Shown in pieces: positions 1 to 64,000 of a DNA stretch of 64,000 nucleotides. The stretch comes from Rufibacter sp. LB8 (GTDB lineage: Bacteria > Bacteroidota > Bacteroidia > Cytophagales > Hymenobacteraceae). The stretch covers positions 4,403,001 to 4,467,000 of the forward strand of contig NZ_JADALJ010000001.1 in NCBI RefSeq assembly GCF_014876185.1, read 5' to 3'. Position 1 is the stretch's first letter. The number at the start of each line of letters is the position of its first letter. Made by a program: the position numbers and the translations under genes. The notes beneath the pieces were generated by a model, which made no database searches, was not told the origin of the DNA, and worked only from the letters and a program-made list of their open reading frames with translations.

Positions 1-1141
1 GGAACTCAGCACCGTCATTGGCTACAATAGGCTTTACACCCCACAGGAACTTCAGGTTCTGCGGGAAAATGGCTCTAACTTCAGGCTTCGCGAACAAGGC
101 ATTCACTTTGGCGGTGTCCCGCACGTTGGTGCCCAGGCCACCTGGCAAGGTGGTGAACAATCTGGCCAGTAAGGCGCTTTGGTTAGGGTTGATAGAATCT
201 TTGGCGGCACCGGCGGCAGTATCTGTCTTGCTCAACTGCGCAGCTAGAGCGGTAGTATCTGTAGAAGCAGCAGCGGCGGTATCTGTGGTGCCGGCGGCGC
301 TGGCCAGGGCATTGTCAGCAGCTGGGGCGGCGGCGGTTGGGTTCAGTTTGTTGGCGGCCTCTTGCTTTACCAGGTAATCATTCAACTGGGTGAAGTAGTT
401 GCCGTACTCCTGCACGTTCCAAACTTCCCAGAACTCCAGGTTGGCGGTTCCTTGCAATAATTTACGAACCCGCTCAGGGTTGTCTACGCCCGGTAACTCA
501 ATCTGAATGCGGCCGCTGCCTTTCAAACGCTGAATGTTGGGCTGGTTTACACCGAATTTGTCAATACGTGTGCGCAGAATGTTGAATGAACGAGCAATAG
601 CATCTTCCACCTCACGGTTGATTTCGGCTAAAACCTCCTGGTCAGTGGAGTTGTAGTTGATGTTACGCGTGGTGCTGCTCGCAAACACAGAAGCCAGTTT
701 GGCGTTGGGCTGAATCTCACGGTAAGAACGGTAGAACAGATCCACGAAGCTCTCCTGGCTGGTTTTCTGCAAGTTTTGGGCTTGAGTAATGGCTTTCTCA
801 AAAGCTGCATCTTTTCTGCCGCCGGCCATGGCTCTGATGATTTCCACCGGAGAAACCTCCAGGGTCACGTGCATGCCGCCTTTTAAGTCAAGGCCAAGGC
901 TCAGCTCGTTTTCTTTGATTTCCTGGTAGGTATAATCTGCCCCCAGAAAGTTGTAGACCGGCATTTTCCAGACGGAGTCCAGGTACTGCTGTTTTTTGTA
1001 ATGGTTCAGTTGGCCGTTTTCAGTGGCAAACGCGGTGGCTTTCTCCTCTACGCCCTTAGAGACCAGAGAAAGTGACAGAAAGTACAGGCAAAGCGCTGAT
1101 ACCACCACCGTTAGTAATAAGATAAAACCTTTGTTACGCAT
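1..1141 (-). CDS. secDF: Protein translocase subunit SecD / SecDF fusion, N-terminal part
   Basis: Membrane component that uses the proton gradient to help SecYEG complete protein export. The gene starts at ATG 1141 (minus) and runs off the left edge, so about 380 residues are visible and the C-terminus is missing. Visible: an N-terminal transmembrane helix beginning MRNKGFILLLTVVVSAL, the SecD signature LGLDLKGGMHVTLEV near residue 85, and the periplasmic stretch RIDKFGVNQPNIQ and IELPGVDNPERV. After these comes a low-complexity Ala/Thr/Asp-rich linker at about residues 265-335, rich in AAA, TDTA and DTT. Members of this phylum usually carry a SecD-SecF fusion of around 1000 residues; whether this one is fused cannot be seen here. 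Confidence 0.93.
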   Translation of the reverse strand, partial: MRNKGFILLLTVVVSALCLYFLSLSLVSKGVEEKATAFATENGQLNHYKKQQYLDSVWKMPVYNFLGADYTYQEIKENELSLGLDLKGGMHVTLEVSPVEIIRAMAGGRKDAAFEKAITQAQNLQKTSQESFVDLFYRSYREIQPNAKLASVFASSTTRNINYNSTDQEVLAEINREVEDAIARSFNILRTRIDKFGVNQPNIQRLKGSGRIQIELPGVDNPERVRKLLQGTANLEFWEVWNVQEYGNYFTQLNDYLVKQEAANKLNPTAAAPAADNALASAAGTTDTAAAASTDTTALAAQLSKTDTAAGAAKDSINPNQSALLARLFTTLPGGLGTNVRDTAKVNALFAKPEVRAIFPQNLKFLWGVKPIVANDGAEF

Positions 1142-1306
1142 GGGTTGATAAAAATGAAAAGAATATGAAAGTTTGAATTGTTTGCAAAAATTCAGTTCGC
1201 CGGAGCCACTTACAGAATGCTGTTTGGGCTCACGTCAGCGGAAACTGAGAAAAGAATTCGCGTCACCCGCCAGAACGGCAAATGCTGCTTGAAAAGTAAA
1301 GGGAAA

Positions 1307-1669
1307 CTAGGGAGCGTTAGGCGAGATGGGCAGCGTAGCCAGTTGCTGCAGAAAAAAGGCCCAATACGGAACGCCCGGCGTGGCCGGAACCAGTTTTTGA
1401 AGGGGAGCTGCAAAGGTAATCCGCGCCAGAAGGGCAGGTTCTTGCAGATTGATATCAATAAAAGAGGTGGTGGCCTCAAAAGACACTTTCTGTTTCACCA
1501 CGCTGTGGTCAGCGTCATGCCCCGTGGTTTTCACCGACGTCTTCTGGCCCGCAGGCACCGCAGCGGCATAGGCCGGCAAGGCCCGGTGATTCACCGTCAG
1601 CACCAACAGCAAGGCCAGGCTGGTGCAAAGCAGCCGCCAGTTACGTTGTATGTAGGGCGTAGGTTTCAT
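1307..1669 (-). CDS. Small exported protein of unknown function
   Basis: No family recognised. About 120 residues starting at ATG 1669, MKPTPYIQRNWRLLCTS, with a typical Sec signal peptide (hydrophobic LLCTSLALLLVL, cleavage expected after AYA near residue 35). The mature part is about 85 residues, with no cysteines and no obvious repeats. A longer reading from 1708 is open, but the promoter at 1679-1710 would lie inside it, so 1669 is preferred. It sits between secDF and udk on the same strand and is separated from udk by a terminator, so it seems to have its own promoter. Confidence 0.6.
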   Translation of the reverse strand: MKPTPYIQRNWRLLCTSLALLLVLTVNHRALPAYAAAVPAGQKTSVKTTGHDADHSVVKQKVSFEATTSFIDINLQEPALLARITFAAPLQKLVPATPGVPYWAFFLQQLATLPISPNAP

Positions 1670-1678
1670 GTCTGCAAG

Positions 1679-1710
1679 CAAAGATAGCCCATTCTTGAAA
1701 TAAAACAAAA
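1679..1710 (-). promoter_or_regulatory. Promoter of the small exported gene
   Basis: On the minus strand the -33 element TTTTG (1706-1710), a 19-nt spacer and the -7 element TATCTTTG (1679-1686) match the Bacteroidota primary sigma factor consensus. The start codon at 1669 is 9 nt after the -7 element, so the leader is only a few nucleotides. The -33 element lies in the terminator stem of the upstream gene udk. Confidence 0.7.
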
Positions 1711-1741
1711 GCCTCTGCTGAATAGACCAGCAGAGGCTTTT
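1707..1741 (-). terminator. Intrinsic terminator of udk
   Basis: Perfect 14-bp stem AAAAGCCTCTGCTG (1707-1720) with CAGCAGAGGCTTTT (1728-1741), loop of 7 nt, followed on the minus strand by a T-rich tract. It lies 32 nt downstream of the udk stop. Confidence 0.85.
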
Positions 1742-1772
1742 ACTTCTCTATTTTTCAAGCCAGGGCGCTGGC

Positions 1773-2393
1773 TTACTTGATTTTGGTGTTCAGATACGTG
1801 ACCAGTACATCAAGCCCCACCTCAAAATTGCGGTTGTTGGGAATGATCACATCGGCGTCATTCTTGAAGGGTTTTATGTATTTTTCATACGTAGGCGCCA
1901 CGTGGTTGGTGTAGCGGTACAGTACATCGTCCAGGTCATAGCCGCGCTCCACTTTGTCTCTGATGATGCGGCGCTGCAGCTTAATGTATTCCTTGGCGTC
2001 TATGTACACCTTGAGGTCCAGCAATTTGGCCACCTGCTCAAAATAGAACACAAAGATGCCTTCCACCACCACAATGCGGGCGGGTTTGAACTCCAGTTGG
2101 CGCGGGACTACGTTGGGGTTGTTGAAGGTGTATTCCTGGCGGTACACGGTTTCGCCGCGGCTCAGTTTGAGTACGTCCTGCGCGTACGCTTCGCCGTCAA
2201 TAGAAGTAGGAAGGTCAAAGTTGTGGAAACCGTTTTCGTCTTTGAACTGCTTGTCGCGGTCAAGGTAGTAATTGTCCTGCGACACCAGACAGATATCCTC
2301 CGGTGCAAAAGAAGCCAAAAGCCTGCTCAGAAATGTGGTTTTCCCCGATGCGCTCCCTCCCGTAATGCCTACAATAAATGGCTTTTGGTGCAT
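1773..2393 (-). CDS. udk: Uridine kinase
   Basis: Cytoplasmic pyrimidine salvage enzyme that phosphorylates uridine and cytidine to UMP and CMP. 206 residues, the usual length. P-loop GITGGSASGKTTF at residues 9-21. Downstream are the uridine kinase motifs SQDNYYLD, NFDLPTSID and VVVEGIFVF, and the lid region RRIIRDKVERGYDLDDVLYRY. Start ATG 2393 is directly supported by the P-loop position and a -7 element 24 nt upstream. It follows rdgB on the same strand with a P38 palindrome between them and ends in a strong terminator. Confidence 0.95.
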   Translation of the reverse strand: MHQKPFIVGITGGSASGKTTFLSRLLASFAPEDICLVSQDNYYLDRDKQFKDENGFHNFDLPTSIDGEAYAQDVLKLSRGETVYRQEYTFNNPNVVPRQLEFKPARIVVVEGIFVFYFEQVAKLLDLKVYIDAKEYIKLQRRIIRDKVERGYDLDDVLYRYTNHVAPTYEKYIKPFKNDADVIIPNNRNFEVGLDVLVTYLNTKIK

Positions 2394-2416
2394 AAATACG
2401 TATTGTTTACGGGATG

Positions 2417-2424
2417 CAAAATTA
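2417..2424 (-). promoter_or_regulatory. udk -7 promoter element
   Basis: TAATTTTG on the minus strand is an exact TAnnTTTG match, 23 nt before the udk start codon. No convincing TTG at the expected -33 distance was found; the nearest is about 24 nt upstream. Confidence 0.5.
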
Positions 2425-2486
2425 GCTGATTCCTGAGAACTTGCCTAACAAAGGGCTAAATGAATTTGCGAGGCAGCGGCCAAGTC

Positions 2487-2524
2487 CGTTTTCGGGCTCA
2501 TTTCCGGAAATGAGCCCGAAAACG
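2487..2524. repeat. P38 palindrome, copy 1
   Basis: Perfect 38-bp palindrome with 19-bp arms and no loop (centre CC|GG). It directly abuts the rdgB stop codon (2525-2527) on the downstream side. No T-run follows on either strand. Confidence 0.95.
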
Positions 2525-3121
2525 TCACGTCCCCGTTTGCACGTAGCGGTGCCGAAGAAACGAAATCAATTGCTGCACGGCGCGGCCGCGGTGGCTGATC
2601 TGGTTTTTTTCCTGGCTGTCCATCTCGGCGAAGGTGCGGTCCTGGCCCTCCGGCACAAAGATGGGGTCATAGCCAAAGCCTTTCTCGCCGCGCGGGGTTT
2701 CTATAATGTGGCCTTCCACAATGCCGTCAAACAAATGTTGCTCGCCTTCTTCCAAAATAAGGGCAATACTCGTTCTGGAGCGTGCTTTCCGGTTTTCCTT
2801 TCCTTCCAGGCCCGTCAAGACTTTCTGCATATTGGCCTGGTTGTCGCGGGCGGGGCCGGCGTAGCGCGCAGAGTACACGCCGGGTTCGTTGTGCAGGGCC
2901 TCCACTTCCAGTCCGGTATCATCGGCGAAGCACAGGACCTGGTAATGGTCCCAGACGTAGGTGGCTTTCTGCAGGGCGTTGCCTTCCAGGGTGTCCTGTT
3001 CCTCGGGCAGTTCCTGGGTACAGCCCAAATCAGACAAACTCACTATTTCAAAAGGCGGGCCCAGCAGCTGTTGAATTTCCTGCAATTTGTGGGCGTTGTT
3101 GGAGGCGAAGCAAAGTTTCAT
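2525..3121 (-). CDS. rdgB: Non-canonical purine NTP pyrophosphatase, RdgB/HAM1 family
   Basis: Hydrolyses ITP, dITP and XTP to monophosphates, keeping deaminated purines out of DNA and RNA. 198 residues from ATG 3121, MKLCFASNNAHKLQEIQQLL. Family motifs: SNNAHKLQE at the N-terminus, FADDTGLEVEAL near residue 70, PGVYSARYAG, and the C-terminal GFGYDPIFVPEGQDRTFAEM followed by KNQISHRGRA. An in-frame extension to 3280 is open but lacks family similarity and runs through a P38 copy, so it is rejected. A candidate -7 box TATCTTTA lies at 3148-3155 on minus. Confidence 0.95.
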   Translation of the reverse strand: MKLCFASNNAHKLQEIQQLLGPPFEIVSLSDLGCTQELPEEQDTLEGNALQKATYVWDHYQVLCFADDTGLEVEALHNEPGVYSARYAGPARDNQANMQKVLTGLEGKENRKARSRTSIALILEEGEQHLFDGIVEGHIIETPRGEKGFGYDPIFVPEGQDRTFAEMDSQEKNQISHRGRAVQQLISFLRHRYVQTGT

Positions 3122-3495
3122 AGGTGAAAGGTACGGGTATGCGGCTCTAAAGATAAGGCCAGGAGTTTCTTCCTGGGTACAGAAAATAAGCTGGGCCCTA
3201 AGAGTTGGCCGGGTTATTCTTGCAAAGTCGCTGTTTTTGAGCACATTTACGAAACAGAGCCCGAAAACACAAGCGCCCAATCATCTGTTTCTGTTGCAAA
3301 GCCTTGCGGCACTTTTGCACGGGCCTTGTACTTTTTCACGTAATTTGCGGCGCGGCCGTACTTTCTGGCGGTAGAAACGTAGAGGCACCCAAGGTTTCCC
3401 TTTTTTTTGCCGCCTGCAGTACCGGAGGACAGTTGCTCTTTGAGGGGCAGCGAATTCGGCCGGCAGGCCACACTATATATAAGACGCACACCAGA
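3122..3495. other. Divergent intergenic region rdgB / mlaE
   Basis: 374 bp with no gene. It holds a -7 candidate for rdgB (3148-3155, minus), a degenerate P38 copy at 3231-3270, and a weak candidate TAATTTGC at 3342 for the mla operon. I see no riboswitch-like structure. Confidence 0.6.
3231..3270. repeat. Degenerate P38 palindrome, copy 2
   Basis: The left arm CTGTTTTTGAGCACATTTAC and the right arm GAAACAGAGCCCGAAAAC match P38 with several mismatches. The right arm shares the variant ACAGAGCCCGAAAAC with the copy inside the helicase gene (18242-18281). It is one of few copies located upstream of genes on both sides. Confidence 0.65.
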
Positions 3496-4305
3496 ATGGA
3501 GTCCAATCCTGAGAAAGGGGAGAATGTAAAGCGGCGGAACCAGGTCTTTTCCAAAAAGATTGACCAGGTGTTCCTGACCTTGTATGACGTCTACTCTTTT
3601 ATAGTACGATTTTTCAAGGAGGTGTTCCTGCCGCCCTATGAGGGCAAAGAAATCATTCGGCAGGGTTATGAGATTGGCGTGAAATCACTGCCTTTGATCT
3701 CGCTCACCGGTTTTATCATCGGCATTGTGTTCATGAACCAAAGCAGGCCGTCACTGGCCGAGTTTGGGGCCACGTCCTGGTTGCCGTCTTTGGTGTCTCT
3801 GGCCATTGTGCGCGCCTTGGCGCCGCTGGTGACCGCCTTAATTGGCGCAGGAAGAATTGGGTCTATGATTGGCGCCGAACTGGGTTCCATGAAAGTGACC
3901 GAGCAGATTGAGGCCATGGAAGTGTCGGCCACCAACCCGTTCAAGTTTCTGGTGGTAAGCCGTATTCTGGCCACCACGTTCATGATTCCGGCGCTTATGA
4001 TGTACACCATGCTGGTGGCCTTGCTGGGTGCGTATATCAATGTGGCCGCCAATGAGGGCACCAGTTTTGTGACCTATTTCACGCAGGTGTTTGACGCCAT
4101 CACGTTCCTTGATATTTTTTCGTCGGTGCTGAAATCCATGGTGTTTGGGTTTACCATTGGGGCGGTGGGCTGCTACAAAGGCTATAATTCGTCTAAGGGC
4201 ACCGAGGGCGTGGGCCACGCGGCCAATTCATCTGTGGTGACGGCCATGTTTCTGGTGTTTATTGAGGAACTGCTGGCCCTGCAAATCATAACGGCCTTGC
4301 GCTAA
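3496..4305 (+). CDS. mlaE: MlaE-family ABC transporter permease
   Basis: Inner-membrane permease of the Mla/MCE phospholipid transport system. 269 residues from ATG 3496 (MESNPEKGENVKRRNQ); upstream in-frame sequence has no family similarity. Visible: a cytoplasmic N-terminal helix, then about five membrane segments starting SLPLISLTGFIIGIVF, the family signature with LVTALIGAGRIGSMIGAELGS at about residues 113-133, and TEQIEAMEVSATNPF directly after. The gene is followed 9 nt later by the ATPase and then by the MCE protein, the classic order E-F-D. Confidence 0.93.
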   Translation: MESNPEKGENVKRRNQVFSKKIDQVFLTLYDVYSFIVRFFKEVFLPPYEGKEIIRQGYEIGVKSLPLISLTGFIIGIVFMNQSRPSLAEFGATSWLPSLVSLAIVRALAPLVTALIGAGRIGSMIGAELGSMKVTEQIEAMEVSATNPFKFLVVSRILATTFMIPALMMYTMLVALLGAYINVAANEGTSFVTYFTQVFDAITFLDIFSSVLKSMVFGFTIGAVGCYKGYNSSKGTEGVGHAANSSVVTAMFLVFIEELLALQIITALR

Positions 4306-4314
4306 GTATCTGCC

Positions 4315-5091
4315 ATGAAGAAAAAAGCCGTACAAATAGACACCAATGACAGCGTCATCACTATCCGGGGACTTGTGAAGTCGTTCGGGAGCCTGGACGT
4401 GCTCAAGGGCGTGGACATGGATTTGTACCGGGGCGAAAACCTGGTGGTGCTGGGGAAATCGGGTACTGGCAAATCGGTGTTGATCAAGATAATCTCGGGC
4501 TTGCTGTACCCAGACCAGGGCACGGTGAACGTGCTGGGCCAGGAAGTGCCACTTTTGCGCGGCCGCCAGTTGGATGCGCTGCGACTCAAGATAGGGTTCT
4601 CGTTCCAGAACAGCGCCTTGTATGACTCCATGACCATTAGAAAGAACCTGGAGTTCCCGCTGGTGCGCAACCAGAAGAACCTTACCCGCAAAGAAGTAAA
4701 CCAACTGGTGGAGGTGGTGCTGGACGCCGTAGGGCTTTCACAAACCATTAACCAGATGCCGTCTGAGTTGTCTGGTGGGCAGCGCAAGCGCATTGGCATT
4801 GCCCGTACCTTGATTCTCAAGCCGGAGATCATGCTGTATGACGAACCCACGGCCGGGCTGGACCCCATCACCTGCATAGAAATCAACAACCTGATCAATG
4901 AGGTGCAGGAGTCGTTCAACACCTCGTCCATCATCATTACCCATGACCTGGCCTGCGCCAAAGCCGTGGGCGACCGCGTGGTGATGCTGCTGGACGGCGT
5001 CTTTCAGCGCCAGGGCACGTTTAAAGAAGTGTTTGACACAGATGAGCCCCGCGTAAAACTGTTTCATGATTACAATTTCATCATAGACTAA
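4315..5091 (+). CDS. mlaF: MlaF-family ABC transporter ATP-binding protein
   Basis: ATPase that powers the MlaE permease. 258 residues, close to the family length. Walker A is GKSGTGKS near residue 48, Q-loop SFQNSALYDS, ABC signature LSGGQRKRIGIAR, Walker B and neighbourhood LYDEPTAGLDPIT, switch histidine IITHDL. The QRKRI form of the signature and the SFQNSALYDSMT segment are typical of the Mla branch. It starts 9 nt after mlaE and its stop is immediately followed by the mlaD ATG. Confidence 0.95.
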   Translation: MKKKAVQIDTNDSVITIRGLVKSFGSLDVLKGVDMDLYRGENLVVLGKSGTGKSVLIKIISGLLYPDQGTVNVLGQEVPLLRGRQLDALRLKIGFSFQNSALYDSMTIRKNLEFPLVRNQKNLTRKEVNQLVEVVLDAVGLSQTINQMPSELSGGQRKRIGIARTLILKPEIMLYDEPTAGLDPITCIEINNLINEVQESFNTSSIIITHDLACAKAVGDRVVMLLDGVFQRQGTFKEVFDTDEPRVKLFHDYNFIID

Positions 5092-6198
5092 ATGAGTGCA
5101 GTAGAAAATAGAAGAGCCGTCATTGTAGGTGTGTTTGTGCTCCTGGCCGTGCTGATTCTGGTGGCCGGTATTTTTATTTTAGGAGGGCAGCAGAAACGGT
5201 TCGCGGAGACTATTCAGGTTACGGCGCAGTTCACAGACGTGACCGGCCTCAAGAAAGGGAACCACGTGTTGTTTTCGGGCGTGCGCGTGGGCGTGGTGGA
5301 GAGTATCACCATTACAGACCCCAGCAAAGTGTCTATTGCCATTTCTATTGAGGAAAGCGCCAAGCGGTTCATCCACAAAGACGTAATGGCCAAGATTGGC
5401 GCCGAAAGCCTTATTGGTAACAAAGCCATTGTGCTTTACGGCGGCACAGACACGGCACCCGGCATTGAGAACGGTGATGTGCTGCGCACCGAAACCCCGC
5501 TCAGCATGGATGACATGATGGCCACCTTCCAGAAAAGCAATGACAACCTGCAGGCCATCACCACTGATGTGAAAGGCCTCACCGCCTCTTTGGCCAAAGG
5601 CGAAGGCATGGCCGGCGCCCTGCTCACCGACGCTGCCCTGGCCGAGAACTTCCGCCGCATTGTGGCGAATTTGGAACGGACTTCGGCTACCAGTGTGCGC
5701 GCCTCACAGGCACTCACCCAGTTTTCCAACAAACTCAACACCCAAGGCGGCCTTGCCGATGAACTGCTCACCGACACCGTGACGTTCAACAAGCTCAAAG
5801 GCACCATGACCGAACTGCAGAAAACCATGGCCGCCGCCGCTGACTTGACCGCCAAACTTAGCCGCACCACTGACAAGCTGGGCAGCAATGACAACGCCCT
5901 TGGCGTGTTGTTGAACGATGAACAATTTGCCCTTGACCTGCAACTTACCATGCAAAACCTGGAAGCCGGCACTGACAAGCTGGACGCCAACATGGAAACC
6001 CTGCAGCACAGCATCTTGCTAAACGGGTTCTTCCGGCGAAAGGCCAAACGTGAGGCCCGTGAGAAAGAACGCGAAGCGGACCGCCAGGAACGCCGCCGCC
6101 TGCTGGAGGAGAAAGAAGCCCAGAAAAAAGCCAATCCGTCTAAACCATTGATTCCTAAAGCCAAAGAGCCAGCCCCTAAAAAACAGGAAGAAGAATAG
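5092..6198 (+). CDS. mlaD: MlaD-family MCE domain protein
   Basis: Periplasmic, membrane-anchored substrate-binding subunit of the Mla system. 368 residues. One N-terminal transmembrane helix (VIVGVFVLLAVLILVAGIFIL), then one MCE domain at about residues 38-118 with the motif VTGLKKGNHVLFSGVRVGVV. A long helical region with regularly spaced hydrophobics follows, and a highly charged tail (about residues 315-368) of KR and E runs ends in a Lys/Pro-rich segment. The stop is followed by P38 copy 3 and a hairpin. The tail would lie in the periplasm if the topology is standard. Confidence 0.93.
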   Translation: MSAVENRRAVIVGVFVLLAVLILVAGIFILGGQQKRFAETIQVTAQFTDVTGLKKGNHVLFSGVRVGVVESITITDPSKVSIAISIEESAKRFIHKDVMAKIGAESLIGNKAIVLYGGTDTAPGIENGDVLRTETPLSMDDMMATFQKSNDNLQAITTDVKGLTASLAKGEGMAGALLTDAALAENFRRIVANLERTSATSVRASQALTQFSNKLNTQGGLADELLTDTVTFNKLKGTMTELQKTMAAAADLTAKLSRTTDKLGSNDNALGVLLNDEQFALDLQLTMQNLEAGTDKLDANMETLQHSILLNGFFRRKAKREAREKEREADRQERRRLLEEKEAQKKANPSKPLIPKAKEPAPKKQEEE

Positions 6199-6207
6199 GA
6201 TAGAGTA

Positions 6208-6271
6208 AAACAACAATTCCCGTTTTCGGGCTCATTTCTGGAAATGAGCCCGAAAACGGGAATTGTTGTTT
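6208..6271. repeat. P38 palindrome, copy 3 (extended arms)
   Basis: Perfect 31-bp arms (6208-6238 and 6241-6271), 2-nt loop TG. The core is the P38 consensus, extended outward by AAACAACAATTCC. It lies 10 nt after the mlaD stop, between convergent genes. Confidence 0.95.
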
Positions 6272-6275
6272 GTAG

Positions 6276-6298
6276 AGACGCAATACCTTGCGTCTTTT
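6276..6298 (+). terminator. Hairpin with T-run after mlaD
   Basis: AGACGCAA (6276-6283), loop TACC, TTGCGTCT (6288-6295), then TTT. Together with the flanking GTAG it also resembles the GTAGAGAC palindrome class seen at 62685-62713. Confidence 0.55.
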
Positions 6299-6362
6299 CT
6301 TTTGCCTTCTTTTTTTGAAATTTTCCTTTCCAAAAAGGCAGATGCAAAGAGTTGGTTCTAAT

Positions 6363-6872
6363 CTAAATCAAATACGCATTCCATTCGGTGCCGTCCCAGA
6401 CAACTCTAATATGCTCGCGCAGGGTGGTGGACAGCGAGTAACCGGTGTACGTGGCAGCGATGGGGTAAAGCGGGTGATGGCGGTTGATCAAGGTGGCAAT
6501 CTCCAGTTGGCGGCAGCCTTTCTCCAGGAATACGCGCAAGGTGTAGGCCAGCGTTTTGCCGGAGTTCAGCACATCATCTACCAAGACCACGGCGGTGTCT
6601 TCCAGCGTGTCTGGCAGCGGCGAGATGGTGAGTTCATGGGCCAAGGGCTCGGTTTTGTGCAGCTGCACCGAGATTAATTCAATGGCCAGCGGCGAAATTT
6701 CGCGCAACTCGTCGGCCAGGGCCTGGGCCAGGAAATAGCCGTTCTCCTGAATGCCCGCCAGCACCAGCCGCTGCTCCTCAACGTTCTGTTCATAGATCTC
6801 AAACGCCATGCGCTTGATTTTCTGACGGATCTGGGTGTGGTCCAGGATAAGGCTTTCTTTGGTGAAGACCAT
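6363..6872 (-). CDS. PyrR-like phosphoribosyltransferase
   Basis: Type I phosphoribosyltransferase fold; 169 residues. The PRPP-binding loop VVLVDDVLNSGKTL is at about residues 99-112, preceded by the flexible-loop region and followed by LINRHHPLYPIAATYTG. This pattern fits the PyrR group (UMP-binding pyr attenuator or uracil phosphoribosyltransferase). No pyr genes or attenuator are nearby, so a general phosphoribosyltransferase role cannot be excluded. Start ATG 6872 gives the family-like N-terminus and there is no longer ATG option. It converges with the mla operon. Confidence 0.82.
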   Translation of the reverse strand: MVFTKESLILDHTQIRQKIKRMAFEIYEQNVEEQRLVLAGIQENGYFLAQALADELREISPLAIELISVQLHKTEPLAHELTISPLPDTLEDTAVVLVDDVLNSGKTLAYTLRVFLEKGCRQLEIATLINRHHPLYPIAATYTGYSLSTTLREHIRVVWDGTEWNAYLI

Positions 6873-6973
6873 GGCAGGGTGGTTTAAGGGCTAAAGGAAC
6901 AAATTTAAAGGCAAATCAGGAAACGCCGCACGGTTTTGCGGCAGGAGTTTAAAATATTTACGGTTAAGAGTTT

Positions 6974-7001
6974 TATATTTGCTGCAGAAGTATTAATTTT
7001 G
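6974..7001 (+). promoter_or_regulatory. Two -7 elements upstream of rpmE2
   Basis: TATATTTG (6974-6981) and TAATTTTG (6994-7001) are both exact TAnnTTTG matches, 61 and 41 nt before the start codon. The first could also supply part of the upstream region of the second. Two overlapping start sites fit a ribosomal protein gene. Confidence 0.6.
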
Positions 7002-7042
7002 CAGTCCTATTCGAGGAACCGTAGATAAAAAAATATAGCATA

Positions 7043-7285
7043 ATGAAAAAGGACATCCATCCTGAATACAGAGAAGTAGTGTTCCAAGACACTACCAGCG
7101 ACTTCAAATTCATCACCCGTTCTACCATGAACTCTGCTGAGAACATCACCATGGAAGACGGCAAAACCTACCCGGTGATCAAAGTGGAGGTTTCCTCTGC
7201 GTCGCACCCGTTCTACACCGGTAAAAACATCTACGTGGATACTGCCGGTCGTATTGACAAATTCAAGCAGCGTTACAAAAAATAA
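7043..7285 (+). CDS. rpmE2: 50S ribosomal protein L31, type B (zinc-independent)
   Basis: Large-subunit ribosomal protein at the intersubunit bridge. 80 residues, beginning [16 protein letters not shown] and ending [11 protein letters not shown], typical of the B type. It has no cysteine, so it belongs to the C-minus, zinc-independent class. Two promoter elements precede it and an intrinsic terminator follows, so it is monocistronic. No Zur-like operator was recognised, so zinc-dependent control is not shown by the sequence. Confidence 0.96.
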
Positions 7286-7310
7286 GCCTGTTTTCAGGTT
7301 TTTCGTATAG

Positions 7311-7344
7311 AAGTCTTCCCAAGGTATTTGGGGAGACTTTTTTT
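7311..7344 (+). terminator. Intrinsic terminator of rpmE2
   Basis: AAGTCTTCCCAA (7311-7322) pairs with TTGGGGAGACTT (7328-7339) with one G-T type mismatch, then an uninterrupted T-run to 7344. It ends just before the next gene. Confidence 0.85.
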
Positions 7345-7355
7345 ATTTTCGCCCT

Positions 7356-8588
7356 ATGAACTTGATCCTGTTTGATGAACCCGTCTTGCGGGCCAATCTG
7401 TTGCCTTTCACCTTCACCCGGCCCGTGGCCGACATACGGATTGGCATTCTCACCATCGCCCAGAAATGGAGCACGCTGTCTAATGAACCCGTGTCTTACC
7501 TCACGCAAGACTACCTGCAGGGCAAGTTTCCCCCAATCGCTCCTGGGCAGAAAAATAACGTGTATGTGAACGGCGCGGTGTGCCCCACGCCAGAACTGCT
7601 GGATCAAATAAAAAGCCTGGCAGAAGGCCAATGGCTAACGCTAGACGGATTAATCATTGCCATAAATGCCGGAAACCAGGCGTACCCATCTGTAGATGCA
7701 CTCTACCAGCAGCCAAACAAAACGGGGCAGGGCACTGAAGTAAAGGGTGCTGTAACCGTGGTACGGCAGCCCTGGGAGATCTTCAAATTCAACGGTGACC
7801 AGATCAGGAGCGACTTTCAGCTTCTTACCCAGGGCCGTGAAAGCCAGCCCATCACAGACAAGTACACCATGGTCTACGCGCCGGAGAATATTTTTGTGGA
7901 GGAAGGCGCCAAGATCAAAGCCGCCATCCTGAACGCGGAGAACGGGCCCATTTACATTGGCAAAAACGCCGAAGTGCACGAAGGCGCCATCATCAGAGGT
8001 CCGTTTTCTTTGGGCGAGGAAAGCCACGTGAACATTGGCGGCAAGATGCGAGGCGACATTAGCATTGGTCCGTTCTGCAAAGTGGGCGGCGAGGTGAACA
8101 ACTGCGTGTTCTTCGGGTATTCCAACAAAGGGCATGAGGGCTTCTTGGGCAACTCCGTGATTGGCGAGTGGTGCAATTTTGGCGCTGACACCAACAACTC
8201 CAACCTCAAGAACAACTACGCCGAAGTCAAAATCTGGAGCCACGCCAAGGAGCGCTTCGTGAACACCGGCCTGCAGTTCTGCGGCCTCATGATGGCCGAC
8301 CACGTGAAATGCGGCATCAACACCATGTTCAACACGGGGACGGTGGTGGGCATTGGCGCCAACGTGTTTGGGGCCGGTTATCCGCGCAACTTTATTCCGG
8401 CGTTTTCCTGGGGTGGGGTAGGCAACATTGAGACGTTCCAGCTGCGCAAGTTCTTTGAGGTGGCAGACGTGGTCATGGGACGAAGAGGTTTGGCCTTCAC
8501 GGAGGAGGAACGGAACATTTACGCCCATCTCTTTGACAGCACCAAACCGTCGCGCACCTGGGACAAACCTGTTTCTCCAACGGCGTAG
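7356..8588 (+). CDS. GlmU-family sugar nucleotidyltransferase / acetyltransferase
   Basis: Likely the alternative Bacteroidota GlmU, making UDP-GlcNAc from glucosamine-1-phosphate for cell-wall and LPS synthesis. 410 residues. N-terminal half: MNLILFDEPVLRANLLPFTF and the RPVADIRIGILT segment, a divergent nucleotidyltransferase. C-terminal half from about residue 165: left-handed beta-helix hexapeptide repeats (IYIGKNAEVHEGAIIRGP, VNIGGKMRGDISIG, CKVGGEVNNCVFFGYSNKGH). The glycine-rich GNSVIGEWCNFGADTNNSNL is characteristic of this family. The start is 12 nt after the rpmE2 terminator; the stop is followed 1 nt later by P38 copy 4. Confidence 0.88.
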   Translation: MNLILFDEPVLRANLLPFTFTRPVADIRIGILTIAQKWSTLSNEPVSYLTQDYLQGKFPPIAPGQKNNVYVNGAVCPTPELLDQIKSLAEGQWLTLDGLIIAINAGNQAYPSVDALYQQPNKTGQGTEVKGAVTVVRQPWEIFKFNGDQIRSDFQLLTQGRESQPITDKYTMVYAPENIFVEEGAKIKAAILNAENGPIYIGKNAEVHEGAIIRGPFSLGEESHVNIGGKMRGDISIGPFCKVGGEVNNCVFFGYSNKGHEGFLGNSVIGEWCNFGADTNNSNLKNNYAEVKIWSHAKERFVNTGLQFCGLMMADHVKCGINTMFNTGTVVGIGANVFGAGYPRNFIPAFSWGGVGNIETFQLRKFFEVADVVMGRRGLAFTEEERNIYAHLFDSTKPSRTWDKPVSPTA

Positions 8589-8589
8589 T

Positions 8590-8633
8590 TTCCGTTTTCG
8601 GGCTCATTTCCAGAAATGAGCCCGAAAACGGGA
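8590..8633. repeat. P38 palindrome, copy 4
   Basis: 19-bp perfect arms (8592-8610, 8613-8631), loop CA, 1-3 nt after the upstream stop codon. Confidence 0.95.
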
Positions 8634-8662
8634 ATATCCTAATACAGTGGTATTCCAGAAAA

Positions 8663-8799
8663 ATGTACGGACAGGGCTTGACCTGTCCTGAACGTTGGCT
8701 TGGTTTGGCCGTTTACCACGAAGCAAAAAAGCAGGTAACCCGTCATGGAATGCGTGGATTAGGAATGCGTGGTGGGCAGGTCAAGCCCTGTCCGTACAT
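8663..8799. mobile_element. MITE-like element M1, 137 bp
   Basis: 23-bp perfect terminal inverted repeats starting ATGTACGGACAGGGCTTGAC and ending in its complement. Related copies are at 46657-46793 (137 bp) and 57606-57734 (129 bp). In reverse complement, its interior shares blocks with them (CACGCATTCCT, GCTTCGTGG, CGTTCAGGACAGGTC), so it lies in the opposite orientation. No coding capacity. Confidence 0.8.
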
Positions 8800-8980
8800 G
8801 ATCAGCGATTTCATTTTCCTGTTTTCCTGAAAGAATTTCTCCCACCTATTTCCTGAAAAATACCGCAAAACGTCTGGCTACTGCTTATCTTTACAGTCGG
8901 TCTGGAATCAGTGGATTTTAGGCGGACTTTGCTCCGGAAATTTATTTCTGTGAGTGCATCTTCAAAACCCAACGTGACCC

Positions 8981-10105
8981 GTGCAGTTTTCCCAGATTTA
9001 CGGCCATACAGAAACCAAGCAGCTGCTGGTGAACTCGGTGCAGGCGCAGCACGTGGCCCACGCCCAGCTGTTCTTAGGCGGCGAAGGCAGCGCGAACCTG
9101 GCCCTGGCGCTGGCCTACGCCCAATATTTGAATTGCGAAGACCCGCAGCCCCAGGATTCCTGCGGCACGTGCTCCAGCTGCACCAAAATCAGCAAGCGCA
9201 TTCACCCAGATCTGAACTTTGTGATGCCGGTGACCAAGACCAAAGACCAGTCTGAGGCCCTGAGCAAGCACTTCGTGAAGCCTTGGCGTGCGTTCCTAGA
9301 CGACAGCCCATTTCAGACCTTGAATGACTGGATGCAGTTCATTGGCGCCGATAACAAACAGGGCAACATTGCCAAGGAAGAAAGCCGTGAACTCATCAGG
9401 TTAACGTCGTTGAAAGCGTTTGAGGCCAAATACAAGGTGATTGTGGTGTGGCTGCCAGAACTGTTGAATGGGGCCGCCGCCAACGCGCTCCTGAAACTGT
9501 TGGAAGAACCGCCCGCAGCCACCGTTTTTCTGCTGGTGACCAACGCGGCAGATAGAATTCTGCCCACTATTTTGTCCCGTACGCAGCTGGTGAACGTGCG
9601 CGCGTTCACAGACGCCGAGGTCATTCAGTATCTGCAGGAAAAATACCAGGTAGAACCCGAGCGCGCCTACCAGGTCGCACAGTTAGCTGAGGGAAATCTG
9701 CAGGCCGCCCGCGTGCTGAGCCAGGAAATGACATCGGATTATTTCACGTTTTTCCTGAGCTGGATGCGCCTGTGCTATAACCATAAATTTGACGGCGTGC
9801 TGGAGCAGAGCGAGGATTTCCAGAAGCTGGGCCGCGAGAACCAGAAGAACTTTTTGCAGTTTGCCTTAGGGTTGTTGCGCAAGGTACTGTTGTACGGCGT
9901 GGACCAGCAGTTGATTACGTTTCTTCCCGCGCCTGAACTGGACTTTGTGCAGAAATTCTCCAAACTCATTCACCAGGGCAACGGCGCGCAGCTTAGTCAG
10001 CAACTCAATGACGCGCATTATCACATTGAGCGCAACGCCCACCCCAAAATCACCTTTTTGAATACGTCTATTCAAATTGCGCACCTCATCAGACCTGTTT
10101 CGTAG
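8981..10105 (+). CDS. holB: DNA polymerase III delta-prime subunit
   Basis: Clamp-loader subunit that helps load the beta clamp onto DNA. 374 residues from GTG 8981 (MQFSQIYGHTETKQLL); no suitable ATG exists, and the N-terminus matches the family. The P-loop position reads LGGEGSANLALALAYAQ, lacking the GKT of active ATPase subunits, as expected for delta-prime. Zinc-binding cysteines follow (CEDPQPQDSCGTCSSC). The AAA core continues with VVWLPELLNGAAANALLKLLEEP and the SRT-like LSRTQLVNVRAF. The gene ends 9 nt before hemC. Confidence 0.9.
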   Translation: MQFSQIYGHTETKQLLVNSVQAQHVAHAQLFLGGEGSANLALALAYAQYLNCEDPQPQDSCGTCSSCTKISKRIHPDLNFVMPVTKTKDQSEALSKHFVKPWRAFLDDSPFQTLNDWMQFIGADNKQGNIAKEESRELIRLTSLKAFEAKYKVIVVWLPELLNGAAANALLKLLEEPPAATVFLLVTNAADRILPTILSRTQLVNVRAFTDAEVIQYLQEKYQVEPERAYQVAQLAEGNLQAARVLSQEMTSDYFTFFLSWMRLCYNHKFDGVLEQSEDFQKLGRENQKNFLQFALGLLRKVLLYGVDQQLITFLPAPELDFVQKFSKLIHQGNGAQLSQQLNDAHYHIERNAHPKITFLNTSIQIAHLIRPVS

Positions 10106-10110
10106 ATTTA
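10103..10110 (+). promoter_or_regulatory. Candidate hemC -7 element
   Basis: TAGATTTA overlaps the holB stop codon and ends 4 nt before the hemC ATG. If used, the hemC transcript would be essentially leaderless. It deviates from TAnnTTTG at the last base. Confidence 0.35.
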
Positions 10111-10114
10111 CCAC

Positions 10115-11062
10115 ATGGAAGCATTTGAGCAAACATCCGCTGTCATAAAAATTGGTACCCGCGGCAGCCGCCTGGCCCTGTGGCAAGCCCACCACGTAGC
10201 CGATAAACTGCGCGCCAAAGGCATGGACGTGGACATTGTGACCATCACCACCAAAGGCGACCTGGTCCTGGACAAATCCCTGGATAAAATTGGCGCGAAA
10301 GGCGTGTTCACCGAGGAACTGGAGGAAAGCTTGCGCGTTGGCGCCATTGACATTGCCGTACACAGCGCCAAAGACGTGCAATCCACCATTCCTGAGGACC
10401 TGGAACTGCTGGCCTTCATGGAGCGCGAACAAGTGCAGGACGTGGTAATTTCGTTTGATGCTTCGTTCAAATTAGGCGAAGGGCAGCAAATCATCGGTAC
10501 ATCTTCTACCCGCCGCCGGAGTCTGCTCAAACGTTTTTATCCCAACGTAATCACCGCCGAGTGCCGCGGCAACCTGCAGACTCGCATTCAGAAACTGAAA
10601 GACGGACAGTATGACGCCATCTTGCTGGCCTACGCCGGCGTGACCCGCATGCAGTATGACCACATGATTGCCCAGCATTTGCCGCTGGAACAGTTTGTGC
10701 CCGCCGCCGGGCAGGGGAGTGTGGCCATTGAGTGCGCTAAAACCCTTCCGTTAGAACGAAAACTTGCTCTCAAAGCTGCTTTGGACCATGAACCTACGCA
10801 TTTGTGTCTTTTAGCTGAGCGCGCCTATCTGAGAACCATGGAAGGCGGCTGCAGCATTCCGTCGTTTGCCTTGGCTACGCTGGAAGGCAAGAACCTTAGC
10901 CTTCGGGCCGGAATCATTAGTTTAGACGGCAAAGAACTGATTGTGGAAGAAGCCATAGCCCCCGCCGAAGAAGCCGAAGCGCTGGGCGAACAACTCGCCA
11001 ACGTAGTGTTAAGCCGCGGCGGCGACAGAATTTTGGCCGATATCAAGAGAGAGAAGGTTTAG
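10115..11062 (+). CDS. hemC: Hydroxymethylbilane synthase (porphobilinogen deaminase)
   Basis: Joins four porphobilinogen units into hydroxymethylbilane in heme synthesis. 315 residues, normal length. Motifs: IGTRGSRLALWQ near residue 9, DIAVHSAKDVQSTIP with the catalytic aspartate region, GTSSTRRRSLL, VPAAGQGSVAIEC. The dipyrromethane cofactor cysteine lies in EGGCSIPSFA at about residue 246. Closely follows holB (9-nt gap), so it may be cotranscribed. The stop is followed by a spacer with a long inverted repeat rather than another heme gene. Confidence 0.96.
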   Translation: MEAFEQTSAVIKIGTRGSRLALWQAHHVADKLRAKGMDVDIVTITTKGDLVLDKSLDKIGAKGVFTEELEESLRVGAIDIAVHSAKDVQSTIPEDLELLAFMEREQVQDVVISFDASFKLGEGQQIIGTSSTRRRSLLKRFYPNVITAECRGNLQTRIQKLKDGQYDAILLAYAGVTRMQYDHMIAQHLPLEQFVPAAGQGSVAIECAKTLPLERKLALKAALDHEPTHLCLLAERAYLRTMEGGCSIPSFALATLEGKNLSLRAGIISLDGKELIVEEAIAPAEEAEALGEQLANVVLSRGGDRILADIKREKV

Positions 11063-11151
11063 TGAGCATGATGCAGATTGTCGCAATTTTATATTGCTGT
11101 CATCATGAAAGGACCTTGGTGGCAAACTTGAAAAACGGTTAGTTTTATTTG

Positions 11152-11228
11152 GCCTCTAAGGCGCGGAAGTTATTTCCGTGACTTTCTGGAACAAATAGTC
11201 ACGGAAGTAACTTCCGCGCCTTAGAGGC
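11152..11228. repeat. 77-bp inverted repeat
   Basis: 32-bp arms with one mismatch, left arm beginning GCCTCTAAGGCGCGGAAGTT, loop of 13 nt. Each arm has an inner palindrome-like GGAAGTTATTTCC. A shorter relative, GATTTACTTCCGTGGC / GTCACGGAAATAAATC, occurs at 13129-13180. No coding capacity; MITE-like. Confidence 0.8.
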
Positions 11229-11288
11229 TAATAGAAGAAAAGTTTAATAGTAACTACTCGCTCGCGTCTACCGAGTGAAAAAATATAA

Positions 11289-11329
11289 CCAGTTTTCGGG
11301 CTCATTTCCGGAAACGAAGCCAAAAACGC
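11289..11329. repeat. P38 palindrome, copy 5 (degenerate right arm)
   Basis: Left arm is near-consensus (GTTTTCGGGCTCATTTCC); right arm reads GGAAACGAAGCCAAAAACG. It ends 10 nt before the cyclophilin start codon, one of the few copies this close to a start. Confidence 0.85.
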
Positions 11330-11339
11330 AATTGTACCT

Positions 11340-11969
11340 ATGAAACGAATTCTGTTATTAGTGACCCTTTTATTGGTGATTGGAACTTCGGGAATGGCCC
11401 AGAAGAAAGCCAAAAAATCAAAGAAAGATTACCTGGTCACCATCACCACGGAGCATGGCACCATGCGCCTGCTGCTGTTTGAAGATACGCCGCTGCACCG
11501 TGAGAACTTCCTGAAACTGGTGAAGGAGAAGAAGTATGACGGCACCACGTTCCACCGGGTGATTGACGGCTTTATGATCCAGGGCGGCGACCTGAACAGC
11601 AAAGACGACAACCCCAACAATGACGGCGCTGGCGACATTGGCTACAACGTGCCCGCCGAGATCCTTCCGCACCGCACGCACGTGTACGGCGCACTGGCCG
11701 CCGCCCGCCAAGGCGACCAAATGAACCCTAAGCGCGAAAGCAGCGGCTCGCAGTTCTACCTGGTGGAAAACCATGAAGGCGTGCCGTTCCTGGACAAACA
11801 ATACACCGTGTATGGGCAGGTGATTGATGGCCTGGCCGTGATTGACAAGATTGCCGAACTCCCCAAAGACCGCCGCGACCGGCCTACCACCGATGTGAAA
11901 ATGACTGTGACCGCCAAGAAAATGCCCAAGAAGAAAATCACCAAAACCTACGGCTACCGCTACGAATAA
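11340..11969 (+). CDS. Exported cyclophilin-type peptidyl-prolyl isomerase
   Basis: Catalyses proline cis-trans isomerisation during folding of exported proteins. 209 residues. Signal peptide MKRILLLVTLLLVIGTSGMAQ, then a lysine-rich linker, then the cyclophilin domain from about residue 30. The active-site block is FHRVIDGFMIQGGD, with GSQFYLV around residue 138. The C-terminus is lysine-rich. The following gene starts 7 nt after its stop, so the two are probably cotranscribed. The short proline isomerase domain fits the periplasmic PpiA type. Confidence 0.93.
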   Translation: MKRILLLVTLLLVIGTSGMAQKKAKKSKKDYLVTITTEHGTMRLLLFEDTPLHRENFLKLVKEKKYDGTTFHRVIDGFMIQGGDLNSKDDNPNNDGAGDIGYNVPAEILPHRTHVYGALAAARQGDQMNPKRESSGSQFYLVENHEGVPFLDKQYTVYGQVIDGLAVIDKIAELPKDRRDRPTTDVKMTVTAKKMPKKKITKTYGYRYE

Positions 11970-11976
11970 CCTGCCT

Positions 11977-12876
11977 ATGACAACCATTCTTATTACCGGT
12001 TCCAACGGACTTCTGGGTCAGAAATTAGTAGACCTGCTGCACACTGAGGCTGACGTGAAACTGATTGCGTCTTCGCGCGGCACAAACAAATTGGCTCAGA
12101 TTTACCCACAGGTGGCATTTGCTGCCATGGACGTGACCAACGCGGAGATGGTAGAACAGGTCATTGCCGAAACCCAGCCCACGCACATCATCCACACGGC
12201 CGCCATGACCAACGTAGATGATTGCGAAAGCCAGCGCGAGGAATGCTGGCTGCAGAACGTGACCGCGGTAGAGAACCTGGTGAAAGCCTCAGAAAAGCAC
12301 GGCGTGCATTTGATTCACGTTTCTACTGACTTCATCTTTGACGGTGAAAACGGTCCGTACACAGAGGAGGCCGAAGGCAGCCCGGTCAATTTCTACGGCG
12401 AGAGCAAACTGGCCGCGGAGGAACTAGTGAAGCAAGCCGCCTGCAAATGGGCTATTCTGCGCACGGTTTTGGTTTTCGGGATTGTGCATGATTACGGCCG
12501 CTCTAACATTGTGCTGTGGGTAAAAAGCAGTTTGGAGCAGGGCAAACAGATTAAAGTAGTGAACGACCAACTTCGCACGCCCACGCTGGCTGAGGATTTG
12601 GCCCAAGGCTGCTGGCTCGCTGCCAAACATGACGCCCAGGGCATCTTCAACATCTCCGGCGAAGAACTGCTCACCCCGCACCAGATGGCGCTTCAAGTAG
12701 CCGACTATTTTAACCTGGACAAAAATCTGATTGAGGAAGTAGATGGTACTTTGTTTACTCAGCCTGCCAAACGTCCGCCCCGCACTGGGTTTGATATCAC
12801 CAAAGCCAAAACGCAACTGGGCTACCAGCCGCACACCTTCAGAGAAAGTATTGCCATTGTAGCCGGGCAGATTTAA
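11977..12876 (+). CDS. RmlD-like SDR family oxidoreductase
   Basis: NAD(P)-dependent reductase related to dTDP-4-dehydrorhamnose reductase. 299 residues. N-terminal nucleotide motif TGSNGLLGQKL; DVTNAEMVEQVI; IIHTAAMTNVDDCES; the active-site serine/threonine region VSTDFIFDG; catalytic YGESK (Tyr-xxx-Lys). No rhamnose genes are nearby, so the true substrate is open. It starts 7 nt after the cyclophilin gene and is followed by P38 copy 6. Confidence 0.85.
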   Translation: MTTILITGSNGLLGQKLVDLLHTEADVKLIASSRGTNKLAQIYPQVAFAAMDVTNAEMVEQVIAETQPTHIIHTAAMTNVDDCESQREECWLQNVTAVENLVKASEKHGVHLIHVSTDFIFDGENGPYTEEAEGSPVNFYGESKLAAEELVKQAACKWAILRTVLVFGIVHDYGRSNIVLWVKSSLEQGKQIKVVNDQLRTPTLAEDLAQGCWLAAKHDAQGIFNISGEELLTPHQMALQVADYFNLDKNLIEEVDGTLFTQPAKRPPRTGFDITKAKTQLGYQPHTFRESIAIVAGQI

Positions 12877-12898
12877 AGAGTGTCAATTTATTTTGTAG

Positions 12899-12946
12899 AA
12901 ACCCGTTTTCGGCTTCATTTCCAGAAATGAAGCCGAAAACGGGTTT
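12899..12946. repeat. P38 palindrome, copy 6 (GGCTTC/GAAGCC variant)
   Basis: Perfect 23-bp arms (12899-12921, 12924-12946) with loop CA. The core reads CGGCTTC paired with GAAGCCG in place of CGGGCTC / GAGCCCG, so both arms changed together. Confidence 0.95.
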
Positions 12947-12998
12947 TTGTTTTTGGAGACAGCAGAATAATAAGAAGAAGTCTCTCGGTTCGCTGTTC

Positions 12999-13180
12999 GG
13001 GATTTACCAATCCCCGTGTTCCCGTTTTTACATTGGCTCAAAACGGGGATTGATAAATCCCCGACAGAATACTTTCGGATTGATAAATCCGAAAGAGCGG
13101 TTAAAGCAGTGCGTCCGAAAGAGCGATTGCGCGGATTTACTTCCGTGGCTACTCTAAAAGTCACGGAAATAAATCAGCGC
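12999..13180. repeat. Cluster of short palindromes
   Basis: GGGATTTACCAATCCCC and GGGGATTGATAAATCCCC (12999-13062), TTTCGGATTGATAAATCCGA (13073-13094) and a GATTTACTTCCGTGGC / GTCACGGAAATAAATC pair (13129-13180). The block around 13060-13098 recurs almost unchanged at 62560-62598. Confidence 0.75.
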
Positions 13181-13277
13181 CTTGATATGCGGAAGTAAAT
13201 CCGTGCCACAGTATGTTGTCAATTGGTTTTGGAGTTTCCCAAGTCACCAAATCTAAAATCCTCCGTAGAAGCAGTTT

Positions 13278-14225
13278 ATGTTCAAACGGCTGCTGCAAAA
13301 CCTACAGGATTACTTCAATTTCTCTCAGCAGGAGCTTCGGCAGTTTTTTATTTTGTTGGCCTTGATGGTGGGCCTGCTAGCTGCGCCGTTTCTCTTTTTT
13401 CAGGACGATGTGTCCTATGACCCTACCGCCGACCAGCAGATTCTGGACAGCCTGGTGGTGCAACTAGATAACCACGCGGAGGAAGTAGCCGCGGAGCGCA
13501 AAAGCCGCTACCAACCCAAGCCCATCAAACTATACCGCTTCAACCCCAACCAACTCACCGTGGAGCAATGGCAGGAACTGGGCCTGCGGTCCTACATCGC
13601 GCAGCGCATTTTAAACTACCGCGCCAAGGCCGGCGACTTCAAAAGCAAAGCGCAACTTCAGAAAATCTACGGCCTGCCAGATTCCCTTTTCCAGCTGTGG
13701 TACCCATACATTGATTTGCCAGACGAAAGTCCCGGTTACGCATACAACAAAGACCGTCCGTTTCCGGGCTCCAGTTCTGAAACGAGGCCTAAAACAGACT
13801 ACGCCCGCAAGCGCTGGGAACTGCAGCCCTTTGATTTGAACTCGGCTGATACGACGCAGCTCAAACAGATACGCGGCATTGGCAGCAAACTTTCGCAACG
13901 CATTGTCACGTTCCGGGACAAAGTGGGCGGTTTTCACAGCCTGGATCAGGTGGCTGAAGTTTATGGTCTGTCGCCGGAAGTGGTGGACAGCGTGAAGAAA
14001 TATGCGTTCTTGGAAAAGGCTAGCGGCCTGCAGAAAATCAATGTGAACACTGCCACGTTTGACCAGCTCAGACTTCACCCGTACATTGGCTACAACCTCG
14101 CCAAAGCCATTATCAATTACCGAACGCAGCACGGCCCGTACCCCAGCGTGGAGGAATTGCGCAAGATCAAGGTGCTGGACGAAGGCAAGTTCCAGAAGAT
14201 GCAGCCGTACCTGAGCGTACAGTAA
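13278..14225 (+). CDS. ComEA-like helix-hairpin-helix protein
   Basis: Predicted membrane-anchored DNA-binding protein. 315 residues: one N-terminal membrane segment (FFILLALMVGLLAAPFLFF, about residues 23-41) and three HhH-type repeats. They cover FNPNQLTVEQWQELGL (about 92-107), FDLNSADTTQLKQIRGIG (about 186-203) and INVNTATFDQLRLHPYIG (about 254-271). The role could be DNA uptake or repair at the envelope; no other competence genes are near. Residues about 161-173 (between HhH 1 and 2) are encoded by a decayed P38 copy, giving FPGSSSETRPKT. Confidence 0.85.
   Translation: MFKRLLQNLQDYFNFSQQELRQFFILLALMVGLLAAPFLFFQDDVSYDPTADQQILDSLVVQLDNHAEEVAAERKSRYQPKPIKLYRFNPNQLTVEQWQELGLRSYIAQRILNYRAKAGDFKSKAQLQKIYGLPDSLFQLWYPYIDLPDESPGYAYNKDRPFPGSSSETRPKTDYARKRWELQPFDLNSADTTQLKQIRGIGSKLSQRIVTFRDKVGGFHSLDQVAEVYGLSPEVVDSVKKYAFLEKASGLQKINVNTATFDQLRLHPYIGYNLAKAIINYRTQHGPYPSVEELRKIKVLDEGKFQKMQPYLSVQ
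13758..13797. repeat. P38 copy 7, inside the HhH gene
   Basis: CCGTTTCCGGGCTCCAGTTC followed by a right arm GAAACGAGGCCTAAAACAGA. It keeps the reading frame open and lies between two HhH repeats. Confidence 0.75.
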
Positions 14226-14227
14226 TT

Positions 14228-14268
14228 CCTGTTTTCGGCTTCATTTCTGAAAACGAGGCCAAAAACGG
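14228..14268. repeat. P38 palindrome, copy 8 (degenerate)
   Basis: Left arm CCTGTTTTCGGCTTCATTTC, right arm GAAAACGAGGCCAAAAACGG; begins 2 nt after the upstream stop codon. Confidence 0.85.
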
Positions 14269-14291
14269 TTTTCTGCTTTAAGTAGCTACTA

Positions 14292-14387
14292 CCTTGGTCT
14301 GTCCCCTGACAGACCAAACAACTCAGTCCTTTTCTAGAAAGTTTACCTTGAACCCATTACTTTGGTCTGTCAGGGGACAGACCAAGG
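14292..14387. repeat. 96-bp inverted repeat with nested palindromes
   Basis: Perfect 27-bp arms, left beginning CCTTGGTCTGTCCCCTGACA. Each arm itself holds TTGGTCTGTC...GACAGACCAA. The interior is unrelated AT-rich sequence. MITE-like; no open frame of note. Confidence 0.8.
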
Positions 14388-14532
14388 AGAAGGAAAAGTT
14401 TTGGTTCATCAGCCTTTCCCGCTTCGTATAACCACGTCGTGTCGGTGCCACGACACTACAATTGGTATTGCCGTGGGCAATGGCTAATTTACCCAACGTA
14501 AAACACGTCCTCGGCTCCTCCGTTAACAACTT

Positions 14533-17500
14533 ATGCCCAACCCAGAAACTCCGCTTCCTGCCCTGCTCAAACAATACCAGCGCCGCTTGTTGAATCTGAG
14601 CGGTTCTAATCGTTCTTTGGTGTTGCTCAAACCTTCGGCCAGTCTGCATTTAGACCTTCACGCGCTGGACCATGCACACAAAGGACCATCGTTTGACTAC
14701 ATCAAAGACCTGTTGGTGGGCAAGCAGAATTTGCCGCTCTGCGCCGTGGCCGATGCCCGTGATGCCGCTTTGGCACCGTTGACCAAGGCCTTGAAAACTA
14801 TTCAGCGGCGGGCGCACATGATTTGGGAAGAGCGCGGCGCGAAGGAATTGTTTGTAGGCTACCCCATGGTGGAAGGTGCTTTTCCGGACGGTACGTTGGT
14901 GCGCTGCCCGCTGCTGTTTTTCCCGGTGGAACTGAAAATCAACGAGAAACGGCAATGGCAACTGACCAGACCCGAGGACACGCCCGCCTTCTTCAACAAA
15001 AGCTTTTTGCTGGCCTACGCGCATTATCTAAACGTGAAACCCGACGAAGCTTTGATGGAAGAGGATTTCGAGGAGTTTCCGTCTGATGACCTGCAATTCA
15101 GAACCAAGCTTTATGAATTGCTCAAGGAAAGTAACGTAGACATCAACTTCAACCAGGAACTACTCAAAGACACGCTGCAGCCGGTTAAAGCCTACAAGCG
15201 CGAGGAACTGGAGAAAACCTGGAAGCCGGGGCAACTCAAACTTCAGCCGGAGGCGATGTTAGGGATTTTTCCGCAGGCGGGTTCTTACCAATTGGCAGAT
15301 TATGACGAACTGCTGGAAAACCCACCGGCAGATTCCCTGGAAGAACTGTTGTTGCCGCATACCGAAATATCCTCTGCCCAAGCGCAACTGGAGCAGCAAC
15401 TGTTCACCGCCTTTGACGCCGATGCCTCGCAGGAAGCAGCGCTTCGGCAGGTAAAAGCGGGGCAGAGCGTGGTGGTGCAGGGTCCGCCGGGCACAGGTAA
15501 GTCGCAGTTGATTTGTAATTTGGTTTCTGATTATCTGGCGCGCGGAAAAAGTGTGCTGGTGGTCTGCCAGAAACGCGCTGCCCTGGATGTGGTGTACCAA
15601 CGGCTGTCTACCACTGGTCTGGATGATTTTTCGGCGTTGGTGCATGACTTGAATTTAGACCGGCCCGCCGTTTTCTCCAAAATCAGGCAGCAGATTGAAC
15701 AGGTGGAGGAATACCAGCGGCAGAACGTGGCCCTGGGCAACATTCAGGCGGAGCGGCAGTTCCTGGAAACCAGCCGTCGCATCAACCAAATCTCAGAAAG
15801 GCTGGCCAGTTTGAAGGAAGCGCTGTTTGATACATCTGTCTGCGGTTGGTCTGCCAAAGAACTGTACCTGCGCAGTAATCCGCGCGGGCCGCATGTGCCT
15901 GCCGAGGGAATTTACCCGCACTTCACCGCCCAGACCTGGCCCGAGTGTCAACCGCGCCTGGTTCATTACCTGCAAGACGCGGTGCTGCTGCAAAACCCAG
16001 ACTTCCCGTGGGCCGACCGCCGCTCGTTTCACCTGCACACCTGGGCCGAGCGCCAGAAAATTACCCAACTACTTTCTGAGATTCCAACTTCGGTGCAAAC
16101 CTTGGCCAGTCAATTGCAGGAATTGCTTCCGGCGCAGGCTGAGCCCTGGGATGCGCTGCAAGCCTTGGTGCAGGAAATCTCCACGCTGCAGGAAATCCAG
16201 CAAACCCTCACGGACAAAGCCGTTTCCAGGCTCTATTTTGGAAACGCAGCCCAAACCAGCGACTACAAACAGCGGGAGGCGCTGCTTCAGCAATTGCAGA
16301 AGGAAACGGCCGCGGTGCAGACCAAACTTACGCCAGACGAAGCACTGCAACTAACCCAATTATTAGCGGCGTATGACGAAGCGCAAAGCGGTTTCCTGAG
16401 CAAGATTGGATGGAGTTTTTCCTCAGATAAAAAGAAATTATCGGCTTTCGCCGAAGGTAAAAATTTAACGAATCCAGACACGGCGGTGGAGCATTTGCGC
16501 ACGGCCCTTAAGCAACAAGAAACGCTGCAACAACACTGGCAAAAATTGCAAACCTTGGAGCCCACCTTGGAAGTTCCGGCAGATGTGTACAGCACCGCCG
16601 CCGCGCAGGAACTGGCCCATCTGCAACAGGCCTGGGAGCTCCGGAAAACCGTGCAGAAACTGTTGGCCTATGACCTATTGCCCGATGAATTATTGCAGCT
16701 GGCTCCCGAGCGGTTCCAAAGAATCATTTCCGAAGGCTTGCCCAAATTGCAGGACTTACAGGAACAGATACACGGCTGGCAGCAGTGGCTCACGCCCAGT
16801 CAGATAGAAATAGTAGCCACCAACCCAGAAGCCACGCAGGAATTAGCGCAGAGCCTGAACGAGCATTTTGACCGGATGGTGGCCTTTGACGAACTGGTGC
16901 GGTCATTTTCCCCGGAACTTAAAAGCTGGCTTGAGAACATTCGGCAGGCGGTACCGGCAGGCGTTGAACAGCAACTGAAAACCATAGAAAACAGCGTTTT
17001 GCTGGCGTGGCTGCAACAGATTGAAGGCCAGAACCCCGTCTTAACCATTGTAAGCACCGGTGAATTGGAGCGCCTGGAAACTGAGCTGCAGGAGAAAATC
17101 AAGCAGAAAGCCGAACTCAGCCGTCAAATCATCTTGCTCAACCTCAGAGAGCAGACCTACCAGAACATGGAGTTCAACCGCCTGGGCAACCCGGTCACAT
17201 ACCGGCGCTTGCTCACGCAGGTCAGCAAGAAGCGCATGTTGTACCCACTCCGTAAACTCAATGCTGAGTTCGGCGACGAGATACGGCGGTTATTGCCGTG
17301 TTGGCTAGCTTCGCCGGAAACGGTGTCTGCGTTGTTTCCGCTGGAGCGCATTTTTGATTTGGTGATTTTTGACGAAGCATCGCAGTGTTTTGCCGAGGTG
17401 GGCGTGCCGGCCATGGTGCGCGGCAAACAAGCCGTGATTGCCGGCGACGAGCAGCAGTTGGGCCCGTCGGATTTGTACCGCGTGCGGTTTGGAAATGAAG

Positions 17501-18528
17501 AGGATGAAACCGAAGAATTGCTGGTGGAATCTTTGTTACAGTTGAGCGCGCTGCACCTTCCGCAGACCTTGCTTTCTGAGCACTACCGCAGCCAGTACCC
17601 CGAATTGATTCAGTTTTCCAACCAGAATTTCTACCGCGAAAAACTGCAGCTGATTCCCAGAATGGAGGCCATGAACACCACCGAGCCCGCGCTGCAATAC
17701 CTCAAAGTTGACGGCATCTGGGAAAACCAAACCAATAGGGTAGAGGCTGAGCGCGTGCGGGATCTGGTGTTTGACTTGATGGCTAGTGGCCAGACCAACA
17801 TCGGGGTCATTACTTTCAACTTCCCGCAGCAGCAGTTGGTGCAGGATTTACTGGAGGAACACGCCTTGGCGCAAAATGTGCAGCTACCCGAAGAGCTGAT
17901 TATCAAGAACATAGAGAATATTCAGGGCGATGAAAGGCAGTATATCATTTTCTCCATTGGCTACGCGCCAGATGCGAGCGGCGTGGTGCGCGCCATGTTT
18001 GGGAGTTTGAACGCGGCCAAAGGGGAAAATAGGTTGAATGTGGCCATTACGCGCGCCATCAAGCGGGTGTACGTGGTCACCAGCCTGTGGCCCGAGCAGT
18101 TCCCGGTAGAGAACGTGAAACACCCCGGCCCCAAACTGCTGCGCGACTACCTGGCCTTCGCGAAAGAGGTGAGCGAGAACGGGTTTTCGCCCAAGCCGGT
18201 CACGGCCTCCGGCATTCCGTCTGCGTTGCTGTTGTACCCGCTGCTTTTGGCTTCATTTGCAGAACAGAGCCCGAAAACGAAACTATCTGCAGAACTTCCC
18301 TTCGCTGACCTCACTTTCCGCAACGGTAACCAGTACCAGGCCGTACTGTTAACCGACGACGATTTGTACTTCCGGCGGCCCACGCCCAAAGCCTCGCACG
18401 CCGATGTGCCCTTGCGCCTGCAGGCCCGGGGCTGGAAATATGGGGCCGTATACAGTCGGCAGTTCTGGAGCCAGCCGCAACAGGTGTGGCAAAAATTAGC
18501 TGAACTATCCCAAGACTATGAAAAATAA
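14533..18528 (+). CDS. Large SF1 (DNA2/NAM7-like) helicase with DUF4011-like N-terminus
   Basis: Predicted nucleic-acid translocase; 1331 residues. N-terminal region (residues 1-290) with LLNLSGSNRSLVLLK, resembling the DUF4011 entry of this helicase group. Walker A is GPPGTGKSQL at about residue 317. A long coiled-coil insert (about 390-900, rich in Gln/Leu/Glu) precedes Walker B LVIFDEASQC at about 943, then GDEQQLGPSD, LSEHYRSQ, and the C-terminal motifs ENIQGDERQYIIFS and RLNVAITRA. The last ~110 residues resemble the nuclease-like tails of such proteins but no catalytic motif is clear. A P38 copy is in frame at 18242-18281. The stop overlaps the next gene by 11 bp. Confidence 0.85.
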   Translation: MPNPETPLPALLKQYQRRLLNLSGSNRSLVLLKPSASLHLDLHALDHAHKGPSFDYIKDLLVGKQNLPLCAVADARDAALAPLTKALKTIQRRAHMIWEERGAKELFVGYPMVEGAFPDGTLVRCPLLFFPVELKINEKRQWQLTRPEDTPAFFNKSFLLAYAHYLNVKPDEALMEEDFEEFPSDDLQFRTKLYELLKESNVDINFNQELLKDTLQPVKAYKREELEKTWKPGQLKLQPEAMLGIFPQAGSYQLADYDELLENPPADSLEELLLPHTEISSAQAQLEQQLFTAFDADASQEAALRQVKAGQSVVVQGPPGTGKSQLICNLVSDYLARGKSVLVVCQKRAALDVVYQRLSTTGLDDFSALVHDLNLDRPAVFSKIRQQIEQVEEYQRQNVALGNIQAERQFLETSRRINQISERLASLKEALFDTSVCGWSAKELYLRSNPRGPHVPAEGIYPHFTAQTWPECQPRLVHYLQDAVLLQNPDFPWADRRSFHLHTWAERQKITQLLSEIPTSVQTLASQLQELLPAQAEPWDALQALVQEISTLQEIQQTLTDKAVSRLYFGNAAQTSDYKQREALLQQLQKETAAVQTKLTPDEALQLTQLLAAYDEAQSGFLSKIGWSFSSDKKKLSAFAEGKNLTNPDTAVEHLRTALKQQETLQQHWQKLQTLEPTLEVPADVYSTAAAQELAHLQQAWELRKTVQKLLAYDLLPDELLQLAPERFQRIISEGLPKLQDLQEQIHGWQQWLTPSQIEIVATNPEATQELAQSLNEHFDRMVAFDELVRSFSPELKSWLENIRQAVPAGVEQQLKTIENSVLLAWLQQIEGQNPVLTIVSTGELERLETELQEKIKQKAELSRQIILLNLREQTYQNMEFNRLGNPVTYRRLLTQVSKKRMLYPLRKLNAEFGDEIRRLLPCWLASPETVSALFPLERIFDLVIFDEASQCFAEVGVPAMVRGKQAVIAGDEQQLGPSDLYRVRFGNEEDETEELLVESLLQLSALHLPQTLLSEHYRSQYPELIQFSNQNFYREKLQLIPRMEAMNTTEPALQYLKVDGIWENQTNRVEAERVRDLVFDLMASGQTNIGVITFNFPQQQLVQDLLEEHALAQNVQLPEELIIKNIENIQGDERQYIIFSIGYAPDASGVVRAMFGSLNAAKGENRLNVAITRAIKRVYVVTSLWPEQFPVENVKHPGPKLLRDYLAFAKEVSENGFSPKPVTASGIPSALLLYPLLLASFAEQSPKTKLSAELPFADLTFRNGNQYQAVLLTDDDLYFRRPTPKASHADVPLRLQARGWKYGAVYSRQFWSQPQQVWQKLAELSQDYEK
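18242..18281. repeat. P38 copy 9, inside the helicase gene
   Basis: TGCTTTTGGCTTCATTTGCA then GAACAGAGCCCGAAAACGAA, read in frame as LLASFAEQSPKTK near residues 1238-1250. It lies between the helicase core and the C-terminal tail. Confidence 0.75.
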
Positions 18529-19435
18529 ATTATTGGAAATCACCGCCGGCCTGAGCCTATTAGTGGCCGTGGCCTGTGACTCGGGCAGCGCCCAAAACGA
18601 AGAAACCACTTCCGGGAAAAAAGAGAAAAAAGGCAAGAAAGACAAGAACCCCGCTACGGAGGGCTTCGCCGTGAACAATACCTATGACTTGTCAGAAATG
18701 AGCAAGATGGGCAAAAAATCTGTACCTGAGAGCTCAGGTTTGGAAGCCTCTGCCGACGGAAATTTCTGGACGCACCCAGATGCCGGCAATGACGCGGTGC
18801 TCTATAAAATCAACCAGTCTGGTGAACTGCTGGAAACCATGAACGTGGCTGGCGGCAAAAACAATGACTGGGAAGACATCGCCCGCGGCGATGACGGGTT
18901 CCTGTACATAGGTGACATGGGTAACAACGAGAACACCCGCCAAGACCTGCAGATTGTGAAAATTGACGAGAAAGCCAAGAAAGTAGTGGGCACCATTCCG
19001 TTTAAATACGCCGACCAAACCGAGTTTCCGCCGGCAAAGAAAGAATTGAATTTTGACGTGGAAGGCTTTTTAATGCACAATAACAGCTTCTACCTCTTTA
19101 CCAAAAACCGTGGCAAAGGCGACTGGGTGAAACTTTACAAAGTAGCTAACACACCCGGAGCCTCGCAAACGGTTCAGCCGTTAGACAGCATTCAAATCAC
19201 CACCAAAATCACGGCTGCAGACATTTCGCCCAACGGCAAACACATTGCCCTATTAGGCGAAGGCTGGGTGTATTTATTAGAAGCCGATAGCCCGGAAAAT
19301 GCCTTCAAAGGCAAGAAAGAGCAGATTCCTTTGGGCAAAGCCGGTCAGGCTGAGGGGTTGTTATTTGTGAACGATACGGATATGATGATTTCCAACGAGA
19401 AGGGGACGTTGTATAAGCTGAGTTTGAAGAAATAG
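18518..19435 (+). CDS. Predicted lipoprotein with beta-propeller-like body
   Basis: No family named with certainty. 305 residues. Lipoprotein signal MKNKLLEITAGLSLLVAVAC with Cys20 as the lipid site. A lysine-rich linker with GKKEKKGKKDKN follows, then a body with propeller-like strands: VPESSGLEASADGNFWTHPD, DWEDIARGDDGFLYIGDMG, FDVEGFLMHNNSFYLF, AADISPNGKHIALLG, AEGLLFVNDTDMMIS. The pattern is reminiscent of SdiA-regulated or phytase-like propellers. The start overlaps the helicase stop by 11 bp, implying coupled translation, although the functional link is unclear. Confidence 0.75.
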   Translation: MKNKLLEITAGLSLLVAVACDSGSAQNEETTSGKKEKKGKKDKNPATEGFAVNNTYDLSEMSKMGKKSVPESSGLEASADGNFWTHPDAGNDAVLYKINQSGELLETMNVAGGKNNDWEDIARGDDGFLYIGDMGNNENTRQDLQIVKIDEKAKKVVGTIPFKYADQTEFPPAKKELNFDVEGFLMHNNSFYLFTKNRGKGDWVKLYKVANTPGASQTVQPLDSIQITTKITAADISPNGKHIALLGEGWVYLLEADSPENAFKGKKEQIPLGKAGQAEGLLFVNDTDMMISNEKGTLYKLSLKK

Positions 19436-19438
19436 GGA

Positions 19439-19470
19439 CCTCACCCCAACCCCTCTCCCGCGGAGAGGGG
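19439..19470. repeat. CCCTCACCC-type hairpin
   Basis: CCTCACCCCAACCCCTCTCC followed by GCGGAGAGGGG: a hairpin resembling the right end of the elements at 54250-54349 and 55849-55961. It lies 3 nt after the lipoprotein stop and could also act as a terminator (followed by CTTTTCT). Confidence 0.6.
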
Positions 19471-19482
19471 CTTTTCTGGAAT

Positions 19483-19524
19483 TGCGTTTTTGGCCTCGTT
19501 TTGAGAAATGAGCCTGAAAACGGA
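19483..19524. repeat. P38 palindrome, copy 10 (degenerate left arm)
   Basis: TGCGTTTTTGGCCTCGTTTT then GAGAAATGAGCCTGAAAACG; imperfect arms. Confidence 0.8.
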
Positions 19525-19580
19525 AAAAATAAATGGCCTCACTGGTTGTATAACTTGTGGGGCTTTTTTGTGGACTGGAA

Positions 19581-19685
19581 CCCACCCCTAACCCCTCCAA
19601 GGAGGGGAATAAAAATGCGTGCTAGGATAAAAAGGAAATTTATACGTTTGGAGACACTCCCCTCCTCGGAGGGGTTAGGGGTGGG
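19581..19685. mobile_element. 105-bp inverted repeat of the CCCACCCCTAACCCC type
   Basis: Arms begin CCCACCCCTAACCCCTCC (19581-19598) and end with its exact complement (19668-19685); inner arm extensions AAGGAGGGG / CCCCTCCT form further stems. The AT-rich interior is non-coding. Possibly a distant relative of the CCCTCACCC family. Confidence 0.65.
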
Positions 19686-19733
19686 TAAAGCATTGCGCTA
19701 CTCTTGCCTCTGCCCAAACGCAGAGCCTGAACA

Positions 19734-19780
19734 ATTCCGTTTTCGGCTTCATTTTCAGAAATGAGGCTGAAAACGGAAAT
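19734..19780. repeat. P38 palindrome, copy 11
   Basis: TTCCGTTTTCGGCTTCATTT and AAATGAGGCTGAAAACGGAA pair except for one or two positions. Confidence 0.9.
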
Positions 19781-19827
19781 CCTAACCCTATCAAATTAAT
19801 CAACCTATAAAAAAAGATGGAAGAAAA

Positions 19828-19858
19828 TTTTGCAACCAAATAGTTGCGTGTATATTTG
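19828..19858 (+). promoter_or_regulatory. arsR promoter with overlapping operator
   Basis: The -33 element TTTTG (19828-19832), an 18-nt spacer and TATATTTG (19851-19858) form a consensus promoter. The spacer contains the dyad GCAAC-caaata-GTTGC (19832-19847), and a further TTTGCAACCA half site overlaps the -7 box (19855-19864). A repressor here would block polymerase, consistent with autoregulation by the ArsR protein encoded 31 nt downstream. Confidence 0.75.
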
Positions 19859-19888
19859 CAACCAGATGGTGGCATAAAAGAGAAAGAG

Positions 19889-20215
19889 ATGGAAACAAGA
19901 CGAGATATTTTTCAGGCCATTGCAGACCCCACCCGGCGGGCAATCATTATGCTGCTGGCAGTAGGCGCCATGACGCCCAATGCCCTGGCGGAGCATTTTA
20001 ACAGCAGCCGGCAAGCGGTATCCAAGCATTTGCAGGTCTTGTCTGAGTGCCAGGTAGTGACCCAACAGCAACAAGGCCGCGAGATACAGTACCACTTGAA
20101 CACCGCTAAAATGAAGGAGATAGAGAAATGGCTGGCGCAGTTCAAGCAACTGCTGTCGCAGCGCTTTGACCAGTTAGATGATGTATTGACCAAACTTAAA
20201 GCAAATAAAAAATGA
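19889..20215 (+). CDS. ArsR-family winged-helix transcriptional regulator
   Basis: DNA-binding repressor of the metalloregulator fold, 108 residues from ATG 19889 (METRRDIFQAIADPTRRAII). A TTG start at 19844 is open but lies upstream of the -7 box, so it is rejected. HTH: MTPNALAEHFNSSRQAVSKHLQVL at about residues 33-56, then the wing VVTQQQQGREIQYHLN. No metal-binding CxC motif is present, placing it with the ArsR regulators that partner SRPBCC proteins. Its stop overlaps the start of the next gene by 4 bp (ATGA). Confidence 0.92.
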   Translation: METRRDIFQAIADPTRRAIIMLLAVGAMTPNALAEHFNSSRQAVSKHLQVLSECQVVTQQQQGREIQYHLNTAKMKEIEKWLAQFKQLLSQRFDQLDDVLTKLKANKK

Positions 20216-21177
20216 ACAAGGCCATTCTTTTCAATTTTGAGGTGGAGCGCGAAAACTACCTCATCAAAGTAGAACGCAGTTTTCAGGCCCCCACAGACCT
20301 GGTCTGGGCCGCCTGGACTGAGTCTGAAATTCTGGACCAATGGTGGGCGCCCAAACCCTGGCAAGCCGTCACCAAATCTATGGATTTTAAAGAGGGCGGC
20401 CGCTGGCACTACTACATGCAAAGCCCCGAAGGCGACAAACATTACTGTCTTTTTGATTACCAGGAAATCAGACCGCAGGCGTATTTTGCTGGGCAAGACG
20501 CTTTCTGTGATGAAAACGCGGTGATTAGTGAGGCAATGCCCAGAACTTCCTGGGAAAACACGTTCACGGCGGCCGGGGAAGACACGTTGGTACGAGTAAA
20601 CATCAAGTTTGAGAAGCTGGCAGACTTGGAGAACATCATTCAAATGGGCTTTAAAGAAGGTTTTACTGCTGGCTTGGAAAACCTGGATCAGTACATTGCC
20701 GCCCAGTTTTACCTGCGCAAGCAAAACAAACCCAACAAAAAGGCCCGGGTGACGGCCTACATCAACCTGCCCGGCAATACAGAAGAGGCGTTCACTTTTT
20801 ACAAGTCTGTCTTCAAAACAGAATTCATCAACGGCATTAAACGGTTCGGGGAAATTCCGGCCGGGCCAGACCAACCACCCGTGCCCGAGGAGATAAAGAA
20901 GATGGTCTTGCACGTGGAACTTCCGTTGCTGGGTGACTTTGTCTTGATGGGCACCGATGCCCCTAAAGAAATGGGTTTTACGCTTACCCAGGGCAACAAC
21001 ATGCACATCAGCCTGGAGCCAGAAAACCTGGAAGAGGCGCACCGTTTGTTTACTGAATTGTCAGTAGGCGGGACCATTGAAATGCCCTTGCAGAAAATGT
21101 TCTACGGGGCGTATTATGGTGGTTTCGCAGACCAGTATGGCATCAATTGGATGATTAACTTTCAGGAAAACGAATAA
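20212..21177 (+). CDS. AHSA1/SRPBCC - VOC (PhnB-like) fusion protein
   Basis: 321 residues with two domains. Residues 1-165 are an SRPBCC/AHSA1 ligand-binding domain (ERSFQAPTDLVWAAWTESEI, WWAPKPW, MDFKEGGRWHYYM, and the C-terminal MGFKEGFTAGLENLDQYIA). From about residue 180 there is a VOC domain of the PhnB/YjdN type (VTAYINLPGNTEEAFTFYKS, LMGTDAPKEM, YYGGFADQYGINWMINF). In related genomes these are commonly separate neighbours. Catalytic function is unknown. It overlaps arsR by 4 bp and precedes doxX by 2 nt, so the three form one operon, plausibly for detoxification or small-molecule response. Confidence 0.85.
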   Translation: MNKAILFNFEVERENYLIKVERSFQAPTDLVWAAWTESEILDQWWAPKPWQAVTKSMDFKEGGRWHYYMQSPEGDKHYCLFDYQEIRPQAYFAGQDAFCDENAVISEAMPRTSWENTFTAAGEDTLVRVNIKFEKLADLENIIQMGFKEGFTAGLENLDQYIAAQFYLRKQNKPNKKARVTAYINLPGNTEEAFTFYKSVFKTEFINGIKRFGEIPAGPDQPPVPEEIKKMVLHVELPLLGDFVLMGTDAPKEMGFTLTQGNNMHISLEPENLEEAHRLFTELSVGGTIEMPLQKMFYGAYYGGFADQYGINWMINFQENE

Positions 21178-21179
21178 CC

Positions 21180-21575
21180 ATGAAAAATAAGATTTTAACC
21201 GGGCTGTGTGTGCTCTTTGGGGCGCTGCTTATTAACGGCGGCCTTAACAAGTTTTTCAATTACATGCCCGTTCCAGATAACCTGCCAGACGCGTTGATGA
21301 AAGACTCCATGGCCATGATGGAAATATCGTGGCTTATGCCTTTGATTGGCTTCGCCGAAATATTAGGTGGTCTTCTGATTATTTTCCCCAGAACAAGGGC
21401 GTTGGGCGCACTGGTGATTTTTCCGGTGATGGTGGGCGTATTGTTGACGCACGTGACCGTAGCGCCAGACGGATTGATTATTGCTTTGGTGATTTGGGTT
21501 ATTCTGCTCTGGATTATTTATGACAACCGCCAGAAATACATGGCCTTGCTCCGGAAAGAACCTACTGGTTATTAG
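21180..21575 (+). CDS. DoxX-family membrane protein
   Basis: 131 residues with four predicted transmembrane helices: ILTGLCVLFGALLINGG, MPLIGFAEILGGLLIIF, LGALVIFPVMVGVLLTHV and LIIALVIWVILLWIIY. The LIGFAEILGGLLII segment is typical of DoxX relatives. The molecular role is not established. Last gene of the ArsR-controlled operon, beginning 2 nt after the fusion gene. It is followed by P38 copy 12 and a terminator shared with the convergent low-complexity gene. Confidence 0.85.
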   Translation: MKNKILTGLCVLFGALLINGGLNKFFNYMPVPDNLPDALMKDSMAMMEISWLMPLIGFAEILGGLLIIFPRTRALGALVIFPVMVGVLLTHVTVAPDGLIIALVIWVILLWIIYDNRQKYMALLRKEPTGY

Positions 21576-21587
21576 CCTAGATTGTAA

Positions 21588-21629
21588 TTTCCGTTTTCGG
21601 CTTCGTTTTCAGAAATGAGCCCAAAAACA
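21588..21629. repeat. P38 palindrome, copy 12
   Basis: TTTCCGTTTTCGGCTTCGTT and GAAATGAGCCCAAAAACA. It directly abuts the intrinsic terminator stem that begins at 21629. Confidence 0.85.
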
Positions 21630-21661
21630 AAGGCCTTGCTGAAATCTTCAGCAAGGCCTTT
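21629..21661. terminator. Bidirectional terminator between convergent genes
   Basis: AAAGGCCTTGCTGAA (21629-21643) pairs perfectly with TTCAGCAAGGCCTTT (21647-21661). The T-run is better on the minus strand, where the P38 right arm supplies TTTGTTTTTGG. Confidence 0.85.
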
Positions 21662-21684
21662 GTGTGGTTAAACGAAACTAGCGC

Positions 21685-23646
21685 CTAGCGGTCATCTCTG
21701 GAAGAGCGTCCGCCGCGGTTGCTGCCGCCTGAGTAGTCATCATCATTGTCATGGTTGTTTTGCTGGGAGCCGCGTCCGTAGCTGGAGTTGTTCTCGTAGC
21801 CTGAACCGCCGCCACCGTAGCTAGACTGTCCACCTCCCATGTTAGAGCCGTAGCCCCCTCGGGAACCCATGTCTTGGCTAGAAGAGCCGTAGCCGCTGGA
21901 TGAACCGCGGCTGCTGCCACCTTGTCCGTAGCCGCCCATGCCTGAGTCACGGCCTTGCTCGCCGTAACCACCGCCGGTCATGGAACCGCCGTGGCCACTG
22001 TTGCCCGACGACTGGTAGCCGCCGCGTGAGCCCATGTCATTGCCCATGTTGCCATAGTTGGAGCCGCCAAAGTTGCCTCCGCCGTAGCCGCCAAAAGAAC
22101 CGCCGTACGTACCGCCCTGGGCACCGTAGCTTCCTTGTGAACCGCTGGCAGAACGTGACCCGAAGTCGCCACCCTGAGCGTTATAGGTGTTGTAACCGCC
22201 CTGGCCGCCGCTCATAGAGCCGTAACCACTGCTGTCGCCGCCGCGGTTGTTGCCACGGGAACTTCCTTGCCAGCTTTCGTTGCCACCTTGTGAAGAACCG
22301 TAACCACCGCGTGAGCCCATGTCATTTGAGCCACCGTAACCGCCCTGGCCATAGTTAGAGCTACCCTGACGGCCTTGGCCACCGCTGTAGTTTCCGCTGC
22401 TGCGGCTTCCGCCGTCAAAGTCCTGGTTGCCGTCATAGCCACCGCGTGAGCTGCCGCCCATGCTGCTGCCAGAGCGTGAGCCGTATTCTTCGCCGTAAGA
22501 CCCACCACGTGAGCCCATGGCCCCGTAAGAACCGCTGTCTTGGTTGCTATAGCCTTGGCTGTAGCCGCCCTGGCCTCTGCCTTGGTTGCCGCCACCGTGC
22601 ATGCCGTAGCCGCTTTCTGAGCCGTAGCCCATCTGGTTGCCGTAATAACCGGAGCCGCCGTAGTTGCTATAGCCGCCACGGTCAGACTCTGAACGCGAGG
22701 AGTTGCCGGCGTAACCGCCCTGTGAACTCATGCCATACGGGTTTTGGCCCATGGAACCGGAGCCGTAGTTGCTGCCGCCGCCCATAGAACCAGATTGGCC
22801 GTAGCCACCCTGGCCGTAGTTGGAGCTGCCTTGTGAGCCACCGTAGTTTCCGCCAGCCATAGAATTGCCAGAGCCGCGGTTGCTTTGATCATCATGGTTG
22901 TTCCAGGAGTTACCGCCTCCAAAGCTGCCGCTGTTGTTGCCGCTTCCGCCGTAGTTGCCACCGCCCATAGAGCCATAACCGCCCTGTGAGCCGTAGTTTC
23001 CGCCTTGGCCATAGTTAGAGTCTCCCTGGCTGTTGCCGTAGCCACCGCGCGAGCCCATGTCATTGCCGCCCTGGCCGCCGCTGTTCATAGAAGAGCTGCT
23101 TTGGTTGCCATAGTCGCCGCCTTGTGAGCCGCCGTAACCCATGCCGCTGCCCATAGACGCAGAAGAGCCACCCATAGAGTTGCTGTCTTGGTTGCCCATG
23201 CTGTCTGATGAGGAACCGCTTTTAGAAGAAGATTTGCCTGATTTGCTGCTTCCCGTGGTTTTGCTGCTGCCAGAAGATTTGGCTGAGCTAGAACCGCTAG
23301 TGCTGGCTTTTGGAGTAGAAGAAGAAGACTTGGTGCTTCCTTTTTTCATAGAAGATCCTTCTGAGCCAGTAGCGCCGGTGGAACCCGACGAGCTTTTTTT
23401 AGAACCAGAAGTAGAACCTCCGGTTAAGCCAGTAGAGGAAGACATAGGAGTGCCGGAACTGCCCAGGCCGCTTCCGCCGGTTTCACCCGAGTTGGAAGTA
23501 GACGCCCCCGAGATGCCGGTTGACTGCAATGAACCCAATGACGCATCTGAGTTAGAGCTTTTGCCCATGCTGCCAGATGATGAAGATGATGAACCTGAGG
23601 TAGACCCCATGTTGCCGCTTTGCTGATCTTTCTGATTGTCTTTCAT
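21685..23646 (-). CDS. Gly/Ser/Tyr-rich low-complexity protein with RGG tail
   Basis: No domain recognised. 653 residues from ATG 23646 (MKDNQKDQQSGNMGSTSG). Residues 1 to about 175 are Ser/Thr/Gly-rich with lysines (KSSGSSKTTGSSKSGKSSSK). From about 175 onward it is a Gly/Ser/Tyr/Asn/Gln sea with SYG, GGYG, NYGQGGYG and four near-identical units of the form DMGSRGGYGS. The C-terminus is GGSNRGGRSSRDDR. There is no signal peptide, cysteine or hydrophobic segment, so it should be cytosolic and disordered. The composition parallels eukaryotic FET-type proteins, but that is analogy only. The frame is unbroken over 2 kb with coherent codon use, which argues for a real gene. Confidence 0.8.
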   Translation of the reverse strand: MKDNQKDQQSGNMGSTSGSSSSSSGSMGKSSNSDASLGSLQSTGISGASTSNSGETGGSGLGSSGTPMSSSTGLTGGSTSGSKKSSSGSTGATGSEGSSMKKGSTKSSSSTPKASTSGSSSAKSSGSSKTTGSSKSGKSSSKSGSSSDSMGNQDSNSMGGSSASMGSGMGYGGSQGGDYGNQSSSSMNSGGQGGNDMGSRGGYGNSQGDSNYGQGGNYGSQGGYGSMGGGNYGGSGNNSGSFGGGNSWNNHDDQSNRGSGNSMAGGNYGGSQGSSNYGQGGYGQSGSMGGGSNYGSGSMGQNPYGMSSQGGYAGNSSRSESDRGGYSNYGGSGYYGNQMGYGSESGYGMHGGGNQGRGQGGYSQGYSNQDSGSYGAMGSRGGSYGEEYGSRSGSSMGGSSRGGYDGNQDFDGGSRSSGNYSGGQGRQGSSNYGQGGYGGSNDMGSRGGYGSSQGGNESWQGSSRGNNRGGDSSGYGSMSGGQGGYNTYNAQGGDFGSRSASGSQGSYGAQGGTYGGSFGGYGGGNFGGSNYGNMGNDMGSRGGYQSSGNSGHGGSMTGGGYGEQGRDSGMGGYGQGGSSRGSSSGYGSSSQDMGSRGGYGSNMGGGQSSYGGGGSGYENNSSYGRGSQQNNHDNDDDYSGGSNRGGRSSRDDR

Positions 23647-24050
23647 AGAAAAATTCTCTAAGGTTATAGAATGGTTAGTTGGGTAAGCTAACCTGCCATA
23701 GCGTTAGGTAAGAGAAGGATGTCCTATGGCAAGTACCCTATCTATACGAGCCCTTTTTTGCATGGTTAGCGCATTGTTGATTTTAGAAATGGGGCCCAGG
23801 CCAGGAATCCTGTTTAGAACGGCCCCGCACCCCCTGACCATTAGTGCGTTGTGGAACAAACAGTGACCAGTTAGTAAACCCGCTGACTACCAGGTTGCTT
23901 GGTCCTTCTCCACATGGCAGAAATTAAAAAGCCCTTCTGTTTTGGGGCTCATTTCCAAAAATGAGCACTAAAACAGAAGGGCTGATGCGTAAGGTGCTTT
24001 TGATTTCTTTTAAACCTCTAAGTAAGCCAAGCGAAAGCTTTTTATGCAGC
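23647..24050. other. Intergenic region upstream of the low-complexity gene
   Basis: 404 bp with no gene. It holds an inverted pair TGCCATAG (23694-23701) / CTATGGCA (23724-23731), a GGTTAG / CTAACC pair near 23673-23693, and P38 copy 13. I find no exact TAnnTTTG element for the low-complexity gene, so it may use an alternative sigma factor or a site I missed. Confidence 0.5.
23931..23982. repeat. P38 palindrome, copy 13 (extended arms)
   Basis: Outer arms GCCCTTCTGTTTT / AAAACAGAAGGGC are perfect; the inner part GGGGCTCATTT / AAATGAGCACT is imperfect. It lies downstream of the EEP gene on minus. Confidence 0.85.
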
Positions 24051-25121
24051 CTAATCATGCAGCGTAGGACGGGAAGTGTCACCCAGGTTGTTGAGCAGTT
24101 CCTCGGCGTCTTCCTTTTCTTCCTGATCTGGTTCCGGCACTTCATGTTCATCGGCTTCCAGTGGTTCAAAGTTGAGCCTAATGAAAATAGGGAAATGGTC
24201 TGAACCGAAGAACCGCAAGCACTTCATTCTGATGAGGCGAAAGGCGGGGTCATAGAAAATATGATCCAGGGAATACCTGAAAAACGGGACAAAGGCATTA
24301 TATGTGTTGTAAAAGCCGCGGCCAATGCGTGGGTCCAGCAAACCACTTATTTTCCGGAAGAGGTTGGTGGTATATGACCAGGCCACATCGTTCAAGTCAC
24401 CGGCCACCAAACTGGGCAGGGGAGATTCCTTGGCCATCTTGGCAACGGTGAGTAGTTCGGCTTCGCGCAGGTCTGTGTCTTTGTTTAAGTGCGGCGGCTG
24501 CGGGTGTACGGTGAAGAGGTCGAACTTCTTGCCAGTGGGCAGTTCCACCACGGCGTAGAAAGACGGAATTCCTTCTTCCACCAGGTAGCGTACGTTGATG
24601 TTGCTGAGCTTGAACTTACTGAAGAACATCATGCCGTAGGTATTCTCCAGCGGTTTTTTGATGCAATACGGGTACCGCTCGTCTAGTTCAGAGATGGCGT
24701 CAGCCCAGGCTTGGTTGGGTTCATTGACCAGGAGCATGTCTGGGTCATTTTCCCGGACCACCTGCAAAAATTTCTCATAGCGTTTGTTAGACATACGCAC
24801 ATTGGAAATCATGAACCCGAAGGTGTTTTTTGGTGCTTTGAGTTTAGACCGCAGCGCCTGCACTTTCACCAGCGGGGTGAATTTATAGACATGCACCAGC
24901 TCATTGACAATGCCCAACACCAGCAGACCCGCAAAAATCTTTTGGGTGGTTAACTCAAACCCATACAACCAACCATACGCCCCCAACACCAGCAAAGAGA
25001 AAACGGCTACCTGTACGCGCGGGAAATCCAGCACCCTTATCCACCAATAGGTGCTCTTGATCAAGGTAAGCAAGGAAGCCAGAATTAAGAAGCAGCCAAG
25101 TACTTCCAGGGCAATTTTCAT
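24051..25121 (-). CDS. Membrane-anchored endonuclease/exonuclease/phosphatase family protein
   Basis: EEP-fold metal-dependent phosphoesterase; substrate unknown. 356 residues from ATG 25121 (MKIALEVLGCFLILASLL); an in-frame start at 25148 adds nine residues and would move the membrane helix away from the N-terminus. Three N-terminal transmembrane helices precede the catalytic domain from about residue 100. Motifs: NEPNQAW in the metal-binding strand, TVHPQPP, VAGDLND, LDHIFYDP and GSDHFPI. The C-terminal tail is acidic (DQEEKEDAEELL). Such proteins are common as single genes in this phylum. Confidence 0.88.
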   Translation of the reverse strand: MKIALEVLGCFLILASLLTLIKSTYWWIRVLDFPRVQVAVFSLLVLGAYGWLYGFELTTQKIFAGLLVLGIVNELVHVYKFTPLVKVQALRSKLKAPKNTFGFMISNVRMSNKRYEKFLQVVRENDPDMLLVNEPNQAWADAISELDERYPYCIKKPLENTYGMMFFSKFKLSNINVRYLVEEGIPSFYAVVELPTGKKFDLFTVHPQPPHLNKDTDLREAELLTVAKMAKESPLPSLVAGDLNDVAWSYTTNLFRKISGLLDPRIGRGFYNTYNAFVPFFRYSLDHIFYDPAFRLIRMKCLRFFGSDHFPIFIRLNFEPLEADEHEVPEPDQEEKEDAEELLNNLGDTSRPTLHD

Positions 25122-25221
25122 AGGTAGTGTATGTGTTGGTTCGTTCACATACTGAATTTGCGATATAGGGTTGCTTTAATAAATGAACGGCTGGTTTATT
25201 CTGTGTTTTGGTCAAAGAAAA

Positions 25222-25265
25222 AATCGGTTTAAGACTATTCTAAAGAGAATATTCCTAAACCGATT
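25222..25265 (-). terminator. Intrinsic terminator of ricT-gldH
   Basis: AATCGGTTTA (25222-25231) pairs with TAAACCGATT (25256-25265); on the minus strand the stem is followed by a T-rich run ending TTCTTTG. It lies 30 nt past the gldH stop. Confidence 0.75.
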
Positions 25266-25295
25266 CTGAAAATATTTCTGAAAAACAGAAGCGCT

Positions 25296-25778
25296 TTACG
25301 GCACAGCTTTCTCCACCCGCACGCCAATGGCCATGATGCCGGGCAAGGGGTCTTGGCGCATGTACTGGTGCACCCGCACCTGGTATTTGCCAGGCTGTGA
25401 AAACCGCACGTTTTTCAAGGCCCTGAACCGGTGGTCAAAGATGTCACCGGCCCCGCGGCCCTGTGGTTCGCCGGTTTTGGGGTCCATGAGGTACATGTCA
25501 TGCAAAGCCGAGCTGATCTGTTTTCCGTCTGGGCCTAGTAAATAATGCCGCAGGTACAGATTGTAAAACGGATAATGCAGGGCGTTGCGCACATTGAAAA
25601 ACACATTGTACGTCTGGGTGGTGTCTGTGACCTCAAACGTAAAGGTTGGAGTCAGTTTTACCGGCCATTGGTTTTTCTCAATGTCTTGGTTTTCTTCAAA
25701 CACGCGGTTGCCGTCACAGCTGGAGAACAGCAGCGCGAAGGCTAAGAAAAACATCTGAAAGAAGGCGTACTTTTTCAT
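25296..25778 (-). CDS. gldH: Gliding motility lipoprotein GldH
   Basis: Outer-envelope lipoprotein originally linked to gliding and the type IX secretion machinery in Flavobacterium; also present in non-gliding members. 160 residues. Lipoprotein signal MKKYAFFQMFFLAFALLFSSC with Cys21. Mature part carries FTFEVTDTTQTYNVFFNVRN, HYPFYNLYLRHYL, and the C-terminal QPGKYQVRVHQYMR. Its start codon overlaps the stop of ricT (TGATG), so the two are translationally coupled; this gene order is common in the phylum. Confidence 0.9.
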   Translation of the reverse strand: MKKYAFFQMFFLAFALLFSSCDGNRVFEENQDIEKNQWPVKLTPTFTFEVTDTTQTYNVFFNVRNALHYPFYNLYLRHYLLGPDGKQISSALHDMYLMDPKTGEPQGRGAGDIFDHRFRALKNVRFSQPGKYQVRVHQYMRQDPLPGIMAIGVRVEKAVP

Positions 25779-27538
25779 CAGGCATCTGGGCTAGGCGTGG
25801 TGTTTTCTGCGTTGCCGCCACCCGGCTTGCGGTTGCGGTGGCCACGGTTGCGGCTGCGTCTTGATTTCTGCTCCCCTTCTGGCCGGGGCGTTTTCTCGGT
25901 TTTGTCAGCGGCCACGGCGCTCAGCAGGCTACCTAACCCAATAGCAGGGGCAGCTGGGTTCTGCGGCGCGCGTTGCCCTGGGGCACGCTCTGGCCTTGGC
26001 CCGCGGTTGCCTTGGTTTTCGCGGGGCTGGTTAGGGTCACGGGGCGCACGGTTGGGATCACGTTCTGAGCGAGGTCTGCCTTGGTTTTGCTGGCCTCTGG
26101 GCTGCCCTTCGCGCTCTGGACGCGGCTTCTGCTCACCGGCCTCTGGTCTGGGCGCATTGCGTTCCGGACGTGGTCTTGGTTCTGCGCTGCCTTCTGGCCT
26201 GGGGATGTTGCTGCGCTCTGGCCGTGGCCGTTGCTCTGCTCCCTCAGGCCTGCGGTTGGTGCGCTCTGGCCGGTTTCTGCCGTCTGTGCTGCCTTGCGGT
26301 CTGCCGGTTGGGCGGTCTCTGCGCACTTCCGGGGTAGGGGCGCTTTGGGCCAATACGTCAGTAGCGGTGGCTTGGGCGCTGCCGCTGCCGGGTTTCTTCT
26401 TTTTGCGTTTCTTTTTGCTTTTGCCGTATTGGTCATCCAGGCGGTCCAGGTTGCCTTCCAGGGCTTCCACAAAGTCCACTACCTCTACTTCGGGTTGTTT
26501 GGCTTCCTGAGCCAGGTTTTCGGGCATTTCGCCGGCGGCGTTCATCTTAAGCACTTCATGCACACGCTCCACGGTCACCGGGAACCAGTTGCTGTCGCCT
26601 TTGTAGCCAAACCACATGATGCGCCGGAAGATGTCGGTCTTCTGCAGGTAGGCGTCGCCGGCTTTGGTCTGCAGGGCGCGGTTCACGTTCGGGATGTCTT
26701 TGAGGGCATCCATGTATGTCTCCAGCTCATAGTTGAGGCAGCACTTGAGGCGCCCGCACTGGCCCGAAAGCTTGCTGGGGTTCAATGACAGATTCTGGTA
26801 ACGCGCCGCGGTGGTAGACACGCTCCGGAACTCGGTGAGCCAGGTGGAGCAGCACAGTTCACGGCCGCAGGAGCCAATACCGCCCAACCGCCCGGCCTCG
26901 TGCCGAAGGCTGATCTGGCGCATTTCAATACGTATCTTGAATTCCTCGGCCAATTTTTTAATCAACTCCCGGAAGTCTACGCGGTCATCAGCGGAATAGA
27001 AGAAGGTGGCCTTGGTTTTGTCTGCCTGATACTCTACGTCTGAGAGTTTCATTTTGAGCTTGAGCTCCTGCACAATGGCACGGGCGCGGTACATGGTGCC
27101 GGGTTCCTGCTCGCGGGCATGGTTGAATTTCTCCATGTCCTTTTCAGTGGCCACGCGGTAGATGCTCTTGATCTCCTCGTTGTTCTGCACCTTTTTCTTG
27201 TTCATCTGCAGGCGCACTAATTCGCCTTTGAGAGAAACATGGCCAATGTGGTGGCCGTTGGGCACGTCTACCACCACGGGGTCACCGGTGATGAGGGGAA
27301 TCCGGTTGATATTCCGGAAAAACTCTTTGCGGCCGCCCTTGAAGCGGATTTCCACTACATCAAACTCTTTGAAAGACACGGGCATTTCCATGTCTGAGAG
27401 CCAGTCAAATACATTTAATCTGTTGCAGCCTCCTGTGCTGCAACCGCCGTTGCTTTTGCAGCCCGCTACTACCTCTGTGCCATCTGCACTGGTAGTTTTG
27501 GTGCCGCAGCCGCCACTAGAACATGAACTACATCCCAC
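25778..27538 (-). CDS. ricT: RicT (YaaT/PSP1 family) protein with long disordered tail
   Basis: PSP1-domain protein; in Bacillus RicT acts in the Ric complex that controls RNase Y, and here its role is inferred. 586 residues from GTG 27538; the CxxC-rich start (MGCSSCSSGGCGTK) supports it. N-terminal cysteine cluster (residues 3-38) typical of this phylum. PSP1 core about 50-320 with FKGGRKEFF, RIEMRQISLRHEAGRLGGIG, CGRELCCSTWL and GQCGRLKCCLNYE. From about residue 390 a ~195-residue tail rich in Pro, Arg, Glu and Gln repeats PRPE-type units. Coupled to gldH. Confidence 0.92.
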   Translation of the reverse strand: MGCSSCSSGGCGTKTTSADGTEVVAGCKSNGGCSTGGCNRLNVFDWLSDMEMPVSFKEFDVVEIRFKGGRKEFFRNINRIPLITGDPVVVDVPNGHHIGHVSLKGELVRLQMNKKKVQNNEEIKSIYRVATEKDMEKFNHAREQEPGTMYRARAIVQELKLKMKLSDVEYQADKTKATFFYSADDRVDFRELIKKLAEEFKIRIEMRQISLRHEAGRLGGIGSCGRELCCSTWLTEFRSVSTTAARYQNLSLNPSKLSGQCGRLKCCLNYELETYMDALKDIPNVNRALQTKAGDAYLQKTDIFRRIMWFGYKGDSNWFPVTVERVHEVLKMNAAGEMPENLAQEAKQPEVEVVDFVEALEGNLDRLDDQYGKSKKKRKKKKPGSGSAQATATDVLAQSAPTPEVRRDRPTGRPQGSTDGRNRPERTNRRPEGAEQRPRPERSNIPRPEGSAEPRPRPERNAPRPEAGEQKPRPEREGQPRGQQNQGRPRSERDPNRAPRDPNQPRENQGNRGPRPERAPGQRAPQNPAAPAIGLGSLLSAVAADKTEKTPRPEGEQKSRRSRNRGHRNRKPGGGNAENTTPSPDA

Positions 27539-28001
27539 AGGTAAATTCCTTTATATGAATAATTCTTGTTTTCAAACCATGAAGGCGTCTGGCAGCGCTC
27601 CGGTAACACCAGAGACGGTTGGCCAAGTAGTTGACGCTCAGGGAATACCCTGAGTCTCAGAGGCCGGCGCAGCAGGCAGATTGCTCTTTTTGCCGCGGGG
27701 GCACAGACCCTTAATTAACAAATATAATAACTTAATCTGAATAGGCAGGCACGATTTACCCGCAATTGCCCAGGCCGTTTTGGGGCTCATTTCTGGAAAT
27801 GAGCCCCAAAACGGGAATTTGCTCTGCCATTTAAGGCGTGTTTCTTCCTGCATATCCCTGCTTTTCAAGACGAACTCTTTTACAGTTTTTAACAAAGCAC
27901 CCCGCGCGAAGAAAGCGCTTTTTCAACGAAGCCGGACTAAGTTGGTTTTGAATCTGGCCGGTCATTTTGTTTCTTGTGCTTGCTTTCCGTACGCTACGCC
28001 T
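27539..28001. other. Divergent intergenic region ricT / GNAT
   Basis: 463 bp with no gene. It contains P38 copy 14 and an AT-rich stretch around 27715-27740. An open frame runs from 27780 into the GNAT gene but its first 74 codons show no family similarity and begin inside the palindrome. Confidence 0.65.
27775..27814. repeat. P38 palindrome, copy 14 (GGGGCTC/GAGCCCC variant)
   Basis: Perfect 19-bp arms with TTTTGGGGCTC paired with GAGCCCCAAAA: a C-to-G change in one arm matched by G-to-C in the other. Loop TG. Confidence 0.95.
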
Positions 28002-28859
28002 ATGACCTTTGCCTTCGCTGAAAACTACTCCACAGAGCAGCTGTGCCTGCTTTTCAACACCGCCTTTTCAGATTATGTGGTGCCCATGGTGCTCACTGAA
28101 CCTGTGTTAGCTATGAAACTCACCCGTGACGGCACCACTTTGTCGGCTTCGCCGCTGGCTTTGGTGGAGGAAAAACCCGTGGGGTTTATTTTGAACAGTC
28201 TGGGCTTTTGGCAAGGGAAGAAAACGGCGTACAACGGCGGAACCGGCGTGGTGCCCACCGCCCGCGGACAAGCCCTAACCCGCCAACTCTACCAGTGGAG
28301 CCTGCCGTTTCTCAAAGCCCAGGGCATGCAGCAATGCCTGCTGGAAGTGATTCAGGAAAACGAAAGAGCCTTGGCCGTTTACCGAGAGTTGGGTTTTGAG
28401 ACCACGCGCACGTTCCGGTGTTTTAAGCAGGCGGCAACTGGGGAAATTTCCTGGCACCCGCACGTACCACAAGACGTCGTTTTTACGCAGGTCACATTGC
28501 CTGATTGGCCTTTGTACCAAACGTTCTGGGATGTGGAACCCAGCTGGCAGCACCACACAGCCTCTATTGACCGCAGCCAAGAATTTACCCAGATTCTGGA
28601 AGCGCAGGTAAACGGCCACTGCGTAGGCTATGGCATTGTCTATCCTATGACGGGTTCCATTGCGCACCTGGCTGTGGCGCCTGCCTGGCGTGGCAAAGGC
28701 ATTGGGCAAGCATTGCTGCAGGAACTGGTGCAACGGGCCACCGTGCCCACGGTGAGTGTGATAAATGTAGATGATAGTGGCAATACGGTACTGACGTTCC
28801 TGGAGAATAGAAAGCTTGGGGAGATTCCGGGGCAGTATGAAATGGTGTGGGAAGTGTAA
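28002..28859 (+). CDS. Two-domain GNAT acetyltransferase
   Basis: Acetyl-CoA-dependent N-acetyltransferase of unknown target; 285 residues from ATG 28002 (MTFAFAENYSTEQLCLLFNT). The first GNAT domain has GTGVVPTARGQALTRQLYQW and NERALAVYRELGF; the second ends with LAVAPAWRGKGIGQALLQEL (acetyl-CoA loop RGKGIG) and TFLENRKLGEIPGQYEM. The arrangement resembles mycothiol-synthase-type tandem GNAT proteins but no specific substrate can be named. The stop is followed 2 nt later by P38 copy 15. Confidence 0.88.
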   Translation: MTFAFAENYSTEQLCLLFNTAFSDYVVPMVLTEPVLAMKLTRDGTTLSASPLALVEEKPVGFILNSLGFWQGKKTAYNGGTGVVPTARGQALTRQLYQWSLPFLKAQGMQQCLLEVIQENERALAVYRELGFETTRTFRCFKQAATGEISWHPHVPQDVVFTQVTLPDWPLYQTFWDVEPSWQHHTASIDRSQEFTQILEAQVNGHCVGYGIVYPMTGSIAHLAVAPAWRGKGIGQALLQELVQRATVPTVSVINVDDSGNTVLTFLENRKLGEIPGQYEMVWEV

Positions 28860-28861
28860 AT

Positions 28862-28902
28862 TGCGTTTTGGGGCTCGTTTTGGGAAATGAGGCCGAAAAC
28901 GG
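28862..28902. repeat. P38 palindrome, copy 15 (degenerate)
   Basis: TGCGTTTTGGGGCTCGTTTT and GGGAAATGAGGCCGAAAACG; begins 2 nt after the GNAT stop codon. Confidence 0.85.
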
Positions 28903-29045
28903 AAAGTCTGGTGACAAGTTAAAAGAGAACTTTGTTTTATTGTGGCTAAAGCGAAAGTTTAGTGGCACAACTCTGTCTATTTGTAGAAATCGGCAATTAA
29001 CCAGATGTTTTATTCTATATATTGACGGATAAACTGAATAATTCC

Positions 29046-29065
29046 TTTTATACTCACGTTAAGAG
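29046..29065. other. Possible left cassette boundary
   Basis: TTTTATACTCACGTTAAGAG matches the last part of the attC-like element at 29833-29853 (TTTTATACT, then CGTTAA). If the unit is a gene cassette, this would be the end of the preceding recombination site. Weak on its own. Confidence 0.35.
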
Positions 29066-29085
29066 TAACTTATAACATATATACA

Positions 29086-29778
29086 ATGAAAGCATATTGT
29101 CTTAAATGCAAGAATGATACGAACCATACAATTTTAAAAGAAGAAAAAAATGATTATCATGATGAAGATGGTGACATTTGGGCAGAACATCGTTGGCAAA
29201 TAATTCAATGTAATGGATGCGAAAATATTTCCTTCCAAGAAATTTCAATTAATAGTGAAGATAGAGATCCTGAGGATGGCTCTTTTTTTGAAAATAAAAA
29301 GAATTATCCATTACCAAATAAAGGGAATCTTTTAATTAAGAATTATTATAATGTGCCTTATAAGGTTAGGAACATTTATAGAGAGGTAATAGACGCATAT
29401 AATAATGGAATGTATGTCTTATGCGCCGCTGGATTAAGAGCAATTATTGAAGGGATTTGTAATCAAGAAGGAATAACATCTGGACTTGTAGAATCCATTT
29501 TAGATGAAAAAGTTACATTAAAACGAAAAAAAGATTTACAAGGTAAAATTAGTGGATTGTTTGAAAAAGGTTTTTTAACAAAAAAGCATTCTAATTTATT
29601 GCATGAACATAGATTTTTAGGCAATGAGGCTATACACTCACTTGACAATCCTTCAAAGGACGAATTAGTTCTAGCTATAGAAATAGTAGAACATACGTTA
29701 GATAATATTTATGAATTAGATGAAAAAGTAGAAGACTTGCGCTTTAAAAGAGCTATCCGCCTAAAAAAGAAAAAATAA
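29086..29778 (+). CDS. DUF4145 protein with N-terminal zinc-ribbon-like motif
   Basis: 230 residues. N-terminus CLKCKNDTNH and CNGCENISF form two CxxC pairs, likely a zinc ribbon. The C-terminal half fits DUF4145: AAGLRAIIEGICNQEG, then HSNLLHEHRFLGNEAIHSLD. DUF4145 domains occur in restriction enzymes and other accessory proteins, but the function alone is unknown. Base composition is strikingly AT-rich (runs of AAA/TTA codons) compared with neighbours, which suggests recent transfer. The gene stands alone between a possible cassette boundary at 29046 and an attC-like element starting 9 nt after its stop. Confidence 0.8.
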   Translation: MKAYCLKCKNDTNHTILKEEKNDYHDEDGDIWAEHRWQIIQCNGCENISFQEISINSEDRDPEDGSFFENKKNYPLPNKGNLLIKNYYNVPYKVRNIYREVIDAYNNGMYVLCAAGLRAIIEGICNQEGITSGLVESILDEKVTLKRKKDLQGKISGLFEKGFLTKKHSNLLHEHRFLGNEAIHSLDNPSKDELVLAIEIVEHTLDNIYELDEKVEDLRFKRAIRLKKKK

Positions 29779-29786
29779 AACTATCC

Positions 29787-29853
29787 CTAACAATGCATAA
29801 AAATCATGCTAAGGCCGACGGCCTTGCACGTTTTTTATACTAGCCGTTAAACG
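29787..29853. other. attC-like element
   Basis: 67 bp: CTAACAATGCATAAAAA at the left, central palindrome AAGGCCGACGGCCTT (29811-29825), and TTTTTTATACTAGCCGTTAA running to ACG at the right. TAAC...ATAAAAA pairs with TTTTTAT...GTTA, leaving asymmetric unpaired bases, and the right end carries GTTAAAC (GTTRRRY type). This is the architecture of integron attC sites. No integrase gene is in the window. Confidence 0.55.
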
Positions 29854-29875
29854 ATACTGTTAATTAGTATTTAAT

Positions 29876-29917
29876 ACAACAACGCCTGGCAAAACTGAAT
29901 CTGCCAGGCGTTGTTGT
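29876..29917. terminator. Bidirectional hairpin terminator
   Basis: ACAACAACGCCTGGCA (29876-29891) pairs perfectly with TGCCAGGCGTTGTTGT (29902-29917), loop of 10 nt. It lies between the plus-strand DUF4145 gene and the minus-strand gene at 29938. No strong T-run. Confidence 0.65.
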
Positions 29918-29937
29918 GTTAAAATACTCCAGAAACC

Positions 29938-30429
29938 TTAGTCTCTGTTGCGTTTGCCCATTTGCCAGGCCACTACCGCGGCCACGGCAAAGCCGACAAT
30001 GGCGGCTTTTTTGGCCAGGCCGGCGCGGTCATGCTCCAGGTCTGCTTTCATGCCTTTCTCCGCGAAGATGTTGGGCACTTTGCCGCTCTTGAAATCTTCC
30101 AGAAAGCCTTCTACCACATTTACGCGGTCGGCCAGCAACAAAGGCAGCCAGTGGCGGTATTGGTTTTCACTGTGCTTAAACGCGAACCGGCGTAGCATGC
30201 CGCTCACCCCGCTGGGCGGGGTAGAGGTGCCGTACACGGCGGTCAGGTTGGGCCGTTCGGTGGAGTGCAACACTTCTACGGTGTTGTTCTGTTGAGTGGG
30301 TCTGCTCCAGTTCAGGCCGCCGTGGTCATTGGCCGAACGCTTGCGCATGGGGTACGTAGGATCGTTCTTCGGGTCGGCGTCAATGCCCCAGCCCTTTATA
30401 TGTGTGAATTTATCTGCTAAATTTTCCAT
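29938..30429 (-). CDS. Conserved hypothetical protein with C-terminal membrane segment
   Basis: No named family. 163 residues (MENLADKFTHIKGWGIDADP). Features: N-terminal DADPKNDPTYPMRKRSANDHG, a region with NLTAVYGTSTPPSGVSGMLRR, and a C-terminal hydrophobic helix KKAAIVGFAVAAVVAWQM followed by a basic tail GKRNRD. It follows the zinc alcohol dehydrogenase gene by 14 nt and is probably its operon partner. Likely a tail-anchored or single-pass membrane protein. Confidence 0.7.
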   Translation of the reverse strand: MENLADKFTHIKGWGIDADPKNDPTYPMRKRSANDHGGLNWSRPTQQNNTVEVLHSTERPNLTAVYGTSTPPSGVSGMLRRFAFKHSENQYRHWLPLLLADRVNVVEGFLEDFKSGKVPNIFAEKGMKADLEHDRAGLAKKAAIVGFAVAAVVAWQMGKRNRD

Positions 30430-30443
30430 GGTTGTGTGCTTGT

Positions 30444-31601
30444 TTACATTCTGGCTGATGGTGGAATAAGTACAGGTTTAATGCAGTTGTCCAGTTTCTG
30501 GGAGAAGATGCGGTAGCCTTCAGACACTTCCTCCAGCGGAATGCGGTGCGTAATTAAACCTTTGGGGTTCAAGACACCGTTCTGCACGTGCTCAATCAAG
30601 CGCGGCAACAGGCGTTTTACCGATGCCTGGTTGGCTCTAATGGTCAACCCTTTGTTGAGCACGTTGCCAATGGGCACCAGGTTGTCAGTAGGACCGTACA
30701 CGCCCACAATAGAGATGATACCGCCTTTTTTCACCGAGTTGATGGCCCAGTGCAACGCGGTGGCAGAACCTGCTTGTAAGAAGAGCTTACGGCCCGTGAT
30801 GGTTTGCATGGCGTTACCGGCAGCTTCGGCGCCCACGGCGTCAATGCAGACATCGGCGCCTAGCCAGTCGGTTTGCTCTTTCATCCACTGCACCACATCG
30901 CCACCCATGTCTCTGAAGTTGTAGGCCTCGCACTGCGCGTAGTTCTTGGCGAATTCCAGACGGTAGTCAATTTCGTCAATGATCATCACGCGGCCCGCGC
31001 CAAACAGCCAGGCGCAACGCGCGGCCATAATGCCCACAGGACCTGCGCCAAACACGGCCACAGTATCGCCCGGCTGAATACCGGCCATCTCAGCGGCCTG
31101 GTAGCCGGTGGGTACCACGTCGGTCAAAAGAACGGCATCATCGGGGTCCATGCCTTCCGGGATCACGGTGGGGCCTACGTTGGCGTAGGGAACGCGCGCG
31201 TATTCGGCCTGGCCGCCGTTATAACCACCTGCGGTGTGCGAGTACCCGAAGATACCGCCCACGGCCGTGGCCTGCGGGTTGGACTCATGGCAGTTGCCAA
31301 ACATCTCCTGCTTGCAGAACACGCATTCGCCGCAGGCAATGTTGAAGGGCACCAGCACGTGGTCGCCTACTTTGATCTTGGTTACCTCAGACCCTACTTC
31401 CTCCACAATACCCGTGAACTCATGCCCGAAGGTCATGCCCACGCGCGTGTCTGGCACAGAGCCGTTGTAGAGGTGCAAGTCTGACCCACAGATGCATGAG
31501 CGCGTCACGCGCACAATGGCATCTTGCGGGTGCTCAATCTTGGGCATGGGTTTCTCGTCTATTCTGACCCGCAGCGGGCCCCGGTAATTCATTGCTAACA
31601 T
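30444..31601 (-). CDS. Zinc-dependent alcohol dehydrogenase, formaldehyde dehydrogenase-like
   Basis: NAD(P)-dependent medium-chain dehydrogenase. 385 residues. Catalytic zinc ligands: CICGSDLHLY and FGHEFTG. Structural zinc cysteines in CGECVFCKQEMFGNC. Rossmann motif VAVFGAGPVGIMAARCA. The VLLTDVVPTGYQAAEMAGI block and the long C-terminus are typical of the glutathione-independent formaldehyde dehydrogenase-like group; the actual substrate is not known. A second in-frame ATG three codons in (MNYRGPLRV) is an equally possible start. Operon with the gene at 29938. Confidence 0.9.
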   Translation of the reverse strand: MLAMNYRGPLRVRIDEKPMPKIEHPQDAIVRVTRSCICGSDLHLYNGSVPDTRVGMTFGHEFTGIVEEVGSEVTKIKVGDHVLVPFNIACGECVFCKQEMFGNCHESNPQATAVGGIFGYSHTAGGYNGGQAEYARVPYANVGPTVIPEGMDPDDAVLLTDVVPTGYQAAEMAGIQPGDTVAVFGAGPVGIMAARCAWLFGAGRVMIIDEIDYRLEFAKNYAQCEAYNFRDMGGDVVQWMKEQTDWLGADVCIDAVGAEAAGNAMQTITGRKLFLQAGSATALHWAINSVKKGGIISIVGVYGPTDNLVPIGNVLNKGLTIRANQASVKRLLPRLIEHVQNGVLNPKGLITHRIPLEEVSEGYRIFSQKLDNCIKPVLIPPSARM

Positions 31602-31912
31602 ACAGTTTGTTGTTTGGGGTTAATGAGACATTTCGTCTAAATGAAACATGGGTCTTGGGTACTGTCACCGCGCTCTGTTTCCTGAACCGGTTCTCTAGAG
31701 TACTATTCTAAATGATTTAAGTTGCAGAACCGCACCAAGTTGATGACAGGAAAAAGCCAGTATCCGTATTTGCCGCAGCCACGGTTAGGCAAGTCAAAAT
31801 CGTCTGTTTTCGGGCTCATTTCCAGAAATGAGCCCGAAAACAGAAAAGAAAGGAGCAGAGCCAGTAGGTAGAATCTCTTAAAAACCAATATCTTAAGGCA
31901 ACCATTGAAGCC
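31602..31912. other. Divergent intergenic region ADH / DUF6157
   Basis: 311 bp without a gene. It holds P38 copy 16 and a -7-like TATCTTAA about 20 nt before the DUF6157 start. No clear operator was seen. Confidence 0.6.
31803..31844. repeat. P38 palindrome, copy 16 (CTG/CAG variant)
   Basis: Perfect 20-bp arms TCTGTTTTCGGGCTCATTTC / its complement, loop CA. Outer CTG pairs with CAG where other copies have CCG and CGG. Confidence 0.95.
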
Positions 31913-32323
31913 ATGCACACCACCAACTACTACAACACCTTTATTGCGGTGGCCGAGGACTGCCCCGTGACGGTTGCCCAGGTGCCGCCCCAGAGAGGAA
32001 CCGAGAAAACTATTGCCAACCTGCAGTTTGAGTTGCTGGAGGCAAACCCGTACCGCTACACCTCAGACCAGGTGTTGTTTGACATTCATGCACGCCGGCA
32101 GAACATCAGCACGTTGCAGCAAGAGGCGGAGCGCGAGAAGTTTTTCTCCAAAGGACAGGCCTGTTTCAGGGCTTCGGCGTTGCCCAAACGCTACGGCTGG
32201 GGCGTGCACGCCAATGAAGAAGGGAAAATTGCCTTGGTGCCGCTGGGCTCAGAAGAGTATGAAAAGCTTGCGGGAGATGAAAGGTTGAAGGTGGTGCGGG
32301 CTATGCGAAGTAAGCGGGGGTAA
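31913..32323 (+). CDS. DUF6157 family protein
   Basis: 136 residues of the DUF6157 type; function unknown. Recognised by MHTTNYYNTFIAVAEDCPV at the N-terminus, GTEKTIANLQFELL, PYRYTSDQVLFDIHA, and FSKGQACFRASALPKRYGWG with the tail HANEEGKIALVPLGSEEYEKL. No signal peptide or membrane segment, so cytosolic. Single gene with normal base composition. Confidence 0.8.
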   Translation: MHTTNYYNTFIAVAEDCPVTVAQVPPQRGTEKTIANLQFELLEANPYRYTSDQVLFDIHARRQNISTLQQEAEREKFFSKGQACFRASALPKRYGWGVHANEEGKIALVPLGSEEYEKLAGDERLKVVRAMRSKRG

Positions 32324-32368
32324 GGTTTGAGGTGTAGTGCTCTTACCTAAATTAGATACTCTTATATA

Positions 32369-33295
32369 ATGAAAAGTATACTGGCTTTCTTGTTAGTTTT
32401 CTGTACTTGGGTAACATGTTATGGGCAAACTAATCCTTTGAAATTTAGTCCCATAAAACTTAAAGGTTATAAAACAATAATTGAAACCCATGTCAAGTAT
32501 TTTCCTTTAGACAGCACAATTACTAAAACTGTTTATGAAATTAACCAATTAGGAAAAGTAACTAGAAATGATTCCTATAAAAAGGAAGTGAAAGTGAGTT
32601 TTGAGAAGTTTCTGTATTCTAATTCTGGGCAGCTTCTCTCTAAAGAGACACATAATCAGATTTATGCCTATGATGAACAGGCAAAAGACCATGTGCCAAG
32701 TTTACCTGATGACTTTTATCACCTCACTACCTATGAATATAAAGCGGGGAAACTCAACAGAGAAAAGACAAGCTATGTTGCTTGGGGTTCAGCAAGTTTA
32801 AATGGTGATAAACGAATTGAGTATGATAAAAATGGTAGGGTAATAAAAGAAATTTCAACAAATCTATACACAGGATTGGTGGGAGCCTTCGCTAGTAATT
32901 CTGATGTATTGGATTCAATTTATTATAAAGGTGAGGCAGACAGAAGTATTATCGCTTATCAATACGGTAAAAACCTAGTAATTGAAAATCAATATGATAC
33001 CCAAGGAAAGATAGCTTTTGTCACCCGAAGCAAATTGAATATAAAAGGGCAGGTGGTAGCTTGGGAAACGACTGATAAAGATGGGGTAAAGGTTTTGCAG
33101 GGAAGCAAAACTTATGACTCAATGGACAATTTAGTTAAAAGCCAACAAGAAATAATAGAAAAATCTAGGTTAGAGGGAGATGTACTGGCAGGAGATAGAT
33201 TTGAATACCAATACAATGGAAAAGGATTGCTTTCCAGCTATAGAATTTACCAAGGCTCGCGTTTATTATCTAAAGGAAACTTCACCTATAAATAG
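32369..33295 (+). CDS. Exported protein with YD-repeat-like strands, AT-rich
   Basis: No family named. 308 residues with a signal peptide MKSILAFLLVFCTWVTCYGQ. The mature part contains short recurring strands of the form YEYKAGKLNREK, IEYDKNGRVIKE, QYDTQGKIAFV and FEYQYNGKGLLSSY, spaced 30-60 residues apart. These resemble degenerate YD/RHS-like or MORN-like repeats. The gene is clearly more AT-rich than its neighbours, which suggests it is accessory. It ends 33 nt before P38 copy 17 and converges with the response-regulator gene. Confidence 0.75.
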   Translation: MKSILAFLLVFCTWVTCYGQTNPLKFSPIKLKGYKTIIETHVKYFPLDSTITKTVYEINQLGKVTRNDSYKKEVKVSFEKFLYSNSGQLLSKETHNQIYAYDEQAKDHVPSLPDDFYHLTTYEYKAGKLNREKTSYVAWGSASLNGDKRIEYDKNGRVIKEISTNLYTGLVGAFASNSDVLDSIYYKGEADRSIIAYQYGKNLVIENQYDTQGKIAFVTRSKLNIKGQVVAWETTDKDGVKVLQGSKTYDSMDNLVKSQQEIIEKSRLEGDVLAGDRFEYQYNGKGLLSSYRIYQGSRLLSKGNFTYK

Positions 33296-33330
33296 ACAGC
33301 CTACCCATTCTTTACAATCCTTCTATATTT

Positions 33331-33369
33331 CCGTTTTCCGGCTCATTTCCCAAAACGAAGCCAAAAACG
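33331..33369. repeat. P38 palindrome, copy 17 (degenerate)
   Basis: CCGTTTTCCGGCTCATTTCC and AAAACGAAGCCAAAAACG. It abuts the stop codon of the minus-strand response regulator at 33375. Confidence 0.8.
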
Positions 33370-33374
33370 CCAAC

Positions 33375-34154
33375 CTATTTCCCTAACCATTCCTTGAACG
33401 CGTGGGCGCGCTCACTGCTGATGATAATCTCTTTGTCAGTGGTGGGTTTCACGTAGACTTTCAGGCGGCCTTTGAGGTAGGGGTGAATCTCATCAATGCT
33501 ATGGATGTGGGCAATGAACTGCCGGTTGAGACGGCTGAACTGGTCGGGGTCCAGGAGTTCCTGCAGGGTGTCCAGGGTGTAGTCGGTAATGAAGCGCTGC
33601 CCGGCGGCGGTGATGAGGAACACAATCTTGTCTTCGGCATAGAAATAGGCAATCTCCTCGGTGGAGATGGAGCGAATCTTCTGCCCGCTTTTCACCAGGA
33701 ACCGGTTTTTGTAGTGCGGTGTTTCTGACGTTCCTTTGCGGTCCAGCAGCGCCATGATCTGGGTCATGTCCAGGGCGGGCGCGGCGGCGGGTTGACTTTG
33801 GCGCAGCATCTTGAACTTCTCCATGGCCGCGGCCAAGTCTTCATTACTGATGGGTTTGAGCAGGTAATCTATGCTGTTCACCTTAAAGGCCTTCACGGCA
33901 TACTCATCATAGGCGGTGGTGAAGATGATGGGGCATTTCACATCCACCTTCTGGAAAATCTCAAAGCTGTTGCCATCTGAGAGGTGAATGTCCAGAAAGG
34001 CCAGGTCAGGGGCGGGGTTGTTCTCAAACCACTTTACGGCGTTCCTGATGGAGTCAATGGTCTCTACCACGCGTATGCTGGGGTCATAGCGCAGCAGCTG
34101 GGCTTCCAGTTTCTCAGAGGCCAGGTATTCGTCTTCAATCAGGAGGATGTTCAT
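33375..34154 (-). CDS. LytTR-family response regulator
   Basis: Two-component transcription factor. 259 residues. Receiver domain (1-120) with the acidic pocket EDEYLA, phospho-acceptor in LAFLDIHLSDGNS (about D55), and KPIS switch lysine. The LytTR DNA-binding domain (about 150-255) has FLVKSGQKIRSISTEEIAYF and SRLNRQFIAHI. It lies 12 nt downstream of the histidine kinase gene, so the two form one operon. Target genes cannot be inferred from the window. Confidence 0.94.
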   Translation of the reverse strand: MNILLIEDEYLASEKLEAQLLRYDPSIRVVETIDSIRNAVKWFENNPAPDLAFLDIHLSDGNSFEIFQKVDVKCPIIFTTAYDEYAVKAFKVNSIDYLLKPISNEDLAAAMEKFKMLRQSQPAAAPALDMTQIMALLDRKGTSETPHYKNRFLVKSGQKIRSISTEEIAYFYAEDKIVFLITAAGQRFITDYTLDTLQELLDPDQFSRLNRQFIAHIHSIDEIHPYLKGRLKVYVKPTTDKEIIISSERAHAFKEWLGK

Positions 34155-34166
34155 TGGAGCAATCTT

Positions 34167-35267
34167 TTACGCAACGTTGCTTAAGAGCGGTAATTTAGCA
34201 ATGAAATTGTCTGCGGTCACCTCCACGTCCACTTTTTTATCTGTGATGTATTTGTAGCGGTTGATGATGTTCTTGAGGCCCACGCCGGTAGATTCCTCGC
34301 GGCTTTCGCGCAGCTGCAGGTTGTTTTTGATGATGATGTAGTCGTCTTCAATGAACACAGTGATGAACAGAGGCTCGTCTCTACTCACAATGTTGTGCTT
34401 GATGGCGTTTTCCATGAGCAACTGCATGGTGAGCGGCGCCACCTGGTGGTTAAGCAAATGGTCTGGAATGGTAATGTCCACACGCAGGTTTTCGCGGAAC
34501 CGGATTTTAAGCAGGAACAGGTAGCTGTAAATGAAATCCAGCTCAGTGTGCAGCGGCACCAGTTCCTTGTCTTTGTTTTCCAGCACGTAGCGGTACACCT
34601 TGGAGAGCTGCTCCACAAACTTGGCCGCCATGTCCTGGTCTTTGTAGATAAGCGAGGTAAGCGCGTTCAAACTGTTGAACAGAAAATGCGGGTTCACTTG
34701 CTGCTTTAAAGACTCAAACTGCACCTTAATGGTTTCTTTCTTGAGCTTCTCAGACTGCACTAGGTAGCGGTGCCACTGGTTGTAAAAGTAAATGCCAGAC
34801 CGAATAAAGTGCACAAACAGCAGAATGATGGACCCGAACACAAAGACCTCTTTCACATCTCTAATGGTCTCGGCGTCTGTGAAGTTGTAAGAGCCCACCT
34901 GCCCCAGAATGAGCCTCGGGATCACCTGGAACAAGACCATCACCAGCAAAATGTAACTCTGCACGGCAATCCATTCATAGATAAACCTACGCAGGCCATA
35001 TTCACGCCAGTCATAGAGTTTGCTCAGGCGTTTGGCAATGCGGCGGGTGCCTTCCAGAATCACGTTCACCATCAAGGAATTGTAGATGAGCCGGAACACG
35101 TCATCGCCCTCAAAATCTTGCAGGCCGGTGCGGTGGATGAAGAAGAAGGTCCAGAAAATAAGGAAGGCAATGCCGGTGTTGGTGGCATACCGGAGTAGTT
35201 TTTTGTGCTTAACTTGGAAAGGTCTTTTCATAAACGGGGGCGGTGTGAGAACAGCCTGGTACTTCAT
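34167..35267 (-). CDS. LytS/YehU-type sensor histidine kinase
   Basis: Membrane sensor of the 5TM-less His_kinase (PF06580) type. 366 residues from ATG 35267 (MKYQAVLTPPPFMKRPF); an ATG at 35231 is an alternative. Three to four N-terminal membrane segments (TGIAFLIFWTFFFI, WIAVQSYILLVMVLFQVI, VFVFGSIILLFVHFI). The phospho-acceptor block is QVNPHFLFNSLNALTSL at about residue 200, then the N-box MQLLMENAIKHNIVS and the G-box GVGLKNIINRY. It is expected to phosphorylate the adjacent LytTR regulator. The signal is unknown. Confidence 0.92.
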   Translation of the reverse strand: MKYQAVLTPPPFMKRPFQVKHKKLLRYATNTGIAFLIFWTFFFIHRTGLQDFEGDDVFRLIYNSLMVNVILEGTRRIAKRLSKLYDWREYGLRRFIYEWIAVQSYILLVMVLFQVIPRLILGQVGSYNFTDAETIRDVKEVFVFGSIILLFVHFIRSGIYFYNQWHRYLVQSEKLKKETIKVQFESLKQQVNPHFLFNSLNALTSLIYKDQDMAAKFVEQLSKVYRYVLENKDKELVPLHTELDFIYSYLFLLKIRFRENLRVDITIPDHLLNHQVAPLTMQLLMENAIKHNIVSRDEPLFITVFIEDDYIIIKNNLQLRESREESTGVGLKNIINRYKYITDKKVDVEVTADNFIAKLPLLSNVA

Positions 35268-35331
35268 CTGCAACACTTTTCTGCCAAAGCCCGGGCGCAT
35301 GGCCCAGGCACTCTTGTTACGTAAACATCAG

Positions 35332-35371
35332 CTGTTTTGGGGCTCATTTCCAGAAACGGGCCCCAAAACGG
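35332..35371. repeat. P38 palindrome, copy 18
   Basis: CTGTTTTGGGGCTCATTTC, loop CA, GAAACGGGCCCCAAAACGG. The GGGG/CCCC co-change is seen again, with the arm partly decayed near the loop. Confidence 0.85.
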
Positions 35372-35416
35372 AAAATCCTGATTGCAATCTGGCCGAAACC
35401 CTAACCCTAATCTACC

Positions 35417-36058
35417 TTAGAACTTCCCAAATTTGAAGGTCATGGAGATGGCCGATGCACTCATGGCTTTGTCACTGGAGTTGGGCAGGTTTACGCCCTG
35501 GGCAATGCGGTAACTCAGACCCAGCCCCAGCCGCAGGTATTTGGCCAGGTTGATCTCTGCGTGCGCGCCCGGTTCCACCACAAAGAACGTGTCTGTGATA
35601 AACACTTCATAGTTCACCGTATTTGCTGACCGGGAACCCAAAGCCTGGTTGGTGTACGCACCACCGCCTATGCCAATGATCACCGGGAACGTGAAATGCA
35701 CCAGCCGGGCGGGTTGGGGCGTATATTCCAGCAGCACGCCGCCGTAGCCCACCTGCAAATACGCATCACGGGTTTGGTTTTCAATGAGCACCTCGCCAAC
35801 GTGGATTTTAGAGGTGAGGCCGTAGCCCGCCAGCCCTACCGCGAAGCGTTTGTTCAGCACCCACGCCCCTTTGCCGCCCAGCATAAAGCCAGAGACGCCC
35901 TGCCACTCAGAGACCTGCGCAGAGGGCGCCAAATAAAAACCGTTGGTGAGTTGGCCCTGGAAAAGGGTTTCGGGTTCTTGATCTGTTGCCGTGGTCTGGG
36001 CCCAGCCCGAAGCCGTGATGCCCAAAAAAATACAGCAGACAAGGAGTGCTTTTTTCAT
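35417..36058 (-). CDS. Predicted outer-membrane beta-barrel protein
   Basis: No named family. 213 residues from ATG 36058 (MKKALLVCCIFLGITASGWAQ, signal peptide with cleavage after GWA). The body alternates short hydrophobic and glycine-rich strands (VSGFMLGGKGAWVLNKRFAVGLAGYGL, LQVGYGGVLLEY, LGLGLSYRI) and ends AISMTFKFGKF with a terminal phenylalanine, the hallmark of Bam-inserted barrels. The upstream in-frame extension to 36133 is unlikely because the signal peptide begins at 36058. Confidence 0.75.
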   Translation of the reverse strand: MKKALLVCCIFLGITASGWAQTTATDQEPETLFQGQLTNGFYLAPSAQVSEWQGVSGFMLGGKGAWVLNKRFAVGLAGYGLTSKIHVGEVLIENQTRDAYLQVGYGGVLLEYTPQPARLVHFTFPVIIGIGGGAYTNQALGSRSANTVNYEVFITDTFFVVEPGAHAEINLAKYLRLGLGLSYRIAQGVNLPNSSDKAMSASAISMTFKFGKF

Positions 36059-36231
36059 AGATTTGCCCGGCGGTTGGCCGCAATATACAAAGGTGCTTAG
36101 TGCTAAGACTGCAAATAAGCGTTTTACCCCCAAGTTTTAAAGCAAATACTGACCAAATAGGAATTCAGCGCACCCAACACGGGAATTGGCTGGGTCAATC
36201 CATTTTTTATTCACCTTAACCCCCTGACACT

Positions 36232-36555
36232 ATGACTTCTGCCTGGTTTTACCTCATTGCCGCCGGCATCTGCGAGATTGGTTGGGCCATAGGCTTGAAA
36301 TACACCGAAGGCTTCACCAAAATTGGGGCCAGCGTGGCCACCGTAGTAGTCATGATTTTGAGTTTTGTGCTGCTGGCCCAGGCCATGAAAACCTTGCCGC
36401 TGGGCACCGCTTACGCCTCCTGGACCGGCATTGGCGCCGTGGGCACCGCCATCTTCGGCATCATTCTCTTCAATGAACCCAAAGACCTGGTGCGCCTGCT
36501 GTGCATTGGCTTGATCATCGCCGGCGTGCTAGGCCTTAAATTCTTGTCAAAGTAA
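36232..36555 (+). CDS. gdx: SMR-family guanidinium exporter (Gdx/SugE type)
   Basis: Small proton-coupled exporter that works as a dimer. 107 residues with four membrane helices. The essential glutamate lies in AAGICEIGWAIGLKYTEGFT; the GLKYTEGFTK loop and SWTGIGAVGTAIFGIILFNEP are characteristic of the guanidinium-transporting Gdx branch rather than drug-exporting EmrE. I looked upstream for a guanidine riboswitch and did not recognise one. Single gene followed by P38 copy 19. Confidence 0.9.
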   Translation: MTSAWFYLIAAGICEIGWAIGLKYTEGFTKIGASVATVVVMILSFVLLAQAMKTLPLGTAYASWTGIGAVGTAIFGIILFNEPKDLVRLLCIGLIIAGVLGLKFLSK

Positions 36556-36594
36556 AGACTGCTGGTTTTTCTGTGAAGAAAAGCGTGTGTGTGC

Positions 36595-36642
36595 ATTCCC
36601 GTTTTCGGGCTCATTTCCAGAAATGAGCCCGAAAACGGGAAT
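36595..36642. repeat. P38 palindrome, copy 19
   Basis: Perfect 23-bp arms (36595-36617, 36620-36642), loop CA. The following sequence TTACTTTTTTCCATTTAT repeats the flank of copy 20, which is the 3' end of the propeller gene. Confidence 0.95.
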
Positions 36643-36691
36643 TACTTTTTTCCATTTATCCCAAAAGCTATTTATAGCCTTCCACCTAACT

Positions 36692-36883
36692 ATTTGGAGT
36701 CTTCCGCAGGCGACTCCAAATTTAGAATGATTCAGCAGGAACTCTGTTCCGGGCAAATAGTAAGGAATGTTGCTAAGCGAAACTGGCTCAAGGTTCAATT
36801 GCTTTTCTCCAACTTTTGGGGACTTCAAGCAGGGAGTCAGAGACTCCCGTTTCCATGACAAGTTCGGAGTCGCCCTGCGGAAG
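36692..36883. repeat. Composite inverted-repeat element
   Basis: ATTTGGAGTC...GACTCCAAAT palindrome (36692-36721) contains CTTCCGCAGGCGACTCC, which is inverted with one extra base at 36866-36883 (GGAGTCGCCCTGCGGAAG). Between them is a second palindrome GGGAGTCAGAGACTCCC (36832-36848). About 190 bp, non-coding, MITE-like. Confidence 0.65.
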
Positions 36884-36956
36884 GCTACAAACAGCGCAGG
36901 GACTCAATTTTTTTTTCGGAATAAATCCATTTACCTCTCTTCTGAGCAAGGCCAGC

Positions 36957-37009
36957 TAATTCCCGTTTTTGGCCTTCATTTCCAGAAATGAGCCCGAAAA
37001 CGGGAATTA
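36957..37009. repeat. P38 palindrome, copy 20 (left arm decayed)
   Basis: Outer TAATTCCCG / CGGGAATTA are perfect; left core TTTTTGGCCTTCATTTC versus right GAAATGAGCCCGAAAA. Its right end overlaps the stop codon of the propeller gene (37007-37009). Confidence 0.9.
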
Positions 37010-37828
37010 CTTTTTCCATTTATAAGCCAGAAGTGCGTCTTGGGTGAGCAGGTAGAGGAATTTGTCGCCGGCAATGGCTTGGCGGTAGGGCTGGGTAGTG
37101 ACCGGCAACTCCACGGTGCGCGTTTGGAAACTGTAGAGGTGCTGAAAGTGCAGTTGTGTCCCCGATAGGTAATACAATTCATCGCCTAGAAAACCAATGA
37201 AGGAGATATTGGGCAGCGGCAGGCGGCGCTGGAAATTGCCCATGTTGTCAAAGATGTACACGCCCGACAGACGGTCCACCAAATAGACTTTAGACTGGTA
37301 TTCGCGCAGGTAAGTGATGTCACGCTGCTGGCGTTCCAGAATCAATTCCAGCGGGGTTTCATGCACAATGCGAGTGTAGCGGGTGTCAATCTTGAGCAGC
37401 CGGAACGTGCTTTCATCAAAAAGCCAGAGGCGGTCATCAGCGGCCAGGGCGGCGGCTTTGATGGTGCCGTCGGTATAGTCCCTTAAATCAGCAATACCCA
37501 GGGGCGTGAGAAAGCGGTCCAGGAGTTGCACGCGTTGGCGGTCATCGTAAAAGATGGAGATTTTGGCGGGGCTCCAGGCTTCGGCCATGGCCACGCGGCC
37601 CTGCACCGGCGGCGAAAACGTGTTGGTGAACCGGCCCAGTGTGTCTAGCTGGAGCACGTTTTGCCGGGCATCGGATAGGTAAAGTCTGTCAAAACGGTCA
37701 ATGGAAAGCAGGTTCATGCCTTTGGCCGGTAACTCAAACGCCAGGGTGGGAGTTTTGTCCTGGGCATACGCTGGGGCCGCTGCCAAAGACAGCAGCAACA
37801 AAGCTAAAAGGCGCAAAACCCTAGGCAT
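37007..37828 (-). CDS. Exported propeller-like protein
   Basis: No named family. 273 residues from ATG 37828 (MPRVLRLLALLLLSLAAAPAYAQ, clear signal peptide). The body shows repeated strand patterns with loose WD/NHL-like periodicity: LLSIDRFDRLYLSDARQNVLQLD, LAADDRLWLFDESTFRLLKID, KVYLVDRLSGVYIFDNMGNF, LGDELYYLSGTQLHF. A beta-propeller is likely. Its start overlaps the end of lpxH by 8 bp, so it is the last gene of the rsfS-ftsH-lutC-lpxH operon. Confidence 0.75.
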   Translation of the reverse strand: MPRVLRLLALLLLSLAAAPAYAQDKTPTLAFELPAKGMNLLSIDRFDRLYLSDARQNVLQLDTLGRFTNTFSPPVQGRVAMAEAWSPAKISIFYDDRQRVQLLDRFLTPLGIADLRDYTDGTIKAAALAADDRLWLFDESTFRLLKIDTRYTRIVHETPLELILERQQRDITYLREYQSKVYLVDRLSGVYIFDNMGNFQRRLPLPNISFIGFLGDELYYLSGTQLHFQHLYSFQTRTVELPVTTQPYRQAIAGDKFLYLLTQDALLAYKWKK

Positions 37829-38603
37829 TTTCCTGCTCAAAATAGGTAAGAGTGAGTTGCTGGCCATCATACACGGCGTAGGAGCAAAAATTGACCCATT
37901 CTCCCAAGTTTAAGTATCGGCTGTTGGCACCAATAGGTAAATCCAGAGGCAAATGCCGGTGCCCGAACACGTAGAAGTCATGGTGTTGGCGTTGCTCCAC
38001 GCGCTCACAGTAATGCACCAGCCACTCGTCATCGCCTAAAAAAACTTCATCGGTCTTGGTGTTCTGTATGCGGCTGCGCCGTGACCAAAAGCTGGCCAAC
38101 CCAATGCCCATGTTGGGATGAATACGCGCAAACAACCACTGGCTCAAGGGGCTGGCGAAGACTTTTTTGAGCACCTTGTAAGTATGGTCTTTGGGTCCCA
38201 GGCCATCGCCGTGGCCTATGTAAAACGTGTGGTTGCCAATTTGGGTGGAGATGGGTTTTTTGTGCACGGGTATGTTGAGCTCCTTGGGGAAGTAGTCAAA
38301 CATCCACATGTCATGGTTGCCCGTGAAGAGGTAAATGGGTATGCCGCTGTCTGAGATTTCGGCAAGTTTGCCTTGCAGCCTGATGAACCCGCGCGGAATG
38401 GCGTGCTTGTACTCAAACCAGAAATCGAAGATATCACCCAGCAGGTAAATGGCGTGGGCGTCTGCTTTCACCTGGTCCAGCCACCGCACAATTTTCTTTT
38501 CGCGCGCCAGGCTTTTCTCCGGCGTGGGCACGCCCAAGTGAAAGTCTGAGGCGAAATACACTTTCTTACCGTACGGCAGGGGCTCAGTCTGTGTGGTCAT
38601 CAA
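37821..38603 (-). CDS. lpxH: UDP-2,3-diacylglucosamine diphosphatase
   Basis: Hydrolyses UDP-2,3-diacylglucosamine to lipid X in lipid A synthesis, at the inner membrane. 260 residues. Calcineurin-type metal motifs in order: SDFHLG, GDIFDFW, GNHDMWMFDY, GHGDGLG, FGHRHLPLDLP. The HxxxP-containing regions and the EWVNFCSYAVYDG tail fit the LpxH group found in this phylum. It overlaps lutC by 20 bp and the propeller gene by 8 bp. MM start: the second ATG is also possible. Confidence 0.93.
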   Translation of the reverse strand: MMTTQTEPLPYGKKVYFASDFHLGVPTPEKSLAREKKIVRWLDQVKADAHAIYLLGDIFDFWFEYKHAIPRGFIRLQGKLAEISDSGIPIYLFTGNHDMWMFDYFPKELNIPVHKKPISTQIGNHTFYIGHGDGLGPKDHTYKVLKKVFASPLSQWLFARIHPNMGIGLASFWSRRSRIQNTKTDEVFLGDDEWLVHYCERVEQRQHHDFYVFGHRHLPLDLPIGANSRYLNLGEWVNFCSYAVYDGQQLTLTYFEQENA

Positions 38604-39234
38604 TCAGGAAAAGGATTAATTCTTTGGGGCCGTGGGCACCCATCACCAAGGTTTTCTCAATATCAGCGGTACGGCTGGGGCCGCTCACCAGGGAAATCAT
38701 GGACGGCAACCGCTTGTCATATTTCTTCTGAACGAACTCCAGGCCCTGTTTAATATCTGGTACCATCTGTGACAGCTTGGCCACTACCAAATGCATGGCC
38801 GGGTACACCGACAATCTCCTGCCGCTGGCATTGGCCGATGACACCAGAATACTGCCCGTTCTGGCCACCAACGCCTCACAGGTAGTTAGCGCGGCTTCGG
38901 CGTGGCCTATAAAATTCTCCTCGGTGCCGTTGAAGTTGATGCCCGCCGCGTGCAGAATTTTTTTGAGGGCCGGTTCCCACACGTACAGGTTGTCTAAACC
39001 GCGTTCCTGCTTAAAGGTGAAGAGCTGGTCAAAGAAATCCTCCTCGTGCTCGCAGTACACAAACACCCCCGCATTCCGGATGAACGTCTCGGCAAACTGC
39101 ACCGATAGGTCTTCCAGTAGCGGGCCGTACACACTAGTGCTGAAGTCTGGGGTAGGAGGCAGAAAAGGCGCTGACTTTGCCAGCGCCTCTCTTACCTTGC
39201 GGAGCACAATCTCTTTGGATTTGGCTTCGTACAT
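38584..39234 (-). CDS. lutC: LUD-domain protein, LutC-like
   Basis: 216 residues of the LutC/YkgG (LUD domain) family, which in other bacteria supports lactate oxidation with LutA and LutB. Here lutA and lutB are absent from the window. Motifs: FVYCEHEEDFFDQL, EALVARTGSILVSS and the C-terminal SLVSGPSRTADIEKTLVMGAHGP, the family signature for anion binding. It lies 40 nt downstream of ftsH (a decayed P38 copy lies between) and overlaps lpxH by 20 bp. Confidence 0.88.
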   Translation of the reverse strand: MYEAKSKEIVLRKVREALAKSAPFLPPTPDFSTSVYGPLLEDLSVQFAETFIRNAGVFVYCEHEEDFFDQLFTFKQERGLDNLYVWEPALKKILHAAGINFNGTEENFIGHAEAALTTCEALVARTGSILVSSANASGRRLSVYPAMHLVVAKLSQMVPDIKQGLEFVQKKYDKRLPSMISLVSGPSRTADIEKTLVMGAHGPKELILFLIDDHTD

Positions 39235-39245
39235 GTTAGTGGTTT

Positions 39246-39283
39246 CCGTTTTTGGCCTCTATTTCTGAAATGGGCTACAAAGG
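39246..39283. repeat. P38 palindrome, copy 21 (heavily decayed)
   Basis: CCGTTTTTGGCCTCTATTTC and GAAATGGGCTACAAAGG. It overlaps the ftsH stop codon (39275-39277), so the last residues of FtsH fall in repeat-derived sequence. Confidence 0.65.
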
Positions 39284-41398
39284 AAGCGGCGTGCCGCCAC
39301 CTGAGTTAGGTCTATCGTTTGGTTCTATAGGCCGAGGGTTCACGTCATCTAGCGCAGAAGTTGGCGGCAAGTCTTCCAATGGAGCCTGCGGAATAGGATG
39401 CGTTTCAGCGGCTACTTCGCTCAGGGTTTTGCTGCGGTCTGTACCGGCGGTGTGCGCCTGATAATTGGTCAAGCCTTCAAAAGGTCTTGGGCCAACCAAA
39501 CGCTCCAGGTCATTCTGAAACAAAATTTCCTTGCTCAGCAATTCCTGGGCTACCATTTCCAACTCATTGCGCTTGTCAGACAACAATTGCAGCGTGCGGT
39601 TGTAGGCATCACTTACCAGAATACGCACCTCAGAGTCAATGACTTCAGCGGTGGTTTCAGAATAGGGCTTGGTGAACGTGTTGTCTGGCTGCTTGGAGTC
39701 ATAGAAAGACAGGTTGCCAATCCGCTCATTCATGCCGTACATGGTTACAATGCTGTAGGCCATTTTGGTGATGCGCTCCAGGTCACTCAAAGCACCCGTA
39801 GAAATCTTTCCGAACACAATCTGCTCGGCAGCCCGGCCACCCAGGGCCATGCACATCTCGTCTACCAATTGCTCAGTGGTGTACAGGAACTGCTCTTTTG
39901 GCAGGTATTGCGCATAGCCCAACGCAGCCACGCCGCGCGGTACGATGCTCACTTTTACCAACGGGTCACAGTGCTCCAGGAACCAACCCGCAATAGCGTG
40001 GCCGGCCTCATGGTACGCTACAATTTTCTTTTCCTCCGGCGAGATAATCTTGTTTTTCTTCTCCAAACCACCAATCACGCGGTCAATGGCGTCATTGAAG
40101 TCCTGCATGTCAATGGCTTTTTTGTTCCGGCGGGCGGCAATCAAAGCGGCTTCATTACACACGTTGGCAATCTCAGCACCGGCGAAACCGGGGGTCTGGG
40201 CAGCTAACTTACGGGCATCAATATCATCTGCCAATGTCAACGGGCCTAAGTGTACCGTGAAAATCTGGGTACGGCCGTTGATGTCTGGCTTGTCAATGCT
40301 AATCTGGCGGTCAAAACGACCCGGGCGAAGCAAGGCAGAATCCAGAATGTCTGGGCGGTTGGTAGCGGCTAAAATGATTACGCCAGAATCAGTGGCGAAA
40401 CCATCCATTTCCACCAATAGGGAGTTCAAAGTGTTTTCGCGTTCGTCGTTTCCGCCGGGCATCTGTCCACGGCTACGTGAGCGGCCGATGGCGTCAATTT
40501 CATCAATAAAGATGATACAGGGCGCTTTGGCTTTGGCTTGCTTAAACAAGTCACGTACCCGCGCAGCACCTACGCCCACAAACATCTCCACGAAGTCAGA
40601 ACCTGACAAAGAGAAGAAAGGAACGTCAGCCTCGCCGGCTACGGCTTTGGCCAGTAAGGTTTTACCGGTACCCGGAGGACCTACCAACAAGGCACCTTTC
40701 GGGATTTTACCGCCCAGAATGGTGAACTTGGTAGGGTTCTTCAGGAACTCCACAATCTCTTCAATCTCTTCTTTGGCTTCTTCTAAACCGGCTACGTCTT
40801 TGAACGTGATTTTCACCTTGTTCTCGGCGTCAAACAGCGCGGCGCGTGACTTGCCAATGTTGAAGATCTGCCCACCGGCTCCGCCACCCGCCATGCGGCG
40901 CATCAGGAACCAGAAGCCCACCATCAACAAGATGAAGAATGGCCAGCCCATCAATAATTCTAAGAGACCGGTGCGTTTCTCAATCTCCAACCCAATGCGT
41001 TCCTCCCGCGGTAGTTCGGCCTGCAGTTTGTCCAGGTCTTCTTTGAACGCTTCAGCCGTAATAATGGGGAAGTTGAAGTGTGCGCCCTGCGTGGTGGTAG
41101 AGAACGTGCCGCGGTTGTCCAGTTGGTTTTTGTACTTGGCGTTGTTGAGGGCCTCTTTTTTGAGGGTGATCTCTACCATGTTGTTGTTCACCACCGCTAC
41201 TTTCTGCACGTCTTTGGCCAACAGCATTTCCTCAAACTGCGGCTGCCGTATCTCCACGGTGGCGTTCAGGTTGTTGTAGTACGTGAGTCCGAAGATGAAC
41301 AACACCAGGGCTGCCAGCACCCAAATCTGCATAGTGGGCCGGGGCGGGGTGGTGGGTAAATTTATTTTGCGTTTTTTCTTTTCTGGTTTTTCAGTCAT
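39275..41398 (-). CDS. ftsH: ATP-dependent zinc metalloprotease FtsH
   Basis: Inner-membrane protease that degrades misfolded and short-lived proteins. 707 residues. Basic N-terminus, first membrane helix ([17 protein letters not shown], about 24-41), second helix ([15 protein letters not shown], about 152-166). AAA domain: Walker A GPPGTGKT (240-247), Walker [36 protein letters not shown]. Zinc site [12 protein letters not shown] near residue 465. Proline/Asn-rich C-terminus ending GGGTPLPL. It follows rsfS with a 51-nt gap and is likely cotranscribed. Confidence 0.96.
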
Positions 41399-41449
41399 TT
41401 GGATCTGTTCCTTCTCTGTAAAAAGTAAACCACCGGGCTAGGCGCTTGT

Positions 41450-41848
41450 TTAAACCTGGGCCGGGGCAGCGCCCTCCGTAGGCGCCACTTCCGTAATTTC
41501 GGCATCTCCCCAGAGTTCTTCCAGGGCATAGAAATTACGTTTGTCTTTCAAAAAGATATGCGCCACCACGTCTACGTAGTCCAGCACCACCCATTCACGG
41601 TTGGTACGGCCTTCGCTCTGCCAAGGGTTCTCCTTGGTGAGTTTGTACACTTCTTCTTCCACGGCCGTGGCAATGGCGTCTAGCTGGGTGTCTGAACTGG
41701 CTGAGCAAATGATAAAGTAGTCTGCTACCGCATTCTTTAAAGATTTCAGGTTGAGAACGACAATGTCAGCAGCTTTTCTTTCTTGCATGCCTTTTACCAC
41801 TAGTTCTGCCAATATGTCGGAATTGTCCTGAATTTTGTTGTGTTTCAT
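41450..41848 (-). CDS. rsfS: Ribosomal silencing factor RsfS
   Basis: Binds L14 of the 50S subunit and blocks subunit joining when nutrients are low. 132 residues. Conserved regions: KAADIVVLNLKSLKNAVADYFIICSASSDTQ with SASSDTQ the family signature, then PWQSEGRTNREWVVLDYVDVVAHIF with WVVLDY. First gene of the minus-strand operon with ftsH, lutC, lpxH and the propeller gene. It is divergent from birA with only 46 bp between start codons. Confidence 0.95.
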   Translation of the reverse strand: MKHNKIQDNSDILAELVVKGMQERKAADIVVLNLKSLKNAVADYFIICSASSDTQLDAIATAVEEEVYKLTKENPWQSEGRTNREWVVLDYVDVVAHIFLKDKRNFYALEELWGDAEITEVAPTEGAAPAQV

Positions 41849-41861
41849 CTATGGAATATAA

Positions 41862-41891
41862 ATTTGATTCTCAAAAATAGGAAAGTCTTTG
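41862..41891. promoter_or_regulatory. Overlapping divergent promoters rsfS / birA
   Basis: Minus strand: TATTTTTG (41872-41879), exact TAnnTTTG, 23 nt before rsfS. Plus strand: TTTG (41863-41866), 17-nt spacer, AGTCTTTG (41884-41891), three nucleotides before the birA ATG, so birA would be leaderless. The two sets interlock, so simultaneous initiation seems impossible. Confidence 0.55.
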
Positions 41892-41894
41892 CAA

Positions 41895-42650
41895 ATGTTT
41901 TCTCCTAATACACTCTTTGTGGGGCAACAACTGGTATTTCTGCCAGAATGTGGGTCCACCAACGCTGAGGCACACCTGCTTCTAAACAAAAATAGCGCCA
42001 CTGACGGTTGTGTCATAGTGGCGGGCGCCCAAACGGGCGGTCGCGGCCAACGTGGCAATACCTGGGACGTGGAGCCTGACAAAAACATTACGTTGTCGGT
42101 GGTTTTTAAGCCAACCTTTCTGCCTGCCCGTGACCAGTTCCAGCTCAACATAGCCGTCTCTTTGGCGGTGCATGATGTGCTAAAAGCGCATTTACCCACA
42201 GGGTTCATCATAAAATGGCCAAATGACCTGTATTTCCAGGACCAGAAACTGGGTGGCATTTTAATTGAGAACGCCGTGAGCGGCACCTTTTTGCAGCACA
42301 GCGTGGTGGGCATTGGCCTGAACATTAACCAAGGAACGTTTTCCTTTGGCCGCGCCACCTCCTTCGCCTTGATCACCGGGCAGCAGTTCTCCCTCAAAAA
42401 ACTGACGGAGCACCTGCTGGAAAAGTTAGAGGGCCGCTACCTGGCCTGGCGGTCTGGCGCGGTGGTTGCCCAGAAGCAGGAATATTTGCGCCACTTGTAC
42501 CGCTACCAGGAACCCCATTGGTTTGAGATTGCCGGCGAGCGGGTGCAGGGAGAAATAACCGGGGTAGATGCCCACGGAAAGCTGGCTTTAAAGTTGGAAC
42601 AGAAATTGCAGTTCTTTGGGTTCCAGGAGATAAAGTATGTGCTGGACTGA
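41895..42650 (+). CDS. birA: Biotin--[acetyl-CoA-carboxylase] ligase
   Basis: Attaches biotin to the biotin carboxyl carrier protein. 251 residues from ATG 41895 (MFSPNTLFVG); a TTG two codons upstream is open but overlaps the -7 box. Monofunctional class: no N-terminal HTH. Motifs: PECGSTNAEAH, AGAQTGGRGQRGNTW (adenylate loop), IKWPNDLYFQDQKLGGILIE, VVGIGLNIN, and the C-terminal SH3-like region EITGVDAHGKLALKL. The stop is followed immediately by P38 copy 22. Confidence 0.94.
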   Translation: MFSPNTLFVGQQLVFLPECGSTNAEAHLLLNKNSATDGCVIVAGAQTGGRGQRGNTWDVEPDKNITLSVVFKPTFLPARDQFQLNIAVSLAVHDVLKAHLPTGFIIKWPNDLYFQDQKLGGILIENAVSGTFLQHSVVGIGLNINQGTFSFGRATSFALITGQQFSLKKLTEHLLEKLEGRYLAWRSGAVVAQKQEYLRHLYRYQEPHWFEIAGERVQGEITGVDAHGKLALKLEQKLQFFGFQEIKYVLD

Positions 42651-42651
42651 G

Positions 42652-42693
42652 TCCTGTTTTCGCGCTCATTTCCAGAAACGAGGCCAAAAACGG
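42652..42693. repeat. P38 palindrome, copy 22 (degenerate)
   Basis: TCCTGTTTTCGCGCTCATTT and GAAACGAGGCCAAAAACGG; starts 1 nt after the birA stop codon. Confidence 0.85.
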
Positions 42694-42761
42694 CAAAGAA
42701 TGATAATTTGAAACGATTGACTTTTTAGAAGGATGAATTTGTTAAATTTTAGTTAAAAATC

Positions 42762-42792
42762 TTGATACTTCGGTAACCAACCTTTATATTTG
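42762..42792 (+). promoter_or_regulatory. Promoter of the T9SS cargo gene
   Basis: TTG (42762-42764), 20-nt spacer, TATATTTG (42785-42792): full consensus. Start codon 41 nt after the -7 box. Confidence 0.7.
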
Positions 42793-42832
42793 GCCGAATT
42801 GGATGGGTATTACCTATTTGTTACTATATGGT

Positions 42833-43453
42833 ATGAAAATTTTTACGCGCGTTTTTTTAGGGATTCTTTCTTTGGGGCTGGTGTTTGGGAGCCAGGCCGC
42901 CTCTTTTGGCGTGGCGCCAGGAGTGGTGCCGGTGAGCGTTCGGGCCAACGAGCCAACCAAGGGAGACACTGTGTTAATCAACTGGCGCACCGGCGCGGGC
43001 TTGACTATTACAGACTTTGGTATATCAACGGCCCTGCAGCTGCCATCGTATAACCCCAACGCTAAAAAATACACACCCTTTGTCCGTCTCCAGAAAAAAT
43101 CAAGCGTTTTCTCCAAGCCCAGCATCCGGAAAAACGACGGCCTGTACGCCAGCACCGTTCGTGTGACCAATTCACAGGGAGCCAAGGAAGTACGCGTGAC
43201 GCCGTCTATCAGTGCGTCGCCTAACCCTTCCAGGGGCATGACCCGTATTGCCTTGACCGCCTTAGGTGATGACCAGTACCACGTGCGCATCTCCAATGCC
43301 ATAGGCAAGATTTACAAAGTCATTGCCGTGCCCCAGGCCTCAGAAGCCATTATGGTGGACCTGTCGCCGCTGCCGCCGGGCATTTATTTCTACAGCCTGT
43401 TGGTGAACGAGAAAATGGTGGAAACCAAGCGCCTGATCTTACAGCAACAATAA
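42833..43453 (+). CDS. T9SS type A sorting domain-containing protein
   Basis: Exported protein sent across the outer membrane by type IX secretion. 206 residues from ATG 42833 (MKIFTRVFLGILSLGLVFGS, signal peptide); an ATG at 42803 is a longer alternative. The N-terminal ~100 mature residues have no recognised domain. The C-terminal ~85 residues form a type A sorting domain: SASPNPSRGMTRIALTALG, then VRISNAIGKIYKV and LPPGIYFYSLLVNEKMVETKR. The small size suggests a short cargo or structural protein. It ends in a strong terminator. Confidence 0.88.
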   Translation: MKIFTRVFLGILSLGLVFGSQAASFGVAPGVVPVSVRANEPTKGDTVLINWRTGAGLTITDFGISTALQLPSYNPNAKKYTPFVRLQKKSSVFSKPSIRKNDGLYASTVRVTNSQGAKEVRVTPSISASPNPSRGMTRIALTALGDDQYHVRISNAIGKIYKVIAVPQASEAIMVDLSPLPPGIYFYSLLVNEKMVETKRLILQQQ

Positions 43454-43475
43454 AACTTACATGAACTTCTATAGG

Positions 43476-43507
43476 AAGAGCCCGCAAAACGGGCTCTTTT
43501 TTTATTT
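43476..43507 (+). terminator. Intrinsic terminator of the T9SS cargo gene
   Basis: AAGAGCCCG pairs with CGGGCTCTT around a 5-nt loop (43485-43489), followed by an 11-nt T-run. Confidence 0.92.
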
Positions 43508-43574
43508 ATTCGCCGGTCAGGCGGGCAGACTTTCAGAAAATTGCTAATTTCGAGGGTTCAATCATCAACACATC

Positions 43575-46574
43575 ATGTTTCAATACAACCGTATTAACAA
43601 TCTGGTGGGCTGGCTGGTCTTCGCCGTCGCGACAATCGTGTACGTGCTGACCCTGGAGCCAACCGCCAGCTTCTGGGACGCTGGAGAATTCATTGCCTGT
43701 TCTTATAAGTTATTGGTGCCGCACCCGCCGGGAGCGCCATTTTACCTTTTGCTGGGCCGCATTTTCTCCATGTTTGCCGGAGACCCCAGCCAGGTGGCCT
43801 GGTGGGTGAATTTGCTTTCTGCCCTGTCCAGTTCGTTCACGGTGTTGTTCCTGTTCTGGACCATTACCATTCTGGCCCGCAAGTTACTGATACCCAATGT
43901 GGTGACGCCCGCGTCATCAGTGCATGCCGTTACTGCGCCTGCCACCATTGAACCCACGTTTGGCCAAACCATTGCCATTGTGGGCAGTGCTGCCGTTGGG
44001 GCCCTGGCGTTCACGTTCACAGACTCTTTCTGGTTTAGTGCCGTAGAGGCCGAGGTGTACGCCTTGTCCTCGTTCTTTACGGCGTTTGTGGTGTGGGCCA
44101 TGCTGCGCTGGGAAAGCAAGGCGCATGAAGCCATGTCAGACAAATGGCTGATCTTGATTGCCTACATGGTGGGCCTTTCCATTGGTGCTCACTTACTCAA
44201 CCTGGTGGCCATTCCGGCGCTGGCGTTCATTTTCTTCTTCAGACTTAAAAAATACTCCACCAAAGGTGCCATTTTGACCATGGCCGTAAGCGCGTTCATT
44301 CTGGGCGTGGTTCTGGTGGGCGTGATACCAGGTTTGCCGTCTATAGCGGGTTGGTTTGAGGTGTTGTTCGTGAACAGCTTCGGGCTGCCGTTTGGGGCCG
44401 GGGTGATTTTCTTTGTGGCCCTGTTCATTGGCGCTTTGGTGTGGGCCGTGCGCTATGCCATCAAGACCGGCAACCGCATGCTGCACACCGCCCTGCTGAG
44501 CTTTATCTTCATCTTGATTGGATACTCTTCTTACCTGATCATCCCTATTAGATCTGGCTACGACCCTACCATTGACGAGAACGACCCGGAGAACATTGTA
44601 AGCTTTGTGTCTTATTTAAAGCGCGAGCAGTACGGTGACCGTCCGTTGCTGTTTGGGCCGCAGTTCAACGCCGAGCCCATAGACCAGGAAGAAGGCGCTG
44701 CGCAATACATTAAAGGCGAAGACAAATACATTGAGGTAGGCCGCAAGCAGGAGGCGGTGTATGCCAGTAATGACAAAACGCTGTTGCCACGTCTTTATAG
44801 CGGTCAGCCGGGCCACGTTGCCCAATACAAAAAATGGGTAGACATTCAAGAAGGCCAGAAACCGGGCTTCGGCGAAAACCTGAATTTCCTGTTCAAATAC
44901 CAGATGGGCCACATGTTCTGGCGCTACTTCGGCTGGAATTTTATTGGCCGCGAAGGAGATATTCAGCAATCTGGCGTCCTGTGGCCCTGGGAATCTGAGC
45001 AAGGCCTGCCCGACCGCGTATCTGGGAGCAAAGCCCGCAACAACTTCTACATGCTGCCGCTGGCACTTGGGATTATCGGCTTGATTTTCCAAATAAGAAG
45101 AAAACAACGTGACGCCCTGGTGGTAGGTTTGTTGTTCTTCTTCACGGGTCTGGCCATTGTGATTTACCTGAACCAGCCGCCCATTGAGCCGCGCGAGCGT
45201 GACTACACCTTTGCCGGCGCGTTCTATGCCTTCTGTATCTGGATTGGCTTGGGCGTGTTGGCCATTGCTGATTTCCTTAGAAAACTAGTGAAGAACGATG
45301 CCCTTGCCGGCGTGGTAGCTACCTTGGTTGGATTATTGGTGCCGGCAGTGTTGGCGGCCCAAGGCTGGGACGACCATGACCGTTCTGACCGGTACCATTC
45401 CGTGGATTCGGCTAAAAACCTGTTGAGCTCCGTGGCGCCCAATGCCATCTTGTTCACCAACGGCGATAATGACACGTTCCCGCTTTGGTATGCGCAAGAG
45501 GTGGAAGGTTTCCGGACCGATGTGCGCGTGGCCGTATTGAGCTACATGAACACCGACTGGTACTTGGATCAAATGAAGCGGCAGGCCTATCAGTCTGATC
45601 CGTTCCCGATGAGTCTGGAAAACCCGAACTACCGCCAGGGCATCAATGACTATTTGCCGTACGTGGAGCGCCCCGAGGTGGCCAACGGCATTGACCTGAA
45701 GCAGTACATCCAGTTGGTGAAAGCCAACCACCAGGCCCTGCAGATTGCAGACCGCGGCGGCAGAACGTATTTGTCTTTCCCTACCAAGAATTTCTTCCTG
45801 AACGTAGACAAACAGGCCGTGATCTCGGCCAACGCGGTGGCCAAGGAATTCCAGGATTCTATTGTAACCCAAATGCGCTGGACCATCAACAAAGGCGGTC
45901 TGGAGAAAAAGCACCTGGCTATTCTAGATTTGCTGGCCAACAACAACTGGCAGCGCCCCGTCTATTTCTCCACCACGGCAGACAACTCAGACTTTATGGG
46001 CCTTGACCGTTACCTGCAGCTGGAAGGCCTGGCCTACCGCGTGGTGCCGGTCCTGAACGCAGACCCGGAACGTACCGGTATCATCGCCAAAGACATTATG
46101 TATGACAACATGATGAACAAGCTCAGCTGGCGAAACATGGACCGCGCAGATATTTTCTATGATGAGAATTACCTCCGTTTCCCGGCCAACGCCCGCGACA
46201 AGTACTACCAACTGGCGGTTGCCTACCTGGAAGCCGGTGACAAAGCCACGGCCAAAAAAGTGATCAACCATACGTTTGAGAAGTTGCCAGACAGCGCCAT
46301 TCCGTATGACTATTACATTCCGCCGTTCATTGTGCCGTTGTACGAGGTAGGGGAGGAGAAGCGCGCCCAGGAAATCATTGACACCATGTCTAAACGCTCA
46401 GACACGGCCCTGCGCTATTACTTCACCCAAGGCTCTTTGTTTGAGACCGAAATCAGAATCAACCTGTTCATCTTGCAGCAATTGATTCAGAGTGCCAGAC
46501 AAGTAGGCCTTACCCAGAAAGCCGCTGACATTGAGAAGATGTTTATGCAGCACTACAGCCAAATGGGGCAGTAA
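43575..46574 (+). CDS. DUF2723 / TMEM260-like membrane glycosyltransferase
   Basis: Polytopic membrane protein of the DUF2723 family, related to protein O-mannosyltransferase TMEM260; a role in protein glycosylation is inferred. 999 residues. The N-terminal signature LTLEPTASFWDAGEFIACSYKLLVPHPPGAP includes the WDAGEF acidic motif of GT-C enzymes. About 12 membrane helices occupy residues 10-600, then a periplasmic domain with SVDSAKNLLSSVAPNAILFTNGDNDTFPLW and RTDVRVAVLSYMNTDWYL, and a C-terminal TPR-like helical part. Single gene closed by a strong terminator. Confidence 0.9.
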   Translation: MFQYNRINNLVGWLVFAVATIVYVLTLEPTASFWDAGEFIACSYKLLVPHPPGAPFYLLLGRIFSMFAGDPSQVAWWVNLLSALSSSFTVLFLFWTITILARKLLIPNVVTPASSVHAVTAPATIEPTFGQTIAIVGSAAVGALAFTFTDSFWFSAVEAEVYALSSFFTAFVVWAMLRWESKAHEAMSDKWLILIAYMVGLSIGAHLLNLVAIPALAFIFFFRLKKYSTKGAILTMAVSAFILGVVLVGVIPGLPSIAGWFEVLFVNSFGLPFGAGVIFFVALFIGALVWAVRYAIKTGNRMLHTALLSFIFILIGYSSYLIIPIRSGYDPTIDENDPENIVSFVSYLKREQYGDRPLLFGPQFNAEPIDQEEGAAQYIKGEDKYIEVGRKQEAVYASNDKTLLPRLYSGQPGHVAQYKKWVDIQEGQKPGFGENLNFLFKYQMGHMFWRYFGWNFIGREGDIQQSGVLWPWESEQGLPDRVSGSKARNNFYMLPLALGIIGLIFQIRRKQRDALVVGLLFFFTGLAIVIYLNQPPIEPRERDYTFAGAFYAFCIWIGLGVLAIADFLRKLVKNDALAGVVATLVGLLVPAVLAAQGWDDHDRSDRYHSVDSAKNLLSSVAPNAILFTNGDNDTFPLWYAQEVEGFRTDVRVAVLSYMNTDWYLDQMKRQAYQSDPFPMSLENPNYRQGINDYLPYVERPEVANGIDLKQYIQLVKANHQALQIADRGGRTYLSFPTKNFFLNVDKQAVISANAVAKEFQDSIVTQMRWTINKGGLEKKHLAILDLLANNNWQRPVYFSTTADNSDFMGLDRYLQLEGLAYRVVPVLNADPERTGIIAKDIMYDNMMNKLSWRNMDRADIFYDENYLRFPANARDKYYQLAVAYLEAGDKATAKKVINHTFEKLPDSAIPYDYYIPPFIVPLYEVGEEKRAQEIIDTMSKRSDTALRYYFTQGSLFETEIRINLFILQQLIQSARQVGLTQKAADIEKMFMQHYSQMGQ

Positions 46575-46595
46575 CCAGGGTTGCTTTTAAGATGG

Positions 46596-46627
46596 AAAGG
46601 GCCGCACGTGAGTGCGGCCCTTTTTTT
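46596..46627 (+). terminator. Intrinsic terminator of the DUF2723 gene
   Basis: AAAGGGCCGCAC (46596-46607), loop GTGA, GTGCGGCCCTTT (46612-46623), then TTTT. Confidence 0.93.
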
Positions 46628-46656
46628 GTTCTATTCAGGAGAATATTCATTCCAGA

Positions 46657-46793
46657 TTTGTAGGGACAGCTCGCGACCTGTGCCTACGCATTCCTGATCC
46701 ACGCATTTCATCTGTTGATTTTCCTTCACTGCTTCGTGGCAAACAGATTACTTCCGCCACCGTTCAGGACAGGTCAAGCCCTGTCCCTACAAA
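46657..46793. mobile_element. MITE-like element M2, 137 bp
   Basis: Terminal inverted repeats TTTGTAGGGACAG... and ...CTGTCCCTACAAA (24 nt with four mismatches). Same length as M1 and shared interior blocks (ACGCATTCCTGATCCACGC, GCTTCGTGG, CCGTTCAGGACAGGTC). Confidence 0.8.
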
Positions 46794-46815
46794 CCAACAA
46801 TGGGCAATTAGCAAT

Positions 46816-46861
46816 TTTCCGTTTTCGGGCTCATTTCCGGAAATGAGCCCGAAAACGGAAA
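46816..46861. repeat. P38 palindrome, copy 23
   Basis: 46-bp perfect palindrome without loop: 23-bp arms ending TTTCC|GGAAA. Confidence 0.95.
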
Positions 46862-46935
46862 CTACCAGTTGTGTTCCAAACTAGTGCACAGAACTGCAAT
46901 CCGGCGGGCCACATCATTTTCCAGAAAAATCCAGT

Positions 46936-46943
46936 TACCTTTG
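46936..46943 (+). promoter_or_regulatory. rlmB -7 element
   Basis: TACCTTTG, exact TAnnTTTG match, 49 nt before the start codon. -33 region (CATTTTCC) is weak. Confidence 0.5.
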
Positions 46944-46992
46944 CCCTTGCGCGCCGGGTACAGTCACGCGGCGTGGCACAAGCAGACAGCAC

Positions 46993-47805
46993 ATGGAAAA
47001 CAGGAATTACAAAGATAAAGGCGGAAGCGCCAAACAACGGCACTACAGCCAACCCAAATCTGACAAAATGGAGATGGTGTTTGGCCTTCGGCCGATATTG
47101 GAGGCACTGAACGCGGGCAAAACCATTGAGAAAATCTACCTGCTCAAAGGCGTGAACCACAGCATCAGCCAGGAAATAACAGAACTGGCCAAAGCCGCCG
47201 ACATTCCCATTTCCATGGTGCCCGCTGAGAAGCTGGACAACCTCACCCGCAAAAACCACCAGGGCGCGGTCGCCTACCTTTCGGCTATTTCCTACTCGCC
47301 GCTAGATGAAATTGTGGCCTCTCTGTTTGAGAAAGGCAAAGACCCGCTGCTGTTGGTGCTGGACCGCGTAACCGATGTGCGGAACTTCGGGGCCATTGCC
47401 CGTAACGCCGAATGTATGGGCGTGGACGCCATTGTGATTCCTAGCCGCGGGGCTGCACAGATCAACGCTGATGCCTTGAAAACATCGGCGGGTGCGTTGA
47501 ACCTGATTCCCGTTTGCCGCGAGGCCAACTTGAAGGACTCGCTCCACTTCCTGAAAAGCTCTGGTTACCGCATTGTGGCCTGTACCGAGAAAGCCGAAGA
47601 AACCCTCACCGACAAAACCATTGATTTGACCGGCCCCGTCGCTATTTTGATGGGCTCCGAGGAAGACGGCATCTCACCGGAATACCTGAAGCGTGCTGAT
47701 GTGCGCGTGAAAATACCCATGACGGGCCAGATTCAGTCTCTGAATGTGTCTGTGGCGGCGGGTATTGTTCTGTATGAAGCCCTTCGGCAGCGCCAGGCGG
47801 TCTAA
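46993..47805 (+). CDS. rlmB: 23S rRNA (guanosine-2'-O)-methyltransferase, RlmB type
   Basis: SPOUT methyltransferase expected to modify G2251 of 23S rRNA. 270 residues from ATG 46993; a basic N-terminal stretch (ENRNYKDKGGSAKQRHYS) precedes the substrate-binding domain (VFGLRPILEALNAGKTIEKI). Catalytic SPOUT motifs: LDRVTDVRNFGAIARNAEC, ILMGSEEDGISPEYL, and LNVSVAAGIVLYEALRQR with the knot. A start at the internal MEMVFGL is possible. Specific position 2251 is inferred from the family. Confidence 0.9.
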   Translation: MENRNYKDKGGSAKQRHYSQPKSDKMEMVFGLRPILEALNAGKTIEKIYLLKGVNHSISQEITELAKAADIPISMVPAEKLDNLTRKNHQGAVAYLSAISYSPLDEIVASLFEKGKDPLLLVLDRVTDVRNFGAIARNAECMGVDAIVIPSRGAAQINADALKTSAGALNLIPVCREANLKDSLHFLKSSGYRIVACTEKAEETLTDKTIDLTGPVAILMGSEEDGISPEYLKRADVRVKIPMTGQIQSLNVSVAAGIVLYEALRQRQAV

Positions 47806-47818
47806 ATAGTAGCCATAG

Positions 47819-47870
47819 AAATTCCTGTTTTCGGGCTCATTTTCAGAAATGAGCCCGAAAACAGGAATTT
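47819..47870. repeat. P38 palindrome, copy 24 (extended arms)
   Basis: Perfect 24-bp arms (47819-47842, 47847-47870), loop TCAG, outer AAATTCCTG / CAGGAATTT. It lies 13 nt after the rlmB stop. Confidence 0.95.
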
Positions 47871-47880
47871 TTCTTTTAGG

Positions 47881-47908
47881 TTGAGGAGGAAAAAGAAATT
47901 TATTTTTG
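47881..47908 (+). promoter_or_regulatory. Promoter of the small lipoprotein gene
   Basis: TTG (47881-47883), 17-nt spacer, TATTTTTG (47901-47908), exact -7 match. The start codon is 53 nt downstream. Confidence 0.65.
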
Positions 47909-47961
47909 CGATGCAGCCTTTCGGCTAATGCTTGGGTCTTGAAGATAAACGCCTGCGTTCT

Positions 47962-48378
47962 ATGAAAACCAACCTGTTGCTTTTGGTCCTGGCCCTTCTT
48001 TCGTTTTCCTGTTTAGAAGAAGACGAACCAACGCCTGGTGCCTTGCCAAAGGGAACCTACGTGGGTACCTTCCTGCGGACCAGTCCCACGGCTTTGTATG
48101 CACCCGCCACGGTGACGTTGCACCTGCAGGGCAATACTTATTCCGGGTCCAGTGAAAAACAGCGCTACCCGGTCATTGGCGCCGGTACCTACCATGTCTC
48201 AGGCAATTACATCACCTTTGAGAGCGAAGGTTTTTACACCGCTGACTTTGACTGGACCTTGATTCTGAAGGCTCGCTTCACGATTTCCCAAGACGGCGAT
48301 TCCATCCTTCTCACCAAACAGACAGGCGACATCACTGATATTTACCGCCTCACCAAACAGACTGAAACCAACAAATAA
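47962..48378 (+). CDS. Small lipoprotein of unknown function
   Basis: 138 residues from ATG 47962 (MKTNLLLLVLALLSFSC), lipobox SFSC with Cys17, followed by the acidic LEEDEPTPG, a feature often linked to surface display of lipoproteins in this phylum. The body has lipocalin-like strands (GTYVGTFLRTSPTALY, TVTLHLQGNTYSGSSEKQRYPVIGAGTYHVSGN, ISQDGDSILLTKQTGDITDIYRLTK). A longer ORF start at 47932 lacks a signal. Function unknown. Confidence 0.75.
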   Translation: MKTNLLLLVLALLSFSCLEEDEPTPGALPKGTYVGTFLRTSPTALYAPATVTLHLQGNTYSGSSEKQRYPVIGAGTYHVSGNYITFESEGFYTADFDWTLILKARFTISQDGDSILLTKQTGDITDIYRLTKQTETNK

Positions 48379-48393
48379 AACAGAACAGCATAA

Positions 48394-48432
48394 AAAAAGG
48401 CCGAGACCCTGGATAGGGGCTCGGCCTTTTTG
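48394..48432. terminator. Bidirectional terminator, lipoprotein / manC
   Basis: AAAAAGGCCGAG-ACCC pairs with GGGG-CTCGGCCTTTTT; flanked by A-run and T-run, so it works for both convergent genes. Confidence 0.9.
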
Positions 48433-48447
48433 CTTTTGCATATTAGG

Positions 48448-49524
48448 TTAAATGAAGTTCTGCCCCTTTTTAGCTTTGGCGTCTGAGACGAAGTCTTTGA
48501 CCTTGTGTTCGTCTTCGCGGCGGCAGATCATGAGTACGTTGTCATGCTGCGCGATGATATAGCCGTCAAGACCTTGCGCCACCACCAGCTGGTGCGGCGG
48601 GGTTTTGATGATGCAGTTGTGCACGTCATACAGCAGCAGGTTGCCGTCGGCTACGTTGTTCTCTTCGTTTTTCTCAGAGAGGCTGTACAAAGAGTTCCAG
48701 GTGCCCAGGTCAGACCAGCCAAAATCGCCCAGAATCACATACACGTTGTTGGCCTTTTCCATCACGCCATAGTCAATGGAGATGTTGCGGCAGTGCGAAT
48801 AGGCTTTGTTAATGAAGGCATGTTCCCCGTCGGTGTCCAGCAGGGGCGTGCCTTCCTCAAAGGTGTCGGCCATGTCACTCAGGAATTCCTTGAACGCTTT
48901 GATGATGGCCTGCGCGTTCCAGATGAAAATGCCGGCGTTCCAGACAAACTCGCCGCTGTCCAGAAACATCTGGGCAATCTCCAGGTTGGGCTTCTCTGTG
49001 AAGGTCTTCACCTTTTTGAGGGTGTGGCTGGGCTCGTCAATGAATTGGATGTAGCCGTAATTGGTATCTGGCCGGGTGGGTTTAATGCCCAGGGTCACCA
49101 GAATATCTTCTTTAGATGTGGCAGACAGGGCTTCTTTGATGCAGGCCGTGAAAGCTTCCTCGCGCAGGATCACGTGGTCTGCCGGGGCCACCACAATGTT
49201 GGCGGTGGGGTTGCGCTTGGCTATTTTGTAGCAGGCGTAGGCAATACAGGGCGCGGTGTTGCGGCCAATGGGTTCCTGCAGAATCTGGCTTTCATCTAAG
49301 TGCGGAAGGTGCTCGCGTACCAAGGGCGCGTACTCCCGGTTGGTGACCACAAAGATGTTCTCCGGCGGACAAATACCGCTGAACCGTTTTACGGTGGTCT
49401 GCAGCATGCTTTCGCCCATGCCTAGCACATCATGGAACTGCTTAGGGTAATTGACACGGCTAAAGGGCCAAAAACGGCTGCCTATGCCGCCAGCCATGAC
49501 CACCACAAAGGTATTTTCGCTCAT
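48448..49524 (-). CDS. manC: Mannose-1-phosphate guanylyltransferase
   Basis: Makes GDP-mannose from mannose-1-phosphate and GTP for surface glycans. 358 residues, the monofunctional length (no phosphomannose isomerase domain). Motifs: VVMAGGIGSRFWPFSRVNYPKQF near the N-terminus, the base-binding EPIGRNTAPCIAYAC, PADHVI, GIKPTRPDTNYGYI, VKTFTEKP, and DFGWSDLGTWNSLY. It lies 3 nt downstream of kdsD, so the two form one operon for surface polysaccharide precursors. Confidence 0.94.
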   Translation of the reverse strand: MSENTFVVVMAGGIGSRFWPFSRVNYPKQFHDVLGMGESMLQTTVKRFSGICPPENIFVVTNREYAPLVREHLPHLDESQILQEPIGRNTAPCIAYACYKIAKRNPTANIVVAPADHVILREEAFTACIKEALSATSKEDILVTLGIKPTRPDTNYGYIQFIDEPSHTLKKVKTFTEKPNLEIAQMFLDSGEFVWNAGIFIWNAQAIIKAFKEFLSDMADTFEEGTPLLDTDGEHAFINKAYSHCRNISIDYGVMEKANNVYVILGDFGWSDLGTWNSLYSLSEKNEENNVADGNLLLYDVHNCIIKTPPHQLVVAQGLDGYIIAQHDNVLMICRREDEHKVKDFVSDAKAKKGQNFI

Positions 49525-49527
49525 CTT

Positions 49528-50496
49528 TTATACTAGTCCTTCTTTCAACAGGTCATGCAAATGCACGAACCCTGCAAAGTTACCTGATTTGGTGACAATT
49601 AGCTGCGTAATGTTTTTTTGCTGCATGGCGGCCAGCGCCTCCACGGCATAGGCCTCAGCGTCAATGGTTAAGGGGGCCGGGGTCATAATGGCGTTGGCGG
49701 TAATGCCCGTGAGGTTCTCAAAGTTGGAGAGCATGCGGCGCAGGTCCCCGTCTGTGATAATGCCGGTCAAAGCGTTCTGGCTGTTCAAGACCGCCGTGGC
49801 GCCCAACCGCTTAGAAGAAATCTCAATGATAATTTCTTTGAGCGTGGCGTCTTCCTGCACTTTTGGGGCTGCGTTCTGGGTGTAAATGTCATCTACCTTT
49901 AAATACAAGCGCTTGCCCAATGAGCCGCCCGGGTGCAGCGCACCAAAGTCCTCACTGCTGAAATTGCGTGACTCTAACAGACAAACGGCCAGCGCGTCTG
50001 CCAGGGCCAGGTGCGCCGTGGTGCTGGTGGTGGGGGCCAGGTTGTTGGGGCAGGCTTCGCGCTCAATAGTGGCGTTCAGGACAAAATCTGCCTGTTGGGC
50101 CAGGTAAGAATCTACCACAGAAACCAGCGCCGCCAGCTGCGTGCCCTTGCGTTTTAACAAAGGAACCAGTACCTTAATCTCCGGGGTGTTGCCGCTCTTG
50201 GAGAGGCAGATCACAAAGTCGTCAGATTGTATCATGCCAAGGTCGCCGTGAATGGCATCTGCGGCGTGCATGAAAAGGGCGGGGGTGCCGGTGGAGTTGA
50301 GCGTGGCTACAATTTTGGTGGCAATGTTGGCGCTTTTGCCAATGCCCGTGACCACTACGCGGCCTTTTATGGCCAATATGGCCTGTACGCACCGTTCAAA
50401 GTCATCATTGATGTAGTCTGCCAATTTTAGAACCGCGGCCGCTTCTTCCTGCAAGACATTTTTTGCGATGTTTTTGATATTTTTCGTGATATTCAA
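49528..50496 (-). CDS. kdsD: Arabinose-5-phosphate isomerase (KpsF/GutQ family)
   Basis: Converts ribulose-5-phosphate to arabinose-5-phosphate, the first step of Kdo synthesis for LPS. 322 residues from TTG 50496 (MNITKNIKNIAKNVLQEE); no in-frame ATG upstream or near. SIS domain (30-180): VVVTGIGKSANIATKIVATLNSTGTPALFMHAADAIHGDLG, CLSKSGNTPEI. Two CBS domains at the C-terminus (TQNAAPKVQEDATLKEII..., GIITDGDLRRML..., IMTPAPLTI). Operon with manC. Confidence 0.92.
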   Translation of the reverse strand: MNITKNIKNIAKNVLQEEAAAVLKLADYINDDFERCVQAILAIKGRVVVTGIGKSANIATKIVATLNSTGTPALFMHAADAIHGDLGMIQSDDFVICLSKSGNTPEIKVLVPLLKRKGTQLAALVSVVDSYLAQQADFVLNATIEREACPNNLAPTTSTTAHLALADALAVCLLESRNFSSEDFGALHPGGSLGKRLYLKVDDIYTQNAAPKVQEDATLKEIIIEISSKRLGATAVLNSQNALTGIITDGDLRRMLSNFENLTGITANAIMTPAPLTIDAEAYAVEALAAMQQKNITQLIVTKSGNFAGFVHLHDLLKEGLV

Positions 50497-50506
50497 GGTA
50501 GATTTG
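50473..50506 (+). promoter_or_regulatory. Candidate recQ promoter
   Basis: TTTG (50473-50476), 22-nt spacer, TAGATTTG (50499-50506), an exact -7 match overlapping the start of kdsD on the other strand. Leader of about 55 nt. The spacing is 2-3 nt longer than ideal. Confidence 0.5.
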
Positions 50507-50566
50507 TATTAGACAAGACAACATAAGACAACAGCCCCCACTTGTTTTTAACAGCAAGCAGATTAC

Positions 50567-52744
50567 ATGTTAGTACAACAAGAAACATTAAAGGACAAAT
50601 TAAAGGAAGTTTTCGGCTATAGCCAATTCCGGGGAAACCAGGAGGCTATCATCCAGAACATCATGGCGGGCCACAACACGTTTGTGATCATGCCCACCGG
50701 TGCCGGAAAATCCCTGTGCTACCAATTGCCAGCCCTGGCCATGGAAGGCACCGCCATTGTCATCTCTCCGCTGATCGCCCTCATGAAAAACCAGGTGGAT
50801 CAGCTCAACGCCTTCGGGGTGAACGCCCAGTTCCTCAATTCCACGCTCTCCAAGGCCGAGATGAACAAAGTAAAGCGCGAAACCGTGAGCGGCGACGTGC
50901 GGCTGCTGTACGTGGCCCCGGAGTCATTGACCAAGGAAGACACGCTTGATTTCCTGAAACAGGCCAAGATCTCATTTGTGGCTATTGATGAGGCGCACTG
51001 TATTTCTGAGTGGGGCCATGATTTCAGACCGGAGTACCGCAAGATCAGGGGCATTATTGACAACATCGGTAACCTGCCCATCATTGCGCTCACGGCCACG
51101 GCCACGCCCAAGGTGCAGCTGGACATCCAGAAGAACCTGCAGATGGATGATGCCTCGGTGTTTAAGTCGTCCTTTAACCGTACCAATCTTTATTACGAGG
51201 TTAGACCCAAGCATAACACCAAGAAGCAGCTTATTCAGTACATCAAGAAAAACAAAGGCAAAAGCGGCATTATTTACTGCCTGAGTCGCAAGAAAGTAGA
51301 AGAGATAGCCGAGTTACTGCAGGTCAATGACATAAAAGCCTTACCGTACCATGCCGGTCTTGACTCCCACATACGCATGGCCAACCAAGACGCGTTCCTG
51401 AATGAGGACGTGGATGTGATTGTGGCCACCATTGCCTTTGGCATGGGCATTGACAAGCCAGACGTGCGCTTTGTGATCCATTATGACACGCCCAAGTCCA
51501 TAGAAGGCTATTACCAGGAAACCGGCCGCGGCGGCCGCGACGGCCTTGAAGGCAACTGCCTCATGTTCTACAGCTATGATGACATTGTCAAGCTGGAGAA
51601 ATTCAGCAAAGACAAACCGGTCACTGAGCGCGACAATTCCAAATTGCTCTTGCAGGAAATGGCCTCTTATGCTGACTCAGCGGTTTGCCGCAGAAGACAG
51701 TTGCTGCATTACTTTGGCGAGATGTACAACAAAGACTGTGGTTTCTGTGACAACTGCGTGCATCCTAAAGAAAAGTTTGAGGCCCAGGACCAACTGGTGC
51801 TGGCCCTTAAAGCCGTAGCCCAAACCAACCAACGCTTTAACATTGACCACCTGGTGCACGTGCTCATGGGGCTCAAAGACCAGTACGTGGAAAGCTACGG
51901 CCATGACCAGATAGAAGTCTACGGCGCCGGCAAGGACCATGACGCCCAGTATTGGAGTTCTATTCTGCGCCAGGCGCTGTTGTTTGATTATTTAGAAAAA
52001 GACATTGAGAACTTCGGGGTGCTGAAAATAAGCACCAAAGGCGAGGCATACATTCTGAAACCGCATCCCATTAAATTCACCAAAGACCACAACTTTGACG
52101 AAGAGGTGCAGCAGGAAGAGGAGAAAGAGGAAAATCAAGCCGCCGCCGGCCATGACGAGGTGTTGTTTGATTTGCTGAAATCCTTGCGCAAGAAATTGGC
52201 GAAGGACAAGAACCTGCCGCCGTACGTGCTGTTCCAGGACCCGTCTATCAAGGAGATGGCCACCACGTACCCCACTAACCAAGAAGACCTGGCGCACATC
52301 GCCGGCGTGGGCATGGGCAAGGCGCAGAAGTTCGGGAAGCCGTTTCTGGAGCTTATCACCAAATACGTGGAGGAGAATGACATTGTCACTGCCGCCGATG
52401 TAGTGGTGAAAACCACCGTGAACAAGTCCAAGCTCAAAATCTACGTGATTCAGCAGATAGACAAAAAGATGGACCTGGAGGAAATTGCCTCGTCAAAGTC
52501 TATCACCATGCAGGAACTCATAGAGGAAATTGAGCACATCTGCTACTCGGGCACCAAACTCAACTTGGACTATTATATAGACGGCGTATTGGACGAAGAC
52601 CGCCAGCAGGAAGTGATTGACTATTTCATGAGCTCCACCACTGATAACATGGCCACCGCCATCAAAGAACTGGGCACCGATGATTATACCGAGGAAGACC
52701 TGCGGCTTATGCGCATCAAGTTCCTCTCCAAATACGCCAATTAA
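50567..52744 (+). CDS. recQ: ATP-dependent DNA helicase RecQ
   Basis: 3'-5' SF2 helicase for recombination repair. 725 residues. Motifs: GYSQFRGNQEAIIQN, MPTGAGKSLCYQLPA (Walker A), DEAHCISEWGHDFRPEY (DEAH), ALTATATP, FNRTNLYYEVRPK, GIIYCLSRKKVEEIAELL, and YQETGRGGRDG. RQC zinc cysteines: CRRRQLLHYFGE and CGFCDNCVHP. HRDC-like region after about residue 530 (LFDLLKSLRKKLAKDKNLPPYVLFQD), followed by a helical C-terminus. A strong terminator follows. Confidence 0.96.
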   Translation: MLVQQETLKDKLKEVFGYSQFRGNQEAIIQNIMAGHNTFVIMPTGAGKSLCYQLPALAMEGTAIVISPLIALMKNQVDQLNAFGVNAQFLNSTLSKAEMNKVKRETVSGDVRLLYVAPESLTKEDTLDFLKQAKISFVAIDEAHCISEWGHDFRPEYRKIRGIIDNIGNLPIIALTATATPKVQLDIQKNLQMDDASVFKSSFNRTNLYYEVRPKHNTKKQLIQYIKKNKGKSGIIYCLSRKKVEEIAELLQVNDIKALPYHAGLDSHIRMANQDAFLNEDVDVIVATIAFGMGIDKPDVRFVIHYDTPKSIEGYYQETGRGGRDGLEGNCLMFYSYDDIVKLEKFSKDKPVTERDNSKLLLQEMASYADSAVCRRRQLLHYFGEMYNKDCGFCDNCVHPKEKFEAQDQLVLALKAVAQTNQRFNIDHLVHVLMGLKDQYVESYGHDQIEVYGAGKDHDAQYWSSILRQALLFDYLEKDIENFGVLKISTKGEAYILKPHPIKFTKDHNFDEEVQQEEEKEENQAAAGHDEVLFDLLKSLRKKLAKDKNLPPYVLFQDPSIKEMATTYPTNQEDLAHIAGVGMGKAQKFGKPFLELITKYVEENDIVTAADVVVKTTVNKSKLKIYVIQQIDKKMDLEEIASSKSITMQELIEEIEHICYSGTKLNLDYYIDGVLDEDRQQEVIDYFMSSTTDNMATAIKELGTDDYTEEDLRLMRIKFLSKYAN

Positions 52745-52764
52745 ATTTTGGCTTTATGCTGATA

Positions 52765-52807
52765 GAAACAAAAAAAGCAGGTGGTTTTCGCCTGCTTTTT
52801 TTGTTTC
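52765..52807 (+). terminator. Intrinsic terminator of recQ
   Basis: GAAACAAAAAAAGCAGG (52765-52781) pairs perfectly with CCTGCTTTTTTTGTTTC (52791-52807), 9-nt loop, with the T-run in the stem. Can work in both directions. Confidence 0.92.
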
Positions 52808-52818
52808 CTTTGTGACGG

Positions 52819-52862
52819 TTCCGTTTTCGGCCTCATTTCCAGAAATGACCCCGAAAACGGAA
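52819..52862. repeat. P38 palindrome, copy 25
   Basis: TTCCGTTTTCGGCCTCATTT and GAAATGACCCCGAAAACGGA, loop CA, one mismatch pair in the core. It sits 12 nt after the recQ terminator, so termination is already provided. Confidence 0.9.
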
Positions 52863-52918
52863 AACCCAACCAGATGTACCCCGCGGAAGCCATGCCTTTC
52901 GCCTTATTACTATAGAGT

Positions 52919-54214
52919 ATGAACGTTCTGATTATTGGAGCCGGTGGCCGTGAGCACGCGCTGGCCTGGAAGATTAGCCAAAGCCCGTATGCCGACAAAA
53001 TCTATGTGGCTCCGGGCAACGCTGGTACCGCGCAGGTAGCCACCAACATTGACATCGCCACCCACAACTTTGAGGAACTGGCCAAGTTTGTGACAGACTA
53101 CAATGTCATGATGGTGGTAATAGGGCCCGAAGACCCGTTGGTGGGCGGCATCTCAGATTACTTTGCCGAGCAGGAGTTTCTGCAGCACGTGCTGGTGGTG
53201 GGGCCCCGCAAAGCCGGGGCGCAGCTGGAGGGCAGCAAAGATTTCTCCAAGCTGTTCATGCAGAAGCACGGCATTCCCACGGCGCGGTACCAGACTTTTA
53301 CCTCCAGTACGTTTGAGCAGGCCCTGGCGTATCTGCAGCAGCATTCATTTCCGGTGGTCTTGAAAGCAGATGGCCTGGCCGCCGGAAAAGGTGTGGTCAT
53401 TGCGCAGAATTACCAGGAAGCCCAGGAAGCGCTCCACCAGATGCTGCGCCAGCAGAAGTTTGGCTCGGCCGGTGACAAGGTGGTGATAGAGGAATTTTTG
53501 CAAGGCATTGAGCTCTCAGCGTTCATTCTCACCGATGGCCAGGAATACGTGCTCCTGCCAGAAGCCAAAGACTACAAGCGCATTGGTGAAGCTGATGCCG
53601 GCCTGAACACGGGTGGCATGGGCGCCGTGTCGCCGGTGCCGTTTGCCGATGCCGCGTTCATGGACAAAGTGCGCGCGCGCGTGATTGAACCCACGTTGCA
53701 CGGACTTCAGCAGGACGGCATTCCGTACAGCGGCTTCCTTTTCATCGGGCTCATGAACTGCAAAGGTGACCCCTACGTGATTGAGTACAACGTGCGCCTG
53801 GGCGACCCCGAAACCGAAGCCATTCTACCGCGCATCAAATCAGATTTGTTTGAACTGTTCAAGGCGCTGCATGACCATGAACTGGGAGCTTTCCAACTGG
53901 AGGTGGACCCGCGTTCGGCAACTACCATCTTTTTGGTGGCCGGCGGGTACCCAGAAAACTACGAGAAAGGTAAAGTCATTCAAGGTCTAGAGAAACCGCT
54001 TCCAGCAGACACGCTTTGCTTTCACGCCGGCACCAAGCAAAGCGCAGAAAACCAGGTTACCACCAACGGCGGCCGTGTGATTGCCGTCACCGGACTGGGA
54101 CAAACCATGCACACCGCGCTCACCAACGCCAACGCCGCCGCCGCCCAAATCACCTGGGAAGGCCGCTACTACAGACAAGATATCGGGTTTGACCTCAAAC
54201 AGTATCTTAATTGA
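52919..54214 (+). CDS. purD: Phosphoribosylamine--glycine ligase
   Basis: Second step of purine synthesis: ligates glycine to phosphoribosylamine (GAR synthetase). 431 residues. Motifs: IIGAGGREHALAWKI at the N-terminus, VIGPEDPLVGGISDYF, PTARYQTF, VVLKADGLAAGKGVVIA (ATP-grasp loop), IEEFLQGIELSAFILTDG, DYKRIGEADAGLNTGGMGAVSP, EYNVRLGDPETEAILPRI. The stop is followed by a CCCTCACCC-type element. Monocistronic by spacing. Confidence 0.96.
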   Translation: MNVLIIGAGGREHALAWKISQSPYADKIYVAPGNAGTAQVATNIDIATHNFEELAKFVTDYNVMMVVIGPEDPLVGGISDYFAEQEFLQHVLVVGPRKAGAQLEGSKDFSKLFMQKHGIPTARYQTFTSSTFEQALAYLQQHSFPVVLKADGLAAGKGVVIAQNYQEAQEALHQMLRQQKFGSAGDKVVIEEFLQGIELSAFILTDGQEYVLLPEAKDYKRIGEADAGLNTGGMGAVSPVPFADAAFMDKVRARVIEPTLHGLQQDGIPYSGFLFIGLMNCKGDPYVIEYNVRLGDPETEAILPRIKSDLFELFKALHDHELGAFQLEVDPRSATTIFLVAGGYPENYEKGKVIQGLEKPLPADTLCFHAGTKQSAENQVTTNGGRVIAVTGLGQTMHTALTNANAAAAQITWEGRYYRQDIGFDLKQYLN

Positions 54215-54249
54215 TTGTTGATTGATATTTGAATGGCTTTCACAAAAAG

Positions 54250-54349
54250 TCCCTTCTTCCTCTGGGAGAAGGTTAGGATGAGGGAGAATTTATAGAACGT
54301 TTATGATAAATAGACCCTCACCCTAGCCCTCTCCCGGGGGGAGAGGGGA
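54250..54349. mobile_element. CCCTCACCC-type inverted repeat, copy a
   Basis: Left arm includes CTCTGGGAGAAGGTTAGGAT, right arm CCCTCACCCTAGCCCTCTCC; arms of about 33 nt with several mismatches around an AT-rich core. Related to 55849-55961. Confidence 0.75.
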
Positions 54350-54361
54350 TTTTCTTGGAAT

Positions 54362-54402
54362 CCGTTTTCTGGCTCTGTTCCGGAAATGGAGGCAAAAATG
54401 AC
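54362..54402. repeat. P38 palindrome, copy 26 (degenerate)
   Basis: CCGTTTTCTGGCTCTGTTCC and GGAAATGGAGGCAAAAATG. It abuts the hairpin at 54404. Confidence 0.75.
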
Positions 54403-54403
54403 G

Positions 54404-54427
54404 AAGGGCAGCCCATGGGTTGCCCTT
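54404..54427. terminator. Hairpin next to P38 copy 26
   Basis: AAGGGCAGCCC / GGGTTGCCCTT with a 2-nt loop and one mismatch; no T-run on either strand, so termination is doubtful. Confidence 0.4.
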
Positions 54428-54455
54428 AATCATGTACCCTAAAAACACTTTCTGC

Positions 54456-54463
54456 CATCTTTG
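54456..54463 (+). promoter_or_regulatory. Candidate -7 element of the CoA hydrolase gene
   Basis: CATCTTTG, one mismatch to TAnnTTTG, 43 nt before the start codon. Confidence 0.35.
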
Positions 54464-54506
54464 CGCCAGATTTCCGTAAAAGAACCGGAAAACCAACGCA
54501 AGAACT

Positions 54507-55790
54507 ATGTCCCTTTCCCCTGACTATATCAGCGCCCAGGAGGCCGTTAAACTAATCAAATCCGGCGACCGCGTGTTTGTGCACGGCGCCGCCATGACCC
54601 CGCTAAGACTGGTAGCCGCCGTCTCTGACCGCTGGGAAGAACTGCGCGACGTGGAATTCATTCACATGCACACCGAAGGCCCCGCGCCCTACACAGACCC
54701 GGAACGGGCCGGCAGTTTCAAGACCAACGCCTGCTTTGTGGGCACCAACATACGGGCAGCCGTGAACCAGGGCAACGCCGACTACATTCCCATTTTCCTG
54801 AGTGAGATTTCGTTCTTATTCCGAAGGAATATTCTGCCCCTTGATGTGGCGCTGGTGCAGGTCTCGCCGCCAGATGCGCACGGGTACTGCACGCTGGGCA
54901 CTTCCGTAGATGTGTCCTTGTCGGCGGTGGAAACGGCTAAGTTGGTGATTGCCGAAGTGAACCCGCAGGTGCCCCGCTCGCACGGCGATGGTGTGGTACA
55001 CATCAGTAAAATCCACGCCAAAGTCTGGGTAGACGCGCCCTTGCCTCAGCACGCCAACAAACCCTGCGGCGACGTGGAAACCCAAATTGGCAAACTGGTG
55101 GCAGAACTGGTGGAAGACGGGGCTACGCTGCAAATGGGCATTGGCGGCATTCCAGACGCAGTGCTGGCGCAGTTGGGCAACCACAAAAACCTGGGCATCC
55201 ATACCGAAATGTTTTCAGACGGCATCATTCCCTTGGTAGAGAACGGCATCATCACCGGCGCGAAGAAGAAAATACTCAAGAACAAGATTGTGTCCTGCTT
55301 TGTGAACGGGTCGCAGAAGGTGTTTGATTTTCTACATGACAACCCCGGCGTGGTCATGAAAGAGACGGTGTTCACCAATGACACGGCCATCATCAGGCAG
55401 AACCCCAAAGTCACGGCCATTAACAGCGCCATTGAAGTAGACCTCACCGGCCAGGTTTGCGCCGACAGCATTGGCACGTACCAGTTCTCCGGCGTGGGCG
55501 GGCAGATGGATTTCATGCGTGGCGCGGCTTTGTCTGAGGGCGGAAAACCCATCATCGCGCTGCCGTCCATCACCAACAAAGGCGAGTCAAAGATTGTGAA
55601 TATGCTCAAACCCGGCGCCAGCGTGACCACCACCCGCGCGCACGTGCGCTACATTGTCACTGAGTTTGGCATCGCTGATCTGTACGGCAAAAACCTCAGG
55701 CAGCGCGCCAAAGAACTGATCCAGATTGCCCACCCTTCGCACCGCGAGGAATTGGAGCGCTTGGCGTTTGATCGGTTTAAGGTTTTGTAA
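54507..55790 (+). CDS. Acetyl-CoA hydrolase/transferase family protein
   Basis: Class I CoA-transferase related to acetyl-CoA hydrolase, succinyl-CoA:acetate and 4-hydroxybutyrate CoA-transferases. 427 residues. Motifs: SAQEAVKLIKSGDRVFVHG, HTEGPAPY, GHxxGTSVDVSL region (GYCTLGTSVDVSL), MGIGGIPDAVLAQL, and the catalytic glutamate region HTEMFSDGIIPLV; then GVGGQMDFMRGAALSEGGKPIIAL. The exact acyl acceptor cannot be told from sequence. It is flanked by CCCTCACCC-type elements on both sides (54250-54349 and 55849-55961), so it could be seen as bracketed by two related inverted repeats. Confidence 0.88.
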   Translation: MSLSPDYISAQEAVKLIKSGDRVFVHGAAMTPLRLVAAVSDRWEELRDVEFIHMHTEGPAPYTDPERAGSFKTNACFVGTNIRAAVNQGNADYIPIFLSEISFLFRRNILPLDVALVQVSPPDAHGYCTLGTSVDVSLSAVETAKLVIAEVNPQVPRSHGDGVVHISKIHAKVWVDAPLPQHANKPCGDVETQIGKLVAELVEDGATLQMGIGGIPDAVLAQLGNHKNLGIHTEMFSDGIIPLVENGIITGAKKKILKNKIVSCFVNGSQKVFDFLHDNPGVVMKETVFTNDTAIIRQNPKVTAINSAIEVDLTGQVCADSIGTYQFSGVGGQMDFMRGAALSEGGKPIIALPSITNKGESKIVNMLKPGASVTTTRAHVRYIVTEFGIADLYGKNLRQRAKELIQIAHPSHREELERLAFDRFKVL

Positions 55791-55848
55791 TGGGTGGTTA
55801 ATTGTTGTTTAAACCATTGCAGCAAGGGCTACTTACCCAAAAGCGTAG

Positions 55849-55961
55849 TTCCTTCTCCCTCTGGGAGAAGGTTAGGATGAGGGAGATATCTATCACGTTA
55901 TTAGTAAACTTAACCAAAAGAATACACCCTCACCCTAACCCTCTCCCAGAGGGAGAGGGGA
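55849..55961. mobile_element. CCCTCACCC-type inverted repeat, copy b
   Basis: TTCTCCCTCTGGGAGAAGGT at the left and CCCTCACCCTAACCCTCTCC then CAGAGGGAGAGGGG at the right; 113 bp with a non-coding AT-rich core. Same orientation as copy a. Confidence 0.8.
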
Positions 55962-55970
55962 TTTTCTCTT

Positions 55971-56012
55971 TTCCGTTTTCGGGCTCATTTCTGGAAATGG
56001 GGCCAAAAACAG
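55971..56012. repeat. P38 palindrome, copy 27 (degenerate right arm)
   Basis: TTCCGTTTTCGGGCTCATTT, loop CTG, GAAATGGGGCCAAAAACAGA. Its right end is shared with the stem of the terminator at 56006. Confidence 0.85.
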
Positions 56013-56051
56013 AAAGGCCTGACTCCTATAGAAGTCAGGCCTTTCTGTTTT
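56006..56051. terminator. Bidirectional terminator next to P38 copy 27
   Basis: AAAACAGAAAGGCCTGACT (56006-56024) pairs perfectly with AGTCAGGCCTTTCTGTTTT (56033-56051), 8-nt loop. It serves the minus-strand bacilliredoxin gene and possibly the upstream plus-strand gene. Confidence 0.92.
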
Positions 56052-56066
56052 AAAGCGTTATCGTGC

Positions 56067-56489
56067 TTAGCAGAACTCGGCAAACGCGCCTTGCAGGTTG
56101 TCTACAATGCGGGTAAGGTCGTTGCCTTCAATGTGGTGGCGCTCAATCACGTGCACCAGTTCGCCGTCTTTGAACAGCGCAATAGAAGGCGAGGAAGGAG
56201 GGTAGGGCAACATGAACTCACGGGCCTTGGCCACGGCGTCGGCTTCCATACCGGCAAACACCGTTACCAGTTTGGTGGGCTTCTTGTCAGCGCTGGCCAC
56301 GGCCATTTTCAGGGCGGGGCGGGCTTTGGAGGCGGCGCAACCGCACACTGAGTTCACGGCCACCAACACGGTGCCTTCCTTCTGGTTCAATACATTTTCT
56401 ACTTCCTCTGGGGTCATCAATTGCTCAAAACCCGCCGAGGTCAGGTCTTCCCTAATAGGGGCCACCATATATTCAGGATACATTGCCAT
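56067..56489 (-). CDS. BrxA/BrxB family bacilliredoxin
   Basis: Thiol-disulfide protein that removes bacillithiol from mixed disulfides in organisms that make it. 140 residues. Thioredoxin-like fold with the CGC motif (Cys49-Gly-Cys51 in VNSVCGCAASKARP), N-terminal YPEYMVAPIREDLTSAGF, and C-terminal PYPPSSPSIALFKDGELVHVIERHHIEG. Motif and length match the YphP/YqiW family. Closed by a strong terminator. Confidence 0.94.
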   Translation of the reverse strand: MAMYPEYMVAPIREDLTSAGFEQLMTPEEVENVLNQKEGTVLVAVNSVCGCAASKARPALKMAVASADKKPTKLVTVFAGMEADAVAKAREFMLPYPPSSPSIALFKDGELVHVIERHHIEGNDLTRIVDNLQGAFAEFC

Positions 56490-56968
56490 GTCTATTTTTA
56501 ATTAAAGTTGAATGCTGATTCTGCCGTAAAATTACGAAATCAAAAGGAAAACACTACGGCCAGGCTTCTGGTTTCTAAAAGGATACTTATTCCTTCTGGT
56601 GAGACCGCACTGAATGCCCCCAAAGCCCATAAACGTTTCTTTTTAACCGATTTTCTTGTTGCTTAGTGCAGCAGACAAAACCCTGGATGTGCGGTTGACG
56701 AGCCAAACGTAGCGTTGGGCTATTCAAGTACCTGGCAAAGAAAGTGGAAAACTTTTGCCTGAAACACGGGAAAGAAATGGCAGAAATGTTACCTTTGCAG
56801 GGCAAAACAAAGCGACTTGTCTGGGTTGGGGTCTGAGGGCCTCGGTAGAAGTATAGCGGGCGGCATGTATATTAATTTTAAGGAATTTCTTGGAAATTAA
56901 TAGGCAAGCTTGTAGTTTTGCAAACTCATTTAGAACAGAGTCAACAGCATTTATCTATAATCACAACC
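56490..56968. other. Divergent intergenic region before rpsT
   Basis: 479 bp. No convincing gene: the only open frame (56587-56805, minus) has no signature. It contains an isolated exact TACCTTTG at 56790-56797 (plus) and the rpsT promoter at 56890-56920. Confidence 0.55.
56890..56920 (+). promoter_or_regulatory. rpsT promoter
   Basis: TTG (56890-56892), 20-nt spacer, TAGTTTTG (56913-56920): full consensus, 48 nt before the start codon. Confidence 0.75.
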
Positions 56969-57226
56969 ATGGCTAACCATAAGTCAGCATTAAAGAGAAT
57001 CAGATCTAACAACGCGAAACGCTTGCTGAACCGCTACCAGGCGAAAACTACTCGTACCTTTGTAAAGCGTTTGAAATTAACCACCGACAAAGCCGAGGCG
57101 CAAGAGCTGTATAAGAAAGTATCTGGTATGCTTGACAAACTGGCGAAGAAGAACGTGATCCACAAAAACAAAGCGGCCAACAATAAATCTAAATTGGCTC
57201 GTTTCGTGAATAACCTGGCTGCCTAG
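56969..57226 (+). CDS. rpsT: 30S ribosomal protein S20
   Basis: Small-subunit protein binding 16S rRNA. 85 residues from ATG 56969 ([20 protein letters not shown]), the canonical N-terminus; an in-frame upstream start at 56918 overlaps the -7 box. Ends [14 protein letters not shown], with [10 protein letters not shown] basic C-terminal region. Own promoter and terminator, so monocistronic. Confidence 0.97.
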
Positions 57227-57266
57227 TCTAGCCAAACCTTTCCACTCCGTTTTTGGGTTGAATATC

Positions 57267-57294
57267 AAAAGCCTTGCCTTGTGCAAGGCTTTTT
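57267..57294 (+). terminator. Intrinsic terminator of rpsT
   Basis: AAAAGCCTTGC (57267-57277), loop CTTGT, GCAAGGCTTTT (57283-57293). Confidence 0.9.
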
Positions 57295-57401
57295 GTGTTG
57301 GGGATAGGCGAGGAGCAACATTAGGTTTTTGTTGCGTTACTTTTGAAGAGAGCTAAAATGAAATTTCTGGTCAGTAAATTGGTTTAGGCTGTTCACTTAG
57401 T

Positions 57402-57451
57402 GATTCCCGTTTTTGGCCTCGTTTCCAGAAATGAGCCCAAAAACGGGAATC
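57402..57451. repeat. P38 palindrome, copy 28
   Basis: Outer GATTCCCGTTTTTGG / CCAAAAACGGGAATC are perfect; core GCCTCGTTTC versus GAAATGAGCC is nearly so. Loop CA. Confidence 0.9.
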
Positions 57452-57605
57452 AGCAACGTTACAGCAATTTAGTTTTTCCAGTCATCCTGAGCGCAGCCGA
57501 AGAATCTAACGATGCGGTTATTACATTCTCCTGGTATCAGGTGACATTCCTGTGTTACACGCACAGAAGAGTGGTTGCTAAGTAGTATACCTATTCCTGC
57601 TGATT

Positions 57606-57734
57606 GTACGGACAGGGCTCGACCTGTCCACGCGTATTCCTGATCCCTACGCATTCCTGAATACCCATTTTATTTGTTGCATGGTGGGCAGGCTGCCTGG
57701 GCCGCCGTTCAGGACAGGTCGCGATCTGTCCCTA
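57606..57734. mobile_element. MITE-like element M3, 129 bp
   Basis: Ends GTACGGACAGGGCTCGACC and GGTCGCGATCTGTCCCTAC; interior blocks TATTCCTGATCC, ACGCATTCCTGA and CCGTTCAGGACAGGTC shared with M2. Confidence 0.75.
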
Positions 57735-57771
57735 CGGATTTGAACTACTTAGGCTATCAAATTGGAAGAAC

Positions 57772-57815
57772 CTCTGTTTTTGCCTTCGTTTCCAGAAATG
57801 AGCCTGAAAACAGAG
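57772..57815. repeat. P38 palindrome, copy 29
   Basis: CTCTGTTTTTGCCTTCGTTT and GAAATGAGCCTGAAAACAGA; the outer CTCTG pairs with CAGAG. Loop CA. Confidence 0.85.
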
Positions 57816-57863
57816 AATTAAACCACATTCATTAAACCTTCAACCTGTAACTTAAACCCAAAC

Positions 57864-57901
57864 AAAAAAGGCGACCATCTTCTCAGATAGTCGCCTTTTA
57901 T
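57864..57901 (-). terminator. Intrinsic terminator of pyk
   Basis: AAAAAAGGCGACCATCT pairs with AGATAGTCGCCTTTT with one mismatch; on minus the T-run is TTTTTTG. 21 nt beyond the pyk stop. Confidence 0.85.
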
Positions 57902-57921
57902 TATTTTATCTAAAGTGCAAA

Positions 57922-59355
57922 TTAGTGCACAATGCTCAGTTTGATCATGTTGGCGCGTTTCTTTTCCATGACCGGCATAGAACCGATGTTGATGAAGATG
58001 TCGCCGGTGGCGAGGTGGCCTTCTTTCACCAGAATTTCCTTGAGGTCAGAGATGGTGTCATCGGTAGACACAAAACGGTCATAGTAATAGCCTCTGATTC
58101 CCCACACCAAATTGAGGGTGTTGAGCAGCGCGCGGTTATCGGTGAAGATGAAGATGTGGGCCTTTGGGCGGTGCTTGGCCAACTGGAACGCGGTGTAACC
58201 AGATTTGGTCAGGCCAATCAGGGCGGCGGCGTTGGTGTCACGGGCCAGGCTCACGGCGTTGGCAACTACGGTGTCATTGAGGAACGTCTTGGCGTTGAGG
58301 TCAAACACAAAGTTGCGGTGAAAAACTTCGGCCTGGGCTTCAACAGACGTGATGGTGCGGTTCATGCTCCTGATGGTCTCAATTGGGTACATGCCGGCGG
58401 CAGTCTCCGCGGACAGCATCAAGGAGTCGGCACCATCCATCACGGCGTTGGCTACGTCATTGCTTTCGGCGCGGGTAGGGCGGGGGCTGGTGATCATGCT
58501 TTCCATCATTTGGGTGGCAATAATCACGGGCTTGCCCAGCGCATGGCATTTCTGCACAATCATTTTCTGGAGCATGGGTACTTCTTCCATGCCAATCTCC
58601 ACGCCCAAATCTCCGCGGGCAACCATCACGGCATCGGTGGCTTCAATAATGGAGTCAATGTTCCGGATGGCCTCAGGTTTCTCAATCTTGGCCACCACGC
58701 GGGTGTCTTTGCCGCGCTCGGCAATGATGCGTTTGATCTCATGAATGTCCTCCACCTTTCTAACGAAGGAGAGCGCTACCCATTCCACGTCATTGTCCAG
58801 GCCGAAGTGCAGGTCTCTGATGTCTTTCTCAGTGAGCGAAGGCGCGGTTACCACGGTGTCTGGCAGGTTAATGCCTTTGCGGGGTTTCACCACGCCGCCG
58901 TAGACCACTTCCACTTCTACCTCTTTGTCACCGTCTGTGCTGATCACGGTTACTTCCAGCTTGCCGTCATCAATCAAGATGGCGTCGCCGGGTTTCACGT
59001 CATGGGCCAGGCGGGTGTAACTGGTAGACAGGCGGGTGGCCGTGCCCATGGTGTTGTCACAGACAATGTGCAAACGCTGCCCGGCCACAATCTCCACGGC
59101 ACCGTCCAGCACGTCATTGATCCGTATTTTGGGGCCCTGTAAATCTTGCAGGAGGCAAATGTTCATGCCGTCGGCGGCGTTGATGGCGCGCACGTGTTCA
59201 ATTACTTTTACATGGTCTGCGTGAGAGCCGTGCGAGAAGTTAAGCCGGAACACATCTACACCTTCGGCAATAAGCGCCCTCAGTTTTTCTGGGGTGTTGC
59301 TGGCCGGGCCAACTGTGGCAATGATTTTTGTCTTGTTGAAGTTTGTGGTAGCCAT
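57922..59355 (-). CDS. pyk: Pyruvate kinase
   Basis: Last step of glycolysis: phosphoenolpyruvate plus ADP to pyruvate plus ATP. 477 residues. Motifs: KIIATVGPASNTPEKLRALI, VFRLNFSHGSHADH, the catalytic VVAKIEKPEAIRNIDSIIEATDAVMVARGDLGVEIGMEEVP, TQMMESM, PTRAESNDVANAVMDGADSLMLSAETAAG. The C-terminal regulatory domain is short, standard for this phylum. Downstream of the IPExxxVDY gene with a 3-nt gap. Confidence 0.97.
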   Translation of the reverse strand: MATTNFNKTKIIATVGPASNTPEKLRALIAEGVDVFRLNFSHGSHADHVKVIEHVRAINAADGMNICLLQDLQGPKIRINDVLDGAVEIVAGQRLHIVCDNTMGTATRLSTSYTRLAHDVKPGDAILIDDGKLEVTVISTDGDKEVEVEVVYGGVVKPRKGINLPDTVVTAPSLTEKDIRDLHFGLDNDVEWVALSFVRKVEDIHEIKRIIAERGKDTRVVAKIEKPEAIRNIDSIIEATDAVMVARGDLGVEIGMEEVPMLQKMIVQKCHALGKPVIIATQMMESMITSPRPTRAESNDVANAVMDGADSLMLSAETAAGMYPIETIRSMNRTITSVEAQAEVFHRNFVFDLNAKTFLNDTVVANAVSLARDTNAAALIGLTKSGYTAFQLAKHRPKAHIFIFTDNRALLNTLNLVWGIRGYYYDRFVSTDDTISDLKEILVKEGHLATGDIFINIGSMPVMEKKRANMIKLSIVH

Positions 59356-59358
59356 AGG

Positions 59359-59784
59359 CTAAAAAAGCAGGTTTTCTTTATAACGTAAACAATTGGGGTC
59401 AAAGGGGCGCACGTATTGCACCAGCGGTACGGCGTGCAAGGTGCCCAGCAGTTCTTTCTGTAAGTGGTTGAGCCCGCCGGTTACCTGAATCACGTAGTCA
59501 TACTCCTTAATGTCTGGCACCAGAAACGGCGCGGCCAGGGTGCTGGTGCCCACAGAGCGGTTCCGAAACAGGCGCAGGTTGCCGTGCTCCGCGCGGTGCA
59601 GGTAGTTGGAGATCACCAAACGGCCTTTGTTCAGGTAGTCAATGCACAGGTCGGCTTGTTTAATGAGGCGAATTCTGAAGGATTTGTTCAGGGCCCAGGC
59701 CAGGGTGTGCTCTTTGCTGGAAGACACTACGCCATACAGATCGAAATCAAAATCATACTCTACGTCTAACTTAAAAGATTTCAT
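59359..59784 (-). CDS. IPExxxVDY family protein
   Basis: 141 residues from ATG 59784 (MKSFKLDVEYDFDFDLYGVV); the upstream in-frame extension to 59919 has no similarity. Belongs to the small family always found beside pyruvate kinase in Bacteroidota. The family motif appears here as FLVPDIKEYDYVIQVTGG rather than IPExxxVDY. Other conserved features: ALNKSFRIRLIKQADLCIDYL and VRPFDPNCLRYKENLLF. Function unknown; a role tied to pyruvate kinase is suggested only by gene order. Likely one transcript with pyk. Confidence 0.85.
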   Translation of the reverse strand: MKSFKLDVEYDFDFDLYGVVSSSKEHTLAWALNKSFRIRLIKQADLCIDYLNKGRLVISNYLHRAEHGNLRLFRNRSVGTSTLAAPFLVPDIKEYDYVIQVTGGLNHLQKELLGTLHAVPLVQYVRPFDPNCLRYKENLLF

Positions 59785-59900
59785 GGCGGGCGGTAAGCGT
59801 ACTGTTGGGTAAGGGTTGGGAAGGCAATTTAAAGAAGACAATTCATAACTCAAGTAGCTTGGGCAGAAAAGTGCCTGAATAAAACTAATGCCGGTATTTG

Positions 59901-59932
59901 TTTGACATTGTGTTGCCAAATCTATTTCTTTG
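59901..59932 (+). promoter_or_regulatory. acpP promoter candidate
   Basis: TTTG (59901-59904), 20-nt spacer, TTTCTTTG (59925-59932); the -7 box lacks the initial TA pair only at position 2. Leader of about 28 nt. Confidence 0.5.
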
Positions 59933-59960
59933 CACAGTGTTTTAAAAAACTTATAAAAAA

Positions 59961-60197
59961 ATGTCAGAAATCGCAGAAAAAGTAAGAGCTATTATCATTG
60001 ATAAATTAGGCGTTGAAGAATCTGAGGTGACGCCTGAGGCCAGCTTTACCAACGACCTGGGTGCCGACTCTCTTGACACGGTGGAACTGATCATGGAATT
60101 TGAGAAAGAATTCAATGTGTCTATTCCAGATGACCAAGCAGAGAACATTGCCACAGTAGGCCAAGCGATCAGCTACCTGGAAGAGCACGCAAAGTAG
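59961..60197 (+). CDS. acpP: Acyl carrier protein
   Basis: Carries growing fatty acyl chains on a phosphopantetheine arm. 78 residues. Modification site serine in [19 protein letters not shown] (about Ser38). Acidic, four-helix pattern typical of ACP. First gene of acpP-fabF-rnc, divergent from the IPExxxVDY-pyk pair; the arrangement is conserved in the phylum. Confidence 0.97.
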
Positions 60198-60274
60198 TCT
60201 TCCCCAATCCCCTTTATTAATTCGATCCCAATTTTACCTTTTCAATACAGGTTCTTGTCCTCTACTAGCAGCGT

Positions 60275-61528
60275 ATGGAGCTTAAGAGAGTTGTAGTAAC
60301 TGGCCTTGGTGCTATTACCCCACTGGGGAAAACCGTTTCTGAATACTGGGACGGCCTAATCAATGGAGTAAGCGGCGCCGCGCCAATTACCCGCTTTGAT
60401 GCCTCAAAGTTTAAGACCCAATTTGCCTGCGAAGTAAAAGGGTATGATCCTGAGCAATACTTTGACCGTAAAGAGGCCCGCAAAATGGACCTCTTTACGC
60501 AGTTTGCTGTGATTGTAGCCGACCAAGCCGTAGAAGACGCCAACCTGCTGGACCCGTCGCTGGACAAGGACCGCATTGGCGTAATCTGGGGCTCTGGTAT
60601 TGGCGGTCTACGCACCTTTCAGGAAGAATGCGTAGCTTTTGGCCGCGGTGACGGCACCCCGCGGTTTAACCCGTTCTTCATCCCGAAGATGATAGCCGAC
60701 ATCAGCGCTGGTCATATTTCCATTAAACACGGTTTCAGAGGACCAAACTTTGTGACCGTGTCTGCCTGTGCCTCTGCCACCAACGCCCTTATTGACTCGT
60801 TCAACTACATCAGGTTGGGCATGGTGGACATTGTGGTGAGCGGTGGTTCTGAAGCAGCCGTCACCGAAGCCGGTGTAGGTGGTTTCAACGCCCTGAAAGC
60901 CCTTTCTGAGCGCAATGATGCTGCAGAAACTGCTAGCCGGCCATTTGACAAAGACCGTGACGGTTTTGTGTTAGGCGAAGGTGCCGCGGCCATTGTGCTG
61001 GAGGAATACGAGCATGCCAAGGCCCGTGGCGCTAAAATCTACGCTGAGCTGATTGGCGGCGGCATGTCTGCCGACGCGTACCACATCACCGCGCCGCACC
61101 CAGAAGGGTTGGGCGCCCGCAACGTGATGATGAACGTGCTCAAAGACGCCAAAGTGAAACCCGAGGAAATTGACTACATCAACGTGCATGGTACTTCTAC
61201 ACCACTTGGTGATGTGGGCGAGGCCAAAGCCATTGAGCAGGTCTTCGGGGAGCATGCCTACAACCTGAACATCAGTTCCACCAAATCCATGACCGGCCAC
61301 TTGTTGGGTGCTGCCGGGGCCATTGAAGCGGTGGCGTCTATTCTGTCTATCCAGAACGGCATTGTGCCTCCTACCATCAATCACTTCACAGATGATGATC
61401 AGTTCAACCCAAAATTGAACTTCACCTTCAACAAAGCGCAGCAGCGCGAAGTGACCTTGGCTATGAGCAACACCTTTGGGTTTGGCGGACACAACACCTC
61501 TGTGATCTTCAAAAAGTTCAGTGAGTAG
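60275..61528 (+). CDS. fabF: Beta-ketoacyl-ACP synthase II
   Basis: Elongates acyl-ACP with malonyl-ACP in fatty acid synthesis. 417 residues. Catalytic cysteine in VSACASATNALIDSF (about Cys164), histidines in NVHGTSTPLGD and the lysine/histidine block SSTKSMTGHLLGAAGAIEA; C-terminal AMSNTFGFGGHNTSVIFK. Starts 77 nt after acpP and ends 2 nt before rnc. Confidence 0.97.
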   Translation: MELKRVVVTGLGAITPLGKTVSEYWDGLINGVSGAAPITRFDASKFKTQFACEVKGYDPEQYFDRKEARKMDLFTQFAVIVADQAVEDANLLDPSLDKDRIGVIWGSGIGGLRTFQEECVAFGRGDGTPRFNPFFIPKMIADISAGHISIKHGFRGPNFVTVSACASATNALIDSFNYIRLGMVDIVVSGGSEAAVTEAGVGGFNALKALSERNDAAETASRPFDKDRDGFVLGEGAAAIVLEEYEHAKARGAKIYAELIGGGMSADAYHITAPHPEGLGARNVMMNVLKDAKVKPEEIDYINVHGTSTPLGDVGEAKAIEQVFGEHAYNLNISSTKSMTGHLLGAAGAIEAVASILSIQNGIVPPTINHFTDDDQFNPKLNFTFNKAQQREVTLAMSNTFGFGGHNTSVIFKKFSE

Positions 61529-61530
61529 TT

Positions 61531-62283
61531 TTGAGCCCGATCAGACCGGTCTTACGCGCGTTCCATAAATTCTTCTACAAAGACAAGGCCTTTGTTACCG
61601 CCATCACCCGCATTACGGGCATGGCGCCAGACAACCTGCACCTGTACCAACTGGCGTTTACGCACACGTCATTCGTGCGCCAGAACCTCAATGGCAACCA
61701 GGAAACCAATGAGCGCCTGGAGTTTCTGGGTGATGCTATATTGGGTTCGGTGATTGCCGAATACCTTTTCAAGAAATACCCCTACAAAGACGAAGGTTTC
61801 CTGACAGAGATCCGGTCCCGCATGGTGAACCGCGAGTCACTCAATAGCCTGGCTGTTAAAGTGGGCTTGAATTCCCTAGTGAAAGTGGACAGCGCCTCTG
61901 GCGTGAACCGGCACAAGTTCATCAACGGCAATGCGCTGGAAGCCCTGGTAGGCGCCGTGTATTTAGACAAAGGCTACAAAGACACCAAAGACTTTATCTT
62001 GAAGAAACTGGTGAAACCGCACTTTGACCTGCACCAGCTCACCACCACCACCAGCAACTTCAAAAGCAAACTGATTGAATGGGCCCAAGGCCAGAACCGC
62101 AGCATCAGGTTTGAGATTGTAGGCCAGAAGCAATCTGGTAGCGTCACCGAGTTTACCGCCGCCGTGGTGGTGGACAATGACATCATTGCCACTGGCGCCG
62201 GGCTCTCCAAGAAAAAAGCTGAACAAGCCGCCGCCGAAAAAAGCATGGACGTGCTCAAATCCAAAGGCATCAATTTGGTGTAG
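61531..62283 (+). CDS. rnc: Ribonuclease III
   Basis: Cleaves double-stranded RNA in rRNA and mRNA processing. 250 residues from TTG 61531 (MSPIRPVLRAFHKFFYKD); the next in-frame ATG would delete part of the first helix, so TTG is preferred. Catalytic signature ERLEFLGDAILGSVIAEYLF, EALVGAVYLDKGY with the second acidic residue, and a C-terminal dsRBD (SKLIEWAQGQNRSIRFEI ... FTAAVVVDNDIIATGAGLSKKKAEQAAAEKSM). Two nt after fabF, likely translationally coupled. Confidence 0.95.
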   Translation: MSPIRPVLRAFHKFFYKDKAFVTAITRITGMAPDNLHLYQLAFTHTSFVRQNLNGNQETNERLEFLGDAILGSVIAEYLFKKYPYKDEGFLTEIRSRMVNRESLNSLAVKVGLNSLVKVDSASGVNRHKFINGNALEALVGAVYLDKGYKDTKDFILKKLVKPHFDLHQLTTTTSNFKSKLIEWAQGQNRSIRFEIVGQKQSGSVTEFTAAVVVDNDIIATGAGLSKKKAEQAAAEKSMDVLKSKGINLV

Positions 62284-62285
62284 TT

Positions 62286-62328
62286 TTCTGTTTTCGGGCT
62301 CGTTTCTGGAAATGAGGGGAAAAACGGG
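62286..62328. repeat. P38 palindrome, copy 30 (degenerate)
   Basis: TTCTGTTTTCGGGCTCGTTT and GAAATGAGGGGAAAAACGGG; begins 2 nt after the rnc stop. Confidence 0.8.
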
Positions 62329-62468
62329 TATTTCTTTTCGTGTTAAATCCTTTTACTTTTAGTTATTCCTTCCTCTAAATAGGAGGAATAATTATGCATT
62401 CAGTTCAGGCTAATCCATGCAATGGCGCGGGAGTTACTTCTGAGACTTTCTACAAAATATTAACGCTA

Positions 62469-62594
62469 ATCGGGATTTCTAATCCCGATTCACTCTGTCG
62501 GGATTTCCTAATCCCGTACTGCGGCTTCTGGAAATGCTAGTGCCGGGGATTTTTAAATCCCAGACAGACTACTTTCGGATTGGTAAATCCGAAA
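62469..62594. repeat. Cluster of CGGGATTT / AATCCCG palindromes
   Basis: AATCGGGATTTCTAATCCCG extended, then a second CGGGATTTCCTAATCCCG, GGGGATTTTTAAATCCC, and TTTCGGATTGGTAAATCCGA. The segment around 62560-62598 matches 13060-13098 in 35 or more of 39 positions. Confidence 0.75.
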
Positions 62595-62684
62595 GAGCAG
62601 AATTTCTTTCTTCTTCTCTTAGAATCCTTGAATAACAGCTTTCCTAATTTTAGCTTCTTTCTCTGCTGCAAGTTTGGCGTGGTA

Positions 62685-62713
62685 GTAGAGACAAGGCATT
62701 GCCTTGTCTCTAC
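62685..62713. repeat. GTAGAGAC palindrome
   Basis: GTAGAGACAAGGCA paired with TGCCTTGTCTCTAC, 29 nt with a central T. A related half occurs at 6272-6295. Confidence 0.75.
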
Positions 62714-62747
62714 GGATTAGGTCCCATCAGTCGCCAGCTCAAAAGAC

Positions 62748-62773
62748 CTCGTAGTGCGCGAAGCTCCTACGAG
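62748..62773. repeat. CTCGTAG inverted repeat
   Basis: CTCGTAG (62748-62754) and CTACGAG (62767-62773) around a 12-nt centre GTGCGCGAAGCTC-like. Confidence 0.5.
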
Positions 62774-62786
62774 TGTCTCAGCCAAA

Positions 62787-62831
62787 CCCCGTTTTTCGGC
62801 TTCATTTCCATAAATGAGGCCGAAAACGGAG
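62787..62831. repeat. P38 palindrome, copy 31
   Basis: CCCGTTTTTCGGCTTCATTT and AAATGAGGCCGAAAACGGAG; loop CCAT. Confidence 0.85.
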
Positions 62832-62863
62832 TGGGCTTCCTACGTTTCCATTTGGTAATTCCC

Positions 62864-62893
62864 TTGGTTCTTACCCAGCGCTTCTTAGTTTTG
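62864..62893 (+). promoter_or_regulatory. nadE promoter
   Basis: TTG (62864-62866), 19-nt spacer, TAGTTTTG (62886-62893): full consensus, leaving a leader of about 90 nt. Confidence 0.65.
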
Positions 62894-62986
62894 TGCGTGC
62901 GCGTTTTTGGCTTACTTGCCGAATATGCCAGATTCTAACTTGCAGCCTCCTTCTGCGTTAGAAAATACTAAACCACAACCTACCCT

Positions 62987-64000
62987 ATGAAACTCGCCGG
63001 TGCCGCCCTCAACCAAACGCCCCTAGACTGGGAGAATAACCTTCGCAACATAAAAACCGCTATTGAGCAGGCCAAGGCCGCCAAGGTGGAGATTCTCTGT
63101 TTGCCCGAGATGAGCATCTGTGGCTACGGCTGTGAAGATCTGTTTCTGAGTGATTGGCTAAGTGTGACGTGTTTTGAGAAGCTGCAGGAAATCAAGGAGT
63201 GGTGCGAAGGGATTATTGTGTGCGTGGGCTTGCCGCTAAGAATCAACAACATCACCTACAACACGGCCTGTGTGATCAATGACCGCCAAATTGTGGGTTT
63301 TACGGCTAAGCAGTTTCTGGCCAATGATGGTGTGCATTATGAGACGCGCTGGTTCAGTTCCTGGGTGCCAGATACGGTGCAGGAATTTGAGATGCTAGGC
63401 CAAACCTACCAAGTGGGCGATATCATCTATGACTACCAGGGCGTGAAATTCGCGTTTGAGATCTGCGAAGACGCGTGGCGCAACGAGCACCGGCCGGCGT
63501 ATCGGCACAAACCCAAGGGCGTGCAACTGATCATCAACCCCAGCGCCAGCCACTTCGCCATGAGCAAAACCGATGTGCGGTACCACCTGGTGGTAGATGC
63601 CTCCCGGCAGTTTGAATGCGCCTATCTGTATGTGAACCTTCTGGGCAATGAAGCGGGCAAGATGATCTACGACGGCGAAATCATAGTAGCCCAGAACGGA
63701 AACCTTATTCACCGCAACGTGCTGCTTTCTTTCAAGGACGTGGACATGGAATGTGCCGATGTTTCGTTTGAGACGCCTTTGCCGGTGGTGCCGGTGCCAA
63801 CTTTGCCGCCCGTTGACGAGAACCGCGAGTTCATTGCCGCCGTCACGCTGGCCCTGTTTGATTACCTGCGCAAAAGCAAAAGCCGGGGCTTTGTTTTGTC
63901 TTTAAGCGGTGGCGCCGATTCTTCTGTGTGCGCGGTCTTGGTAGCTGAGATGGTGAAACGGGCCGTGGAAGAGATTGGCCTGCAGGAATTCGTGCGCAAG
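62987..64000 (+). CDS. nadE: Glutamine-dependent NAD+ synthetase, N-terminal part
   Basis: Final step of NAD synthesis, using glutamine-derived ammonia. The gene starts at ATG 62987 and runs off the right edge; 338 residues visible. N-terminal nitrilase-like glutaminase domain: glutamate in LCLPEMSICGYGCEDLF, lysine in GFTAKQFLANDGVHYE, cysteine in FAFEICEDAWRNEHRP. The synthetase domain begins near residue 290 with the P-loop VLSLSGGADSSVCAVL. The family is usually 600-700 residues, so roughly half is missing. Confidence 0.95.
   Translation, partial: MKLAGAALNQTPLDWENNLRNIKTAIEQAKAAKVEILCLPEMSICGYGCEDLFLSDWLSVTCFEKLQEIKEWCEGIIVCVGLPLRINNITYNTACVINDRQIVGFTAKQFLANDGVHYETRWFSSWVPDTVQEFEMLGQTYQVGDIIYDYQGVKFAFEICEDAWRNEHRPAYRHKPKGVQLIINPSASHFAMSKTDVRYHLVVDASRQFECAYLYVNLLGNEAGKMIYDGEIIVAQNGNLIHRNVLLSFKDVDMECADVSFETPLPVVPVPTLPPVDENREFIAAVTLALFDYLRKSKSRGFVLSLSGGADSSVCAVLVAEMVKRAVEEIGLQEFVRK

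What the first reader, a model, noticed from the sequence alone, without database searches (positions are those of the whole stretch)
2487..62831. About 31 copies of a ~40-bp perfect or decayed palindrome (P38) in 64 kb
I can point to 31 copies of arms CCGTTTTCGGGCTCATTTC / GAAATGAGCCCGAAAACGG, about one per 2 kb, almost all in spacers. At least eight are perfect palindromes, with arms from 19 to 31 bp. No transposase gene is in the window. This density is comparable to REP/BIME or uptake-signal systems in other bacteria, but I know of no description of this sequence. It may be a REP-like family moved by a RAYT-type transposase encoded elsewhere, a DNA-uptake or chromosome-organising signal, or a domesticated terminator.
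Basis: partly seen in the sequence, partly recalled or inferred. Interest (0 to 1): 0.88.

Follow-up and report, generated by a model that had tools for sequence, protein, structure and literature searches.

The report
Rufibacter gene-end palindromes with species dialects
A 40-base mirror-image DNA motif sits mostly at the ends of genes about 1,700 times in this bacterium; its relatives keep it at the same places but spell it differently from species to species, which suggests that the copies are somehow rewritten together.

Summary
In detail: 34 full-length P38 sites in the window (30 strong), about 1,706 in the genome. The host is a Rufibacter. All 16 genomes held of the genus carry the family (106-1,706 sites); genomes searched from other genera are at background. 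P38 sits at gene ends: 91 of 111 convergent spacers hold one.

A RAYT link is not supported: P38 is no commoner at the Y1/RAYT genes read than at other spacers, and one relative with 1,293 sites has no Y1_Tnp hit. An uptake signal is unlikely: 1 of 664 arms stands alone. P38 does not replace T-run terminators in own.

The surprise is evolutionary. Sites stay at orthologous positions (45 shared, 34 shared-empty, 3 discordant between two relatives), yet spelling differs between species, orientation is not clearly kept, and ten species have loose spelling but paired arms.

I read P38 as an inherited gene-end hairpin family, REP-like in form, whose copies overwrite one another in place. Function and agent are inferred. 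New variant of a known kind.

The parts
2486..2525 (.). P38 copy, 18/19 pairs, 37/38 to consensus
3231..3270 (.). decayed P38 copy (28/38), divergent spacer
6208..6271 (-). perfect P38 (core 6220-6259, TG centre) with arms extended to 31 bp, convergent spacer
8592..8631 (+). perfect P38, 3 nt after a stop codon, CA centre
11290..11329 (.). P38 copy
12903..12942 (+). P38 with GGCTTC in both arms, 19/19 paired
13758..13797 (.). weak P38-like site (29/38) inside a called gene
14229..14268 (-). P38 3 nt after a stop codon
16220..16259 (.). weak P38-like site (26/38) inside a called gene
18241..18280 (.). weak P38-like site (29/38) inside a called gene
19484..19523 (.). P38 copy
19737..19776 (+). 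P38 copy, 16/19 paired
21591..21630 (+). P38, convergent spacer
23937..23976 (+). P38 (GGGG type in the left arm)
27775..27814 (-). P38 (GGGG type in both arms), 19/19 paired, divergent spacer
28863..28902 (.). P38 3 nt after a stop codon
31804..31843 (+). P38 with CTG in both arms, 19/19 paired, divergent spacer
33331..33370 (.). P38, convergent spacer
35332..35371 (+). P38 copy
36449..36488 (.). very weak P38-like site (25/38) in a called gene, may be chance
36599..36638 (+). perfect P38, convergent spacer
36964..37003 (+). second P38 of the same convergent spacer
39246..39285 (.). very weak site (25/38), may be chance
42654..42693 (+). P38 3 nt after a stop codon
46819..46858 (.). perfect P38 (CG centre)
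47825..47864 (+). P38 with CTG in both arms, 18/19 paired; inverted repeat 47819-47870 has 24-bp arms
52821..52860 (+). P38 lying after a separate A/T-rich hairpin (52765-52807)
54362..54401 (.). decayed P38 (28/38)
54456..54495 (.). very weak site (24/38), may be chance
55973..56012 (-). P38, convergent spacer
57407..57446 (+). P38, convergent spacer
57774..57813 (+). P38, convergent spacer
62288..62327 (-). P38 4 nt after the stop codon of the gene ending at 62283
62790..62829 (+). P38 near the end of the window

Best explanation
P38 is a genus-specific (Rufibacter) family of hairpin-forming, slightly asymmetric 40-bp palindromes fixed mostly at the 3' ends of genes and inherited vertically. 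Shown by computation: conserved positions, species-specific consensus, strict palindromic unit, gene-end location, no tie to T-run terminators in own and none beyond background to the RAYT genes whose flanks were read. Inferred: (1) the hairpin has a gene-end job, most likely as a structure at transcript ends (mRNA 3'-end protection or help to termination) or in the DNA of transcription-unit ends; (2) copies overwrite one another in place, in either orientation, by a gene-conversion-like or template-switch process, which spreads one spelling through the genome. Where that process has weakened (ten species with a loose consensus, nine of them one clade), mainly the pairing and a GTTT...CTGTTTT core remain.
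For: Genus-wide, 16 of 16 genomes; about control level in 134 genomes of five other genera of the family and 0 or 1 site in 117 other genomes of the order. Gene-end location: 91 of 111 convergent, 237 of 421 co-directional and 45 of 118 divergent spacers (45 bp or more) occupied; 27 of 522 placed copies in called genes. Conserved positions: own against G013 59 both, 17 own only, 11 relative only, 61 neither (odds ratio 19); G007 against G013 45, 2, 1, 34; 12 of 29 co-directional pairs keep the distance to the stop codon within 4 nt, 3.6 expected by permutation. Dialects on a 19-gene tree. Whole-unit copying: arm variants up to 9 nt from the centre go with the CA/TG orientation (p to 4e-17), while orientation at shared sites is 9 same and 12 flipped for own-G013 and 10 same and 6 flipped for G007-G013. 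P38 divergence of 36 such G007-G013 pairs is overdispersed (variance 13.9 against 6.7) and unrelated to flank divergence (rho 0.06). Pairing: lower stem above expectation in co-directional copies of own (z 5.7) and of ten loosely spelled species (z 5.1). In those ten the sense RNA folds better than the antisense (-1.80 kcal/mol, p 3e-6; other spacer windows 0.00).
Against: In own, G007 and G013 there is no sense-strand preference, and in the loose species shuffled P38s show nearly the same difference (-1.69), so it lies in G+T content and could be mutational; in own, other spacer windows show a small sense preference (-0.27, p 3e-5) that P38 lacks. In the loose species G:U against A:C is only weakly above its composition control (p 0.10). 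The upper stem of own pairs less than expected (z -3.7), which a pure hairpin does not predict. In-place overwriting is inferred from comparisons between species; no single conversion event was seen. P38 divergence between G007 and G013 (21%) is not above that of flanks (26%), and a slight residual similarity of orthologous own and G013 copies (11.93 against 12.76 differences) shows that overwriting is not complete. 27 copies lie in called genes and 57 in divergent spacers.
Confidence: 0.5

Rival explanations
1. P38 is the binding site of a dimeric, genus-specific DNA-binding protein (roadblock, gyrase-like or chromosome-folding role at transcription-unit ends); the dialects record drift of that protein's specificity, with each site following by selection.
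For: Fixed spacing (330 of 330); near-invariant columns (columns 5 and 6 had 0 changes in 72 between G007 and G013); upper-arm pairing not above chance in own; CA strand on the leading strand 237 against 159, p 1e-4; position conservation.
Against: About 1,700 sites changing four columns per arm by independent selection is demanding; loosely spelled species keep sites without a tight consensus; arm asymmetry linked to the centre is not expected for a symmetric dimer. I did not search for a candidate protein.
Confidence: 0.22
2. P38 is a REP-type mobile element spread by a Y1/RAYT transposase, now or in the genus ancestor.
For: Size, palindromy, asymmetry, copy number and extragenic place resemble REPs; Rufibacter genomes carry several RAYTs. 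The IS200-type gene of own (L085) has P38 on both sides, 123-144 and 195-216 bp from the match, and the gene of L101 has one arm 4 bp away; a RAYT lineage of four relatives has P38 45-66 nt upstream.
Against: P38 lies within 200 bp of 4 of 7 such genes in own, against 237 of 421 co-directional spacers occupied; other palindromes stand beside these genes; G007 has 1,293 sites and no PF01797 hit, only one RAYT-like protein found, bordered by another repeat; occupancy is nearly identical between G007 and G013; the second contig is almost free of P38. An ancient spread in the genus ancestor is not excluded.
Confidence: 0.13
3. P38 is an intrinsic (bidirectional) transcription terminator.
For: Gene-end position; outward extension of the stem by 6 or more pairs occurs in 12% of co-directional and 16% of convergent copies but in 0 of 57 divergent and 0 of 27 coding copies; P38 is the hairpin of a T-run terminator at 54 of 365 P38 ends in own; in the stricter scan other terminators were rarer at convergent ends with P38 (74 of 176) than without (22 of 38).
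Against: In the lenient scan other T-run terminators are equally common at ends with and without P38 in own (170 of 365 and 118 of 252; similar in three groups of relatives); the usual 3' flank is AAA, not a T run; the stricter scan gave P38 as terminator at 8 of 411 ends.
Confidence: 0.1
4. P38 is a DNA-uptake signal with species dialects, like DUS/USS.
For: More than 1,000 copies in seven of 16 genomes (980 in an eighth), species dialects, association with gene ends (DUS passages of PMC3630211).
Against: Strictly palindromic unit: 1 of 664 arms isolated, whereas intragenic DUS are described as common; 27 of 522 copies in called genes.
Confidence: 0.05

Closest known systems
REP/BIME elements with RAYT transposases (GTAG family)
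   Same: 20-40-bp extragenic imperfect palindromes in high copy, asymmetric (PMC3733652 abstract start and passages)
   Different: No GTAG tag, 19-bp arms with a 2-nt centre, no cognate RAYT among those whose flanks were read, positions largely fixed across species
CGTC-tagged palindromic repeats (PMC3733652, passages read)
   Same: Palindromic repeats described as seeming to lack a dedicated transposase, reported also from Bacteroidetes
   Different: Stems there 8-9 bp with loops of 4-5 and a CGTC tag; P38 has none of these
DNA uptake sequences of Neisseriaceae (DUS dialects, PMC3630211, passages read)
   Same: Genome-wide species dialects; inverted pairs near terminators
   Different: DUS are also common inside genes; P38 arms almost never stand alone
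Intrinsic terminators
   Same: Hairpin after the stop codon
   Different: No T run in most; one shared sequence per genome; does not replace T-run hairpins in own

Membership tests
REP/RAYT system | short extragenic palindrome in high copy | tested here: met
REP/RAYT system | GTAG (or CGTC) tag at one foot | tested here: not met
   flank profile shows only T/A enrichment next to CCG...CGG
REP/RAYT system | RAYT gene bordered by copies of the same element | tested here: inconclusive
   7 of the 8 Y1/RAYT genes found in own were read: P38 within 200 bp of 4 of 7, on both sides within 220 bp only at the IS200-type gene, no more than spacers in general; other palindromes stand beside them (by eye); gene at C1:2758328 not examined
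REP/RAYT system | insertion polymorphism between relatives | tested here: inconclusive
   3 of 82 shared spacers discordant between G007 and G013, 28 of 148 between own and G013; the discordant sites were not examined for clean insertions
Intrinsic terminator | hairpin followed by T run | tested here: not met
   8 of 411 ends (strict) or 54 of 365 (lenient) in own
Intrinsic terminator | transcript 3' ends at the element | not testable with these tools
   no RNA data
DNA uptake sequence | single unit that also occurs unpaired and in genes | tested here: not met
   1 of 664 arms isolated; 27 of 522 copies in called genes; DUS description from passages
DNA uptake sequence | preferential uptake | not testable with these tools
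   needs transformation assays
Protein-bound palindrome (dimer site) | symmetric half-sites, arms independent of each other | tested here: inconclusive
   upper arms independent or anti-correlated, lower arms covary, centre asymmetric

The most novel reading that the evidence does not exclude
A bacterial genome-wide concerted-evolution system: about 1,000-1,700 fixed gene-end palindromes per chromosome are rewritten to a shared species spelling by an unknown trans-acting agent (hairpin-directed copying, or a co-evolving recognition protein), an agent that has weakened in one clade of the genus, leaving mainly structure-conserved hairpins.
Probability: 0.35. Interest if true: 0.88.

Novelty: new variant of a known kind. 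Interest (0 to 1): 0.7.

Why it matters
Extragenic palindromes are usually explained by a transposase (REP/RAYT) or, for dialect-bearing signals, by uptake (DUS). Here sites hold their place across species while the spelling changes genome-wide, with tightly and loosely spelled species in one genus. That makes it possible to look, by gene content and strain resequencing, for what homogenises short repeats in bacteria.

Tried and rejected
Not supported: RAYT-driven mobility, uptake signal, intrinsic terminator as the general role. No Rfam family reached its gathering score in the window. Led nowhere: exact 40-mer in genome contigs (0; the own genome or a very near one may be left out), 24-mer in viral contigs (0), 46-mer consensus in plasmids (no match). 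Presence at ends of genes with and without a reciprocal best hit in the G013 sample was equal (81 of 119 and 29 of 44), but the sample covers only part of G013, so this says little. The G:U against A:C test was null in own and unclear in loose species. P38 was not faster than its flanks overall between G007 and G013. In one search some P38 columns changed in 42% to 51% of cells, above the 24% of flanks, but picking columns would be after the fact, so I do not rest on it. The loose group was set by my reading of consensus strength, where small samples also lower the bits; nine of its ten species form one clade (branch supports not looked at) and G008 does not.

Full report
WHAT IS THERE. The motif is real and strong: 42 arm hits in the window against 0.03 expected, 34 full-length sites of which 30 are strong, eight perfect palindromes. 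Genome-wide there are 1329+1312 arm hits against 1 and 0 in the reversed control, and 1,706 whole palindromes against 0. In 1.104 Mb of chromosome that I fetched there are 526 full-length copies; the 155-kb second contig has 8 weak ones, or 9 with a looser seed against 1 in the control, several arms spelled like the G007/G013 dialect and not like the own one. Arm pairs found 10-59 nt apart always start 21 nt apart (330 of 330). The centre is CA (213) or TG (191) in 404 of 534 copies, so each such copy has an orientation. Variants at columns 11, 12, 13, 15, 16 and 19 differ between the two arms when copies are oriented by the centre (400 chromosomal copies, p from 1.5e-5 to 4e-17; columns 4 and 10 more weakly).

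WHERE IT SITS. Genes were called with a hexamer script of my own, so starts are approximate. Of 522 placed copies, 309 lie in co-directional, 129 in convergent and 57 in divergent spacers and 27 in called genes; 91 of 111 convergent, 237 of 421 co-directional and 45 of 118 divergent spacers of at least 45 bp hold a copy. 63 of 309 co-directional copies begin 0-9 nt after a stop codon, and in some the stop codon lies inside the palindrome. The CA strand is on the leading strand (by GC skew of the three sampled regions) in 237 of 396 cases (p 1e-4).

WHO HAS IT. All 16 genus genomes held have the palindrome, 106 to 1,706 sites. In one search, 117 other genomes of the order (8 of the same family, all of one genus) gave 0, or 1 in three of them (the reversed control also gave 1 in four), and the 134 genomes of five other genera of the family were at about control level. 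Hymenobacter loci (542 kb) have about a fifth as many 2-nt-centre inverted repeats per 10 kb as the window, and those printed are assorted, often terminator-like hairpins.

DIALECTS. With the own spelling and up to 2 mismatches, own gives 1028+1027 arm hits and the 15 relatives 2 to 52 each. The consensus arm is CCGTTTTCGGGCTCATTTC in own, CCGTTTTTGGCCTGTTTTC in G007 and G013, CTGTTTTGGGGCTGTTTTC in G006 and GCGTTTAGGGGCTGTTTTT in G005; ten species have a loose consensus (10.6 to 14.2 bits per arm against 17.4 to 24.4 in the other six; each from 40-72 kb, 468 kb for G013, with a profile trained on the same sequence). On a 19-gene tree own is sister to G007 plus G013, and nine of the ten loose species form one clade (FastTree, midpoint root).

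SAME PLACES, NEW SPELLING. Among conserved gene neighbours, own and G013 share 59 occupied and 61 empty spacers, with 17 and 11 discordant. Smaller samples for four more relatives agree (G007 11/4/1/10, G006 9/2/1/10, G009 12/3/3/9, G005 12/0/1/9 for both/own/relative/neither). G007 and G013 (90% protein identity) share 45 occupied and 34 empty, with 3 discordant. The distance to the stop codon agrees within 4 nt in 12 of 29 own-G013 pairs (3.6 by permutation). Orientation at shared sites is not clearly kept: 9 same and 12 flipped (own-G013), 10 same and 6 flipped (G007-G013). Orthologous copies of own and G013 are only slightly more alike than random pairs (11.93 against 12.76 differences of 40, 40 pairs); in the sets of 7 to 9 pairs for four other relatives they are not. 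I read this as vertical inheritance of the site with rewriting of its letters.

WHAT IT IS PROBABLY NOT. (a) RAYT element: own has six PF01797 hits and two further RAYT-like genes. I read the flanks of seven of these eight. Other repeats stand beside them by eye, on both sides for GGACAGGTCGCGACCTGTCC (L101), GTAGAGACAAGGCAGTGCCTTGTCTCTAC (L127), CTACGAGGTCTTTTGAGC (L155) and GGCTAAAGCC (L085), on one side for L131, and short palindromes at the pair of L006; 14-mers of the first three recur 14 to 23 times in the sample (GGCTAAAGCC, of 10 letters, was not counted). P38 arms lie within 200 bp of the match at four of the seven, on both sides only at the IS200-type gene of L085, and one abuts the gene of L101; spacers in general are occupied about as often. 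Relatives' RAYTs of one lineage have P38 45-66 nt upstream (G013, G006, G001, G002); these look like inherited gene-end sites, but a link is not excluded. G007 has no PF01797 hit at E 0.001, one RAYT-like protein bordered by another repeat, and 1,293 sites. (b) Uptake signal: 1 of 664 arms (up to 3 mismatches) stands alone. (c) Terminator: other T-run terminators occur at 170 of 365 ends with P38 and 118 of 252 without it in own. A stricter scan gave 62 of 235 against 50 of 168 co-directional ends, and 74 of 176 against 22 of 38 convergent ends, so a weak substitution at convergent ends is not excluded.

STRUCTURE. The lower stem (columns 1-4 and 7-10) pairs more than expected when arms are dealt out anew, in co-directional copies of own (z 5.7, 307 copies) and of the ten loose species (z 5.1, 111 copies); the upper stem of own pairs less than expected (z -3.7). 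In loose species the sense RNA of the upstream gene is the more stable strand (-1.80 kcal/mol, n 111, p 3e-6; other spacer windows 0.00, n 727), but shuffled copies give -1.69, so the effect lies in base content; own (0.13) and G007/G013 (0.52) show none, and in own the other windows show -0.27. RNA-level selection is therefore suggested in one group only.

MECHANISM. Best reading: an inherited gene-end hairpin whose copies overwrite one another in either orientation. The link between arm variants and centre, together with unstable orientation at fixed sites, is what whole-unit copying between palindromes would give. The agent is unknown. The main rival is a co-evolving DNA-binding protein.

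LITERATURE. Eight searches of the open library listed no paper whose title or abstract start describes this repeat; most subscription papers are not held. I saw passages of PMC3733652, PMC3630211 and PMC13155455 (a word search of its main text found neither Bacteroidota nor Rufibacter); the others I saw as listings only. Statements on gyrase-binding BIMEs and on terminators in general are recalled.

Noticed in passing
L101, L127, L131, L155, L006, L085 (own genome C1): The RAYT/IS200-like genes read in own have other palindromic repeats beside them (for example GGACAGGTCGCGACCTGTCC, GTAGAGACAAGGCAGTGCCTTGTCTCTAC, CTACGAGGTCTTTTGAGC): apparently several parallel small REP/RAYT pairs in one genome.
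   Followed up: partly
L009-L016 (contig C2, 155 kb): The second contig has few P38 sites, several arms spelled in the G007/G013 dialect, as if the replicon came from another Rufibacter or is not homogenised.
   Followed up: partly
11149-11231: An 83-bp inverted repeat (90% complementary) with GCGCGGAAGT...ACTTCCGCGC, a second repeat family of the genome (GGCGCGGAAGTTAC recurs 11 times in the sample).
   Followed up: no
19580-19686 and 55851-55959: Long hairpins of the ACCCACCCCTAACCCC / CCCTCACCCTAACCC kind with 49- and 43-nt loops.
   Followed up: no
14292-14387: 27-bp perfect inverted repeat (CCTTGGTCTGTCCCCTGACAGACCAAA) with a 42-nt loop, after the P38 at 14229.
   Followed up: no
13758-13797, 16220-16259, 18241-18280: Weak P38-like sites inside called genes (two in the long helicase-like gene 14533-18528).
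   Followed up: no
21685-23646: Serine/glycine-rich low-complexity protein; the 627 aa searched had no Pfam match.
   Followed up: no
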